DNA of 47,990 nt from Beijerinckiaceae bacterium (GTDB taxonomy: Bacteria > Pseudomonadota > Alphaproteobacteria > Rhizobiales > Beijerinckiaceae). The stretch covers positions 1 through 47,990 of the forward strand of contig CANMLK010000005.1 of NCBI GenBank assembly GCA_947498445.1, in the 5' to 3' direction. Positions 1 to 47,990 of this stretch are shown here, piece by piece (position 1 is the first letter of the stretch; each line of letters begins with the position of its first letter). The notes under the pieces were generated by a model. It did no database searches, was not told the origin of the DNA, and saw nothing but the letters and a program-made list of their open reading frames with translations. A program made the translations under genes and the position numbers.

Positions 1-15
1 CCGTTTCGCCTCGTC

Positions 16-1068
16 TCAGCGCTTCAGGCGGATGGTGGTGTGGGCCCGTTCGAGCAGGTCCGGCGCGGACGCATAGATGCGCGCCAGCAACTTCTGCACG
101 TCCTCTCCCGACGTCGGGTCCACTTCGTGCCCAAACCGCGTCATTTCGGCAAGCGTTTCAGAATCAGACCAGGTGGCGTCGAACGCCTTGCGCAGCGCCG
201 TAACGCGCGCGGACGGCGTTTCTTCCGCGACAAAATAGGGGCGCGCGAATACGCCTTGCGAATATATGATCTCTAATATCATCCGCGCCTCGTCAGTTTT
301 GGCGAAATCGCCGGTGCGCGGAACACCCTGTTTGTTGAGTTCGGGACTCCCCTCTACACTTTCCTGCGCCAGCACCTGGATTTTGCCGTCCTTCAGCAAT
401 CCCGCGTATTGCCCGGCCAGCGTCGTGACACCCAGTCCACACATCCCATGCACCTCACCGCGCTCGATGGCGGCGGTGATTTCACGACTACCCGGATAGC
501 CGAAGACGACCTTGAACTTCGTTCCGATGACGTTGTTGAGAAGGATAGGAAGATAGCCCGTGGAGCCGTTCTCCGCAGTTCCGCCCATCACCACTTCAGT
601 GGTCATCATGTCGGCGAGACGCGTTGCCGGCGCGTCCGGCCGCACAACGCAGAGATAATGGCCTGTGGTGGCGCTTCCCAGATAGTGGAGGCGGCGTGGA
701 TCGAAGCGCAGCTTCGCCACGTTCTCGAACACTGCGGCGAGCGGCTGGGTGGCGAACGGCGCCCCTATGACGGAGCCGTCCTTGGGCGCTGCGTTGACGA
801 CATGCGCGCTCATGACGTTGCTGCCGGCGCCGGGCATGTTCGCCACGATGAATTTCGGTGCGCCCGGCACATGCCGTCCCATGTGGCGCGCGAGGGCGCG
901 CGCAAAGATATCGTAGCCCCCACCCGCAGACGTGCCAACGATGATCTGGACGGTTTTGCCCTTGTAGAAATCGGCGACGTCTTCCTGAGCCGAAGCGGCG
1001 AAGCACGTCAGGCTTGCGACCGCCACGGCGCCGACCACTTGGCCGACCACTTGCATGTAGACTCTCAT
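16..1068 (-). CDS. Bug/TctC-family solute-binding protein (receptor 1)
   Basis: Periplasmic receptor of the tripartite tricarboxylate transporter type; characterised relatives bind citrate, dicarboxylates, amino acids or aromatic acids. The 350-residue protein has a Sec signal ending near ASA-Q28, then the first binding loop (GGGYD, Arg57), the NMPGAG turn near 78 and KDGS near 97. Cys140 and Cys210 (in EVHGMCG) sit at positions that are both Cys in receptors at 11768, 17656 and 20319, and both non-Cys in nine others, so a disulfide is likely. It most resembles the receptor at 20319 (shared GYPG-x-REI, IYSQ and F-x-RP). GGGGAGG-like ribosome site 6 nt before the ATG. It follows another receptor on the same strand after a 189-nt gap. 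The ligand cannot be read from sequence. Confidence 0.93.
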   Translation of the reverse strand: MRVYMQVVGQVVGAVAVASLTCFAASAQEDVADFYKGKTVQIIVGTSAGGGYDIFARALARHMGRHVPGAPKFIVANMPGAGSNVMSAHVVNAAPKDGSVIGAPFATQPLAAVFENVAKLRFDPRRLHYLGSATTGHYLCVVRPDAPATRLADMMTTEVVMGGTAENGSTGYLPILLNNVIGTKFKVVFGYPGSREITAAIERGEVHGMCGLGVTTLAGQYAGLLKDGKIQVLAQESVEGSPELNKQGVPRTGDFAKTDEARMILEIIYSQGVFARPYFVAEETPSARVTALRKAFDATWSDSETLAEMTRFGHEVDPTSGEDVQKLLARIYASAPDLLERAHTTIRLKR

Positions 1069-1257
1069 GCCTTCCTCCCCTGTCGCCGCATTGACGCCTG
1101 CGGCTGCATGCTACGTTAGAGCGCTTTCAGGCTGAAGCAAAAAGCTTTCGTCTCCCGCCGCAACAAACGTAAGCGAAGCGTTGATGAAAGTCGGGGCCAG
1201 ATCGGGCGACATCAGCTCCAAAGGAAGGGCAAGGAAGGGCGCAGCATTACTATGTTA

Positions 1258-2298
1258 TCAGTCACCAAAGACTGATTGTGCCCTGGCAATGACCTCCTTG
1301 CGCGACGAGAAAATCTTAACCAGCATCTCATCAGCCACTTCTCCTGGAATATAGTCGAGCAGGAGACTCATTTTCTTGGCGTCCGCAATGGCTTCAGCGT
1401 CATTCATGGTCTTCGTCAGGGCGCCGCGCAAAATTTTTGTTCGCTCGGCCGACATTCCAGGAGGCGCAATCAGAGGCCGCCCGAGATCCTGACAGGACAG
1501 AATGAGATCAATGACCTCCCTATCGAGATCATCCTTGACGAGCTCCTTGATAGACGGAACGTCGGGGATTAGCTTGCTGCGGGCAACGGTCATCTGCATT
1601 AGCAACTTGACTTGCCCAGCGGTTATCCAGTCCGATTTGGCGTATTGCAGCGTCGCGAGAGACACTGCCGCAGTCCCGCGCAACTCTCCGCTCTCCAGCG
1701 CCTGTACCGTCGCAGTCGCGCTGGGATAAGCCGGGATGACTTGCAAGTTTGCACCCAGAAGACGATTGATCACCCGGTAGAACGTGGCGGAATCACTAGT
1801 GGCTCCCGTTGCGCCCACGGGGAAGGGCTTTCCACCTAGAACGTCCTCGAGCGACGTGGGCGGCGTCTGCCAGAAAACCAAGACTCCCACGTCACTGTTT
1901 AAGCTGCCGATCCAGTTGAACTTGTTTGCTTCATAACGCGCCTGCGATTCCTTGCGAAGGATGGGCTCGACCGGAAAAGTGCGTTGGGGCATACCAAGTT
2001 CGCTGCCGTCTTTGGGGGCGACATTGTAGAGCCAGTTCGTCATGGTCATCCCGCCACTGCCGACGCGATGCGCTACAATTATCGTTGGCTCTCCCGGGAG
2101 ATGCTTGGGCATATGACGGGAAAGAAAACGCGCGTACAGATCGAAACTTCCACCCGGGCTTGTAGTCAGATTGATTGTTATCTTCTTCCACTCAACCGGG
2201 CTGGATGGCGCTTGAGCGTATGCTGTGGTGGCTATGGCGGCCAGTGATAGCGCCCCGATGAACCAAGGAATAATTTTGTTAAAGTAGTTTACAGTCAT
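1258..2298 (-). CDS. Bug/TctC-family solute-binding protein (receptor 2), divergent form
   Basis: Receptor of 346 residues with a signal peptide ending near AYA-Q28. It departs most from the family consensus: the first loop reads GGSFD instead of GGGYD, and the usual NMPGAG turn is HRVGSG, so the pocket edge differs; Asp and Arg of the first loop remain. I start at the ATG at 2298 because a GGAG lies 8 nt upstream; a GTG at 2307 in frame has that GGAG only one base away. Codon use is less GC-biased than in the genes around 12-14 kb. It is transcribed away from the nitronate monooxygenase at 2489 across a 190-nt region that could hold both promoters. Confidence 0.9.
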   Translation of the reverse strand: MTVNYFNKIIPWFIGALSLAAIATTAYAQAPSSPVEWKKITINLTTSPGGSFDLYARFLSRHMPKHLPGEPTIIVAHRVGSGGMTMTNWLYNVAPKDGSELGMPQRTFPVEPILRKESQARYEANKFNWIGSLNSDVGVLVFWQTPPTSLEDVLGGKPFPVGATGATSDSATFYRVINRLLGANLQVIPAYPSATATVQALESGELRGTAAVSLATLQYAKSDWITAGQVKLLMQMTVARSKLIPDVPSIKELVKDDLDREVIDLILSCQDLGRPLIAPPGMSAERTKILRGALTKTMNDAEAIADAKKMSLLLDYIPGEVADEMLVKIFSSRKEVIARAQSVFGD

Positions 2299-2488
2299 AA
2301 ACGTCACTCCATTTTACGAAATGTTACGTCAATCAAAATTCTTGCGCAAGCCTTCGGCCGCAGCAGATTATGACAAAGGAGGTCCTTGAAAAAACTCATA
2401 ACGCGGCGTCGCCGGACTGATCGCGTCTTGTAGACAACAGCAATCTGGTCTTAAATTACGCAGTAGAGACTAGAAACAGCCGAGGCAT

Positions 2489-3601
2489 ATGATGAAGACC
2501 GCTATTTGTGAGATGTTAGGCATAGAAATGCCTATCTTTGCCTTTTCACACTGCCGAGATGTCGTGGTCGAGGTATCAAAGGCTGGGGGCTTTGGTGTTC
2601 TGGGTGGTGGTCTGGAGCCCGATCAACTTGAGACTGAGCTGAAATGGATCGACAATCATATCGGTGGCAAGCCATATGGCGTTGACTTTCTTATGCCGCA
2701 GCGCTCGGCTCCTGTTGAGGAGGCCCTTGCTGGATCTCTCCGCGATCTGTTGCCGACACCACACCGAGTGTTTCTCGAGAACGTATTGGCGGCCTCTAAT
2801 CTTCCTGTAATCGCGCGCGAAGACTCGGCCAAAATTCAGCGAGACGCTCTTGGGCGGTTAAAGATCAGGCCGGACCAGCATCAGGAACTTCTTGATGTAA
2901 CATTCAGACACCCGATTAAGTTACTTGTTAGTGCGCTTGGCGTCCCTCCGGCGAACGTGATTTCCCGAGCGCATTCTCTGGGCGTGAAAATTGGCGCGCT
3001 TGTTGGGTCGCCTGAACACGCCGCCAAGCAAAAGGCGGCAGGCGTGGATGTCATCATAGCGCAGGGACATGAGGCAGGGGGGCATACGGGTCATATCTCG
3101 ACTATGGTTCTCGTCCCCCAGGTAGTCGACTGTGTTTTCCCGACGCCAGTCCTTGCTGCTGGAGGAATTGGCGGTGGGCGGCAAATGGCGGCCGCTCTGG
3201 CGCTGGGTGCAGACGGCGTCTGGTGCGGATCGATTTGGCTGGCGACGGCGCAAAGCGATGTGGATCCCAAAATCAAAGAGAAAATCCTGCGATCATCTTC
3301 TTCCGATGCTGTTATCACGAAGGCATGGTCCGGGAAGAACAACAGAATCCTGAAAAGCCGATGGACAGAGGCTTGGACGAAACCGGACGCCCCCGACGTA
3401 TTGATGATGCCTTTCCAGGGGCTGATGACCAAAGAAGTCATGCATCGCGCGGGACGTTCGAAGTCCAACGATTTTCTGAGCCACCCAGCCGGGCAAGTCA
3501 TTGGTCAAATCAAGTCGGAAACAAGCGTACGTCAGACCGTCAGCGATATGCTCACTGAATTCTCCGACACAATGGAACGGCTAACCAGGATAATATCCTA
3601 G
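2489..3601 (+). CDS. Nitronate monooxygenase (2-nitropropane dioxygenase family)
   Basis: FMN-dependent TIM-barrel enzyme that oxidises alkyl nitronates (often propionate-3-nitronate or nitroalkanes) to carbonyl compounds and nitrite. In 370 residues one sees the N-terminal MPIFAF strand, the active-site segment GHEAGGHTG (193-201, with the likely catalytic His199), and the phosphate-binding LAAGGIGGGRQM (222-233) followed by ALGADGVWCGS. Some relatives are enoyl reductases (FabK type) or act on unknown acids, so the nitronate substrate is a family default. GAGG precedes two adjacent ATGs (2489 and 2492); the second has better spacing. It ends 9 nt from the convergent receptor at 3611, leaving no room for a terminator. 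A receptor/nitronate oxidase pair would fit use of a nitro-acid, but this is inference. Confidence 0.88.
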   Translation: MMKTAICEMLGIEMPIFAFSHCRDVVVEVSKAGGFGVLGGGLEPDQLETELKWIDNHIGGKPYGVDFLMPQRSAPVEEALAGSLRDLLPTPHRVFLENVLAASNLPVIAREDSAKIQRDALGRLKIRPDQHQELLDVTFRHPIKLLVSALGVPPANVISRAHSLGVKIGALVGSPEHAAKQKAAGVDVIIAQGHEAGGHTGHISTMVLVPQVVDCVFPTPVLAAGGIGGGRQMAAALALGADGVWCGSIWLATAQSDVDPKIKEKILRSSSSDAVITKAWSGKNNRILKSRWTEAWTKPDAPDVLMMPFQGLMTKEVMHRAGRSKSNDFLSHPAGQVIGQIKSETSVRQTVSDMLTEFSDTMERLTRIIS

Positions 3602-3610
3602 GAAATTCAT

Positions 3611-4648
3611 TCAGCGCGCGTTCGCGAGTCTCTTCAAATTTTCGAGGACAGATCTAGGCATCGCGTGAATGCGAACAAGCTCGTCTTGCAGTTGGATACC
3701 AGTTCGCGGCCAATTCGTTTGAAGCCCGAGACGTCCTGCTTCCTCCTTAAAAACTGGGTCTTCCAGCATATCAATAAATGCTTTCCGTATCGCGGCGACA
3801 CGCGATGGTGGAACATCCGGCGGTAGAACAAAAGGGCGCCCAAGGGTCAGAGGACTGTATGCGGCTTGGAAGAGCAGTCGATCTTCCTCTGATTTTAGGA
3901 GGTCCGGGGCATAAGGAACGTCAGCTAGATCCGGTTCCCTGACGGGGCCATACTGAAGAAGGATTCGGATCTTATTATCTTTCAACCAGGCCTGCTTGGT
4001 TGACGTGAGGGAACTCCAATACGTAATTCCGAAACTGTCGACTTCACCTCGCTCGATCGCGAGATAAGCTTCATTTTGCCCCTTGTATCCGCCAATAACT
4101 TTGATTTTCGTGCCGAGAAGTTCGTTAAACACGCGCGAAAAGAAGGCGGATTGTGAATTGATTCCGTCAGAGGCTGCCAGAAACTCACGAGATCGAACAT
4201 CCTCAATGCTCTTGAAGCTTGACGTATGCCAGACAATCATGACGCCCGTTTCAGCAGCAAGGGTCCCAATCCAGTTGAACTTCGTTGCGTCATACTCGGC
4301 CTGCGGAGTGCCGAAAAGTGGTTCAAGTGGTACAAGATTGCGTAACAATCCAATTGTTGATCCATCCTTCGCCGCGACTGAGTAGAGGTGATTTGCCGCC
4401 GCGATTCCCCCTGCGCCTGGCATATGTCGAACAGAAATGACTGGCCCTCCGGGAATATGTCGAACGATGTGCCGTGCGACGGCTCTCGCCAATGTGTCGT
4501 ATCCGCCACCGCTTGACGAACCGATGATCATCGACATGCTTTTGCCAGCGTAAAATTTTTCAATTTCGTCAGCTACGGAGGGTAGGGGCACGCAGAATAG
4601 AGAGGCCAAAGATAGAAAGTGGATGAACACCTTTTTCAATCCAGGCAT
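3611..4648 (-). CDS. Bug/TctC-family solute-binding protein (receptor 3)
   Basis: A 345-residue receptor with a signal ending near SVA-D26. The first loop is GGGYDTLAR, the second turn MPGAGG is preceded by His instead of Asn (VRHMPGAGG), and KDGS follows. It has no cysteine at the two sites that are paired in receptor 1. AGAGGAGG lies 6 nt before its ATG. It is the last gene of the minus-strand operon that starts at 8838, 41 nt after the ADP-forming acyl-CoA ligase, and is therefore probably expressed with the hydratase-lyase, receptor 4 and the ligase. A hydroxycinnamate-like or other aryl/acyl carboxylate ligand is a reasonable but untested guess from that position. Confidence 0.92.
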   Translation of the reverse strand: MPGLKKVFIHFLSLASLFCVPLPSVADEIEKFYAGKSMSMIIGSSSGGGYDTLARAVARHIVRHIPGGPVISVRHMPGAGGIAAANHLYSVAAKDGSTIGLLRNLVPLEPLFGTPQAEYDATKFNWIGTLAAETGVMIVWHTSSFKSIEDVRSREFLAASDGINSQSAFFSRVFNELLGTKIKVIGGYKGQNEAYLAIERGEVDSFGITYWSSLTSTKQAWLKDNKIRILLQYGPVREPDLADVPYAPDLLKSEEDRLLFQAAYSPLTLGRPFVLPPDVPPSRVAAIRKAFIDMLEDPVFKEEAGRLGLQTNWPRTGIQLQDELVRIHAMPRSVLENLKRLANAR

Positions 4649-4689
4649 TTGATACCTCCTCTGCAGCGCAGTCAGATTTTTTTGCAGCC

Positions 4690-6879
4690 CTAAACGACAT
4701 CCGGGTCGGCTCCAGTGAGCACTACGAGCGCATCCAATGCAATGCCGCCTTTACCTTCTTCAAAAACAACAAACGGGTTGATGTCGACGGCTTCAATCTT
4801 CTCGGAGTGGTCCCGGGTGAATGCCGCCAACCCCACCAGCGCGTTGACAAGTGAGCGTCTGTCGAGCTTCGCCCCGCCGCGATAGCCGTCAAGCAACCGC
4901 GCTATTTTCGTTCTCCCCAGGAATTCGTCTGCACCATGAGAATCCAGCATCGGTGAAGAAAATGCCACGTCATTGATGACCTCCAGGAGCACACCGCCGG
5001 CGCCGACCATGAGAACACATCCGACATCGGGATCCCTGGTCACGCCAAGGGCAATCTCCAAACCACCCTTTATGAATGGCGCGACGAGTACTCCATCGAT
5101 TTCCGCGCCTGGGCAATTCCGCTTTGTGTTGGAGATAATTTCTGAGAATGCTTCGCGAACTGAATCTGCGCTTCCAAGATTGAGCTTTACGCCCCCGATA
5201 TCCGACTTATGCGCGACATCACGGCTCGCAATCTTCAAGACGACAGGATAGCCCACCGAGCCGGCTGCGATTACAGCTTCGTCAGCCGTCGCCGCAATCA
5301 TTTCCCGTGGAACTGGTATTCCATAAGCGGAAAGAATAGCCTTGGAGGTCGCTTCGTCGAGGGCCCCGGGCTTCGCGCGGGCGAGCGCATGATCAGCGTC
5401 CGTAGTGGTTCGGCTTGTTCTCAACGAGTCCGTACGCTCGGCTTCCTTCGACCCGGACACGAACTCAAAGACGTTCCGCAGCGCCCGCATGGTCTTGTCA
5501 GGTTCTTGGAGAAAAGGCGCGTGAGTTAGTTCACGTCGGAGACCTCGACTAAAATCGTTGAAGTGATAGGAAATCATCGAGCAATAAGCTACCGGCTTTT
5601 TGAATGCGCCGCTTGCAGCAAGCTCATCGATTTTGCGGAGATTATTTTCCTTCGGGTTGCCAGCCTCACGGAGAATTTCCTCCTGCAACAACAGCACGTC
5701 AATTGATGGGTCATCCAGCATTATTTTGATCGCCTGGATGTACTTTTCCTGGCTTGAAAGCGCTGCGAAACCAGCGTCAAGCGGATTACCCATGATTGTT
5801 CCCACTCCAAGGATTTCCGCCAGGCGCGTCTTCGTTTCTGGAGCGAGAGGCGGAAACTGGAGTGAATTTGCGGCCGCAGCATCAAGCAGAAGACCCCGCA
5901 GCCCGCCGGAAAATGTGAGGGCGCCCAGGCCTGCGCCTTTGGGCAGTGGGGCGTGAAGAACGTACTCAACGAACTCGATCAGATCATCGAGCGTCTTGAC
6001 CCGAATAGCGCCGGAACGAGGAGCAATCGCATCAAAAGCTTCGAAAGATCCGGCGAGAGAACCAGTGTGAGCCAATGCAGCAGCGCGGCCCTCATTTGAC
6101 CCGCCAAGTTTGGTGATGACTACGAACTTGCCCAGGCTCCGCGCAACCGAACAGGCCTCAAGAAAGCGCTCAGGACCGTGAATCGCCTCAAGGTAACATG
6201 CGATGACCTTGATCTCGGGCTGCCGCGCCATGAACTGTATGTAGTCTGCTGCGGTGAGGCCCGTCTGATTACCAATGGTCAGCAGGTAACCAGCCGTAAT
6301 TCCTCGATCATTCAGCGTGCGCTTGATGGCGGTGCCTACACCGCCGCTTTGAGAGATGATCGCGACCGGTCCGGGCTGCAGATCATGTGTCCTCGCGTCA
6401 GTCATGGTCATCAGACGAGAGGGCGCCGCGATGTTTCCCAAACAATTTGGCCCCGAAACGGCCAGCCCCGTGCGCTGGATCGTCTCTTTCAATTGGCGCG
6501 CTAGCTTGGAGGCTTCTTTCCCCTCCGCCTCCTCGAACCCGGCGCTGAAAATGGTGGCGCTGCGAGCGCCATGCCGGGCTGCATCATCAAGAACGCCCGC
6601 TACGAGTGGGGCCGGCACCACAACTATAATGTGATCAGGCGGTTCCGGGAGGGCCTCAAAGCTGGTGTAACAGGTCTCCCCCCAAATTGATTCTCGCCCA
6701 GGGTTAAGGGGATATATCTTACCGGGAAAATCATATTTCTTGAGGTTTCGCCAAGCGGCGCGTGACCAGCTATGCGCCTTGTCGCTCGCGCCCACGATAA
6801 CCACATTCCGGGGAGCTAGCAGCGCAGTGACCTGAGCAACAGCTGCGTCACCCCAGTTCGATTCCCGAGAATGTTCCAC
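4690..6879 (-). CDS. ADP-forming acyl-CoA synthetase, fused alpha-beta form (FerA/acetate-CoA ligase family)
   Basis: Activates a carboxylic acid with ATP and CoA through a phosphohistidine. The 729-residue chain has an N-terminal CoA-binding Rossmann part (VVIVGASDK near 26-34), a ligase part with FSAGF near 111 and SGPNCLG near 142, the segment AHTGSLAG with His271 matching the phosphorylated His of the family, and an ATP-grasp domain from about 505 (VVLKIASRDVAHKSD) to the end. GTG start with GGGGAG 5 nt upstream. In Sphingobium SYK-6 the feruloyl-CoA synthetase FerA belongs to this ADP-forming superfamily and is coupled with the hydratase-lyase FerB; here a FerB/HCHL-like gene starts the same operon (8838), with a receptor between. 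The substrate could equally be another acid. Confidence 0.9.
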   Translation of the reverse strand: MEHSRESNWGDAAVAQVTALLAPRNVVIVGASDKAHSWSRAAWRNLKKYDFPGKIYPLNPGRESIWGETCYTSFEALPEPPDHIIVVVPAPLVAGVLDDAARHGARSATIFSAGFEEAEGKEASKLARQLKETIQRTGLAVSGPNCLGNIAAPSRLMTMTDARTHDLQPGPVAIISQSGGVGTAIKRTLNDRGITAGYLLTIGNQTGLTAADYIQFMARQPEIKVIACYLEAIHGPERFLEACSVARSLGKFVVITKLGGSNEGRAAALAHTGSLAGSFEAFDAIAPRSGAIRVKTLDDLIEFVEYVLHAPLPKGAGLGALTFSGGLRGLLLDAAAANSLQFPPLAPETKTRLAEILGVGTIMGNPLDAGFAALSSQEKYIQAIKIMLDDPSIDVLLLQEEILREAGNPKENNLRKIDELAASGAFKKPVAYCSMISYHFNDFSRGLRRELTHAPFLQEPDKTMRALRNVFEFVSGSKEAERTDSLRTSRTTTDADHALARAKPGALDEATSKAILSAYGIPVPREMIAATADEAVIAAGSVGYPVVLKIASRDVAHKSDIGGVKLNLGSADSVREAFSEIISNTKRNCPGAEIDGVLVAPFIKGGLEIALGVTRDPDVGCVLMVGAGGVLLEVINDVAFSSPMLDSHGADEFLGRTKIARLLDGYRGGAKLDRRSLVNALVGLAAFTRDHSEKIEAVDINPFVVFEEGKGGIALDALVVLTGADPDVV

Positions 6880-6902
6880 TCTTTCTCCCCGTACTGGTTT
6901 CG

Positions 6903-7922
6903 TTATTCGCTGATGATAGGGCGCGCACGTTCTACAAGGGATTTCGGAGCCGTCAGAACCTCATTCACCACGCGGGTGAGCTCTTCTCCACTGACGGGAT
7001 TGATATCCAGAAGCATCTTGGAAGCCTCGCCAATAAAAGCGGGATCGCTCGTTGTCGACATGAACGCCGTCCGAAGAATATTGATCGACTCCGCAGTGCC
7101 GCCTGGTCCTGCGGCCATCGCGAACCCAAGCTTGGAACCGGCGAGCACAAAGTCCGCGAGACGGCGATCATCCGGATTCGTCGCAAGTTCCTGAATGGAC
7201 GGGACGCCTGGAAGTTCTGCGGATTTAGGCTCTGCCTGGATGAACATGAGAATACGTTTCTCATTCCACCAACCCGGCTTGGTAACCTTCCAGTTCTCAA
7301 TGCTGCTCAAGACGGCCTCCGCCTCACCGCGTTCCAGAGCGAGACTGATGTCAGCGAGGCCCTGGTAACCGGTGACGATTTTGAATCGTGTTCCCAAAAT
7401 CGCATTAGTCAGGGCAGGAACAGTGTACGTAATGGCGCCTTTGGCGGATGCAGCCACGATAACTTCACGTTTTTTGGCGTCTTCCCAGCTGTCCAGGCCG
7501 CGCCCTCTCCAGGCGGTCAGAGTTACTGAGACCGGACTGATCGATCCGATCCACCCGAACTGGGCCAGATCAAACTGGACGCCACGCCCGCCCACCGCCT
7601 GCAACGCTGGCAGGGTATTTGGTATCATACCAAGTTGGGCGCCGTCTTTTGGCGCTTGCGCATGAAGATAATTCACCATGCGAATGCCGCCAGCACCAAT
7701 AAGGTTCTGGACGACAAACGTCGGAGCGCCAGAGATGTGGCGCCCCATGTGTCGCGATAGAAGTCGACCGTTCGTATCGTATGACGCCCCCGGTGTTCCG
7801 CCTACGTAGATATTGATCGTCTTGCCCTTGAAGAAGGCGCTACTGTCCGCTTGTTGGGAGCGGGCGGTCAGCGAGGTTGAGATAAGCGCGATTCCAACAT
7901 ACGTAATCAAGATGTGTTTCAT
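6903..7922 (-). CDS. Bug/TctC-family solute-binding protein (receptor 4)
   Basis: A 339-residue receptor with a signal ending near ARS-Q22. Its first loop is GASYDTNGR and its second turn NLIGAGG, both off consensus. It forms a recognisable pair with the receptor at 23011: both share QFD followed by WIG, the segment KGAITY/RGAITY near the middle, and KPGW/KPDW before the late strand, so they probably bind related ligands. GAGGAGG is 6 nt before the ATG. It lies between the hydratase-lyase-like gene (67 nt upstream) and the acyl-CoA ligase (23 nt downstream), so it is very likely cotranscribed with them. Confidence 0.92.
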   Translation of the reverse strand: MKHILITYVGIALISTSLTARSQQADSSAFFKGKTINIYVGGTPGASYDTNGRLLSRHMGRHISGAPTFVVQNLIGAGGIRMVNYLHAQAPKDGAQLGMIPNTLPALQAVGGRGVQFDLAQFGWIGSISPVSVTLTAWRGRGLDSWEDAKKREVIVAASAKGAITYTVPALTNAILGTRFKIVTGYQGLADISLALERGEAEAVLSSIENWKVTKPGWWNEKRILMFIQAEPKSAELPGVPSIQELATNPDDRRLADFVLAGSKLGFAMAAGPGGTAESINILRTAFMSTTSDPAFIGEASKMLLDINPVSGEELTRVVNEVLTAPKSLVERARPIISE

Positions 7923-7989
7923 CGCCGCCTCCTCGCAGTATGCGCTTCTGCAAAGCTCCGAACCTACCTAAAGCTGGAATGAAGCCAGA

Positions 7990-8838
7990 TCATTCCTTGG
8001 TGTCCGATCCGCTCGGCCGGCGCTGATAATCGCCAAGCCCTGGGCGGAACGACTTCTCGTCCAGGAACTGGCGCATACCCTGCTGACGTCCGCCTTCTTT
8101 GTCTCGGAACATCAGCGCTGCGCTCTTTGCCGCAAGATAGTCACGGGCGTCCACTTCGCTCATTGTGCGAACCGTGCGAATAGCCTCTTTTGTAAAGCGC
8201 ACCGCTGCCGGATTCTTCTTCATCATTCTGGTGGCGAGGGCTATTGTTTCTTCACGGAGATTGGCCAGCGGCACGGAATAATTCACGGCCCCGATCTCGA
8301 CAGCTCTCTTCCCGTCGAACGTATCGCCGGTCACTGCATAGTGCATGGCGTGGCGATAACTCATCAGCAGGGTCATGATCCAGGACACGTTGCCGCCGGG
8401 GAGGATGCCCCAGTTGATCTCTGACGCCCCAAACAGCGCCTCGTCGGCTGATATGGCGAGATCGCATGCCGCCATCTGCGTGAGACCGCCGCCGAAACAA
8501 TAGCCATTGACCATAGCAATCGTCAGTTTCGGGAAGCGGGTGAGTTTCAGCCACCGCCAATTATCAGATGCTTCATGCGCCTTGTATTGCGTAACGGGGT
8601 CGCTCTCCGTCCCCCTGAAATATAAGCGCAAATCCTGACCGGCGCAGAAGGCGGGTCCGGCGCCCGTTAACACGAGAACCTGGGTCTGCTCGTCGTGCCA
8701 GAGGGAATCGACGGCATCCTCCATGTCGAAGTGCAACTGCGGACTCATAGCGTTGCGCTTTTCAGGGCGGTTCATAATGAGAAAGGTTACGCCGCCTTCC
8801 CGTTCGATTTTGACAGTCTCAAAAGTCTTGTCAACCAC
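7990..8838 (-). CDS. Enoyl-CoA hydratase-family protein, hydroxycinnamoyl-CoA hydratase-lyase (HCHL/FerB)-like
   Basis: Crotonase-fold enzyme of 282 residues that aligns over its whole length with Pseudomonas HCHL: NRPEKRNAMSP (23-33), VLVLTGAG (54-61), NGYCFGGG (111-118), SEINWG (139-144) and GGRQQGM with FLDEKS near the end. HCHL hydrates feruloyl/coumaroyl-CoA and releases the aldehyde plus acetyl-CoA. Glu140 matches the catalytic Glu143 and Tyr73 matches Tyr75 of HCHL, but the second ring-binding residue Tyr239 is Ala236 here and Ser123 is Thr120, so the ring substitution or even the acyl group may differ. GTG start with GGGAGG 8 nt upstream. First gene of a likely operon with receptor 4, the ADP-forming ligase and receptor 3; divergent from the acyl-CoA dehydrogenase at 9062. 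Confidence 0.87.
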   Translation of the reverse strand: MVDKTFETVKIEREGGVTFLIMNRPEKRNAMSPQLHFDMEDAVDSLWHDEQTQVLVLTGAGPAFCAGQDLRLYFRGTESDPVTQYKAHEASDNWRWLKLTRFPKLTIAMVNGYCFGGGLTQMAACDLAISADEALFGASEINWGILPGGNVSWIMTLLMSYRHAMHYAVTGDTFDGKRAVEIGAVNYSVPLANLREETIALATRMMKKNPAAVRFTKEAIRTVRTMSEVDARDYLAAKSAALMFRDKEGGRQQGMRQFLDEKSFRPGLGDYQRRPSGSDTKE

Positions 8839-8856
8839 TGTGGACGCCTCCCAAAT

Positions 8857-8878
8857 ATGTTGTAATTTGAACCAACAT
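8857..8878. promoter_or_regulatory. Candidate operator between the hydratase-lyase and acyl-CoA dehydrogenase genes
   Basis: Inverted repeat ATGTTG-N10-CAACAT in the 223-nt divergent intergenic region, directly upstream of the ribosome site of the minus-strand gene. A dimeric regulator of both divergent transcripts could bind here. No regulator gene lies adjacent, so the assignment rests only on symmetry and position. Confidence 0.35.
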
Positions 8879-9061
8879 CACACCTCGACCGCGCCGGGTC
8901 AAGATAGCGGACGGACTTCTCTAAAGATTCTTGGGAGCTGGAGTCTGAGATATTATGAGACAAAATGCGCTCAGCTTCAAAACTAGTTGACGCACAGCGC
9001 TTGCACAGAAACGCGATAAATATAACTTTGGGCCAATCTGAAAATTTAGAAGGGCATCTGT

Positions 9062-10210
9062 ATGTCGTTTGATCTGCCAGAAGAACTCATTTTGCTGCGC
9101 ACAAATCTGCGGCGCTATGTGGACAACGAAATGATTCCCCACGAGATGAGCTGTTTGCAAGGCGACGAGCTCGTTCCGGAATATGCCGCAAGGTTTCAGG
9201 ACGGCATGAAGAAGCTGGGTCTCTGGATGATGGACGTGCCATGCGAGTATGGCGGTCAGGGATTAAACCTTTTTCAGAAGTCAGTCGTTTGGGAGGAACT
9301 GGGACGATCGGCGGCGTTGCCACGAAGCGACAAGATCACCGGCCCGCAGGTTAGGTCGATTCTGTACGCTTTGGAAGGCGACATGCGCGAACGCTATTTG
9401 TTCCCCGTTCTGCGCGGCGAAAAGTCAGCCTGCTTTGCCCAGACAGAGCCCGATGCTGGTTCGGATCCGGCAAACATGAAGACAATGGCTGTGGCGGACG
9501 GCGATCATTATGTAATCAACGGCGTGAAGCGCTTCATTACCGGCGCCGGTACAGCTGATTTCATGCAGTTGCTCGCCGTCACCGACAAGACGCTTGGAAC
9601 GCGTGGCGGAATATCCTGCTTCATCGTAGACATGAATACCCCCGGCGTTTCCCTCGGCGCCCGGCATGACACTATGATGGGAGATCGCCCCTGGGAGATT
9701 ATCCTTGATAACGTCCGGGTGCCAAAGTCGCATCTCATTGGCGGTCTGGGCGCAGGTTTCTCTGCTGGACAAAAGTGGATAGGCGCCGGACGTATCAAGC
9801 ATGGCGCGCGCGCCGTGGGGGTTGCTACTCGTGCATTGGAGATGGCTGTCGGATACGCGAAGCAAAGGGTAACCTTCGGCCGCCCGCTCTCTGAACGCCA
9901 GGGAATTCAATGGCAGCTGGCGGACATTTATATGGATGTTGAAGTTGGCCGCATGTTGGTGCGCAGAGCCGCACAAATGATCGATGCGGGCCAGGAGGCC
10001 AGAGTCGAGACTTATCACTGCAAGTATTTCTGCGATGAAATGGCGTTCCGCGCACTCGACGTTTGTATGCAGATACATGGCGGAATCGGATTAACGCGAG
10101 ACATGCCGATCGAGCGAATGTGGAGACGTCAGCGTGGCGACAGAATTCTTGAAGGCGCCAGTGAGGTCATGCAAACGGTAATCGCCAGGCACGTATTGAG
10201 ACAGTTTTGA
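9062..10210 (+). CDS. Acyl-CoA dehydrogenase
   Basis: FAD enzyme introducing a 2,3-double bond into an acyl-CoA, passing electrons to ETF. In 382 residues it shows the full family layout: N-terminal helical part, CFAQTEPDAGSD near 121-132, the beta domain with FITGAGTADF, and the C-terminal helices with QIHGGIGLTRDMPIERMWR. ILEGASEV near 364-371 carries the Glu at the catalytic-base position of medium-chain enzymes. Ribosome site AGAAGGG is weak. It is divergent from the hydratase-lyase/ligase operon and could supply the unsaturated CoA ester for that hydratase-lyase, for example desaturating a dihydrocinnamoyl-type CoA; this is inference. Receptor 5 follows after 292 nt in which I see no gene. 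Confidence 0.93.
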   Translation: MSFDLPEELILLRTNLRRYVDNEMIPHEMSCLQGDELVPEYAARFQDGMKKLGLWMMDVPCEYGGQGLNLFQKSVVWEELGRSAALPRSDKITGPQVRSILYALEGDMRERYLFPVLRGEKSACFAQTEPDAGSDPANMKTMAVADGDHYVINGVKRFITGAGTADFMQLLAVTDKTLGTRGGISCFIVDMNTPGVSLGARHDTMMGDRPWEIILDNVRVPKSHLIGGLGAGFSAGQKWIGAGRIKHGARAVGVATRALEMAVGYAKQRVTFGRPLSERQGIQWQLADIYMDVEVGRMLVRRAAQMIDAGQEARVETYHCKYFCDEMAFRALDVCMQIHGGIGLTRDMPIERMWRRQRGDRILEGASEVMQTVIARHVLRQF

Positions 10211-10502
10211 GTCCCGACAGCGTTGTCATATTATCGATATGCGATGCAAGAAGCGGCAGTCCCAGAGTTTCACTCAGGTGCGACTACCTCGCGCCACGTT
10301 CTCATCGCCGCCGCGCGAAACGTGTGGGGCGTGGAGGCTGAGGTCAGATGAAGCTGGACGTTGCAGGTCTTTTATAAGACGGCGTGGGATGAGAGGAAAC
10401 TCCGCGCTGCAGTGGTCGGCTACCCCAAGGCCGCCGCCTTTGCTTTGCGTCGTTCGCAGTTTAAGATCATTCAAAGAACCAACAAAAAATGAGAGGGAAG
10501 GA

Positions 10503-11567
10503 ATGAAAAAAATCCTCATGGCGTCGATCAGCGTCATCGCCGCCACAGCCTCGTTCCCCACCGCAGCATCGGATAATGTGTCCCGCTTCTATTCCGGCAA
10601 GTCGATCCAGCTCGCCATTGGATATGGCGTGGGGGGAGGCTATGACGCCTATGCTCGGGCGCTAGCGCGTCACATGGGCCGACACATCCCCGGAAATCCG
10701 AACATCGTGCCGCAGAACATGCCTGGCGCGGGTAGCCGCGTCGCAGCGAATTGGCTCTACAACGTTGCGTCCAAGGACGGGAGCGCAATGGCGATGGTGG
10801 GCCAGAACACGCCTCTCGACCAGGCGCTGCGCGAGAAGGGCATCCAGTTCGACGCGGCGAAATTTAACTGGATAGGAAACCCGATTGTAGACAATAACTA
10901 CACTTTCGCCTGGGCTCCATCTGGTCTCAACAGCATGGAGGACGTTTTGAAGAATGGCGGGCTGATCTGCGGGGGCAGCGGCGCCACGTCGCCTTCCGTG
11001 CTCAATCCGCAAATTCTCAACAACCTCTTTAACGGCAATATCCGGATCATCTCGGGATACCCGGGTGGCAACGAGGTCAACCTCGCGATGGAGCGCGGCG
11101 AGGTCAACTGCCGTGGGTCAAACAGCTGGGCGTCCGTGAAGGCGACGCTCGGCCAGGCGCTCAAGGATAAGAAGCTCAGTTTTCTCGTGGAATGGGGCCT
11201 CGATCCGGAGCCGGAGGTCGCCGAGTACATGGGCGGCAAGGTGCCGCTGGTCACGAATCTGGTCACGGATGAAAACGACCGGCGGGCGCTGGAACTCATC
11301 GTGTCCGGATCCCCGCTTGGACGTCCGCTGATCGCGCCGCCGGACGTTCCTGCGGACCGCGTCGAAGCTTTGCGCCGCGCCTTCGACAAGACGGTTATCG
11401 ACTCAATCTTCCTTGCCGAAGCGAAGAAGTTGGATCTGGACATCAATCCCTTGCCTGGCGAACGTTTGCAGAAGGTCGCCGCGCAAACCGTCAATGCGTC
11501 TGAAGCCATTGTTGAGCGCGCTCGGATGCTGATCCGGCCTGGCAAGATCGAGGACCGAAAACAATGA
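10503..11567 (+). CDS. Bug/TctC-family solute-binding protein (receptor 5)
   Basis: A 354-residue receptor starting at ATG 10503 after GAGAGGGAAGGA; an open frame 88 codons longer upstream is not coding-like. Signal ends near AAS-D24. Loops are GGGYDAYAR and NMPGAGS. It pairs with the receptor at 25557: both have NWIGNP, GYPGGNE, NLAMERGEV and the motif RGSNSWAS followed by KAT. It has two cysteines (in LICGG and EVNCRG) offset from the disulfide pair of receptors 1, 6, 7 and 8, which may form a different bridge near the cleft. It is followed by a second receptor and an ornithine cyclodeaminase-family gene on the same strand. Confidence 0.93.
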   Translation: MKKILMASISVIAATASFPTAASDNVSRFYSGKSIQLAIGYGVGGGYDAYARALARHMGRHIPGNPNIVPQNMPGAGSRVAANWLYNVASKDGSAMAMVGQNTPLDQALREKGIQFDAAKFNWIGNPIVDNNYTFAWAPSGLNSMEDVLKNGGLICGGSGATSPSVLNPQILNNLFNGNIRIISGYPGGNEVNLAMERGEVNCRGSNSWASVKATLGQALKDKKLSFLVEWGLDPEPEVAEYMGGKVPLVTNLVTDENDRRALELIVSGSPLGRPLIAPPDVPADRVEALRRAFDKTVIDSIFLAEAKKLDLDINPLPGERLQKVAAQTVNASEAIVERARMLIRPGKIEDRKQ

Positions 11568-11767
11568 TTTTGCGAGCACTGTTCTGCGTCACGCGCAGCT
11601 TGGTCTAAAGTTGGAAAAGCCGCGCGTTTGCTTTTCTGAGGCTGCAATGCATATCGGGCTTTTTGCTGACGGGCTTCACTTGCACCCGTTGTGAATCGCC
11701 ACATCTGTGGATCAATGTCTGCCGGCGCTGGGCGGCCGCGCACTTTGAATCAACGAGGGAGGGAAAC

Positions 11768-12784
11768 ATGAGAACGATTTTACTGGCGGGAGTGGCGCTC
11801 ACCTCAGCAGGCAGTCTGTGTGCGCCCGTGCTGGCGCAGGATTTCTACAACGGGCAAACGGTGCGCTTCATCGTCGGCTACCCGACAGGCGCTACGTTCG
11901 ACACCTATTCGCGCGCACTGTCGCGACACATGAGCAAGCACATTTCCGGGCGCCCAGTCATCGTGATCCAGAACATGCCTGGCGCGGGAAGCCTCACGGC
12001 GACGAACTACATTGCGAACGTCGCGCCTAAGGATGGTTCGGTCATCGGAATGCCGAACCCGGTGAACACTGTCGAGCCGCTTCTCAATCCGCAGGTTGCG
12101 CGCTTTGATCCGCGGAAGTTCTCGTGGATCGGCAGTATGAACACGGAAATCAGCACGTGCGGTTTCTGGAGTTCCAACGTGTCGAACATCGAAGATCTGC
12201 GCACGAAGCCTGTTGTTGTGGGCTCGACGGGCCCCACGGCCGGATCGACGCTCGACTCGCGTGTGATCGCGAGCGTGCTTGGCTTCAATTTCAAGATCGT
12301 AACGGGTTATCCCGGTCTTGCGGAAGCGCGGCTCGCAGCCCAGAAGGGCGAGGTTGACGGGCATTGCGGCCTCACCGTTTCGAGCCTAAAGGCCGATCTA
12401 TGGGAGGATTTTAAGAAGGGTATCGCGAAAGTCCCGATTCAGATGGGGCTGACGAAACACCCCGACCTGCCGGACGTGCCGAACGCCTTCGACATGGTGA
12501 AGTCGCAGGAGGACCGGCAGGTGCTCACGCTTATCTTCGGGCCATGGACATATGGGCGCCCCGTGCTTGGGCCCGAAGGGGTTCCTGCGGACCGGCTGAA
12601 GATTTTACGCGAGGCGTTCATGGCGACATTCAAGGATACAGAATTCTTGACGGAGGCCGCCAAACTGAATCTTGAAATCCAGCCGCTGGGGCCGGAGGTC
12701 GTCGAAAAAACGGTCGCAGACATCTTCAATTCGCCCGCATCGGTCGTCGAGCGGACGCGCAAGATCCTCGGCATCATCCCCTGA
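11768..12784 (+). CDS. Bug/TctC-family solute-binding protein (receptor 6)
   Basis: A 338-residue receptor starting at ATG 11768, 5 nt after GAGGGAGGG; signal ends at VLA-Q24. First loop GATFDTYSR, second turn NMPGAGS, then APKDGS. Cys131 and Cys200 are 69 residues apart and match the cysteine pair of receptors 1, 7 and 8. The late segment LTKHPDLPDVP is almost identical in receptor 7. It is 28 nt upstream of the ornithine cyclodeaminase-family gene and almost certainly in its operon, so an amino- or imino-acid ligand is possible. Third-position GC is visibly higher than in receptors 2 and 3. Confidence 0.93.
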   Translation: MRTILLAGVALTSAGSLCAPVLAQDFYNGQTVRFIVGYPTGATFDTYSRALSRHMSKHISGRPVIVIQNMPGAGSLTATNYIANVAPKDGSVIGMPNPVNTVEPLLNPQVARFDPRKFSWIGSMNTEISTCGFWSSNVSNIEDLRTKPVVVGSTGPTAGSTLDSRVIASVLGFNFKIVTGYPGLAEARLAAQKGEVDGHCGLTVSSLKADLWEDFKKGIAKVPIQMGLTKHPDLPDVPNAFDMVKSQEDRQVLTLIFGPWTYGRPVLGPEGVPADRLKILREAFMATFKDTEFLTEAAKLNLEIQPLGPEVVEKTVADIFNSPASVVERTRKILGIIP

Positions 12785-12812
12785 ACGGACTCGCAAATAC
12801 AGGACTGACCAG

Positions 12813-13880
12813 ATGCCTATCATCATCACCGACGACGACGCGATGCGTCTGCTCTCGATCCCGGAAGCGATCGAGGGAATGCGCGTGGCCTTCAGCGACC
12901 TTGCGACGGGCAAGGCGGTCAACCCGCCGCGCCTGCGCTACAAGTCGGGCACGAAGGACCCGCGGCGAAACTACTTCGCCAATATTCATGCGGGCGCGGT
13001 GCAGAGCTATGAAGCCGCCTGCGTGCGCGCGGGTTCGCACTTCATGCTGATGGACGAGAGGAACTCCGAGCGACGCACGCTCGACAATCCAGATCCGGTC
13101 AACTGGACGATCATCATCCTCTACAGCCTGAAAACTGGCGAGCCGCTCGCCTTCATGCACGAGACGCACCTGAGCGGCTTCCGCGTCGGCGCGACGACGG
13201 GGCTCGCGGTGTCCCAGTGCGCGCGCGAGGACGCGCAGGTGCTCGGGCTCTTCGGCACAGGCAATCAGGCGTTCCCGAACTGCCGCGCCATCTGCGCCGT
13301 GCGACCGATCAAGACCGTGAAGGTCTACAGCCCCAGCGTCGCCCATCGCGAGGCGTTCAAGCGACGCATGGCGAACGAACCGATCGAGGTCGTCACTGTC
13401 GATGATCCGCGCGAGGTGGTGCGGGGCTCGCATATTGTTTGCTGCGCAACCAATTCGAAAGTGCCGGTTCTGCAAGGCGAATGGCTGGAGCCCGGGCAGA
13501 TGGTCATCTCCATCTGCAATTCGGACGTGATCGACAAGCGCAACGAGGTAGACGAGACGACATTCGCGCGCGCGTCCGACATCGTCATCAATGACTGGGA
13601 GAGCGTGATCGGAAACCGTCAGACTGAACTGCTCGATCCCATCGAGAAGGGGCTTGTTGACCGCGCTCGCGTGCATGAACTGGGCGACATTGTCGCCGGC
13701 AAGGTCAGCGTCAAGCAGACGCCGGACTCTATTCTCTACTACAAGAACAACACGGGCCTCGCGATCCAGTTCGTCGCGTGCGGCGCCATCCTGCATCGCA
13801 AACTGATGGAGGAAGGAACGAACAAGGTCATTCCCGGCGAATGGCTCGCCAGCAAGAAGTACTCGCTGCCGCCCGTCTAA
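12813..13880 (+). CDS. Ornithine cyclodeaminase / mu-crystallin family protein
   Basis: NAD(P)-dependent enzyme family that includes ornithine cyclodeaminase, alanine dehydrogenase and ketimine (pyrroline-2-carboxylate) reductases. The 355-residue protein starts at ATG 12813. It shows the substrate-side segment HLSGFRVGATTGLAV, the Rossmann motif LGLFGTGNQA near 143-152, and VCCATNSKVPVL, the usual strand before the second half. The position that is normally Arg/Gln after the Rossmann glycines is unusual (QAFPNCRA). True cyclodeamination cannot be told from imine reduction by sequence alone; the latter is common in the family. The gene follows two receptors in one operon, suggesting metabolism of the amino or imino acid they bind. 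Confidence 0.88.
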   Translation: MPIIITDDDAMRLLSIPEAIEGMRVAFSDLATGKAVNPPRLRYKSGTKDPRRNYFANIHAGAVQSYEAACVRAGSHFMLMDERNSERRTLDNPDPVNWTIIILYSLKTGEPLAFMHETHLSGFRVGATTGLAVSQCAREDAQVLGLFGTGNQAFPNCRAICAVRPIKTVKVYSPSVAHREAFKRRMANEPIEVVTVDDPREVVRGSHIVCCATNSKVPVLQGEWLEPGQMVISICNSDVIDKRNEVDETTFARASDIVINDWESVIGNRQTELLDPIEKGLVDRARVHELGDIVAGKVSVKQTPDSILYYKNNTGLAIQFVACGAILHRKLMEEGTNKVIPGEWLASKKYSLPPV

Positions 13881-14364
13881 GCGTCGTCGGCGCTATCACG
13901 ATTCATCGCGCGCAGACACGTTGTGCTAGATGTCGCGCGAAAACCGCGCATAGGCGTCATATTCACCCCGGCGTGCTCCTGAGAGCATCGAGAGCGCGCG
14001 CTCTTTGTAGAGCGCTGCCGCACCGCTCTCAGATCTCTGTGCGAAGACAGGCCCGGCCGCAGCGAAAAGGCCTGGTTGTGACCGCGGTCACATGAGGCAC
14101 ACAGCTTTTTGCGTGCGACGCGAGCAATGCGTTCTAAATCCGAATAACGGGCTGTCGCTGTTGCATACAACTATCAAACAATGAGCGTCATTACGACCAA
14201 TCACTCAAGGCGACTTCGCGCGCACAAAGAGGCACGATGCTGCGCTCGCCCGTTACTTCTGCGGCTGCGCATGATGTCACCCGAGATCACGTTTATCAGC
14301 AAGCCGCATGTCTGGTGGCGCGGCCCCGGGGTGTGAGCGGCAGGAGCAGATATTATAAACCGGA
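13881..14364. other. Convergent intergenic region without a recognisable gene
   Basis: This 484-nt stretch lies between the 3' ends of the cyclodeaminase-family gene and the enoyl-CoA hydratase. Short open frames on both strands give no family-like protein. It contains the palindrome-rich segment described at 13979-14032. Confidence 0.6.
13979..14032. terminator. Nested inverted repeats, possible transcript end structure
   Basis: Outer arms CTGAGAGC (13979-13986) and GCTCTCAG (14025-14032) enclose a perfect 14-bp palindrome AGAGCGCGCGCTCT (13991-14004). RNA from either strand could fold here, 100 nt after the plus-strand gene. There is no T-run, so an intrinsic terminator is not proven; it could be a protein site. 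Confidence 0.35.
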
Positions 14365-15093
14365 TCAGCGTCGCTTCATCTCTGATGACGAATTGATTGT
14401 TGCATGGATATTGCGGGCATAGTCCACCGCACCTTGGACATCCATATGCATCGCTGTCCGCAGATATTCCTTCACGCCCAGTGTGGCAGGGGGAGGGGCG
14501 CGCAGGATAGCAGCGCAAATCTCTTCGATGTGAGCGTCTGCTTTGTCGACGCTAACGACATCTCCGACTATGCCAAAGCTGAGAGCGCGCGATGCGCTGA
14601 TGAGTGAGGATGTGTATACAAGGTGCGCAATCGCTTTGCGCGAAAGCCTGTCCACCAGTGACGACATCACCATTGTGGGCATGGTGCCGTGTGACATCTC
14701 GGGGATCTGGAACAAGGCAGTATCGGTTGCAATCGTGATGTCGCAAAGAGCTGCTATCGAGCATCCAAAACCGAGCGCCTTACCCTGAACCAGCCCCAGA
14801 ATCGGAACCGGAGCGCTCCGGAAAGCGCCGTAGCAATCAAATATCACTTCCGTGGACCGGCGGCGCTGAAGCGCCTCCTGAGCCGATACTTTCGGTCGGC
14901 CGGTGGCTCGCCCAACGCAGAAGTCACTTCCCGCACCGCGCAGGACGACAAGTCGCGATCTGTGAGCAGCGGACTTGAGCAAATCCGTGAGTTCAGCCGC
15001 CATTTCGTCAGTGACGGCGTTGCCGCTGTCAGGCATGTTTAGCGTCAGATGCAGGATATCACCGTGTTCTCTGACGATTATGTCATCCGTCAT
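14365..15093 (-). CDS. Enoyl-CoA hydratase/isomerase-family protein
   Basis: Crotonase-fold protein of 242 residues from ATG 15093, which has AAAGG 10 nt upstream; a TTG six codons earlier is possible. The oxyanion-hole segments are VLRGAGSDFCVGRA and GKALGFGCSIAALCD; the second catalytic region reads IPEMSHGTMP with a Glu. It is not close to the HCHL-like protein at 7990 (no SEINWG). Which acyl-CoA it hydrates or isomerises is unknown. It is 93 nt downstream of the lone molybdopterin subunit and is the last gene of a possible operon running from 21377. Confidence 0.87.
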   Translation of the reverse strand: MTDDIIVREHGDILHLTLNMPDSGNAVTDEMAAELTDLLKSAAHRSRLVVLRGAGSDFCVGRATGRPKVSAQEALQRRRSTEVIFDCYGAFRSAPVPILGLVQGKALGFGCSIAALCDITIATDTALFQIPEMSHGTMPTMVMSSLVDRLSRKAIAHLVYTSSLISASRALSFGIVGDVVSVDKADAHIEEICAAILRAPPPATLGVKEYLRTAMHMDVQGAVDYARNIHATINSSSEMKRR

Positions 15094-15186
15094 TTGCGCA
15101 GTGCCTTTCAATCGATGGACAGGATTTCGGGCTCCTTGTCATGCCTTTCGGCTTTAAGGAGTCCTCATCTCGGGCAATGTATTTTC

Positions 15187-17556
15187 TCATGGTTGACATG
15201 CTTCGGTGGCCGACCGGATTGCTCGCCATACCTTTTCCGGCGTTGCGGGCATCTCGACATGTTTCACGCCAAACTCGGAAAGAGCATCGACGATAGCTCC
15301 GATAATAACAGCGAGCGCAGGCGTCGTGCCCCCTTCGCCGCCGGCGCGAATGCCGAGCGGGTTGCTTGGTGAAGCAACTTCGCTGATCGCTGTATGAAAC
15401 ATTGGCAAATTAGCGGCGCGAGGAATGCAATAATCCATGAATGAACCAGTCAGAAGCTGTCCATCTGTAGGATCATAAACGATTTGCTCCAGGATAGCCT
15501 GCCCAATTCCCTGTGCGGCGCCCCCGTGGGTCTGACCGCGCAAAATCATCGGGTTCACGGCCCGGCCCACGTCGTCAACGGCAGCATAGGTGATGATGTG
15601 CACCCGGCCGGTTTCGGGGTCGACCTCTACCTCGCAAGCATGCGACCCGTATGGATAGCCCGCAAATCGCACGGTCTTTTCGCAAGTAGCCGCAAGCACG
15701 CCATGGAGTTCTGCCGACGGCAGAGTCCGCTCGTGCATTGCGCTTGCGATAGCAAACAAGTCGATCGAGCGGTCCGTTCCACTAACCAGAAAACGGCCGC
15801 GTTCAAAAGTCAGGTCAGAAGTCGAGACTTCAAGCAGTTCGGCGGCTGCACGCTTTCCCATTTCCAGGATTGCCGACGTAGCTTCCCCAATAACGATACC
15901 CGCCAGTCGCATAGACCGGCCCGAGTGAGATCCCCCTCCTACGCTGACGCGATCTGTGTCTCCTTGAATGAGGCGAACTTTCTCGATCTGAATGCCCAGC
16001 CATTCACTGATGAGCTGCGCAAAGCTGGTCTCATGACCCTGACCGGTCGATTGCGTCCCAATAACAACGTCTACCCATCCCTCCGGCAATATTGTGATCT
16101 CTGTACGCTCGCGCGGGTCGCCAGTGGTGATCTCGATGTAATTCGCAATTCCGAATCCACGGCATTGGCCCCGGCGCCGTGCTTCCTGGCGTCGTGTCTC
16201 GAACTGATCCCAGTCGCACATACGCAAGGCGGCTTCCATCGTGTCGCCGAAATTCCCATTGTCGTATGTCAGGCCAAGCGGGTTGGCGTATGGCAGACGA
16301 TCCGGCGCGATTAGATTACGTCTGCGAAGCTCAACCCGATCTATGTTGCATTCTCTCGCGGCAATATCGATGAGCCGCTCAATCACGAATGTGGCCTCAG
16401 GTCGCCCAGCGCTGCGATAGGATGTGGTTGGAACCGTGTTCGTCAATACCGCAAGAGCCCGGACATGAGCGACGGGGATGTCATAATTGCCGCTCATCAG
16501 GCCCGCGCCTTTTGCAAGTGGCGTAAAGGCGACGGTATGAGAGCCAAGATTACTTACATTGGTGCTTCGAATAGCAAGAAACCTCCCTGAGGCGTCCAGC
16601 GCAAGCTCCGCTTCCACATGTAAATCGCGCCCCTGGTAGTCAGACAGGAAACACTCATGCCGGCTGGATGTCCATTTCACCGGCCGCTTCACCTTACGCG
16701 CAGCCCAGCAGACAAGCCCCGATTCACGATAGAAATTGTTGCGCGTCCCGAAGCTTCCCCCCACATCGCGATTGACCACCCGGACGTTGCTGGAGGGCTC
16801 GCCCAACACCGACATAAGCTGGCTCTTGTGCCGGATTACGCCGCCTCCGCCGGAATACAGCGTGTAGAGCCCGGTTGCAGGCTCAAAAATCCCGATCGCC
16901 GCACGGGGCTCAAGCGGGGCGCCCGACACCCGCTGCACCCATGTTCTGAGTCGAGCTACATGTTTCGCTTCAGCAAAAGCCGCCTTAACGCCAAGAGGGT
17001 CGCCAATTTCGGCGTTGATCGCAATGTTGGAATCGTGGTTCTCCCAAATCCGGACGGCGTCCGTTTGCAGCGCATCGAGCGCCGACGTGACAGCCGGGAG
17101 CTCTCCATATTCAACCAGAACGCGCTCAGCAGCCTGGCGCGCGGCTGCGTTCGTCTTGGCGATGACCATCGCTACGGCTTCGCCAACAAACCGAACCTTG
17201 TCGGTCGGCAAGAGATCTTGAGGCGTTGTGAAGACCGGTGACCCATCAATATTATACAGCTTTACGTCCGGGCCTTTCTTTATGGCCGCTCGGGACGGGA
17301 TTGGCTGGAGCCCGTCAGAAGCGACATCCTGCCCGGTGAAAATATTCAGCACCTCGTTGTCCTGCCGAGCGAATGCAGTATAAATCCTGAGGATGTGCGC
17401 GTGAGCGCGCGTTGACCTCACGAAGCAGGCGTATACCTCACCATCGAAACGCCAGTCGTCACTGAACTGCCCCTTGCCGGTCAGAAGGCGGTGGTCTTCT
17501 TTGCGCCGGACCGGCATTCCGATTCCGGTGTTGTCTTCGACGCGCGCAAGGGTCAT
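15187..17556 (-). CDS. Molybdopterin-binding large subunit, xanthine dehydrogenase / CO dehydrogenase (CoxL form II-like) family, unaccompanied
   Basis: Molybdenum hydroxylase catalytic subunit of 789 residues. Visible parts: the N-terminal a/b hammerhead domain (GKGQFSDDW near 28), the cofactor segment DVGGSFGTRNNF, the loop SYRSAGRPEA where true CO dehydrogenases have AYRCSFR, GQGHETSFAQ, and the catalytic Glu741 in RAGGEGG. The loop says form II, so the substrate is an aromatic, aldehyde or N-heterocycle-like compound and not CO. No iron-sulfur or FAD subunit is adjacent; the three-subunit set at 40375-44021 has its own large subunit. It either borrows partners or uses ones encoded elsewhere. 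It lies 99 nt after receptor 7, on the same strand as the amidase and receptor 8. Confidence 0.9.
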   Translation of the reverse strand: MTLARVEDNTGIGMPVRRKEDHRLLTGKGQFSDDWRFDGEVYACFVRSTRAHAHILRIYTAFARQDNEVLNIFTGQDVASDGLQPIPSRAAIKKGPDVKLYNIDGSPVFTTPQDLLPTDKVRFVGEAVAMVIAKTNAAARQAAERVLVEYGELPAVTSALDALQTDAVRIWENHDSNIAINAEIGDPLGVKAAFAEAKHVARLRTWVQRVSGAPLEPRAAIGIFEPATGLYTLYSGGGGVIRHKSQLMSVLGEPSSNVRVVNRDVGGSFGTRNNFYRESGLVCWAARKVKRPVKWTSSRHECFLSDYQGRDLHVEAELALDASGRFLAIRSTNVSNLGSHTVAFTPLAKGAGLMSGNYDIPVAHVRALAVLTNTVPTTSYRSAGRPEATFVIERLIDIAARECNIDRVELRRRNLIAPDRLPYANPLGLTYDNGNFGDTMEAALRMCDWDQFETRRQEARRRGQCRGFGIANYIEITTGDPRERTEITILPEGWVDVVIGTQSTGQGHETSFAQLISEWLGIQIEKVRLIQGDTDRVSVGGGSHSGRSMRLAGIVIGEATSAILEMGKRAAAELLEVSTSDLTFERGRFLVSGTDRSIDLFAIASAMHERTLPSAELHGVLAATCEKTVRFAGYPYGSHACEVEVDPETGRVHIITYAAVDDVGRAVNPMILRGQTHGGAAQGIGQAILEQIVYDPTDGQLLTGSFMDYCIPRAANLPMFHTAISEVASPSNPLGIRAGGEGGTTPALAVIIGAIVDALSEFGVKHVEMPATPEKVWRAIRSATEACQP

Positions 17557-17655
17557 CTGGGCAGTCGCTTCCTTTGGGTTGATCCTGCCACACGGGACTC
17601 GACCCGTCGGCGCCGGACTTTCTCACTCGCCTCTCTGGTCGTATCCGACATGGTT

Positions 17656-18741
17656 TTATTTGAGTAGTTCGGCCGCCCTTGCAACGAGAGGGGGAGGGGC
17701 TGCGTAGACGCTTCGGACGAGCGCCTCGAGCTCAGCGCCGGGGATCGGTGAGATCTCGAGTTTGGCCTTGTCCGTCTCAGCAAGCAGTTCCTTATCTTGC
17801 ATCGCCGCCATGAAGGCGTTTCTCAAAGCAGCGGCGCGTTCGCTCGGAAGATCAGGTGGCGCCAGGAAAGGGTAGGCCATCGTCTGACGCGCAAACAGCA
17901 GCTTGAGCAGTTCCCGATCCTCCGCATTCTGCGCTAGATCAACTACGGAAGGGACTTCGGGAAGATCGGGATGTTTGGTAAGACCGATTTGCACCAGGAT
18001 GTTGACCTTTTTTTCGTCGATCCATCGCTGATGAGACGCGCGAATGCTGGACCATGACCAACCGCAGCGGCCGCCGACTTCACCGCGTTCCATTGCTAAG
18101 TTCATATCATTACCGCCGCGGTATCCCGACACCATCCGCATCTTGGCGCCAAGCACACCGTTAATTATGCTTGTAAAGACGTATGAATCGCTCCCTCGGC
18201 CTGTCGTGCCAACCGTCAGTTCCGAGCGCTGAAGGTCCTTGAACGCAGAAAATTTGCTCGTGTGCCACGACACACAAAGGCTGATCTCGCTGCTAGTGCT
18301 GCCGATCCAGGTAAAGCGTGTCGCATCGAACTGCGCAGCCTTGTTGCCGAACAGCGGTTCGAAAGCGGTGCTCCGGTAAATGGTGCCAAAAGCGGTCCCA
18401 TCTTTGGGCGCAGTATTGTATAAAAGATTAGCGAGACGAAGGCCGCCGGCGCCCTCCAGGTTTTTCGTCACGATGTTCGGATGTCCAGGGATGTGTTTGC
18501 CCATGTGCCGCGCCAGGATGCGGGCATTGGTGTCATATCCACCGCCGGGACCAGAACTGATGAAGAGCTCTATGCTCTTGTCTTTGTAGAATTCCGCTAA
18601 ATTGCCTTCTGCAACTGCTGGCGACGTCGATACGATGCTGGCGGTAGTGACCAGCATCGCCAAAATCGGAAATGGATGTCTGTATCTCTTCATGAGAGGT
18701 GCGTGCGTACGTTTCACGCATGAACTTGCCCGCAGCAACAT
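17656..18741 (-). CDS. Bug/TctC-family solute-binding protein (receptor 7)
   Basis: Receptor of 361 residues from ATG 18741, chosen for GGGAGG 5 nt upstream; the n-region is long and a second Met (residue 17, MKRYRH) could be the translated start of a standard signal ending at AVA-E45. First loop GGGYDTNAR, second turn NLEGAGG, then KDGT. Cys156 and Cys226 are 70 residues apart, matching the pair in receptors 1, 6 and 8. LTKHPDLPEVP links it to receptor 6. It lies between the amidase (177 nt upstream) and the lone molybdopterin subunit (99 nt downstream). Confidence 0.92.
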   Translation of the reverse strand: MLLRASSCVKRTHAPLMKRYRHPFPILAMLVTTASIVSTSPAVAEGNLAEFYKDKSIELFISSGPGGGYDTNARILARHMGKHIPGHPNIVTKNLEGAGGLRLANLLYNTAPKDGTAFGTIYRSTAFEPLFGNKAAQFDATRFTWIGSTSSEISLCVSWHTSKFSAFKDLQRSELTVGTTGRGSDSYVFTSIINGVLGAKMRMVSGYRGGNDMNLAMERGEVGGRCGWSWSSIRASHQRWIDEKKVNILVQIGLTKHPDLPEVPSVVDLAQNAEDRELLKLLFARQTMAYPFLAPPDLPSERAAALRNAFMAAMQDKELLAETDKAKLEISPIPGAELEALVRSVYAAPPPLVARAAELLK

Positions 18742-18918
18742 TTGCTCCTCCCGTTTCCCCGTATATTGGCCTCGACGCAAGTGAGGTTTTCTATTTTGTC
18801 TACGTTTTACTTTCAAGCGTGTCAAACCACACAAACCCGCTTGACATGAGCTTTCAGCGCATTGGGGCCTGCCAACATTCAAGTTGCGTCCGTGCAATTT
18901 CGACGGATGAAAATACGT

Positions 18919-20322
18919 TTAAATTGATTTGTCGCTGATCACCCGGCCAATCAGCTCGGGGCGCTTGAACACAGAAGACAAAACATGTTGGGCATGCCCG
19001 AACAGATTAGCATCTTGATCTTGAAATCCCATGAGCTGAAGGCCGAGAGGCATCTGCTCATCCCAAAATAGCGGAAGCGATAAGGCCGGGACGCCGAGGT
19101 ATGAAGCTGGCACAGAAAAAGCGGTGTTCCCCGTAGACATTCCTTGGGGAGCCGCCCCACTCGCCGAAAGGGTAATTGCAAGATCCGCTTGCTGCTTGAG
19201 TTTCCCATACGCGACCCTTGCCGCATCGCGAGAAGCCAGTGCTGATCGGTATTGCGTTATAGACATCGCCTCGGCCTCTTCGAGTTTTATCAACATGCTT
19301 GTAGAGACCTTGCTAGAATCCAGATCGCGATAGATATTCAACGGCCACCGAGACTCCCAGGCGTTTATTTTCCTTGTCTGGACAGCGGCTGATGCAATGC
19401 ACTCTTCAATCTGCTCAACATCCAAACAGTCGCGGCGCCTGATAATCTTGATGCCTGATTTTTCTATCAAGTAGCAAGATTCTGCTAACATCTCGCGAGC
19501 GCCAGCACTCACCTCGGACCAGCCTGGCGTTTCGAGAACAGCGATCGTTGATGGACGACGCTCGTCGGGCAGGTCCATAGGGCCAATAAGGCCGCAATGC
19601 CCAGGGTCTCCCCCCGCCCTCACCGCAATTTCGGACAAGACAAACCAAACGTCGGCAAGGGATGCTGCGAGCGCGCCTTGGCAGCTCTGACTCATAAAAT
19701 CATGGCTGCCGCCTCGGTTTATAGCCCCTATTGATGGTTTGAAGCCCACACATCCGCAAAAACTGGCGGGACGAATGATCGAGCCTACAACTTGCGTGCC
19801 TAAAGCTGCCGTCAGCATGCCTGCGGCTACAGCAGCGGCGGATCCGCTGCTCGACCCACCGGGCGTTCGCTCGATGTCCCAAGGGTTCCGGGTGGGGCCG
19901 GGAACCGTAGATGCAAACTCCGTTGTCACGGTCTTCCCAACAATAATCGCGCCAGCGCTGCGCAGCGCTTTGACGCTTGCAGAATCTCTGCCCGAGTATG
20001 CGCCGGTGAAAAGGGGCGACCCCATGCCCGTGGGCATGTCGACTGTTTCTATGATGTCCTTGATGCCCACGGGCATGCCATCAATGCTGGACAATTGTTC
20101 GCCTTTCGCCCAGCGCTGGCTCGCCTCCGAGGCGCGCGCGCGCGCGCGGTGTTTGTCAAAGACGACAAAGGCCTTAACCCGGGATTCGTAAGCCTCGATA
20201 TTTTGAAGGCACTGCTCAAGAAAACTGCTCGGCGTTTGAGTCCCCAAAGCAAAATCCCGCGAAAGTGTAACAAAGCTTCGGAGGCTCGGACGCACAATCG
20301 ATTCCTCGGCCGATGAGCTCAT
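18919..20322 (-). CDS. Amidase (amidase-signature family)
   Basis: Serine amidohydrolase of 467 residues cleaving a carboxamide to acid and ammonia. The Ser-cisSer-Lys triad is complete: Lys88 in VGIKDI, Ser157 in GGSSSGS and the nucleophile Ser181, 24 residues later as usual. The nucleophile loop is GTQVVGSIIRPAS in place of the common GSDTGGSIRxPA, so the entry loop is unusual. The ATG overlaps the stop of receptor 8 by four bases (ATGA), indicating translational coupling. Between 20132 and 20148 there is an uninterrupted GC dinucleotide tract of 17 nt coding for alternating Ala and Arg. A substrate imported through receptor 8 is the obvious idea; the amide is unknown. Confidence 0.92.
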   Translation of the reverse strand: MSSSAEESIVRPSLRSFVTLSRDFALGTQTPSSFLEQCLQNIEAYESRVKAFVVFDKHRARARASEASQRWAKGEQLSSIDGMPVGIKDIIETVDMPTGMGSPLFTGAYSGRDSASVKALRSAGAIIVGKTVTTEFASTVPGPTRNPWDIERTPGGSSSGSAAAVAAGMLTAALGTQVVGSIIRPASFCGCVGFKPSIGAINRGGSHDFMSQSCQGALAASLADVWFVLSEIAVRAGGDPGHCGLIGPMDLPDERRPSTIAVLETPGWSEVSAGAREMLAESCYLIEKSGIKIIRRRDCLDVEQIEECIASAAVQTRKINAWESRWPLNIYRDLDSSKVSTSMLIKLEEAEAMSITQYRSALASRDAARVAYGKLKQQADLAITLSASGAAPQGMSTGNTAFSVPASYLGVPALSLPLFWDEQMPLGLQLMGFQDQDANLFGHAQHVLSSVFKRPELIGRVISDKSI

Positions 20323-21377
20323 GGCTCAGACTTGAGAGCATCGGTCGCGCGCGCTATGACTGCACTCGGACTCGTGTAGAGTTTGTCGACTATTTTTTGC
20401 AGCTCTTCACCGGGAACCGGATTGATATCGAGCCCCATTTTTTTCGCGTCAGCTTGCAGCGAACTATCATCCAGCGCCTTAATGAATGCCCCCCGCAAAG
20501 AAGTAATAGAGGCTGCCGGCGTGCCTGCGGACACGACAAAAGGGCGCCCAAAAGTTTGTTGGCTGTATATCAACTCCATCGCCTGAAGATCTAACGGTGA
20601 TTTCGCCAGTTCAATGGCGCGTTGCACTCCTTGCGAGGTTAGCGCTTGATCCCCAACGGTATGGTTTTGTGAGATCGCCCGGATGAACCCGCTCTCCAGC
20701 CACTCACCTCGTTGCAATCGCATCGATGAATAGCTCATCCCGCAAACCCCGCTGACTTCGTCACGTTCGATTGCAAGGAGGATTTCACGCGTTCCGGGGT
20801 AACCAGAGACAATTTTGAACTTGGTGCCCAACAAGCGATTCAGAACAAGCGGTTGCTCGCGAGTGGCCCCACCAACCGCGCTGGCGCCCATGCTCACTTC
20901 TCGGGATAGTACGTCGCTGAGCCGCGTGACTCCTGTGCTGGAGCGTAAAAAGCACATGTCAATTTCGCTATTGGCGCTTCCGATATGAATCAGCTTCGAA
21001 GGATCATATTGTAGTTTTGCTTTATCCAGATAGATGCCCCCTGTAATGGTCGAAGGCAGAACCAAAGCGATCCAGGAGCCGTCTTTTGGCGCTACGCTGC
21101 TGATGTAACGGGCGAGCGTATTTCCGCCAGCGCCGGTCATGTTGGTTGTGATGACGGTGGGGTTCCCCGGCAGATACTTTCCGATATGGGACGCCAGAAT
21201 TCGACCATAGCTGTCGTACCCCCCGCCTGGAGTACTTGCGACGGCAATAGTAATATTTTTGCCTCCCCAATTAGGAGAAACGTTCGGCTCTTGAGCGCTT
21301 AACCGCGAAAATGAACCAAGGCAGACAAAAGGGACTAAACCTGCCCGTAGCAAAGCGGATACGTGAGATGAAGCCAT
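20319..21377 (-). CDS. Bug/TctC-family solute-binding protein (receptor 8)
   Basis: A 352-residue receptor with a signal ending near LSA-Q29 and loops GGGYDSYGR, NMTGAGG and KDGS. Cys142 and Cys212 are spaced exactly as in receptors 1 and 7. It is the closest relative of receptor 1 in the window (GYPGTREI, IYSQ, FGRP). The acidic RGEV segment reads RDEV here. GGGGA precedes the ATG. It is the first gene of the operon continuing with the amidase, to which it is joined by a 4-nt overlap. By eye it is less GC-rich than receptors 6 and 11. Confidence 0.92.
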   Translation of the reverse strand: MASSHVSALLRAGLVPFVCLGSFSRLSAQEPNVSPNWGGKNITIAVASTPGGGYDSYGRILASHIGKYLPGNPTVITTNMTGAGGNTLARYISSVAPKDGSWIALVLPSTITGGIYLDKAKLQYDPSKLIHIGSANSEIDMCFLRSSTGVTRLSDVLSREVSMGASAVGGATREQPLVLNRLLGTKFKIVSGYPGTREILLAIERDEVSGVCGMSYSSMRLQRGEWLESGFIRAISQNHTVGDQALTSQGVQRAIELAKSPLDLQAMELIYSQQTFGRPFVVSAGTPAASITSLRGAFIKALDDSSLQADAKKMGLDINPVPGEELQKIVDKLYTSPSAVIARATDALKSEP

Positions 21378-22200
21378 GTTTTCCCCTGCGGGTACTATGT
21401 TCCAATTTTATCAAGCGCCTTCGGCCAGCACGTTCTTGGAAAGCTACAACCGATCAAACTGGAATAGCAAGCCGTCAGGGCGAACGGTGTGCCGCACTTT
21501 TTCACATATGTTTGTAGCATGCGCTCGGACGCAGTCTCCAGCAGCGTGTGGAATCCCGGCTTGAGGCAGGTTGCCAGATCTGCGCGCGCCTTGAGGCGCG
21601 TTCGATGCAATCAGCGTGGATGTGAACGACCCGAAACTGTTCCGAAAAGGCTGATCCTGTCCGCATCGATCTCAGGTCGCTGCATCGCCCATTCTACGAT
21701 GGGCTTCCCGGCCTCAATGAAGTTTGGGACGCCGATCCTGTGGACGGCCGGGCATCGGAGGGGCGCGACTTGCAGGTGGCCTCGTTATCAAGCGACCTGA
21801 CTAACGAAAAGGGCGCCTCGTGGAGCCCTTCATTACCCACCGCACGACACGAAGGACGCGCGCGGCATGTGAAAGTCCGGGAAGTTCTCAGTTCAATCTT
21901 CTATGCCCTTGCGGCTGGTCAGACCGACGGGCGGGATGATCCCGTTCCGGGCGGGCGGCTTCGTCAGGAATCAGCAGCTTAGGCGCTCATCCGGCATCCC
22001 GCTTCAAGTATGGCTTCATGGGATACACATTTGCCCTGACCAGGGAAAAAGCTTCCATATTTAATAGCCTTCAACTTAAGATGGCCACGGAGGAAACGTT
22101 TATCGTTTAGCTTCGTGGTACGAGCAGGACTCAAAACATGTTACAATGCAGTCTGAACCAACTCGCTGACGAGATATAATACATCAAGAGGAGACAGGAA
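21378..22200. other. 823-nt intergenic region with a transposase relic
   Basis: No intact gene is recognisable. The part 21797-21979 is a decayed IS5-type transposase start (listed separately). Smaller inverted repeats occur: CGCGCC-TTGA-GGCGCG at 21585-21600 and GCCCAT-N6-ATGGGC at 21687-21704. A TATAAT at 22175-22180 lies just upstream of the cupin ribosome site but lacks a good -35 hexamer. Confidence 0.6.
21797..21979 (+). pseudogene. Decayed IS5-family transposase, N-terminal fragment
   Basis: The frame reads DLTN, then after a shift VEPFITH, then returns to RHVKVREVLSSIFYALAAG. This order matches the start of IS5-group transposases (DLTDxxW, xxEPLLP, REVLNAIxYxLRTG). The frame is broken, the downstream WRxLP and the DDE core are missing, and the piece ends at a TAA before the cupin gene. 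No terminal repeats could be identified. Confidence 0.65.
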
Positions 22201-22674
22201 ATGAGTGAGAGCACAGGTATCGCAGATCAAACCAATCCCGAGAGCCTGCACGAACAGGCTGAGGCGAAGGTTACTACCTTCAGTTATGTGAAGCCGGATC
22301 AACTCAACGCCGGAAAGGGCTTTGTGGGCCTTGCGCGCACCGACCTTTTCAAGGCAGTCGTACAGGTCGTCAAAAAGGACAGCGGAGAAAATAATCTACA
22401 CTATCACAAACGTATGGATTCGTTCTGGATGGTTATAAAGGGACGCGTGCGCTTTTACGGTCCGGGCGATGTATTGATAGGCGAATTCGGCCCGAACGAA
22501 GGCACCATAACTCCCCGGTACTCGCGATACTGGTTCGAGAATGCTGGCGATGGAGAGCTTGAGCTATTGCAAATATCATCTTACACGCAAGGGGCTACTG
22601 AAGGCGGACGGACAGATGTTTCCGCACAGAAATTCCAGATTGGGACCAGCGAACGTTTCGGCGCGAAAGTCTGA
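22201..22674 (+). CDS. Single-domain cupin protein
   Basis: Small cupin of 157 residues with the metal-binding first motif NNLHYHKRMDSFW (His67, His69, with Asp73 near the usual Glu position) followed by VIKGRVRFYG, and a second motif GTITPRYSRYWFENAG in which the usual His is not obvious. It could be a metal-binding dioxygenase/isomerase or an effector-binding protein; no reaction can be assigned. GAGGAGA is 7-8 nt upstream of the ATG. It stands alone between an IS5-type relic upstream and an IS3-type relic downstream, so it may have arrived with, or been stranded by, mobile elements. Confidence 0.85.
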   Translation: MSESTGIADQTNPESLHEQAEAKVTTFSYVKPDQLNAGKGFVGLARTDLFKAVVQVVKKDSGENNLHYHKRMDSFWMVIKGRVRFYGPGDVLIGEFGPNEGTITPRYSRYWFENAGDGELELLQISSYTQGATEGGRTDVSAQKFQIGTSERFGAKV

Positions 22675-22809
22675 TTGCTCACACGCGTACGGGAAAACGA
22701 ATCCGGACGAGACGCGAGCAAGTTTGGCGCGCTGCAAGTTGATCCCGTCCGTTCCTGATCGCGCCATCGTAATCCAGGCTGCTCCCAATTGGCTGGACAG
22801 GTTCTAGGT

Positions 22810-23002
22810 TAAATTAAGCTTACGGCTTGCACCTGCTGATCGGCTTCGATGCTGTTGATTAGATCACGGCGGGCAATTGCCCGCCGTGGGCGGCGTGAGG
22901 CCGCTGGCGCCAGGCCTGCGCCTGGCGGGTGAGACAGTCCGCAATGGTCGCGAGATAGAAGAAGTCGTGGCGCATCGGCAAGTAAATGATATCTGCGCAC
23001 CC
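22810..23002 (-). pseudogene. IS3-family OrfB (DDE integrase core) remnant, interrupted
   Basis: On the minus strand the frame from 22999 reads CADIIYLPMRHDFFYLATI, then ADCLTRQAQAWR, matching the first-Asp region of IS3-family OrfB (xDITYIPMxxGFxYLxxxxDxxxRxxLAWR). After 22907 the match stops and resumes in another frame at 22862 as NSIEADQQVQAV, the normal continuation (SNTMEADFCVEAL). The 44 nt between the two parts carry a perfect 24-bp palindrome. Both ends of the element are absent. Confidence 0.7.
22865..22888. repeat. Perfect 24-bp palindrome inside the IS3 remnant
   Basis: Twelve-base arms without spacer: CACGGCGGGCAA followed by its exact complement. A second hairpin, CGCCAGGC-CTGC-GCCTGGCG, is next to it at 22908-22927. 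The palindrome lies in the 44-nt segment that separates two otherwise contiguous transposase motifs, so it looks like an insertion of a small palindromic element. Confidence 0.8.
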
Positions 23003-23010
23003 GCGATGGC

Positions 23011-24021
23011 TCATTCAAGGAACTCGCGCGCTCTTGGTAAATAGTCCTTTGACACTTTCATCACGGCCTCAATTTCACGCTGCATCTGTTCACCGAATGT
23101 CGGATCAAGTTCCATATTGAGCTTCTTCGCTTCTACAAGAAACAGCGGATCCTCCACCAGCAAGCGAAGTGCGTCACGCAGTGTGCTTACCCGATCATCA
23201 GGTGTCTCTGGCGGCGCCGCGACAGGCCGCCCCAGTTTGTTGCCGATAAGCGCAATGTCCATGATCTTTCCGTCCGCTTCGCTCTTGGCCATGTCTTCGA
23301 GGGAAGGAACGTTGGCCAGATCAGGATGACGCGGACCTGCCTGCACAAGCACATTGATCAGGCCGTTCTTTATCCAGTCCGGTTTGGTCGCTCTCCATGA
23401 GGACCAGGAATTAAGCCGCGCCGCAACTTCGCCACGCTCCATCGCCACGTTCACTTCGCTTCCGCCGGTGTATCCAAGAACGATCTTGAACCGTGTGCCA
23501 ACCAGCGTATTAAGCATCGCGGGAAAGGAATACGTTATGGCCCCGCGGCTGGTCGCGCCGGCGACGACCTCTCTGCTCATCGCATCTTCAAGTGTGCGTA
23601 TGCCCGACGCTGCCCAGGCGACCATTGTCGAGGTTTCCTTGGTCAAACCGCCAATCCATTTGAAGCGGACGACATCGAACTGAATTCCGCCCCCGCCCGC
23701 CCATTGTTGGGCCGGGAAATTGTTTGGCACGACGCCAAGAGAAGTCCCATCCTTGGGGGCAAGCCTGTACAGGAAGTTGACCATGTTGATGCCGCCCGCT
23801 CCGGTCATGTTCTCGACAATGACAGGAGGCTGACCGGGTATATGACGGGGCAAGTGCCGGGACATCAGACGCGCCTGCGTATCATAATCCCCGCCGCTGG
23901 CGGTGCCGACAAGAATTCGGACTGTCTTTCCCTTGTAGAACGCCTGCTCTTGGGCGTGCGCGGCGCAGGCCACAGACGCAATTACGAAAGTAGCGAGCGA
24001 TAATGTGCGAACGATATGCAC
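23011..24021 (-). CDS. Bug/TctC-family solute-binding protein (receptor 9)
   Basis: A 336-residue receptor from GTG 24021, with GGGAGG 9 nt upstream; the longer open frame adds 50 unlikely residues. Signal ends at AHA-Q24. First loop GGDYDTQAR (Asp in place of the third Gly), second turn NMTGAGG, then KDGT. Pair-mate of receptor 4 (shared QFD/WIG, RGAITY, KPDW). It is divergent from the amidohydrolase at 24193 with 171 nt between, which contains CAGAC-N9-GTCTG (24070-24088), a possible shared operator. Confidence 0.92.
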   Translation of the reverse strand: MHIVRTLSLATFVIASVACAAHAQEQAFYKGKTVRILVGTASGGDYDTQARLMSRHLPRHIPGQPPVIVENMTGAGGINMVNFLYRLAPKDGTSLGVVPNNFPAQQWAGGGGIQFDVVRFKWIGGLTKETSTMVAWAASGIRTLEDAMSREVVAGATSRGAITYSFPAMLNTLVGTRFKIVLGYTGGSEVNVAMERGEVAARLNSWSSWRATKPDWIKNGLINVLVQAGPRHPDLANVPSLEDMAKSEADGKIMDIALIGNKLGRPVAAPPETPDDRVSTLRDALRLLVEDPLFLVEAKKLNMELDPTFGEQMQREIEAVMKVSKDYLPRAREFLE

Positions 24022-24192
24022 GTTGCGCGTCCTCCCTGTAACTCCGATCTTCTTGCGCCGGAGCCATGACAGACTAACTTTAGGTCTGCTCGCAGCACAA
24101 CGGCTAAATTGCATATCGCAGCTGCGCGCTCCCTTGCGACATCCCTTGTATGGCTCTATCCTTGGAGCCACAAAATGAATGGGAGGATGAAA

Positions 24193-25308
24193 ATGGATCG
24201 ATCCAGGTCGGATTCCAAATTTTCAGGCTTGGAGGACATGCAGCCTGAGGTGTTCAATCGACGCTCCCTCGATGATGTCGCGAAGCTCGATCCTGTCTAT
24301 GCGGCCTCCATGCCCAGGATGATCTCGACTGATTCACATGTCATGGAGCCCGACGAATTGTGGCTTGAAGTGCCTGCCAGGTTGCGCGGCAATCTTCCGT
24401 CGGTGAAGTTTGCCGTTCAGACGCCCGGCGCAGGCGATCCCGTTCTGCGCCTCAAGGATCAGATGATCGATGGCGTCGAGGCGGAAGTCTTGTTTCCAAA
24501 CTACGGCATGGCGATTTTCGGCGTCGACGACGTTGAGACCCAGGAAGTCGCTTTCCGGGTTTACAACGACTGGATCGCGAGCTTCTGCAAGACTTCGCCG
24601 CGGAATTTTTACGGCATTCCATGCGTCTCCGTTTATAATATCGACAATGCCGTTAAGGAGATGCAGCGCGGGCATCTTAACGGCCTGCGGGGCGTAATGG
24701 TGTGGCAAGTGCCAGACCCCCGGCTCCCCTTCACCTCGAACCATTACGAAAAGCTTTGGGCGGCAGCCTCTGAGGTCGGCGCACCCGTCACCTGCCATAT
24801 TCTCACGGGTCATTCTTACGCGCGCGCATTCGGCACCGCGCAAAAGTCCAGGGGCATGGAGCGCGTTCGCGACGCTGTGAACCGCAAGCAAAACGACACC
24901 GCCAATGCGCTCTTCGATTTCATCTTTTCAGGCGCCTTTGACCGACATCCCAATCTCAAGCTTCTTCTCTCCGAGAGCGAAGTCGGATGGGCGCCGTTCC
25001 TGTTGCAGCAATGGGATTATTACTTCGAGCGCTTTCGCAAGACTGACCCCATGGCGATCAAGCGCCGCCCCAGCGAGATATTCGCCGAACACGTATATGC
25101 GACCTTTCTGGAGGATTTCGTCGGAACGCGCTCTTTCTCATGGTGGGGTGAGAAAAACTGCATGTGGTCGAATGACTATCCCCACTTCAACATGAGCTTC
25201 CCGAATTCGAGAGAGAATGTAGAACGGCATCTGAATGGCCTGTCGCAGGAGCGGCGGCTGCGACTTGTGCGCCAGAACGCCATCGACCTGTTCAAGCTCG
25301 ATCTTTGA
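24193..25308 (+). CDS. Amidohydrolase-2 family metal-dependent hydrolase (TIM barrel)
   Basis: A 371-residue TIM-barrel protein of the group that includes ACMSD and gamma-resorcylate decarboxylase. The start is the ATG at 24193, 6 nt after GGGAGG. The N-terminal metal motif reads TDSHVMEPDELW, with Glu where classical members have a second His (DxHxH); FDRHPNLKLLLSESE and WSNDYPH near residue 340 supply the His and Asp of the later barrel strands. It may be a decarboxylase or a hydrolase of an aromatic or cyclic acid. Divergent from receptor 9, which makes a transported carboxylate a plausible substrate. Confidence 0.87.
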   Translation: MDRSRSDSKFSGLEDMQPEVFNRRSLDDVAKLDPVYAASMPRMISTDSHVMEPDELWLEVPARLRGNLPSVKFAVQTPGAGDPVLRLKDQMIDGVEAEVLFPNYGMAIFGVDDVETQEVAFRVYNDWIASFCKTSPRNFYGIPCVSVYNIDNAVKEMQRGHLNGLRGVMVWQVPDPRLPFTSNHYEKLWAAASEVGAPVTCHILTGHSYARAFGTAQKSRGMERVRDAVNRKQNDTANALFDFIFSGAFDRHPNLKLLLSESEVGWAPFLLQQWDYYFERFRKTDPMAIKRRPSEIFAEHVYATFLEDFVGTRSFSWWGEKNCMWSNDYPHFNMSFPNSRENVERHLNGLSQERRLRLVRQNAIDLFKLDL

Positions 25309-25556
25309 GCGGGTTAATTGCCGGATGCTGGTAAGTCCGGGAGCGACAAGGTGAACAAACACGCCGGGTCCGTACAGATTGCACGCAATCACGCGATCGA
25401 GGAAACCAGCGCGTCGACGTTTACCATGCGGGGGCTCCCGCTTCTCGTGGAAGGAGCTTCCTTCGGCGCTTTGGCCAACGCCGGAAATCTTTGGCTATTG
25501 GACTAAGACGGCTAGCGCTGTCACGATAATAAAGCACGCCTTTTCCGCTTGCATCC

Positions 25557-26600
25557 TCATTTCAGATCCGACGACATCATCGCGGCCTTGATCTTCGGGA
25601 TCAACTCCTTCGGAGTCGCCATGAACTCGGCCACCACCCTTTGCAATTCGTCACCGTAGACTGGGTCAATATCAAACTTTGCCTTCTCCGCCTCGGCAAG
25701 GAATTCGCGGTCGCTCATTGTGAGTCGGAATGCATTCCTCAATGCCTGAACGCGGTCGGCGGGAACGCCCGGCCCGGTCAGGAGCGGCCGCCCCAAGGCT
25801 ATCGACGCAGAAAAGCTGTTCAGGATGTGCCGCTCCTCTTCATTTCGCGCCAGTTCAGACAGCAACGGAACGTTGGGAAGGTCTGCCTCTTTCCGAGGGC
25901 CAATCTGGGTGATCACGAGCAGCTTTCCCTCTGCGACCCAGTCTGGTCTTGTCGCCTTCCAGGACGCCCATGAATTTGAGCCCCTCCCTTCGACCTCGCC
26001 TCGCTCCATTGCTAGATTTATTTCATTCCCACCGGGGTAACCGCTGATGATCTTGAACTTCGTGCCGAGGACGTTATTCATTACGCTCGGATAGAAGGAT
26101 GCTGTCGAATTGGGCCCCGAAGCGCCGATGGAGACGACTCGGGTCCTTAGCTGCTCGATGGTTCTTATGCCGGTCGTATGCCAGAGCACGACGACATTGT
26201 TCCCTGCGATAGGATTTCCGATCCAGTTGAATCGCTTTGCATCATATTCGACGCCCGTGCCGTCGAACAATTGAAAATCCGGTATCGTCTGGCCAACCGT
26301 TCCTATGGCTGACCCATCCTGAGGCGCCTGCGCGTATAGCCAGTTCGCAGCGCGCACATGCGCAGCGCCCGGCATGTTTCGGGCTACCATTGTGGGGTTG
26401 CCCGGAATTTGTCTGGCCATGTGACGCGTCACCATGCGGGCGTACGAATCGTAGCCTCCCCCTTGTGACGTCGATACAACGACTGTGACCTGTCGCCCCT
26501 TGTAAAAACTCTCCACATCATTCGCTAGGGCTGGCGCCGGTGCGACGTGCCCAGCGATAAAGGCGACGGCGGGCATAAAGACGCTAAGGCGCTTGGTCAT
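25557..26600 (-). CDS. Bug/TctC-family solute-binding protein (receptor 10)
   Basis: A 347-residue receptor from ATG 26600 (GGAG 7 nt upstream). Signal ends at ALA-N27. Loops GGGYDSYAR and NMPGAAH, with Gln in APQDGS. Pair-mate of receptor 5: NWIGNP, GYPGGNEINLAMERGEV and RGSNSWASWKAT are nearly the same. No cysteines at the disulfide sites. It is the last gene after cupin and 2-hydroxyacid dehydrogenase, 30 nt from the latter, so a 2-hydroxy or 2-keto acid ligand is plausible. The 248 nt downstream (25309-25556) hold no recognisable gene. Confidence 0.93.
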   Translation of the reverse strand: MTKRLSVFMPAVAFIAGHVAPAPALANDVESFYKGRQVTVVVSTSQGGGYDSYARMVTRHMARQIPGNPTMVARNMPGAAHVRAANWLYAQAPQDGSAIGTVGQTIPDFQLFDGTGVEYDAKRFNWIGNPIAGNNVVVLWHTTGIRTIEQLRTRVVSIGASGPNSTASFYPSVMNNVLGTKFKIISGYPGGNEINLAMERGEVEGRGSNSWASWKATRPDWVAEGKLLVITQIGPRKEADLPNVPLLSELARNEEERHILNSFSASIALGRPLLTGPGVPADRVQALRNAFRLTMSDREFLAEAEKAKFDIDPVYGDELQRVVAEFMATPKELIPKIKAAMMSSDLK

Positions 26601-26630
26601 CTTTATTCTCCGGTTGCCGCACACCTGGTA

Positions 26631-27614
26631 TCACTTCCACCCATCCACTTTTTGCGACACAACATTGTGCAGTGGTTTGGCGTTCATAAAGCGCGAAAGA
26701 TTATCGCTTATAAGGCGGCGCAGCCGAAGCTTCTGCGCCTCGTCTCCCTGGCCCCCCACGTGCGGGGAAATAACGACGTTCTTCAAATGCCAGAGTGGAC
26801 TGTCGTGAGGCAGCGGTTCAATCTCGGTGACATCCATAGCTGCCCCCGCGATTTCATCGTTCAAAAGAGACTTTGCAAGCGCAGCCTCGTCGATGATCGG
26901 ACCGCGGGCGATATTCACGACGATCGAGGTTCTTTTCATCAGTGATAGTTCACGAGCGCCAATCAGGTGATGCGTGTCTGGTTCAAGCGGAAGGGACAAC
27001 ATCAGGACGTCAGCTCGTGGCAATACATCATGGAGCGCCGTGCGCGGGTATACTTCGTCGATATACTCATCCGGCGTTGCTGCCCGGGAAATGCCAACGA
27101 CACGCATGTCAAAAGACTTCGCCTTCCTTGCTATGTCCCTGCCGATCTCTCCCAGGCCCACGATCACAATGACCTTGTCTTCAGTTGTCGCAACGTACTT
27201 GCAGATCTCGGATCGAGCCCATTCCTGCTTCAGACGATTTTCACTGAAACGATAAAGTGCACGCATTTGGGCGAGCATGAGCGCCATTGCATGGCCCGCC
27301 AGAATTCCAGTTCGTATTCCTCTGACGTTGGTTATTGGGATGTCGTTTGGCAGGCCGCTTCGGGCCGCTGTATCGATACCCACCGTTGTGAACTGAATCC
27401 ACTTAAGCTGCTTGCGGGATCGCTCCACCGCAGCGCTTATTTCAGGCGTATAGAATGGGTTGTTTGCGATTAGCACTTCGGACTCGAGAAGCTCCCTCTC
27501 TAGTTCGGCAGCTGAAGACACTTTCTTGAAGCGCACCCCCTCAAACTCACGCTCGAATGCTTCGTCTATAACGTCGTGATGCGGTGGAACGTATTGAGTA
27601 ACTTTGAAATTCAC
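26631..27614 (-). CDS. D-isomer-specific 2-hydroxyacid dehydrogenase
   Basis: NAD(P)-dependent interconversion of a D-2-hydroxy acid and its 2-keto acid. Of 327 residues, the cofactor motif is VGLGEIG (152-158), and the catalytic triad is Arg237 (NIARGP), Glu266 (EIEPLP) and His285 (SPHVGG). Residue 176-178 (ISR) suggests NADP preference, since an Arg follows the second strand where NAD enzymes have Asp. GTG start after AGGTAGG. It lies between a cupin gene and receptor 10 in an operon that is divergent from a LysR regulator. Confidence 0.92.
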   Translation of the reverse strand: MNFKVTQYVPPHHDVIDEAFEREFEGVRFKKVSSAAELERELLESEVLIANNPFYTPEISAAVERSRKQLKWIQFTTVGIDTAARSGLPNDIPITNVRGIRTGILAGHAMALMLAQMRALYRFSENRLKQEWARSEICKYVATTEDKVIVIVGLGEIGRDIARKAKSFDMRVVGISRAATPDEYIDEVYPRTALHDVLPRADVLMLSLPLEPDTHHLIGARELSLMKRTSIVVNIARGPIIDEAALAKSLLNDEIAGAAMDVTEIEPLPHDSPLWHLKNVVISPHVGGQGDEAQKLRLRRLISDNLSRFMNAKPLHNVVSQKVDGWK

Positions 27615-27680
27615 TAGCGCACCTACCTGATTGCAGTCGTCGTCCTTGCTCTGCGTGCCGAGTCGATTACGCGGCCGAAC

Positions 27681-28223
27681 TTACTCGTAGAAGCGATCTG
27701 TGTAGAACACCGTCGGGACGGCCTTATTTTCCACGGCGTTTCCGGCCAATGGCTTCCCCGACGCATCCGTCCGACTCCAGGCGGACTTCTCCGGGTCAAC
27801 AACAGCGCCGACGCGCAGGAGCACGAGTGGCTCGGCCTCGTCAGCGGTGAAGGAGTAGGTGGTCCCTCTGGGCAGCATCAGGCCATGGTTTCGCGTTAAG
27901 CGGGTTGTTCCGCCATCGGGGGCCCGGAAGATTGCGGCTCCCTGCAGAATAATGAAAACGTGATCCTCGTTCATGTGAGCGTGAAGCTCGTTTTCACCTC
28001 CGGACGCATACACCTTCAAGTTTACCCACATACGATCCGTGGCAGCCATGATCGCCTGGCCTCGCCCCTGCTTCGGTAGGGCCGCGCGGAGCTGAAAGGT
28101 TGTCGGCGTAGGACAGCTTGGATCGAAACCCATCGCTGAAAGTTCGCGCTCCATCGTGCCCACGCCGCTGCCGATCGTGGATGAGTCGTCGCCGATAGTT
28201 TCCGATTGAGCCTGTATGCTCAT
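27681..28223 (-). CDS. Cupin-domain protein
   Basis: A 180-residue single cupin from ATG 28223 (GGGAGG 6 nt upstream). Residues 78-100 hold the first motif, ENELHAHMNEDHVFIILQG, with His81, His83, Glu86 and His88; the second motif LPRGTTYSFTADE lacks a clear His. Similar proteins are usually annotated only as cupins; a metal-dependent isomerase or dioxygenase role is possible. It is the first gene of cupin, hydroxyacid dehydrogenase and receptor 10, and is divergent from the LysR gene at 28347 with 123 nt between. Confidence 0.88.
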   Translation of the reverse strand: MSIQAQSETIGDDSSTIGSGVGTMERELSAMGFDPSCPTPTTFQLRAALPKQGRGQAIMAATDRMWVNLKVYASGGENELHAHMNEDHVFIILQGAAIFRAPDGGTTRLTRNHGLMLPRGTTYSFTADEAEPLVLLRVGAVVDPEKSAWSRTDASGKPLAGNAVENKAVPTVFYTDRFYE

Positions 28224-28346
28224 GAGCGCCTCCCGTGTAGCGCTTGTGAGCGTGCGCCGCACTCAGTATCGCCGGAGATTGGTCTCGGGTAAGCTACTTT
28301 CTCGTCACTTGAATGTTCACGAACTGGAAACAATCGGAGGTGGGCC

Positions 28347-29324
28347 GTGGACAAGCTTCAGCTGATGGCTACCTATGTTCAGGTCCTCAAGAGCGGGAGC
28401 TTTTCCGCGGCAGCTGGTCGTCTCCGTGTCTCACGCGCGGTGATAACGAAGCATGTCGCGAAATTGGAAGACGTGCTGGGCGCGCGCCTTCTGAATCGGA
28501 CGACAAGGCGGCTGCATGCGACGGAAATAGGCGTTAAATACTTTGAGTTTTGCAATAAGCTGTTGAGTGAGATCGCCGAGGCGGAAGCGGATGTCGCCAG
28601 CCTACAGCAGAAGCCAGCGGGAGATGTGCGGGTCGCCGTTCCGAAGGCGTTCGGCAGTTTGCACATGGGTGAGGCAGTAGCTGATTTTTGTCGCGCTTAT
28701 CCGCAGATTGGCGTTTCCACATCCATCATAGATGTTCCGCTTGAACCCAGAACGATCTTCGAGAACGGCTTTGATGTGACCATACGCCTGTCTCGCCCGC
28801 AGGATTCGTCAATCGTTTCGCGGCAGGTTTGCAAGCTCACGTGGGTTGCTTGTGCATCGCCCGGATATCTGGAGCGCCTTTCATCGATCACCAAACCGTC
28901 GGATTTATCTCAGCACAACTGCTTGCTACACAGAAAAATAACGGCTGGTGGCGTCTGGCTTCTGAATGGGCAGGGAGCAGCTACGAAAATTCGCGTCCGG
29001 GGCAATTTAAGCAGCAACAGCGCCATGGTGTTAAGGGCTGCTGCGCTTGCCGATGCCGGGGTGAGCGTGCTTCCATTATACTGCGTAGCGGCTGATCTTG
29101 CGGACGGCAGGCTTGTCCGAATTCTTCCAGAGTATGTCGGGCACGAGGATGCACTTTTCATTCTTTTTCCCCATCGCAGGCAGCCTCACCGAGTTCGGCT
29201 ATTCATCGAGTTCATAGCAGAACGGTTTCGCGCTTCCGCATGGAGCTGCACTACGCTTGAAAATGATCTCGTCCAAAACCCTGTGGTCCGAAGGCGCAGA
29301 AAACAGGTAGGAAATGTTCCGTAG
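28347..29324 (+). CDS. LysR-type transcriptional regulator
   Basis: A 325-residue regulator with an N-terminal winged helix-turn-helix (residues 1-60: GSFSAAAGRLRVSRAVITK as recognition part, then LEDVLGARLLNRTTRRL) and an effector domain of the periplasmic-binding fold from about 90. GTG start, GGAGG 6 nt upstream. Divergent orientation to the cupin/dehydrogenase/receptor 10 operon is the classic LysR arrangement, so it probably controls that operon in response to its substrate. The intergenic region includes GTTC-AC-GAAC, a short candidate half of a binding site. Confidence 0.93.
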   Translation: MDKLQLMATYVQVLKSGSFSAAAGRLRVSRAVITKHVAKLEDVLGARLLNRTTRRLHATEIGVKYFEFCNKLLSEIAEAEADVASLQQKPAGDVRVAVPKAFGSLHMGEAVADFCRAYPQIGVSTSIIDVPLEPRTIFENGFDVTIRLSRPQDSSIVSRQVCKLTWVACASPGYLERLSSITKPSDLSQHNCLLHRKITAGGVWLLNGQGAATKIRVRGNLSSNSAMVLRAAALADAGVSVLPLYCVAADLADGRLVRILPEYVGHEDALFILFPHRRQPHRVRLFIEFIAERFRASAWSCTTLENDLVQNPVVRRRRKQVGNVP

Positions 29325-29472
29325 CAAGTCGGTGATGCCAAGCTCGTTCCAGGAGAGGCGATCATCTTTGGAATGTAGGGGCAAACTGTAAGAGGACTTT
29401 AGGGGAAGTTGCGCACACATTGCAGCTGAGCCATAGTCGTGAAAATACCATATTGCTTGGACAGGAGCGGTA

Positions 29473-29685
29473 ATGAACGCGGGTGAGGAGCGCCTTGCGC
29501 TGGAGCTCGAATTCGACGTGTTTGCGCGCCGCGCACAGCTCGATGTTCCGGCTGAGCGGCGGGCGCAACTCCTCGAAGACTTTACAGAGCTTCACCGCAT
29601 GCTGCGCGTCATTCGCGCACCCAGAACGGCGGACCATGCTCCCGATGAGAGCTTCGACCTTTCAACCGTGATCAGGATGCTCTGA
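29473..29685 (+). CDS. AtzG/GatC-like small subunit (DUF4089-type) of an amidase
   Basis: A 70-residue protein: an acidic helix with FDVFARRAQLDVPAERRAQL, then LHRMLRVIR and a C-terminal DESFDLSTVI segment. Size, helical layout and position match AtzG and other GatC-like partners that wrap around an amidase-signature subunit (AtzE, GatA) and are needed for its solubility or activity. Its TGA is immediately followed by the ATG of the amidase at 29686, so the two are translationally coupled and probably form a heterodimer or heterotetramer. Ribosome site CAGGAG. The identification is by pattern and context, since the family is poorly conserved. Confidence 0.72.
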   Translation: MNAGEERLALELEFDVFARRAQLDVPAERRAQLLEDFTELHRMLRVIRAPRTADHAPDESFDLSTVIRML

Positions 29686-31080
29686 ATGGAAGAGTTGCAC
29701 GAACTCTCCATCGCAGAGGCCGGGCGGCGCCTTCGAGCTGGAACACTCACATCCGTCGCGCTCACGCAGCACGCGCTCGATCGGATCGCGCGCATCGATC
29801 CCCAGATCAACGCCTTCATCACCGCCACCCCGGAGCGCGCGCTGGCCAACGCGCAGGCAGCCGACCGCGCCTTCCAGCAAGGCCGTGATCTGGGGGCCTT
29901 CCAGGGCGTGCCCTATGCGCTGAAGGACATCTACGACACTGCTGGCGTGCTCACGACCTGCCACTCGAAATTGCGCAAGGACAATGTTCCAGCTCGCGAC
30001 TCCGCCGTCGCCGCGCGGTTTGGCGCGCAGGGAGCGGTGCTGCTCGGCAAGCTTTCGACGCACGAGTTCGCGCTCGGTGGCCCAAGCTTCGATCTGCCTT
30101 TCCCTCCGGCGCGCAATCCGTGGAACCCCGAGCATATCCCCGGCGGCTCATCGTCAGGCTCGGGCGCGGCCGTCGCGGCGGGCCTCGTGCGCATGGCCAT
30201 GGGCTCGGACACCGGGGGGTCAATCCGGGGACCGGCAGCCTATTGCGGAACGATAGGCCTTAAGCCAACGCTCGGGCGCGTGTCGCGCGCTGGCGTATTT
30301 CCGCTGTCGTGGGCGCTCGACCATTGTGGGCCGCTTGCCTGGAGCGTCGAGGACGCGGCGTTGGCTATGCAGGCGATCTCCGGCTTCGACCCATGCGACG
30401 CGGGATCCGCCGCGGCCGACGTTCCGGACTTTTGCGCGAAGCTTGGAGCGGGGGTGGAGGGGCTGCGCATCGGCGTGCCGCGTCATTTCTTTGCGCAGGC
30501 GCAGGGTCGCTCGCCGGACGTGCTAAAGGCCATTGAAGAGGCGGCGCAGGTGTTTGCCAAGCTTGGCGCCGTGGTCGAAGACGTGACGCTGCCGGATTTC
30601 GACCTGTTCATGTCCTGCGGGCGGCTGATCATGTATTCGGAAGCCTTCACGGTTCATGAGCAGGACTTCCGCACGCGCCCGCTCGATTTCGCGAAGGCGA
30701 CCTGGCGGCGCATGGCCGTGGGCGCCTTCGTCACCGCATCGGACCTTCTGCAGGCCAAGCGCCTGCGTCGCGAACTTTCGCTCGCGCTAAACCGCATTAT
30801 GCAGCGCTATGACGCGCTGCTCACCGTGTCGACACTCGCGCCCGCCCCGCGGTTTGACGGGTCGCCGCCATCCGTATCAGCGGGACCGACGCAATTGATG
30901 CCGTTCAACGTGACCGGCAATCCGGCCATGTCTGTGCCGACCGGCTTCTCGGCGGAGGGGCTGCCGCTCTCGATGCAACTCGTGGGGCGGCTTTTCGACG
31001 AGCCCACATTGCTCGGCGTTGCAGCCGCCTTCGAGCGCGCGCGGCCGTGGACGAACAAGCGGCCATCGCTCGCGTCCTGA
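29686..31080 (+). CDS. Amidase-signature hydrolase (GatA/AtzE-like)
   Basis: A 464-residue amidase with the complete triad Lys80 (YALKDI), Ser155 (GGSSSGS) and Ser179 (GSDTGGS), the last two 24 residues apart as in the family. C-terminal FNVTGNPAMSVPTGF and LPLSMQLVG are canonical. The small protein encoded immediately upstream makes a two-component amidase of the AtzE/AtzG type likely; AtzE acts in cyanuric acid (biuret/carboxybiuret) breakdown, but here no cyanurate hydrolase is near, so the amide is open. Receptor 11 follows after 17 nt. GC-rich at third codon positions, like the cyclodeaminase block. Confidence 0.92.
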   Translation: MEELHELSIAEAGRRLRAGTLTSVALTQHALDRIARIDPQINAFITATPERALANAQAADRAFQQGRDLGAFQGVPYALKDIYDTAGVLTTCHSKLRKDNVPARDSAVAARFGAQGAVLLGKLSTHEFALGGPSFDLPFPPARNPWNPEHIPGGSSSGSGAAVAAGLVRMAMGSDTGGSIRGPAAYCGTIGLKPTLGRVSRAGVFPLSWALDHCGPLAWSVEDAALAMQAISGFDPCDAGSAAADVPDFCAKLGAGVEGLRIGVPRHFFAQAQGRSPDVLKAIEEAAQVFAKLGAVVEDVTLPDFDLFMSCGRLIMYSEAFTVHEQDFRTRPLDFAKATWRRMAVGAFVTASDLLQAKRLRRELSLALNRIMQRYDALLTVSTLAPAPRFDGSPPSVSAGPTQLMPFNVTGNPAMSVPTGFSAEGLPLSMQLVGRLFDEPTLLGVAAAFERARPWTNKRPSLAS

Positions 31081-31097
31081 CGCGACAAGGGGGAGAG

Positions 31098-32135
31098 ATG
31101 AAACACGGCGTCATCACTAAAGCAGCCCTTGCAATAGGGGCCCTTCTCACAGCCTTTCCGGCGCTGGCGCAGGACGAGAACCAGTTCTACAGGGAAAAGC
31201 AATTGCGCATCCTCGTGGGGTCTGCGGCCGGCTCGGGCTACGACCTGATCGCGCGGCTCGTGTGGCGCTACGTGCCGAACCACATGACCGGCAGACCGAC
31301 CGTGGTCGTGCAGAACGTGCCGGGCGCCGGTAGCGTGCAGATGGCGAACCAGCTCGTGAATACCGGCGCGTGCGACGGAACGGTGATTGGCGCGCCGATC
31401 AACGGCATGGCCACCGCGCCCCTGTTGCAGCCGGAGGCCGCGCGTTTCGATGCGACGAAACTCATCTGGATAGGCGCCGCTGCGCGCGAGGTGCAGGTCG
31501 CGATGGCCTGGCACACAGCGCCCGTGCAGACCCTGAATGATCTGTACTCGAAGGAGCTGCTTGTAGGCGCCACGACGGCAGGCACGACAATGGTGGATTT
31601 CCCCGCCGTGGCAAACGCCTTCCTCGGGCTGAAGTTCAAGGTCGTGCGCGGCTATGGGGGTACGGCGCAGATTAACACCGCGATCGAGGCCGGCGAATTG
31701 GAGGGCATCGGCGGAGTCGGTTGGTCGACTGCGAAGATCCTCTCGGGCAGGCTGCTCGCAGAAAAGAAGATTAAGGTCATCGCGCAATATGGCTTTGAGA
31801 GGCACCCCGAACTGCCGGACGTCCCGCTTGTCTATGATCTTGCCAGGACGGATGAGGACAAGCTTGCCATGCGGCTCACTTTCGCGCGGCAGGACTACGA
31901 CCGGGGCTATTTCCTGCCCCCCGACGTCCCGACCGGCCGCGTGGAAGTCTTGCGTCGCGCCTTCGACGCGACAATGAAGGATTCGGAGTTTCTCGCGGAA
32001 GCCAAGCGCATGAACCTCGACATCGACGCCATGACCGGCGAGCGCGTCGATGAACTGGTGCGCGAAGTGTCGGCGACTCCGAAGCCGATCGTCGACCGGG
32101 TGCGCGCAGCGATCATGGGCACACTTTCAAAGTAA
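31098..32135 (+). CDS. Bug/TctC-family solute-binding protein (receptor 11)
   Basis: A 345-residue receptor from ATG 31098 after GGGGGAGAG. Signal ends at ALA-Q25. Off-consensus binding loop GSGYDLIAR, Arg-Tyr-Val in place of the common RHM, and a single Cys in the DG turn (GACDG for APKDG). These changes set it apart from all the other receptors. It is third in the AtzG/amidase/receptor operon, so an amide or the product acid could be its ligand. Two small hairpins follow before the convergent dehydrogenase. Confidence 0.92.
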   Translation: MKHGVITKAALAIGALLTAFPALAQDENQFYREKQLRILVGSAAGSGYDLIARLVWRYVPNHMTGRPTVVVQNVPGAGSVQMANQLVNTGACDGTVIGAPINGMATAPLLQPEAARFDATKLIWIGAAAREVQVAMAWHTAPVQTLNDLYSKELLVGATTAGTTMVDFPAVANAFLGLKFKVVRGYGGTAQINTAIEAGELEGIGGVGWSTAKILSGRLLAEKKIKVIAQYGFERHPELPDVPLVYDLARTDEDKLAMRLTFARQDYDRGYFLPPDVPTGRVEVLRRAFDATMKDSEFLAEAKRMNLDIDAMTGERVDELVREVSATPKPIVDRVRAAIMGTLSK

Positions 32136-32144
32136 CGCCGCAGT

Positions 32145-32182
32145 CCGGTTTGACCGGTCCGTCAGCCGCTTTAAGGAAGCGG
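32145..32182. terminator. Paired hairpins between convergent genes, candidate bidirectional terminator
   Basis: CCGGT-TTG-ACCGG (32145-32157) and CCGCTT-TAAGG-AAGCGG (32166-32182) fill most of the 61 nt between the stop of receptor 11 and the stop of the minus-strand dehydrogenase. Neither is followed by a T-run, so termination strength is uncertain. Confidence 0.4.
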
Positions 32183-32196
32183 AACTTGATCGCTAT

Positions 32197-33156
32197 TCAG
32201 CTCGAATAAAAAACCGCCGGATCGACGTCCTGATGCTCAGTCAGCCCGCGGATTGCTGCTTGCGCAATCGCCAGCCTGATTTCCTCCGCGCTCGCGCCGA
32301 TATGTGGCGTGGCGAGCATGTTTGGATGGTGGATAAGCGCGTCGTTTTCTGCAGGTTCGACAGCGAAGACGTCAAAGGCGGCAGCCATCAAGTCCCCCGA
32401 TTCCAGTCTCGCGAGGACGGCCGCTTCATCGACGATGCCGCCTCTGCAGGTGTTGATGAGCACGCAACCGGACTGCAACTTACCGACGACTTTGGCATCG
32501 TACAGACCAAGGGTTTGTTTGGTCTTCGGCAAGTGCAGGGACAACACCTCCGAACGCTCCAGCAATTCGTCGAAGGAGACAGCCGTGACGTTGTTGCGCG
32601 CGTAGAATTCGGAATAATCCTTTGTGTCGCACGCAAGAATTGTGCAGCCAAAAGGCTGCAGCATTCGCACGACCTCCTTGCCGATGTTGCCGCAGCCGTG
32701 AAGGCCGACCGTCCGCCCCGTCAGGAGTCGGCCGTTGCGGTAGGTAGGTCGCTCACCCGCCCGCATGGACAGGTTCAATGGCAGGATCCAGCGTTGCGCG
32801 GCTATCATGAAGCAGAGCGTCAGTTCTGCGACCGCCAGCTTGTTGACGCCCCACGTGTAGCCGAAGCGAACGCCATGGCGTTTCAGCGCGTGGAAGTCGA
32901 TCGTTTCGCAGCCCGCGCCATATTTGCTGATGACCTTAAGCCGCGGCAATGCGGACAGGACTCTTTCGGTCACAGGTTCAAAGCCGATGACCGCCGCGTC
33001 ACAATCCTTGAGAAAGTCTATGAGCGCGTCTTCGCTCATGTAGCGAAGGCCTTCGTAGAGAATGGCGTCTGGATAAGCGGCGGTGAACACAGCCCTCATG
33101 CGAGGATGTCTCGCGATCATCGGTGCAGCGACGGCAATGCGGGTTGGTTTATCCAT
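32197..33156 (-). CDS. 2-hydroxyacid dehydrogenase (phosphoglycerate dehydrogenase-like)
   Basis: A 319-residue D-2-hydroxyacid dehydrogenase. Cofactor motif HGCGNIG (153-159) with Asp177 after the second strand, indicating NAD; catalytic Arg238 (TCRGG), Glu267 (AVEPAE) and His285 (TPHIGA). It resembles the catalytic region of phosphoglycerate dehydrogenase without a regulatory C-terminus. It differs clearly from the enzyme at 26631, so the two serve different acids. It is 86 nt downstream of receptor 12 and under the likely control of the LysR gene at 34385. Confidence 0.92.
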   Translation of the reverse strand: MDKPTRIAVAAPMIARHPRMRAVFTAAYPDAILYEGLRYMSEDALIDFLKDCDAAVIGFEPVTERVLSALPRLKVISKYGAGCETIDFHALKRHGVRFGYTWGVNKLAVAELTLCFMIAAQRWILPLNLSMRAGERPTYRNGRLLTGRTVGLHGCGNIGKEVVRMLQPFGCTILACDTKDYSEFYARNNVTAVSFDELLERSEVLSLHLPKTKQTLGLYDAKVVGKLQSGCVLINTCRGGIVDEAAVLARLESGDLMAAAFDVFAVEPAENDALIHHPNMLATPHIGASAEEIRLAIAQAAIRGLTEHQDVDPAVFYSS

Positions 33157-33242
33157 GACGGCGATCTCCGTACTTATGCCTTGTATATGTTCTGACGCGC
33201 TTCACATGCGCAAGGGTGGGGCAAACGCCCGCGCCAATCGTG

Positions 33243-34274
33243 TTATCTCGCCGGCGCCATCAACGAGCGCATGCGCGCCTTCACGTCTTCGGGCGCAGTC
33301 TGTATCGCTTTCAGCATTTTAACGATCTGCGTAGCGTCGATGGGGCTGACGTCTGCTCCAAGGCGCGCGAATTCCTGCAGCAATTCCGGGTCTTTCATCA
33401 CTTTCGTAAAGCCATCCTGAAGGGACTTTGCGAGCGCTTCAGGAAGATTTGGCGGTGCGATGTAAGGTTTCGACAACGCGAAGGGAAGCTCGATCAAATC
33501 AAGGAGGGCCCTGTCGTTGTCGCTGAGCGGGAGTTCTCGTGCAAGCGGCACGTTGGGGTAGGCGGGATGGCGCGTGCGTCGCGCAAACTGGACGATGGGC
33601 TGCACCTGGCTGCTATCTCCAACCCACGTATTTTGTGAGGCGCGAACCGCAGAGAGGCCAACAAATCGTCCATCGAGTTCGCCTCGCTCAATTGCCAGAA
33701 AGAGCGCGTTGCTGTCGGGATAGCCGCTGACGGTTTTTATTGGCAGCTTGAGCGCCTCGCGGGCGAAGACTGCAAACTCGCTGCCCTCGCCAGTCACGCC
33801 GACCATGATTTCGCGTTTGCTGGAAACTGCATCTTTCATGTCTCCCGCCAGCGACTTGCGGATCCAGAACAGGTAGGCGTCATCCTCATAGCTGCTGGCG
33901 GAACCTATCCAGGTAAACTCGACAGGATCGATGCGCACGGACTTGCTATCGCCAGAAAGGCCGATGAGCCCGACATCGCGGGAGACAGTTCCGAAGACAG
34001 ACCCGTCCTTGGGCGCGCTGGCGTAGATGAAGTTGGTCGCTCGCAGGCTTGCTGCGCCTGGCATGTTCTGAACGGTGATGCCGGGCGCGCCCGGGAGATA
34101 TTTGGGCATGTGTCGGGCGATGACTCGCGCGTAGGCGTCGTAACCCCCGCCTGGACCGTAGCCGACAATGAGGCGGATCTGACGCGGCAAGGTCTCATTG
34201 GCGAATGCGCCGAAACTCAGAAGGGCGGCACATGCGAACGCCGCAAGGCCGGAGCCCAATCCATGGCGGATCAT
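33243..34274 (-). CDS. Bug/TctC-family solute-binding protein (receptor 12)
   Basis: A 343-residue receptor from ATG 34274 (GGGAGG 8 nt upstream); the open frame extends 15 codons further without a ribosome site. Signal ends at AFA-N26. Loops GGGYDAYAR, NMPGAAS and APKDGS. The middle region is less like the others (GEGSEFAVFAREALKLP in place of the common VLGTKFK strand entry), and the RGEV segment is RGEL. It opens an operon with the hydroxyacid dehydrogenase and is divergent from a LysR regulator 110 nt away, the clearest receptor-plus-regulator unit here. Confidence 0.92.
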   Translation of the reverse strand: MIRHGLGSGLAAFACAALLSFGAFANETLPRQIRLIVGYGPGGGYDAYARVIARHMPKYLPGAPGITVQNMPGAASLRATNFIYASAPKDGSVFGTVSRDVGLIGLSGDSKSVRIDPVEFTWIGSASSYEDDAYLFWIRKSLAGDMKDAVSSKREIMVGVTGEGSEFAVFAREALKLPIKTVSGYPDSNALFLAIERGELDGRFVGLSAVRASQNTWVGDSSQVQPIVQFARRTRHPAYPNVPLARELPLSDNDRALLDLIELPFALSKPYIAPPNLPEALAKSLQDGFTKVMKDPELLQEFARLGADVSPIDATQIVKMLKAIQTAPEDVKARMRSLMAPAR

Positions 34275-34327
34275 TCTCTTATCCTCCCTAGTGTTTTTGT
34301 TGCGCCTGAGTGTCTGCAAAGCGCGGG

Positions 34328-34342
34328 GAGACCGCTAGTCTC
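34328..34342. promoter_or_regulatory. Candidate LysR operator between receptor 12 and its regulator
   Basis: Inverted repeat GAGAC-CGCTA-GTCTC in the 110-nt divergent region; looser outer symmetry (CTGAG at 34306-34310, CTCAG at 34340-34344) surrounds it. Position between a LysR gene and its probable target fits an activator site, though the classical T-N11-A core is not exact. Confidence 0.4.
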
Positions 34343-34384
34343 AGATCGAGTTGCACAGTGTTTCGTTCAATGGGACAATACTCC

Positions 34385-35290
34385 ATGGACAAACTCAAGG
34401 CGATCAAATCGTTCGTAGAAGCCGCTACGAACTTGAGTTTCACCGCCGCTGCCCGCCGCCTGGGTATTCCCCGCGGCAAGGTGAGCCGCGATATCGCCGA
34501 TCTTGAACAGCAGCTTGGCATCCGCCTGTTTAATCGCACGACGCGCGAGGTGAGCCTGACGGAGGCCGGGACTCGCTATCTGCAAACCTGCCAGCATGTG
34601 CTTGGCGTGATGCGCACGGACGAAGCGCGGCTCGTTGACGTCAACACGCAGAACGAGGGCATGTTGCGGATTCTCTCCGTGCGTTCTTTCGGCGAGCGGC
34701 ATCTTGCGCAGGCCGCCGCCGCATTTCGCGTTGCGAACCCGGCCATCAGGATAAATCTTGAACTGGCGCCGGGCACCAAGACGCCGCTTCAATTGCACGA
34801 GGGCGGGTTCGATCTGGGCGTGTGCATCGCGCCGGTGCGCAGCGCCTCTGCCGTGGTCAGGAAGATCGCAAATTTCAGTTGGATACTTTGCGCAAGTCCG
34901 GCGTTTGCGGCGGGGCTGGACGGCGGCCTTCGCCTCGAAGACCTTTCGGCATACCCGGCCGTCATCAACCCGCGGTCGACCCAAAACGCCATCTACAACT
35001 TCACGCGGGGCTCGCGGACCTATTCGGCGCAATTGAATGTCGAGATCGCCATTACAAATTACTGGGCGATCCGCGACGTTCTGCTCACCGGCTTTGGTCT
35101 CTCCGTTCTCCCATCCTTCTGCATCAGGGAGGACATTGAAGCCGGTCGACTGGTGCGGCTTTTGCCAGAATATTCGCTGGGCGAAGATCAGGTCTCGGCT
35201 GTCTATCCGCACTTTCAGCATGTGCCGACCAAGGCCAAACGCTTTGCAGATTTTCTGAGGCGACGGTTTGATCGCACGCTTGATCTTTGA
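34385..35290 (+). CDS. LysR-type transcriptional regulator
   Basis: A 301-residue regulator from ATG 34385. Helix-turn-helix in residues 15-45 (LSFTAAARRLGIPRGKVSR) followed by LEQQLGIRLFNRTTREV; effector domain from about 90 with SFGERHLAQAAAAF. It starts divergently to receptor 12 and is the probable regulator of the receptor/dehydrogenase pair. Its stop is only 7 nt from the stop of the convergent receptor 13. It belongs to the same CrgA-like LysR group as the one at 28347 (shared NRTTR and similar length) but the effector domains differ. Confidence 0.93.
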   Translation: MDKLKAIKSFVEAATNLSFTAAARRLGIPRGKVSRDIADLEQQLGIRLFNRTTREVSLTEAGTRYLQTCQHVLGVMRTDEARLVDVNTQNEGMLRILSVRSFGERHLAQAAAAFRVANPAIRINLELAPGTKTPLQLHEGGFDLGVCIAPVRSASAVVRKIANFSWILCASPAFAAGLDGGLRLEDLSAYPAVINPRSTQNAIYNFTRGSRTYSAQLNVEIAITNYWAIRDVLLTGFGLSVLPSFCIREDIEAGRLVRLLPEYSLGEDQVSAVYPHFQHVPTKAKRFADFLRRRFDRTLDL

Positions 35291-35297
35291 AGGCGCA

Positions 35298-36317
35298 TCA
35301 GGGCTTGGATGAACCACGCTCAGCGCGCAGCAGACCGAACTTTCCAGCTTCTGCTGTTAGCAGGGTCTGCAGGCGCAAGCCGGGCGAGGGATCGAAGTCG
35401 ACTTGCGACTTTGCGATCTCGGCGAGCAAAGTCTCGCTTGTGACCATCTTGTCGAATCCGTCGCGCAGCGCCTGCACGCGCGCGCTGGCCATATCTGGAG
35501 GCCCAAAGATCGCGTAGCCCACATCGGCGGCGCTCACATATAAACTCAGCAAGTCGCGCTCGCGTTCGCCTTTCGCCAATTCGATAGCCGTGGGCACATC
35601 CGGCAAGTCTCGATGACGTGTAAGCGCGTACTGGACAAGGATATTTATCTTCTTGTCCGTCAGCCAGCCAGATTTTTGCGTCTTGATCGTGCTCCAGGAC
35701 ATCGTGGTCCCTTCAACTTCGCCCCGCTCCATGGCGAGCATTGTGGAACTTGAATCGGCGTAGCCTGGAACGAGCTTGAATTGCGAGCCGGCATAATCAT
35801 TGAGCGCGCGCGGCAGCATGCTCAAGGGCGAGTTGATCGAAATTCCTGCGATCAACATCTCGCGCTTCTTGACGTCATCGACCGTCTTGGCGACGCTGGT
35901 ATGCCACGCAACGGTGACATTGGCGATGGACGCCAGTCGGCCAATCCAGTTGAAGCGCGCTGCATGAAAGCGAACGCCGGGCGAGTTGAGCCCTTCAATC
36001 AGCGAGACAGACGGACTCACAATACCCAACGCTGAACCATCCTTCGGCGCGACGGTGTAAACGTAGTTGGCGGCTGTGATGCTGCCGGCGCCGGGCATGT
36101 TCTGTGGTGTTATCGAAGGCGACCCCGGCAAGTGCCTGCCAAGGCGGCGCGCGGCGAGGCGCCCGTAATAATCGTATCCGCCACCGGGGCCAGATCCGAT
36201 GTAAAGGCTGATGGATTTTGGCGCGGCGTCGTCATCTGCATGAGCGCGCGAATCCATCACGCTCCAGGCGCCTGCGCAAACAATCACTGAAAGCGTCAGT
36301 TGTTGTAACGTCGCCAT
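35298..36317 (-). CDS. Bug/TctC-family solute-binding protein (receptor 13)
   Basis: A 339-residue receptor from ATG 36317, preceded by AGAAGG 6 nt upstream; a GTG seven codons earlier is an alternative. Signal ends at AHA-D28. Loops GGGYDYYGR (aromatic residue after Asp), NMPGAGS and APKDGS; Arg-Arg-Leu replaces RHM. It is the third gene of bicupin, lactonase-like amidohydrolase and receptor, only 21 nt after the amidohydrolase, so a lactone-derived or cyclic acid ligand is plausible. Confidence 0.92.
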   Translation of the reverse strand: MATLQQLTLSVIVCAGAWSVMDSRAHADDDAAPKSISLYIGSGPGGGYDYYGRLAARRLGRHLPGSPSITPQNMPGAGSITAANYVYTVAPKDGSALGIVSPSVSLIEGLNSPGVRFHAARFNWIGRLASIANVTVAWHTSVAKTVDDVKKREMLIAGISINSPLSMLPRALNDYAGSQFKLVPGYADSSSTMLAMERGEVEGTTMSWSTIKTQKSGWLTDKKINILVQYALTRHRDLPDVPTAIELAKGERERDLLSLYVSAADVGYAIFGPPDMASARVQALRDGFDKMVTSETLLAEIAKSQVDFDPSPGLRLQTLLTAEAGKFGLLRAERGSSKP

Positions 36318-36338
36318 GTGTCGCCTTCTGGTTTTCAC

Positions 36339-37217
36339 TTAAAACCCGTGCAAGCGCGCGGGATTGCTTACGAGCACCTTGTGAAGAAGTGCGTCGTCGC
36401 CATCGACGTAGCGATAGAGGAGCTCGACTTCCTCGGCGTCGTTCATCATCCGCGCCTTGCGCCAACGCACATGCGGCCAATCAGACGCCCAGATGATGCG
36501 GTCAGGAGCTGCTGCAATATAGGCCTTTCCGAAGGGAACAGCGTCGCTCCAACCTTCGTCCTGCGCCGACGTCCTGTTGCCGTTGGAGACCATCATCCAC
36601 CAATTGGGACGCTGCAACATCTTCAACATCCATTGAACAGCTGGCTGTTGCAGGCCCAGCGAAAAATCAACTCGCCCCATGTGATCAATGACGATATCGA
36701 CATCGTGCAGCGTCTCCAAAACGTCGGCGTATTCAAGAAAGTCCGCGCCGTCCAAGTGAAGCCGGATATGCCAGCCCAGACGCCGCGCGCGATCCACGGA
36801 CTTCAGGAAGGCTTCCTTTGGATAGGCGTCGTAACGCTTGGCGATGTGAAAGCGGATACCGCACACGCCAAGCGACGCAAGGTCTTCAAGCTCCTTGTCG
36901 GCCACCGTGTCCTTGATAACGACTACGCCCTTGTAGGACGCAGGGTCGTTTGCCTCAGTCAGGAGATCGACGAGCAAGCTGTAGTCAACATCGTACACGC
37001 TGGGGTGTACGAGCACGGCGCGCGAGAAGCCGAGTATCTTGAGAACGCGCCGCGCGTCGTCGAAATTCCCATCTGGAATTTCATGCTGGATGTTCCAGCG
37101 CACCGGGTACTTGTCGGTGTCGCCGTACACATGCACCTGACAGTCGCAGCTATTTTGCGGCGGCAGCGGAACCGGTGCTCTGGTGTTGCGGTCCCAGTCG
37201 GGAAATCGCTCCTTCAT
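36339..37217 (-). CDS. Amidohydrolase (COG3618: PDC hydrolase / sugar-lactonase-like)
   Basis: A 292-residue TIM-barrel protein of the group that includes 2-pyrone-4,6-dicarboxylate hydrolase LigI and galactarolactone enzymes, which open lactones without a required divalent metal. It shows CDCQVHVYGD (24-33), IDHMGR near 180 and WASDWPH near 247. The first motif has Gln27 where the classical HxH metal pair has His, consistent with a metal-independent lactonase. The ATG has AAGG 8 nt upstream. Between the bicupin (21 nt upstream) and receptor 13 (21 nt downstream), a tight operon pointing to a dicarboxylate lactone or pyrone as substrate; this is inference. Confidence 0.85.
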   Translation of the reverse strand: MKERFPDWDRNTRAPVPLPPQNSCDCQVHVYGDTDKYPVRWNIQHEIPDGNFDDARRVLKILGFSRAVLVHPSVYDVDYSLLVDLLTEANDPASYKGVVVIKDTVADKELEDLASLGVCGIRFHIAKRYDAYPKEAFLKSVDRARRLGWHIRLHLDGADFLEYADVLETLHDVDIVIDHMGRVDFSLGLQQPAVQWMLKMLQRPNWWMMVSNGNRTSAQDEGWSDAVPFGKAYIAAAPDRIIWASDWPHVRWRKARMMNDAEEVELLYRYVDGDDALLHKVLVSNPARLHGF

Positions 37218-37238
37218 AGAGAAGACCTTTTTTGTTTT

Positions 37239-38480
37239 TTACATTCCGTTGAATTCGGTCATCGGGCGGACCTCGCCTTCTTTCGGCGTCTCATAGATCC
37301 AGTCTTCCATCCGACTTTGCCCGCCTTCGGCCTTGATGGTTTCCTCGTATTCGCGGCGGATGTAGGGATCTTCCTCGTCATAGGGAATGGCGTTGCCGCC
37401 ATCACGCAGATCGATGGCGCCGAGATCCTTTTCCTTCTCACCGGGACGTCCCGGCCGTCTGCCGCGCGCATTGTTCGGGCCAAACCACGCGCTCATGCGC
37501 AGCGGGCCCTTGCTGATGCCAAAGTGCTGATGGAACCAGTCGCCGCTCATGGGCGCAGCGCTAACCATGCCTACGGGCTCGTAATCGACGCGGAAAACCT
37601 GATCGGCCATGCCGCTTTCCCATGGGCGCGTGCCAAGGGTCGACGGCCACGTGTAGGTGTAGCCTTTGCCGTTCACACAGATGAGAACGGCTGCCGAACC
37701 ATGCTTGTGAGCTTTCGAATAGCGCCCCGTCTCGTGCTCGCCAATCCACATGTAAAAGCGGTTGCCAGCCATGTGTGGCTCGATGCGCCGGTAGCCAGGC
37801 GACCGGCGATTGTCCAGAGGCAGCTCGCAACGCATGATGTCGGGCACGAGATTTGTGCGGCGCATGGCGAGCCCACGGACGGGATCTGAAGCCACATCTT
37901 CGCGCGGTTTGAAGTAATCAGCCTTGCCGCTGAAGCGATCCGAAAATGTGAACGGGTTGTTGAAAATGAATTCCTCATTCCCGTAAAGGTTCATCGCGTT
38001 GGGCGCTGATGTTCCCGCAAGCAGAAGCGCTGGAGATGACGAGCCGTTGACGATTCGATGATAGGCGTTCAGCGGGATCGCAAACAGAGATCCCTTCTGC
38101 CATTCAAAAACGTGCTTCGATCCACCTTCCTGCCACACCTCGGTCGTTCCGCGGCCTTCGACGACGAGAAATTGCTCTTCGTACATGTGCCGTTCGACGT
38201 TCAAGGCGCCGGCGCCCGGAACCTCGATGACGTAGGAGCCCCAAAGGCCCTCGGTTCCAAACAGCTGAATGAACGTTCCGCGTCCGCCCGTCCGCGCCCA
38301 TGGCTTTAACGGTAGATTCTGAACCTTGCTGACGCCAACGGCTCGAACGATCGGAATGCCTTGATCTTCCATGAAGACGTCATAAGGCATGGGAGGGCGC
38401 TTGAACTCACCAAGGCCAGCCTTTTGGGAGAGGCCCGTGGGTTCGTGCCAGTGTTCATCAGCGTTCAGATCGTGTGGCAT
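37239..38480 (-). CDS. Two-domain cupin (bicupin)
   Basis: A 413-residue protein with two cupin barrels, about 78-155 and 245-325. The first has NVERHMYEEQF (His98) and NAYHRIVNG (His141); the second has KAHKHGSAAVLICVNG (His258, His260) and WFHQHFG (His317, His319). Only the second keeps a full set of candidate metal ligands. The architecture resembles gentisate-type dioxygenases and related oxygenases, but no close match is apparent to me, so a ring-cleaving or other metal role is only possible. The C-terminal 80 residues are charged. It starts the bicupin/amidohydrolase/receptor 13 operon; GGAGG is 10 nt from the ATG. Confidence 0.85.
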   Translation of the reverse strand: MPHDLNADEHWHEPTGLSQKAGLGEFKRPPMPYDVFMEDQGIPIVRAVGVSKVQNLPLKPWARTGGRGTFIQLFGTEGLWGSYVIEVPGAGALNVERHMYEEQFLVVEGRGTTEVWQEGGSKHVFEWQKGSLFAIPLNAYHRIVNGSSSPALLLAGTSAPNAMNLYGNEEFIFNNPFTFSDRFSGKADYFKPREDVASDPVRGLAMRRTNLVPDIMRCELPLDNRRSPGYRRIEPHMAGNRFYMWIGEHETGRYSKAHKHGSAAVLICVNGKGYTYTWPSTLGTRPWESGMADQVFRVDYEPVGMVSAAPMSGDWFHQHFGISKGPLRMSAWFGPNNARGRRPGRPGEKEKDLGAIDLRDGGNAIPYDEEDPYIRREYEETIKAEGGQSRMEDWIYETPKEGEVRPMTEFNGM

Positions 38481-39037
38481 GTCGAGAGTGCCTCCATGTT
38501 CAATTTGTCAGTCTTAATTTGCGAACACTGCTTAACGCAGCGCCGCGAAAATTCACGTCGTGCTGGCTGTCGCCGCGATGAAATCTGAAAATCTGACGCG
38601 CAGACAAGCGTTTCGCCCGCATCGCAACGCTGGACATCCCTGGTCCCCGTCAGGCTCAAGGCGCAGCGACATTCCTCCCTTTGCGCAATTGTCCACCACA
38701 CAGCACGCTGGTGGTAGACGTAGCGGCTGAGAAACAGTGATACCAAGAATGAGACAATCAACGAGGCCGGGAACAGCTTTAAATTCATCGTATATCGTTG
38801 ATTTAAAGCCTATTTCTTCTTGGGTTGGGGGAGATCAGGCGGAGTGCAGGTACGGGTTGTTCGCAGGCTTTCCCAGAATCATGCCTTCTCAGGGCGAAGC
38901 TATTTTGCTTAGAGTGGAAAAAATCGGGAGGCGGCGCGGCGCCAGCCAACGCCAGCTTAGTCGTGATCTTCTTGTGCAGCGAAAATGAGCTGCCGCATCA
39001 CGCAATCAATATGCCTTCAAAGGCCAGGGAGGTCGGC
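38481..39037. other. 557-nt divergent intergenic region
   Basis: Lies between the bicupin (minus) and receptor 14 (plus). A minus-strand open frame here starts with a hydrophobic stretch but has no family match and runs into the bicupin start, so I do not call it. The main feature is the AT-rich inverted repeat at 38776-38809. Confidence 0.6.
38776..38809. promoter_or_regulatory. Long AT-rich inverted repeat, candidate operator
   Basis: Arms GCTTTAAAT (38776-38784) and ATTTAAAGC (38801-38809) are exact complements around a 16-nt centre containing ATCGTATATCGT, itself close to symmetric. The centre resembles the GTATA-type sites of GntR-family regulators. It is about 230 nt before the receptor 14 start and 300 nt before the bicupin start, so it could serve either; no regulator gene is adjacent. 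Confidence 0.5.
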
Positions 39038-40120
39038 ATGACGCAACGATTCAAGCCAGCAAAATACCCCGCTATTTATCTGGCGGTCGCCTTGAGCGTA
39101 TTGGCGAGCAATCTGTGCATGGCGCAGGGAGCGCCATCGACAACGACCGCCGGTCCGACATCGGAATCTGGCGGCGATGGCGCCGCAAAAGCGCAGATGC
39201 GTCTTCTCGTTGGATCGAGTCCCGGTGGTGGTTACGACACCTATGCAAGACTGATTGCGGCTCACCTGCCCAGACGCCTTCCAAACAGCCCCCGGATTAT
39301 CGTGCAGAACATGCCGGGCGCGGGCTCACTCGTGGTAAGCAACTACCTCGCAAATATCGCCCCGCGCGATGGTTCTGTTTTTGCGGCTGTTCATAATCTC
39401 GCCGCCACCCACCCGCTCTTCTATCCTGATCGCGCCAAGTATGATTCTCGAACTTTGGTATGGATCGGCAGCGCGGTTCGCGAAACGACGTTTGGACTCG
39501 CCAGCAAAGCCTCCAACGTCCCGTCGTTCAAGAACGTCCTTCAACAAGAAATGATCGTCGCAGGAAGCACAGGATCGACGACGAGTTTTCCGACATTCTT
39601 GAACGCTGTTCTTGGAACCCGTTTCAATGTTGTGAAAGGCTACAATGCAACCAGCGCCGCTCTCCTTGCGCTGGAACGCGGCGAGGTGAATGGCGTCATT
39701 GGCGTCACTGGCCCCGGCATGAGGGGGCTCGGCGATCGCCTTGTCGAGCAAGGCAAGGCGCGCGTATTCATCCAGTTTGGCATGAGTCGGCACCCAGATC
39801 ACCTGACGACCGATTGGGTCTTCGACTATGCTGAACGGCCTGAGCAGCGCGTTGCAATGAATCTCATGTTCGGCACTCAGGAGTTCGGACGTCCCTTTGT
39901 CGCCCCGCCGGGGTTATCGGCGACCCACGCGCAAACTCTGCGCACTGCTTTTGCAAATATACTTAAGGACGAACTGCTTTTGGAAGAGGCTAAAAAGCGG
40001 AAGATCGACATCGGCTACACAAGCCCCGAAGAAATTGCCGAAATTATCGCCAGCATGCACCAGGCGCCGCCTGCCGCGATCCAGTTGGTGAAGCAATTGC
40101 TCGGGGATCAGCCGCAATAA
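39038..40120 (+). CDS. Bug/TctC-family solute-binding protein (receptor 14)
   Basis: A 360-residue receptor from ATG 39038 (GGGAGG 5 nt upstream); the open frame extends far upstream but without coding character. The signal ends near CMA-Q29 and is followed by a Ser/Thr/Gly-rich linker of about 20 residues (30-50) not found in the other receptors. Loops GGGYDTYAR, NMPGAGS and PRDGS (Arg in place of Lys). His of the RHM segment is shifted (AHLPRRLP). It stands alone on its strand, divergent from the bicupin operon and convergent with the molybdenum hydroxylase operon. Confidence 0.92.
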   Translation: MTQRFKPAKYPAIYLAVALSVLASNLCMAQGAPSTTTAGPTSESGGDGAAKAQMRLLVGSSPGGGYDTYARLIAAHLPRRLPNSPRIIVQNMPGAGSLVVSNYLANIAPRDGSVFAAVHNLAATHPLFYPDRAKYDSRTLVWIGSAVRETTFGLASKASNVPSFKNVLQQEMIVAGSTGSTTSFPTFLNAVLGTRFNVVKGYNATSAALLALERGEVNGVIGVTGPGMRGLGDRLVEQGKARVFIQFGMSRHPDHLTTDWVFDYAERPEQRVAMNLMFGTQEFGRPFVAPPGLSATHAQTLRTAFANILKDELLLEEAKKRKIDIGYTSPEEIAEIIASMHQAPPAAIQLVKQLLGDQPQ

Positions 40121-40322
40121 GTCATGCAATGTAGGTGCGATCCGCAGCTAACCTGGAAATTGGCAAGCTTGCGTGATGGCGAGCACTGGCGTGAGCCCAG
40201 GTTTTTGCTTGTTTTACTCAAGTTTGAAACGACCGCGCGCTGATTGTTTCTGGTCGCGCAGCGACTCGACCCGCTAGAGAGTCGCCGACGTCTGGGCGCC
40301 GCCATGGGCGCCTGAAGATCAT

Positions 40323-40359
40323 GACACAGGCGACCTCCTTCATGCAGGTCGTCTGTGTC
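40323..40359. terminator. Strong stem-loop at the end of the molybdenum hydroxylase operon
   Basis: Arms GACACAGGCGACCT (40323-40336) and AGGTCGTCTGTGTC (40346-40359) pair over 14 bp with one G-T mismatch around a 9-nt loop. It starts 15 nt beyond the stop of the minus-strand large subunit and separates it from convergent receptor 14. No T-run follows, so it may terminate with Rho or protect the 3' end. Confidence 0.55.
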
Positions 40360-40374
40360 GATGTGTGATCCAAA

Positions 40375-42669
40375 TCAGCCCGCCGGCAAAACGCCGCGTG
40401 CGCGAGCTTCCTCGATAATCGCGAGCACTTTCGGTGGCGACATAGGCAGAGATCGGGGACGAATTCCGATCGCATGTCCAATCGCGTTACCGATCGCCGC
40501 CATCGCTGGCGTCAGCGGCACTTCTCCGACTCCGCGCAGGCCAAAGGGGTGTTTGGGATTCGGCACTTCGACAATAACGGTGTCGATCATTGGCACATCG
40601 GAAGCAACAGGCATCCTGTAGTCGAGAAATCCCGGGTTCTGAAGACGCCCATCCGCTCCGTACACATATTCCTCGTTGAGCGCCCAGCCAATGCCTTGCA
40701 CCGCGGCGCCCTGGAACTGACCTTCCACTTGCGCGGGACTAATCGCTTTTCCGGCGTCCTCGATGATCGTGTAGCGTTTGACTGACGTAAGGCCGGTTTC
40801 CTTGTCCACTTCGACATCGACGATGTGAACGGCAAAGCCAGGCCCCGCGCCAGTCACGTTCATTTCCGAGTGGCCGGAGATGGAGCCCATTGTGTACGTC
40901 GTTTTGTGGGCGATCTCCTTGATCGACAGCGGCTCGAATTCGCCGACGTTGGAGCTTGCCGGGCGACAGACGCCGTCTTCGAAGACGACGCCTTCCTCGG
41001 GCACGTTCCAGATTTTCGCGGCGCGACGGCACAATTCGGTGATGATTTTCCGAGCGGAATCAACCACGATAATGCCGCTCGAGAAGGTCGTGCGGCTACC
41101 GGCCGTAACCCGGTTGTAGCCCAGCGAATGTGTATCCGCGAGGACGGCGCGCACGCGGTCGACGGGGATGCCCAATTCTTCTGCCGCCATCATCGCCATG
41201 GACATGCGTGAACCTGCAACGTCCGCGGTGCCGAGCGTAATCGTTACAGTGCCGTCCGGAGCCAGATTCATCGAGCCGGCCGTTTCACCGCCGCGATTGA
41301 ACCAAAATCCGCAGGCGATGCCTCTCGCCTGGCCTTTGGGGACGGGTGCCCGATAGTGATCGCACGCCTTCGCCGCCTCGAGCGTTTCGACAAATCCTAT
41401 GCGATTGAAAGTTTCGCCATAGATGGTCTTGTGTCCTTCCACGATTGCGTTCTTGAGACGCATCTCGAGTGGATCCATGCCGATCTTGGTCGCGAGCTCA
41501 TCGATCAGACCTTCAACGCCAAAAATAACTTGCGGCACGCAGGGCGCTCGAAACGAGCTGACCTTCGGTCTGTTGGAGACGACTTCATAGGAGATGGTGC
41601 GCACGTGCTTCAGGTCGTAGCGCGTCAGCATCGCCTGCGGGGCGTTGGTGAAGGCTGAGCCCGTATATGGGCCGGTCTGGAAAACAAGCTTCGAATCGAC
41701 GGCGACGATTGTGCCGTCCTTCTTGCATCCCATCTTGATGGTCGACTGCGTACCAGACACCGGGCCCGTCGCGCGCATGACTTCGACTCGGGTCAAGGTC
41801 ATCTTGACCGCACATTTAGCCTTCCGCGAAAGAACAACGGAGAGCGGCTCAAGATAGAAAGTCGTCTTGCCGCCAAATCCGCCTCCAAGCTCCGATTGCT
41901 GGATTCTGATTTTCGAGGAGTCGATTTTCAGGATCTCCGTCAGGCGATCACGATAGACCCAGGGCGCTTGCGTGCAGCACCACAGGTCGACTTGACCGTC
42001 CTCGGAATAATTGGCGACGCAGGATTGAAGTTCGATATAGCCCTGATGCATCGGCTTCGTATCGAACGTGCCCTCCACAATGAAGTCGGCTTCCGCAAAG
42101 CCCTTGTCCACGTCACCGATGCCCAGCTCATGGCGCTCGACGACGTTTGTGGGCCTCTCCGCGTCCGGCCCCTTTGCGCCCTTGGTGCGCATGTATTCGT
42201 GCAGAATGGGCGCGTCTGGCTTCATCGCTTCGACGGGATCGATCACGTGAGGTAGAACCTCATACTCGACCTCGATCAACTTAAGCGCTTTTTTCGCGGC
42301 GGCTTCGCTGGTGGCGGCCACTGCTGCTACAGGATGACCTTCCCAGTAAACTTTCTCTCTGGCCATGGCCAGGCGCGTCATGTCGCCGCCGCCTGTGCCC
42401 TGCTTGATCTCGGGAAAATCATCGCGCGTGATGATCGCCTTCACGCCCGGCACTTTCGACGCTTGCGTCGTGTCGATGCGCTTCAGGATGGCGTGGGGAT
42501 GGGGGCTTCGCAATACCTTGCCAACCAGCATTCCTGGCAGGAAGGCGTCGGCCGCGAATTTTGCGCGCCCGGTGACCTTGTCGAACCCGTCATGCTTTAC
42601 CGGCGAGGTGCCGATGATCTTGTACTTGCGATCCGGATTGAAGCCGGGCTTCTCGAGAATGGTCGACAT
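40375..42669 (-). CDS. Molybdopterin-binding large subunit of a three-part molybdenum hydroxylase
   Basis: A 764-residue catalytic subunit of the xanthine oxidase/CO dehydrogenase superfamily. Hammerhead domain at the N-terminus (FDKVTGRAKFAADAF, 29-43), cofactor segment ELGGGFGGK (260-268), SFRAPCVPQ (372-380) in place of the AYRCSFR loop of CO dehydrogenase, and the catalytic Glu716 in GVGEVPLTP. The loop excludes a genuine CO dehydrogenase; relatives hydroxylate aromatic acyl-CoAs (4-hydroxybenzoyl-CoA reductase type), aldehydes or heterocycles. Translation starts 3 nt after the iron-sulfur subunit stop, with the ribosome site inside that gene. Order FAD, iron-sulfur, molybdenum subunit on the minus strand. 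Confidence 0.92.
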   Translation of the reverse strand: MSTILEKPGFNPDRKYKIIGTSPVKHDGFDKVTGRAKFAADAFLPGMLVGKVLRSPHPHAILKRIDTTQASKVPGVKAIITRDDFPEIKQGTGGGDMTRLAMAREKVYWEGHPVAAVAATSEAAAKKALKLIEVEYEVLPHVIDPVEAMKPDAPILHEYMRTKGAKGPDAERPTNVVERHELGIGDVDKGFAEADFIVEGTFDTKPMHQGYIELQSCVANYSEDGQVDLWCCTQAPWVYRDRLTEILKIDSSKIRIQQSELGGGFGGKTTFYLEPLSVVLSRKAKCAVKMTLTRVEVMRATGPVSGTQSTIKMGCKKDGTIVAVDSKLVFQTGPYTGSAFTNAPQAMLTRYDLKHVRTISYEVVSNRPKVSSFRAPCVPQVIFGVEGLIDELATKIGMDPLEMRLKNAIVEGHKTIYGETFNRIGFVETLEAAKACDHYRAPVPKGQARGIACGFWFNRGGETAGSMNLAPDGTVTITLGTADVAGSRMSMAMMAAEELGIPVDRVRAVLADTHSLGYNRVTAGSRTTFSSGIIVVDSARKIITELCRRAAKIWNVPEEGVVFEDGVCRPASSNVGEFEPLSIKEIAHKTTYTMGSISGHSEMNVTGAGPGFAVHIVDVEVDKETGLTSVKRYTIIEDAGKAISPAQVEGQFQGAAVQGIGWALNEEYVYGADGRLQNPGFLDYRMPVASDVPMIDTVIVEVPNPKHPFGLRGVGEVPLTPAMAAIGNAIGHAIGIRPRSLPMSPPKVLAIIEEARARGVLPAG

Positions 42670-42672
42670 AAC

Positions 42673-43152
42673 TCATGCTCCTCGCATTTCGGCTGCGGCG
42701 GAAAGGACGGCGCGGATAATCTTGTCGTAGCCTGTGCAACGGCAAAGATTGCCGGCCAGCCAGTAACGCGCTTCTGATTCAGTCGGGTCGGGGTTGCGCT
42801 CGAGAAGGGCGCGCGCAGCGATCAGAAAGCCAGGCGTGCAAATGCCGCACTGCAATCCATTCAATTCGAGAAATTTACTTTGAAGTGGATGCAGTTCATC
42901 GCCACTCGCCATGCCCTCGATTGTATCGACGGACTTGCCATCCGCCTCGACGGCAAGCACGAGGCAGGAGCAAACCAGGCGACCATCCATCATCACGCTG
43001 CACGCGCCGCAATCGCCAGTTGCGCAGCCTTCCTTGGTTCCGGTTAGTCGCAATTCGTCGCGCAAAACGTCAAGCAGCGATTGCCGCGTTTCGCAGAGCG
43101 CTTCGTACTCATCGCCGTTCACAATAGTCGTGATGTGATGTTTCTTGCTCAT
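42673..43152 (-). CDS. [2Fe-2S] iron-sulfur small subunit of the molybdenum hydroxylase
   Basis: A 159-residue electron-transfer subunit with two 2Fe-2S clusters. The N-terminal plant-type ferredoxin fold has Cys43, Cys48, Cys51 and Cys63; the C-terminal helical fold has Cys102, Cys105, Cys137 and Cys139 (QCGICTPGF and NLCRCTGY). I start at ATG 43152, which overlaps the stop of the FAD subunit by four bases (ATGA); the longer open frame upstream is the FAD gene read in another frame. It passes electrons from the molybdenum site to the FAD subunit. Confidence 0.94.
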   Translation of the reverse strand: MSKKHHITTIVNGDEYEALCETRQSLLDVLRDELRLTGTKEGCATGDCGACSVMMDGRLVCSCLVLAVEADGKSVDTIEGMASGDELHPLQSKFLELNGLQCGICTPGFLIAARALLERNPDPTESEARYWLAGNLCRCTGYDKIIRAVLSAAAEMRGA

Positions 43153-44021
43153 GCCGTGTGCCTCGCGCGCTCGAGCGCCTTCTGTGCGACCCGCTTGGCG
43201 AGGACGCTGGTTATCTTGATCCTGAATTCGCGGGTGCCGCGCTTGTCGTCGATCGGCTTGCAGGCGGCGGCGGCGGCGGCGGCCATCTTGTCGATTGCAG
43301 CCTCGTCGACGCGTGTCCCGATGAGCGCCTTGGCGCATTCGTCCACCAGGAGGACAGTTGGCGCGACGGCGCCAAGCGCCACACGCGCCTGCGTGCAAAC
43401 GCCGGCAGAGTCGAGCGTCAGATTGATCGCTACGCCGACGACAGCAATGTCCATTTCCGTGCGCGGGGTGAACCGCAGGTAGGCGTCGCCGGAATTGCGC
43501 GGCCTCTCAGGCAGGAAAAAGGACTCGATTATTTCGCCGGGAGCCAGCGATGTCTTGCCCGGGCTCACCGGGATTTTCTCGACGGGGGTCTCACGCGTCC
43601 CATTCGGCCCGACGATACGGGCCAGGGCGCCGGCGGCCACCAAGGGGGGCACGCTGTCTGCTCCGGGCGAGGCGTTGCACAGGTTGCCGGCCATGGTGGC
43701 GCGGCCTTTGACCTGGATTGAGCCGATCAGCTTGACGCCGTCGATGACACCCGGCCATTTGGCGCAAAGGCCCGCATCCTCGATCATTTCCATGCCGGTG
43801 ACGGTCGCCCCAATGCGGAAGCCTCCGCCTTCCGGCTTGATTGCGCGCATCTCCGGAATCTTCTTGATGTCGACGATCAGGTCGGGCTCGAGGAGATCGT
43901 TTTCCATTTGAACGATCAGGTCTGTTCCGCCAGCCAGGGCGCGGCTGGCGCCCTTGGCCCCTGCCAGAATCCTAACAGCCTCCGATAAGGAACTCGGCGC
44001 TTCGAATCGAACATCGGACAT
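43149..44021 (-). CDS. FAD-binding medium subunit of the molybdenum hydroxylase
   Basis: A 290-residue subunit of the CoxM/XDH FAD-domain family. FAD-binding motifs are ALAGGTDLIVQ near 29-38 and ATMAGNLCNASPGAD near 109-123; the C-terminal CO-dehydrogenase flavoprotein domain runs from about 180. Starts at ATG 44021 after AAGGGGGTGGAA. A GGC repeat (seven copies, 43263-43283) codes a poly-Ala stretch in the C-terminal domain. First gene of the FAD/iron-sulfur/molybdenum operon, with coupled stops and starts. Confidence 0.92.
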   Translation of the reverse strand: MSDVRFEAPSSLSEAVRILAGAKGASRALAGGTDLIVQMENDLLEPDLIVDIKKIPEMRAIKPEGGGFRIGATVTGMEMIEDAGLCAKWPGVIDGVKLIGSIQVKGRATMAGNLCNASPGADSVPPLVAAGALARIVGPNGTRETPVEKIPVSPGKTSLAPGEIIESFFLPERPRNSGDAYLRFTPRTEMDIAVVGVAINLTLDSAGVCTQARVALGAVAPTVLLVDECAKALIGTRVDEAAIDKMAAAAAAACKPIDDKRGTREFRIKITSVLAKRVAQKALERARHTA

Positions 44022-44367
44022 TTCCACCCCCTTGAATTCTTTGAACGCATCATGGCGCCTATTTCTTTTGGCGCCAAATCCGGGCAGGGCGACCCTTCGG
44101 AGGTTGTCCGACGAGCCGCGACAGAACCTGCACCGGCGATCTGGGAGCCTATCGGGAAAATGTTGATTCATGAACAAGTGGTTGGTCTTGTGAGATGTTG
44201 GAGCATGAGGCGGATCGCCAATCGTTCAAAATTGAAGACGACGACAGCATTTTACGCCCTCAGCAAGATAATCGGGGGTAAACTTGCCGACGAGAATGCA
44301 AGATTGAGGGAGACGGAGGCTGCTCCCGCGTGACGATGGCCCCTCGTGTGAAAAAGGGAGAGACGAA
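44022..44367. other. 346-nt divergent intergenic region
   Basis: Between the molybdenum hydroxylase operon (minus) and the dienelactone hydrolase (plus). No gene is recognisable. A hairpin TGGCGCC-N10-GGCGCCA lies at 44053-44076, in the leader of the minus-strand operon about 30 nt before its start codon, and could be an operator or a leader structure. Confidence 0.55.
44053..44076. promoter_or_regulatory. Leader inverted repeat of the molybdenum hydroxylase operon
   Basis: Seven-base exact arms TGGCGCC and GGCGCCA around ten bases, ending about 32 nt before the ATG at 44021. Each arm contains the self-complementary GGCGCC. Function is not evident. Confidence 0.35.
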
Positions 44368-45165
44368 TTGGCTATTATCAAAGAGAACATTACATGCGCA
44401 GGCGGCATGCCAGCGTTTGTCGCGATGCCGGAGAACATCGCGTCACCGCCTTGTATCGTGCTTCTTCATGAGCGGTATGGCCTTGTGCAGCACACGAAGG
44501 ATCTTGCAGCGCGTTTCGCGAGCGAGGGTTACATGTGCGTCGCCCCGGACATTTTTCACATGCATCCAGATCAGGATGCGCTGCATCGCGGCGATGCCTC
44601 ATGCGAACCCACTGACGGCGAGGTTGCGCAACAAATGGACGTCGCGATAGACGTCGCGGTTTCGCGCTTTTCAGCGGATCCCATACGCATTGCCGTAATG
44701 GGCGTGTGCCAGACCGCGCGCTATCCACTGGTTTGCGCATCGCGTCGGACGATTGCAGCCGCCTTGTGCTGGTATGGCGCCGCGCAACCGCGCGAGTGGG
44801 GCCTGAACGAACGGTTCCCCATCGCTCTCGATGACCTGATCGCGAAGGTCGACTGCCCCGTGCTTGGCATGTTCGGCGAGAAAGATCATATCATTTCGGT
44901 CGATGACGTTTGCAAATTGCGAGCGTCTCTAGAGAAGCACCGAAGGAGTTACGAGATCGAAATTTTCCCGGGCGCGCCCCATGGCTGGTTGAATGACACC
45001 ATGCCAGGCCGTTATCGGCGAGATCAGGCCGAGGCCGCATGGAGTGCGCAGCAGGCTTTTCTCAAGGCCGCTTTTGAGGGGGCGCCTACGAGCTTGATCG
45101 TCCAGAAGTTCACCGCAGGCATCGCGAAGGATTATGATTTCTCGAAGCACGTGCGCTTTGAATAA
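44368..45165 (+). CDS. Dienelactone hydrolase family protein
   Basis: Alpha/beta hydrolase of 265 residues with the dienelactone hydrolase triad Cys114 (MGVCQT), Asp173 (EKDHII) and His205 (APHGW), and Glu35 matching the residue that activates the Cys in the archetype. The nucleophile elbow is GVCQTA in place of the usual GxCxGG, so the two glycines after Cys are lost and the oxyanion surroundings differ. The start is TTG at 44368, with AAGGGAG 7 nt upstream. Such enzymes open lactones from chlorocatechol or protoanemonin pathways, but many act on other esters. It is divergent from the molybdenum hydroxylase operon. Confidence 0.86.
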   Translation: MAIIKENITCAGGMPAFVAMPENIASPPCIVLLHERYGLVQHTKDLAARFASEGYMCVAPDIFHMHPDQDALHRGDASCEPTDGEVAQQMDVAIDVAVSRFSADPIRIAVMGVCQTARYPLVCASRRTIAAALCWYGAAQPREWGLNERFPIALDDLIAKVDCPVLGMFGEKDHIISVDDVCKLRASLEKHRRSYEIEIFPGAPHGWLNDTMPGRYRRDQAEAAWSAQQAFLKAAFEGAPTSLIVQKFTAGIAKDYDFSKHVRFE

Positions 45166-45542
45166 CGCGCGGCCATAGCTGGCCCTGCCGCACGATGAGG
45201 ACGGGCAGCGCTAATTATCATGCATGTGACACGCAATGAAAGCAATACTGCCTCTCTAATGCCAATGCGCCGGTTGGGTTCTTTCCTGACGGGTGATGGC
45301 GTTGGCGGCGGCGTGCGCTGGAACATGAATGCGCGGCCCGGCCGACTCCGTTCTCCATGCCCGCATTCAACTGGAAACAAACTGACGAGCAGGTCGCCTC
45401 CGTGATCAGTTTCGTTCGCGCGAGCTGGGGCAATAGCGGCGCACCCGTTGATGCGAGCAGCGTGCGGCATATGCGTGAACAATTGCAGCAGAGGCCGGGC
45501 GGACAAGCAGAGACTATTCCGGCGCTTCGCCGCTGAGCCGCT
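45166..45542. other. 377-nt intergenic region with a cytochrome c remnant
   Basis: Between the dienelactone hydrolase and the convergent membrane-protein gene. Apart from the cytochrome fragment at about 45312-45536 I see no gene; a 130-codon minus-strand frame here is antisense to the fragment. Confidence 0.6.
45312..45536 (+). pseudogene. C-terminal remnant of an alcohol/aldehyde dehydrogenase-type cytochrome c subunit
   Basis: In frame to the TGA at 45536 one reads AARPTPFSMPAFNW, then KQTDEQVASVISFVRASWGN and SGAPVDASSVRHMREQL. This is the typical end of the multiheme cytochrome c subunit of PQQ alcohol, gluconate and molybdenum aldehyde/isoquinoline dehydrogenases: the axial Met in the SMPAF segment of the last heme domain, and VxxFVRxSWGN. 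No CxxCH heme motif remains upstream, so the gene is truncated from its 5' side. Such cytochromes accept electrons from molybdenum hydroxylases, so it may be a relic of a partner of the enzymes in this window. Confidence 0.72.
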
Positions 45543-46031
45543 TCATGCGCGCGTCTCCAGCCGTTCGAACACATAAGCTCCGACGTAACCATAGATCGCG
45601 TGACCAACAAGGCTCATGAAGGATAAGCGCGGAACGTCGAGAAGCAGAAATGTCTGGCCCGCGAGAGGTGCGAAAAAGCCAAGCGCGATGAAATAGGTGA
45701 TGACGCCCCAAATCCATCCGTCCGCCGGCATGCCGAACGAACGCACATACCGGGTCAGCGCAAAGTAGGTGAGGGGATAGAACAGGATGCCGGTCAAATA
45801 GTGCAACAGCTTCGCGGTGGGTGTTGCGATTTCCAGACCGAGCTGGTGATGGAAGAGCGCTTTCACGAGTTCGGGCGGCTCAAGCGGATACTCGGCAATC
45901 CACGCCGTAGGCACAGCCGAGAACAACTCCCAGAATCCCAGCGCGGCGCAGCCGCCCAGCACAAGATTGAGTACGGTCCTCGTTGTCGGAATCTCGAGAG
46001 AAGTCTTTCTGGAAACGGTTGCGCTGTTCAT
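45543..46031 (-). CDS. Small integral membrane protein, unknown function
   Basis: A 162-residue protein with four likely membrane helices: about 20-40 (LNLVLGGCAALGFWELFSA), 74-93, 105-127 and 135-155 (GHAIYGYVGAYVFERL). The terminal GHxxYG segment occurs in several small bacterial membrane families of unknown role. CAGGAG lies 10 nt before the ATG. It is 31 nt downstream of the TPR-protein stop on the same strand, so they may be cotranscribed. I do not recognise a specific family. Confidence 0.75.
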   Translation of the reverse strand: MNSATVSRKTSLEIPTTRTVLNLVLGGCAALGFWELFSAVPTAWIAEYPLEPPELVKALFHHQLGLEIATPTAKLLHYLTGILFYPLTYFALTRYVRSFGMPADGWIWGVITYFIALGFFAPLAGQTFLLLDVPRLSFMSLVGHAIYGYVGAYVFERLETRA

Positions 46032-46062
46032 GGCTGCTATCTCCTGTGACGGTGCGATGCTC

Positions 46063-47439
46063 CTAGGCGAGCACAGCGGCGTGTTGGACGGTTGAAAGTG
46101 ATTGGATCGCTTCGACCTTTGTTAATTTCGCCAGCCGCTGCGATGCGTAAAGATTGACGCCACCGCGAGCAGCGCTTCGCTCGCGCAGGGCTGACGCCGC
46201 GCGTTCATGGGCCCCGCAGCCAATCAGGCTTTCGATATAGGCTTGTTCAAAGAGATCCCGCTGCGCGTTGCTTCCACCAATACAAGTCAGGCGAGGCCGC
46301 GCGCGTTCGAGCAGGCGGGCCGCCTCAAAATAGCGTTGCTCGCGCAACGCCAGCAGCCCAAATGTAACAAGCGCTCCCTGTTTGGCCGTTTCTGTTTGTT
46401 CGGTGCCGGGATGGCTTTCGCTATCTTCGAGGAGCCGGCGTCCGATGGCTTGCGCGTCGTCACGACGTCCGGCGCCAAGCAGTGCGAGTGCATAGTGGAG
46501 ATCGGCGAATACAAGCCGGTTATTAAACATGCGGGTCTGGCCCAGATCGGCGAGTTCCTCCCATCGATCCGCGACATCAACTCCGCGGAATTCCAGTTTC
46601 GCCAGAAGGGACGCAGCGTTTGCAATGTCGCGATAGTCGTTCGTCTTCTCGGCGCGAACAGACGTGTCGTAGAGGTCCAGCGCCTGCACGTACGCGCCAC
46701 GCTCGAGCATGAAGAGCGCAACATGCCAGGCGATGTGGAAGCGCAAATTGTTGGCGTGCGCCCATGCGCTTGCGTCGCCCAGCCAGTCTTCGCCTTGTTG
46801 CGCCTTTCCAGTCATTTCCAGGACGTGCGCAACTGCGTGGCGGCCCCATACGTCACGTGGCGCGAGTTCGACGGCGCGGCGCCCGGCGTGCTCCGCTTCT
46901 GGGTAAAAACGTTTCTCCTCGAGGGCGAACGCGTAGCATCCCATCACATAGCCAGACAGTGGCCGATCTTCGCCGTAATTCGGTGCGATGTGTTGGAGGC
47001 TGGACAACATCGCCTCCTGTTCGCCACACATAAATCGGATAATTTGCGTGAACTTGATCGCGAGCGCATCGAAGGGGTGATCGATGAGCGCGTAGTCCAG
47101 CCTCCTTGCCGCCTTGCGCGGCGCGCCGGAAAGCCACATCGCGAGAGCGTCGATGTAGGCAGTCTCGCGATCGGTGACGGGACGCATCGCTGCTGCGGCC
47201 TGCGCGTCGCCAAGGGATTGCTGCGCAGCGTCGAGAAGTTCCCGTCGCGCAAGAGACATCAACATGAGCCCCTTCGCCGCATGCGCAAGCGCGAAATGCG
47301 GATCGATAGCGAGCACTGTGGTTAAATGGTTTGGCGTCATCGCATCATGCGAGAGCACGCCTTCGACAACCCGATCCCACGCAACGCAAGCTGTGTGATC
47401 TGAAGTTGTCACGACATCGCCTGACATATCGATAAACAT
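46063..47439 (-). CDS. Tetratricopeptide-repeat protein, TTC38-like
   Basis: A 458-residue, almost wholly helical protein from ATG 47439 (CGGAG 5 nt upstream), 17 nt after the stop of the upstream OpgC-like gene. Helix-turn-helix repeats of about 34 residues are visible, and the segment HAVAHVLEMTGKAQQGEDWL followed by NNLRFHIAWHVALF is characteristic of the TTC38 group. There is no signal peptide, so it is cytoplasmic. TPR proteins mediate protein contacts; the role of bacterial TTC38 homologues is not known to me. Nothing links it directly to the receptor modules. Confidence 0.85.
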   Translation of the reverse strand: MFIDMSGDVVTTSDHTACVAWDRVVEGVLSHDAMTPNHLTTVLAIDPHFALAHAAKGLMLMSLARRELLDAAQQSLGDAQAAAAMRPVTDRETAYIDALAMWLSGAPRKAARRLDYALIDHPFDALAIKFTQIIRFMCGEQEAMLSSLQHIAPNYGEDRPLSGYVMGCYAFALEEKRFYPEAEHAGRRAVELAPRDVWGRHAVAHVLEMTGKAQQGEDWLGDASAWAHANNLRFHIAWHVALFMLERGAYVQALDLYDTSVRAEKTNDYRDIANAASLLAKLEFRGVDVADRWEELADLGQTRMFNNRLVFADLHYALALLGAGRRDDAQAIGRRLLEDSESHPGTEQTETAKQGALVTFGLLALREQRYFEAARLLERARPRLTCIGGSNAQRDLFEQAYIESLIGCGAHERAASALRERSAARGGVNLYASQRLAKLTKVEAIQSLSTVQHAAVLA

Positions 47440-47456
47440 TGTCGCTCCGTAATATT

Positions 47457-47990
47457 CTAATAGAGGAGACGGCGATTGGCTGCGTCCGAACTGATTGGCT
47501 CTTGGCGCTGCGTGTTTGTTGCGCGTTTCGACCACGGGGCGCTCTTGATCCAGGTGAGAGTGACAGCGGTTATAAATAGCAATGTGAACGCGCTGAGATT
47601 GATGAGCGCAGTGATCCCTGCGCCATGGCCCGCGGCATCTGCAACCACAGCGCCAATGCGTGCAAGAACGAGGCTGGTCAGGAATGTCCCGAGGGACTGG
47701 CGGCCTATCACGATGAGAAGATGTCCAACGCCCGTATCCAGCTTTGTTCTGTAGGGCTCGACAATGCCGAGCACGATGTAGGCCAACGCCAGGAAGTGAA
47801 TAAAGCGCAGAATATGGAGATTACTTTTCTCCGTGGATGCGAAGATCCACGTGTGAATATGCTGGAGCGTCGGCGAGCTGTCGACGAGCAGATCGAACGA
47901 GAGCGGAATGGCCAGAATAAGGATCGCCGCGCTCGCCATGACGAGCGAAGGAAGGCGAAATTTCGGCGCCGACAGCCATTTCATCCCGAA
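47457..47990 (-). CDS. OpgC-like membrane acyltransferase, C-terminal part (cut by the window edge)
   Basis: The frame is open to the right edge, so the N-terminus lies outside; an in-frame Met at 47984 is probably internal. About 177 residues with four membrane helices are visible, including KSNLHILRFIHFLALAY, IGRQSLGTFLTSLVL and the final AVTLTWIKS. These match the C-terminal half of OpgC proteins, which succinylate or otherwise modify periplasmic glucans; related polytopic acyltransferases are an alternative. It lies upstream of the TTC38-like gene in the same orientation, 17 nt apart. Confidence 0.75.
   Translation of the reverse strand, partial: FGMKWLSAPKFRLPSLVMASAAILILAIPLSFDLLVDSSPTLQHIHTWIFASTEKSNLHILRFIHFLALAYIVLGIVEPYRTKLDTGVGHLLIVIGRQSLGTFLTSLVLARIGAVVADAAGHGAGITALINLSAFTLLFITAVTLTWIKSAPWSKRATNTQRQEPISSDAANRRLLY

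Follow-up and report, generated by a model that had tools for sequence, protein, structure and literature searches.

The window analysed here, 47,990 bases in length, is the entire contig C5 of a draft genome (332 contigs, 98% complete), and the region under study spans positions 16 to 40,120. Up to position 40,120, 32 genes were counted, fewer than the about 40 given by a first-pass annotation, and 14 of these (44%) encode receptors (R1 to R14). The features, with strand and the evidence for each, are as follows.

16..1068, minus, divergent TctC-fold receptor R1 (open frame, signal-like N-terminus, aligned; 447 bits to a profile containing R1 itself)
1258..2307, minus, divergent TctC-fold receptor R2 (open frame, alignment, profile match)
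2489..3601, plus, nitronate monooxygenase family enzyme (PF03060, E 5e-47)
3611..4648, minus, divergent TctC-fold receptor R3 (open frame, alignment, profile match)
4690..6879, minus, acyl-CoA synthetase, probably ADP-forming type (name from the domains ATP-grasp_5, Succ_CoA_lig, CoA_binding_2)
6903..7922, minus, divergent TctC-fold receptor R4 (open frame, alignment, profile match)
7990..8838, minus, enoyl-CoA hydratase family (PF00378)
9062..10210, plus, acyl-CoA dehydrogenase family (Pfam)
10503..11567, plus, divergent TctC-fold receptor R5 (open frame, alignment; 95% protein identity in G007)
11768..12784, plus, divergent TctC-fold receptor R6 (open frame, alignment; G007 block)
12813..13880, plus, ornithine cyclodeaminase/mu-crystallin family enzyme (OCD), start unsettled (PF02423)
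14365..15111, minus, enoyl-CoA hydratase family (Pfam)
15187..17556, minus, molybdopterin hydroxylase large subunit (MoCoBD_1/2, Ald_Xan_dh_C)
17656..18738, minus, divergent TctC-fold receptor R7 (open frame, alignment, search match)
18919..20322, minus, amidase (PF01425)
20319..21377, minus, divergent TctC-fold receptor R8 (open frame, alignment)
22201..22674, plus, cupin protein (weak PF07883, under cut-off)
23011..24036, minus, divergent TctC-fold receptor R9, start approximate (open frame, alignment)
24109..25308, plus, amidohydrolase_2 family, start uncertain (PF04909)
25557..26603, minus, divergent TctC-fold receptor R10, start approximate (structure model and Foldseek)
26631..27614, minus, D-2-hydroxyacid dehydrogenase family (PF02826)
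27681..28262, minus, cupin protein (Pfam)
28347..29324, plus, LysR-type regulator (Pfam)
29686..31080, plus, amidase (Pfam)
31104..32135, plus, divergent TctC-fold receptor R11, start approximate (open frame, alignment)
32197..33156, minus, D-2-hydroxyacid dehydrogenase family (Pfam)
33243..34274, minus, divergent TctC-fold receptor R12 (open frame, alignment)
34310..35290, plus, LysR-type regulator (Pfam)
35298..36317, minus, divergent TctC-fold receptor R13 (open frame, alignment)
36339..37217, minus, amidohydrolase_2 family (Pfam)
37239..38480, minus, cupin protein (Pfam)
39038..40120, plus, divergent TctC-fold receptor R14 (open frame, alignment)
40375..44039, minus, molybdenum hydroxylase large, FeS and FAD subunits (40375-42669, 42673-43155, 43149-44039; Pfam)

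All 14 receptor genes were full-length open frames lying within 16-40120, and together with their alignment this confirmed the number reported in the first-pass annotation. Matches to PF03401 (TctC) at E <= 1e-3 were obtained for nine of the 14, some of them under the curated 27-bit cut-off, and NCBIfam named none of them TctC and matched two weakly to TRAP_TAXI. A profile built from the 14 receptors matched solved Bug proteins (best E 7e-16, to TphC), and the predicted structure of R10 (mean pLDDT 91.8; one of the 14 receptors was modelled) returned only TctC/Bug proteins at ranks 1-17 of a Foldseek search against the PDB (TM-scores 0.61-0.79); on the strength of the profile matches and this predicted fold, the 14 were assigned to the TctC fold. 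The first-loop motif G-x-x-x-D-x-x-x-R and the later DG, taken as family-defining from the alignment to TphC, were present in all 14, with G49, D53, R57, D97 and G98 invariant. The Asp and Arg of GGGYD-x-x-AR and the later DG are thus kept throughout, as had been noted earlier, and the variability claimed for the neighbouring residues was seen at the G and Y positions, with the exception of the invariant G49. Signal-like N-termini were visible by eye in the receptor translations. Among 102 core receptors of the same branch, the loop positions were conserved and one ligand-facing position was highly variable.

The reported lack of TctA, TctB or any other permease also held: a Pfam scan of 25 non-receptor proteins of the window found no TctA, TctB, TRAP, ABC or MFS membrane domain. 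A complete TTT system (TctABC), in which TctA and TctB are encoded with the receptor, is therefore not present among these genes. Searches of the window for Rfam families and tRNA genes gave no matches, and its intergenic stretches held no repeat copies among the loci compared.

Genome-wide, at least 180 receptors of the divergent branch were found as the union of two receptor searches, and about 214 places by a looser count that adds low-scoring PF03401 rows, which in a genome of about 4 Mb corresponds to 46-55 receptors per Mb. The 14 receptors of the window compare with 2.6 expected if ~214 were spread evenly (Poisson 7e-7, a value overstated by the clustering of receptors). The packing had been described as striking, unless TctAB genes lay just outside both ends of the window and comparable receptor density were found throughout the genome. 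This view is weakened by contigs C31, C41 and C108, which are as dense (277-297 per Mb vs 292 for the window), and by similar published expansions (PMC5994714, PMC5812351), yet density is uneven, with 15 of 20 sampled genome stretches holding no receptor at all. Rather than being peculiar to this contig, the array belongs to a genome-wide swarm. Core receptors (E <= 1e-50) occurred in all 37 genomes of the genus (7 in G010, 26 in G006 and at least 34 in each of the other 35), and first-look receptor candidates ranged from 23 to 357 per genome; swarm size is thus unequal across the genus, as G010 illustrates. A phylum-wide sample of 398 genomes, with the best five candidates scored in each, yielded the core branch in two, one of which is the source genome.

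On a quick tree of 100 of the 206 eligible receptors, in which 26 of 96 inner branches remained open, the 14 window receptors were scattered among their paralogs (12 label changes against a shuffled mean of 13.3, with 84 of 500 shuffles as low). Local tandem duplication was rejected as the origin of the array on account of this scatter, which suggests that the array was gathered. R5, R6 and OCD travel as a single block in G007. Matches to the enzyme families of the window numbered four in 8 receptor-rich stretches and four in 15 receptor-free ones (0.37 vs 0.14 per 10 kb), by an over-strict search that detected zero LysR genes. The idea of a receptor-enzyme module arose from Pfam scans of stretches in C41, C31 and C108; in the C41 stretch scanned, an MmgE/PrpD enzyme stood alone among receptors.

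A genome-wide search for tctA and tctB, suggested in the first-pass annotation together with a receptor count, gave seven TctA and seven TctB matches vs the at least 180 branch receptors, so that receptors are in large excess over permeases, as in a TTT receptor expansion. Lineage-matched TctAB genes lie elsewhere in the genome. One is a fused permease of ~700 residues, a single protein with both a TctA and a TctB domain by Pfam. Its N-terminal piece is on C266 (60% identical to a G022 protein; 437 bits) and a C-terminal TctB piece runs off the end of C41; these two contig-edge, non-overlapping pieces presumably derive from one gene. The other, on C121, is a complete TctABC set whose two receptors belong to an outer sub-branch. 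Fused TctA-TctB proteins have been published (PMC5812351); the one described here differs in occurring, whole or in pieces, in every sampled genome of the genus (37 of 37) and in accompanying a receptor swarm.

In a survey of 297 genomes of the order, with the best seven receptor and best three permease candidates scored per genome, core receptors (E <= 1e-80) were found in 11 genomes, and 44 had a TctA belonging to the same lineage as the fused permease (E <= 1e-90), in some cases not fused. All 11 core-receptor genomes fell within the 44 (Fisher 2e-10; 1.6e-9 without the source genome) and all carried the fused form, the source genome by its pieces. Among the candidates scored, 33 of the 44 had no core receptor, including G068 with a close fused permease (602 bits). 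With a post hoc threshold of at least 570 bits (the preset cut for the lineage being E <= 1e-90), a close fused permease was present in 11 genomes, of which 10 also had core receptors. In the 10 core-receptor genomes besides the source genome, a core receptor was located at most 3.4 kb from the fused permease in every case, and at most 250 bp away in six. Across 80 TctA loci, counting those with a receptor inside the fetched flank, C121-like TctA genes adjoined branch-type receptors and the most distant TctA genes adjoined classical ones, with L098 as an exception; permease and receptors thus co-diverge. Some permeases of the genus (L129, L131 and L141) have a branch receptor within ~1.1 kb, which could be a private partner. 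Permease copy number showed no relation to receptor candidates (Spearman 0.08; permeases hand-counted among the matches listed, fragments included, and receptors taken as first-look candidates including classical ones), a result that fits a hub and equally fits no functional link.

The array is probably best explained as a collection of receptor-enzyme cassettes, with a scarce, unlinked fused TctAB shared among the receptors, as is the case for TphC and TpiBA. The 14 would be part of a genome-wide swarm of high-affinity periplasmic receptors, each maintained next to one to a few catabolic genes and each binding a single type of substrate, an organic acid or an acid-like compound. Loaded receptors would dock by turns on the fused TctA-TctB of their own lineage, which would import the substrate, probably as an ion symporter. 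One or two permeases may serve many receptors, and a new substrate could therefore be added by gaining one receptor and its enzyme. For the window receptors, we infer docking, transport, energy source and ligands. The earlier suggestion that one distant TctAB serves a set of interchangeable receptors is supported by the genome evidence, in which the likely partner is the fused lineage rather than ordinary TctABs; that docking is interchangeable we infer. In the Comamonas system (PMC8556258), tphC likewise belongs to a catabolic operon and the permease genes tpiBA are located elsewhere; that system differs in having a single receptor, a single substrate, and TpiB and TpiA as split proteins.

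Docking on ordinary TctAB, whether a system with one of the five classical TctAs or that on C121, is unlikely. Such permeases exist in the genome, and the C121 set, with its two receptors, belongs to the same broad lineage; it was the earlier first idea for the hub and was ranked second once the fused permease had been found. On the quick tree, however, 10 classical receptors formed one separate clade, and 10 C121-type receptors together with one of the genome's own receptors, from C42, formed another, each with support 99 and each apart from the window receptors. In addition, 21 of the 37 congeners, several of which are incomplete drafts, lack a C121-type TctA at >=700 bits yet have core receptors.

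We regard it as quite improbable that the array is a periplasmic sensing repertoire, as had also been proposed, in which receptors with bound ligand would act mainly by signalling to sensor kinases, chemoreceptors or regulators, with import in a secondary role. The window offers no support for it, the regulators among the 25 scanned genes being two of LysR type with no histidine kinase or chemoreceptor, and across genomes the branch accompanies a permease. Least probable of all is a set of scavenging or buffering receptors with no dedicated partner, or a decaying expansion with most copies defunct. The variation in core receptor number within the genus would agree with this, but the window receptors are all full-length and open with the family's invariant residues kept, and the conserved loop beside a strongly variable ligand-facing position in the 102 core receptors also argues against it.

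Orphan receptor expansions have already been published for Bordetella and Rhodoplanes, and what is new here is an identified candidate hub. Rhodoplanes sp. Z2-YC6860, also an alphaproteobacterium, has 434 TTT receptors in 8.2 Mb (~53 per Mb, against 46-55 here), mostly orphan and including tandem clusters, with few TctAB (PMC5994714). Its receptors were found by classical TctC/Bug queries (E <= 1e-15), are spread genome-wide, and are linked in some cases to ABC (41) and TRAP (8) systems (PMC5994714), whereas the source genome has a divergent branch accompanying a fused TctAB. The Bug receptors of Bordetella and Cupriavidus similarly form orphan swarms with 2-8 TctA (PMC5812351), but these are betaproteobacterial, and two of the 398 phylum-wide genomes had the core branch among the best five candidates scored in each. 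The sharing of few TctAB by many Bug/TctC receptors was proposed in 2003, as cited in PMC4996985, and is still offered as a possibility in PMC5994714. No report of this genus's expansion, or of its pairing with a fused TctAB, was found in the open-access literature searched, where absence is no proof of being unpublished.

As a tentative extension, with chances a little short of even, the genus may practise plug-in uptake, in which one fused TctAB would be the universal dock for well over a hundred branch receptors here, and cassettes would be gained, lost and re-paired as modules, so that catabolic range grows without new permeases. Promiscuous docking, if it occurs, would also explain how a genome of ~4 Mb might provide for the use of very many dilute organic acids. 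A receptor branch and a permease lineage are now matched, and low-copy relatives have the receptor near the permease; a small tractable receptor-permease pair is thus available alongside a large set of paralogs for the same dock, and promiscuous docking can therefore be tested by direct experiment.

The first-pass annotation had described an array of 14 receptors without a membrane partner, and this description held: 14 full-length receptors (R1-R14) were located at 16-40120 of the window, which makes up contig C5 in full, and no permease was found among the 25 non-receptor genes of the window scanned against Pfam, which encode many acyl-CoA, amide, hydroxy-acid, cupin and molybdenum-hydroxylase proteins and include two LysR regulators. 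Identity of the window receptors to R1 was 27-37% in the alignment, and PF03401 matched 9 of the 14 at E<=1e-3; a profile built from all 14 retrieved Bug proteins of solved structure, TphC among them, with E-values of 7e-16 or weaker. In a PDB search with the predicted model of R10 (pLDDT 91.8), matches 1-17 were all TctC/Bug structures, separated from the next match by a gap in E-value. Judged by these profiles and the predicted model, the window receptors are a divergent branch of the TctC/Bug fold.

The source genome (3.91 Mb in 332 contigs, 97.96% complete) yielded at least 146 matches to PF03401 (best 150 of 292 candidates) and at least 150 to each of two branch profiles (best 150 of 360 and of 361 candidates, respectively). 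The union of the branch-profile searches comprised at least 180 receptor places, or at least 214, spread over 105 contigs, with low-scoring PF03401 matches included; some of these places may be fragments. These totals correspond to a mean of 46-55 receptors per Mb; the window has 292 per Mb and carries more receptors than any other contig counted (14; runner-up 7). Receptor-rich patches and tracts free of receptors both occur in this genome, since contigs C31, C41 and C108 match the window in density (277-297 per Mb) while 15 of 20 stretches sampled over contigs by rank contained no receptor.

Seven TctA matches were found in the genome, five of them classical by score. Contig C121 carries TctA and TctB in split form, accompanied by two receptors from an outer sub-branch; its TctA recurred at 71-74% identity in genomes named as Rhizobium, Ensifer, Sinorhizobium and Phyllobacterium, and the closest loci of this type (90-92%) came from MAGs recorded under names such as 'Beijerinckiaceae bacterium' or 'Hyphomicrobiales bacterium'. 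Isolate names suggest lakes or ponds as the source of some isolates with the nearest C121-type TctA. A further TctA match, on C266, was a piece at the contig edge that aligned to the N-terminal part of a fused TctA-TctB permease, the candidate shared partner of the branch receptors; the end of C41, which additionally carries six branch receptors, aligned to its C-terminal part.

Searching congeners with the C121 TctA returned a second TctA type, with frames mostly of 690-730 residues, and both full-length frames of this type scanned against Pfam contained TctA and TctB domains in one protein. Core receptors, i.e. close matches to the branch of R1-R14, were detected in 11 of 297 genomes of the order, and a TctA from the lineage of the fused permease in 44, which include all 11 (Fisher 2e-10; at most the best seven receptor candidates and the best three permease candidates were scored in each genome). 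In some of the other 33 genomes, G053, G094, G222, G225 and G283 among them, the frame is unfused and roughly 510-550 residues long. In all 10 core-receptor genomes besides the source genome, the permease had a core receptor no more than 3.4 kb away, and in six of them the distance was at most 250 bp. Within the genus, all 37 genomes had both core receptors and the fused permease, the latter seen only as pieces in G009 and the source genome; G010 had 7 core receptors, G006 had 26, and each of the other 35 had at least 34. A branch receptor was close to the genus permease at loci L129, L131 and L141, and none was found within the fetched flanks of L130, L132, L135, L137 and L138. At L141 (G001, 8273-14485), a branch receptor comes after a tandem pair of fused TctAB genes.

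Large receptor sets alongside few TctAB have been published before (PMC5994714, PMC5812351), with 434 receptors and 9 TctA in Rhodoplanes (PMC5994714; tables in PMC5812351) and 52-214 receptors in the betaproteobacteria listed (PMC5812351). The source genome resembles the Rhodoplanes swarm in having many receptors and few TctAB (PMC5994714), for which a shared permease was put forward as one possibility (PMC5994714); fused TctAB was described as rare (PMC5812351). The present analysis adds the matching of a receptor branch to a fused permease lineage, the low-copy genomes in which receptor and permease are neighbours, and the pattern of receptor plus fused permease across a whole genus.

Published ligand contacts of TphC (PMC8556258) were mapped by sequence alignment onto 102 core receptors from the fetched loci. 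The position equivalent to T155, which touches the deep carboxylate in TphC, was among the most variable (96th percentile). Those equivalent to G34 and A36 were conserved, and 93 of the 102 receptors have Tyr or Phe at the A36 position. With the T155 position variable and the G34 and A36 positions conserved, the pattern fits one scaffold that would serve many ligands, but only 8 of the 14 contact positions exceeded the 50th percentile of variability.

The 14 receptors were scattered over a quick tree of 100 rows. When positions 1-20000 were compared with 36 congeners (best 8 of up to 257 candidates per genome), the block of R5, R6 and an ornithine cyclodeaminase/mu-crystallin family gene (10431-13891) was collinear in G007 at 90%, and the remaining matches listed were about single-gene size at most (64-78%). 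Receptor-enzyme modules may have been copied, moved and re-paired, as a few loci in G033 and on C31 and C108 suggest. At L172 (G033, 4973-9286), a molybdenum hydroxylase and an enoyl-CoA hydratase gene, resembling those at 14365-17556 of the window, adjoin a different receptor paralog. On C31 (L005, 457-11114), four arylmalonate-decarboxylase-family genes and one ornithine-cyclodeaminase-family gene are interspersed with branch receptors (seven on this contig), and on C108 (L003, 1037-9957) four receptors are interspersed with four glyoxalase-fold frames, of which two overlap. Immediately left of the R5-R6 block, a stretch of about 190 bp (10220-10408) recurs twice in G007 (C96, C12) at about 78% identity and may mark a cassette boundary; the one G007 copy checked (L174) is flanked by longer frames. 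Close to the contig end of the window lie a small DUF6789 protein (45543-46031), a protein of 490 residues that matched no Pfam family (46063-47535) and an OpgC-like C-terminal part (PF10129; 47457-47984), the frame of which is probably truncated by the contig end.
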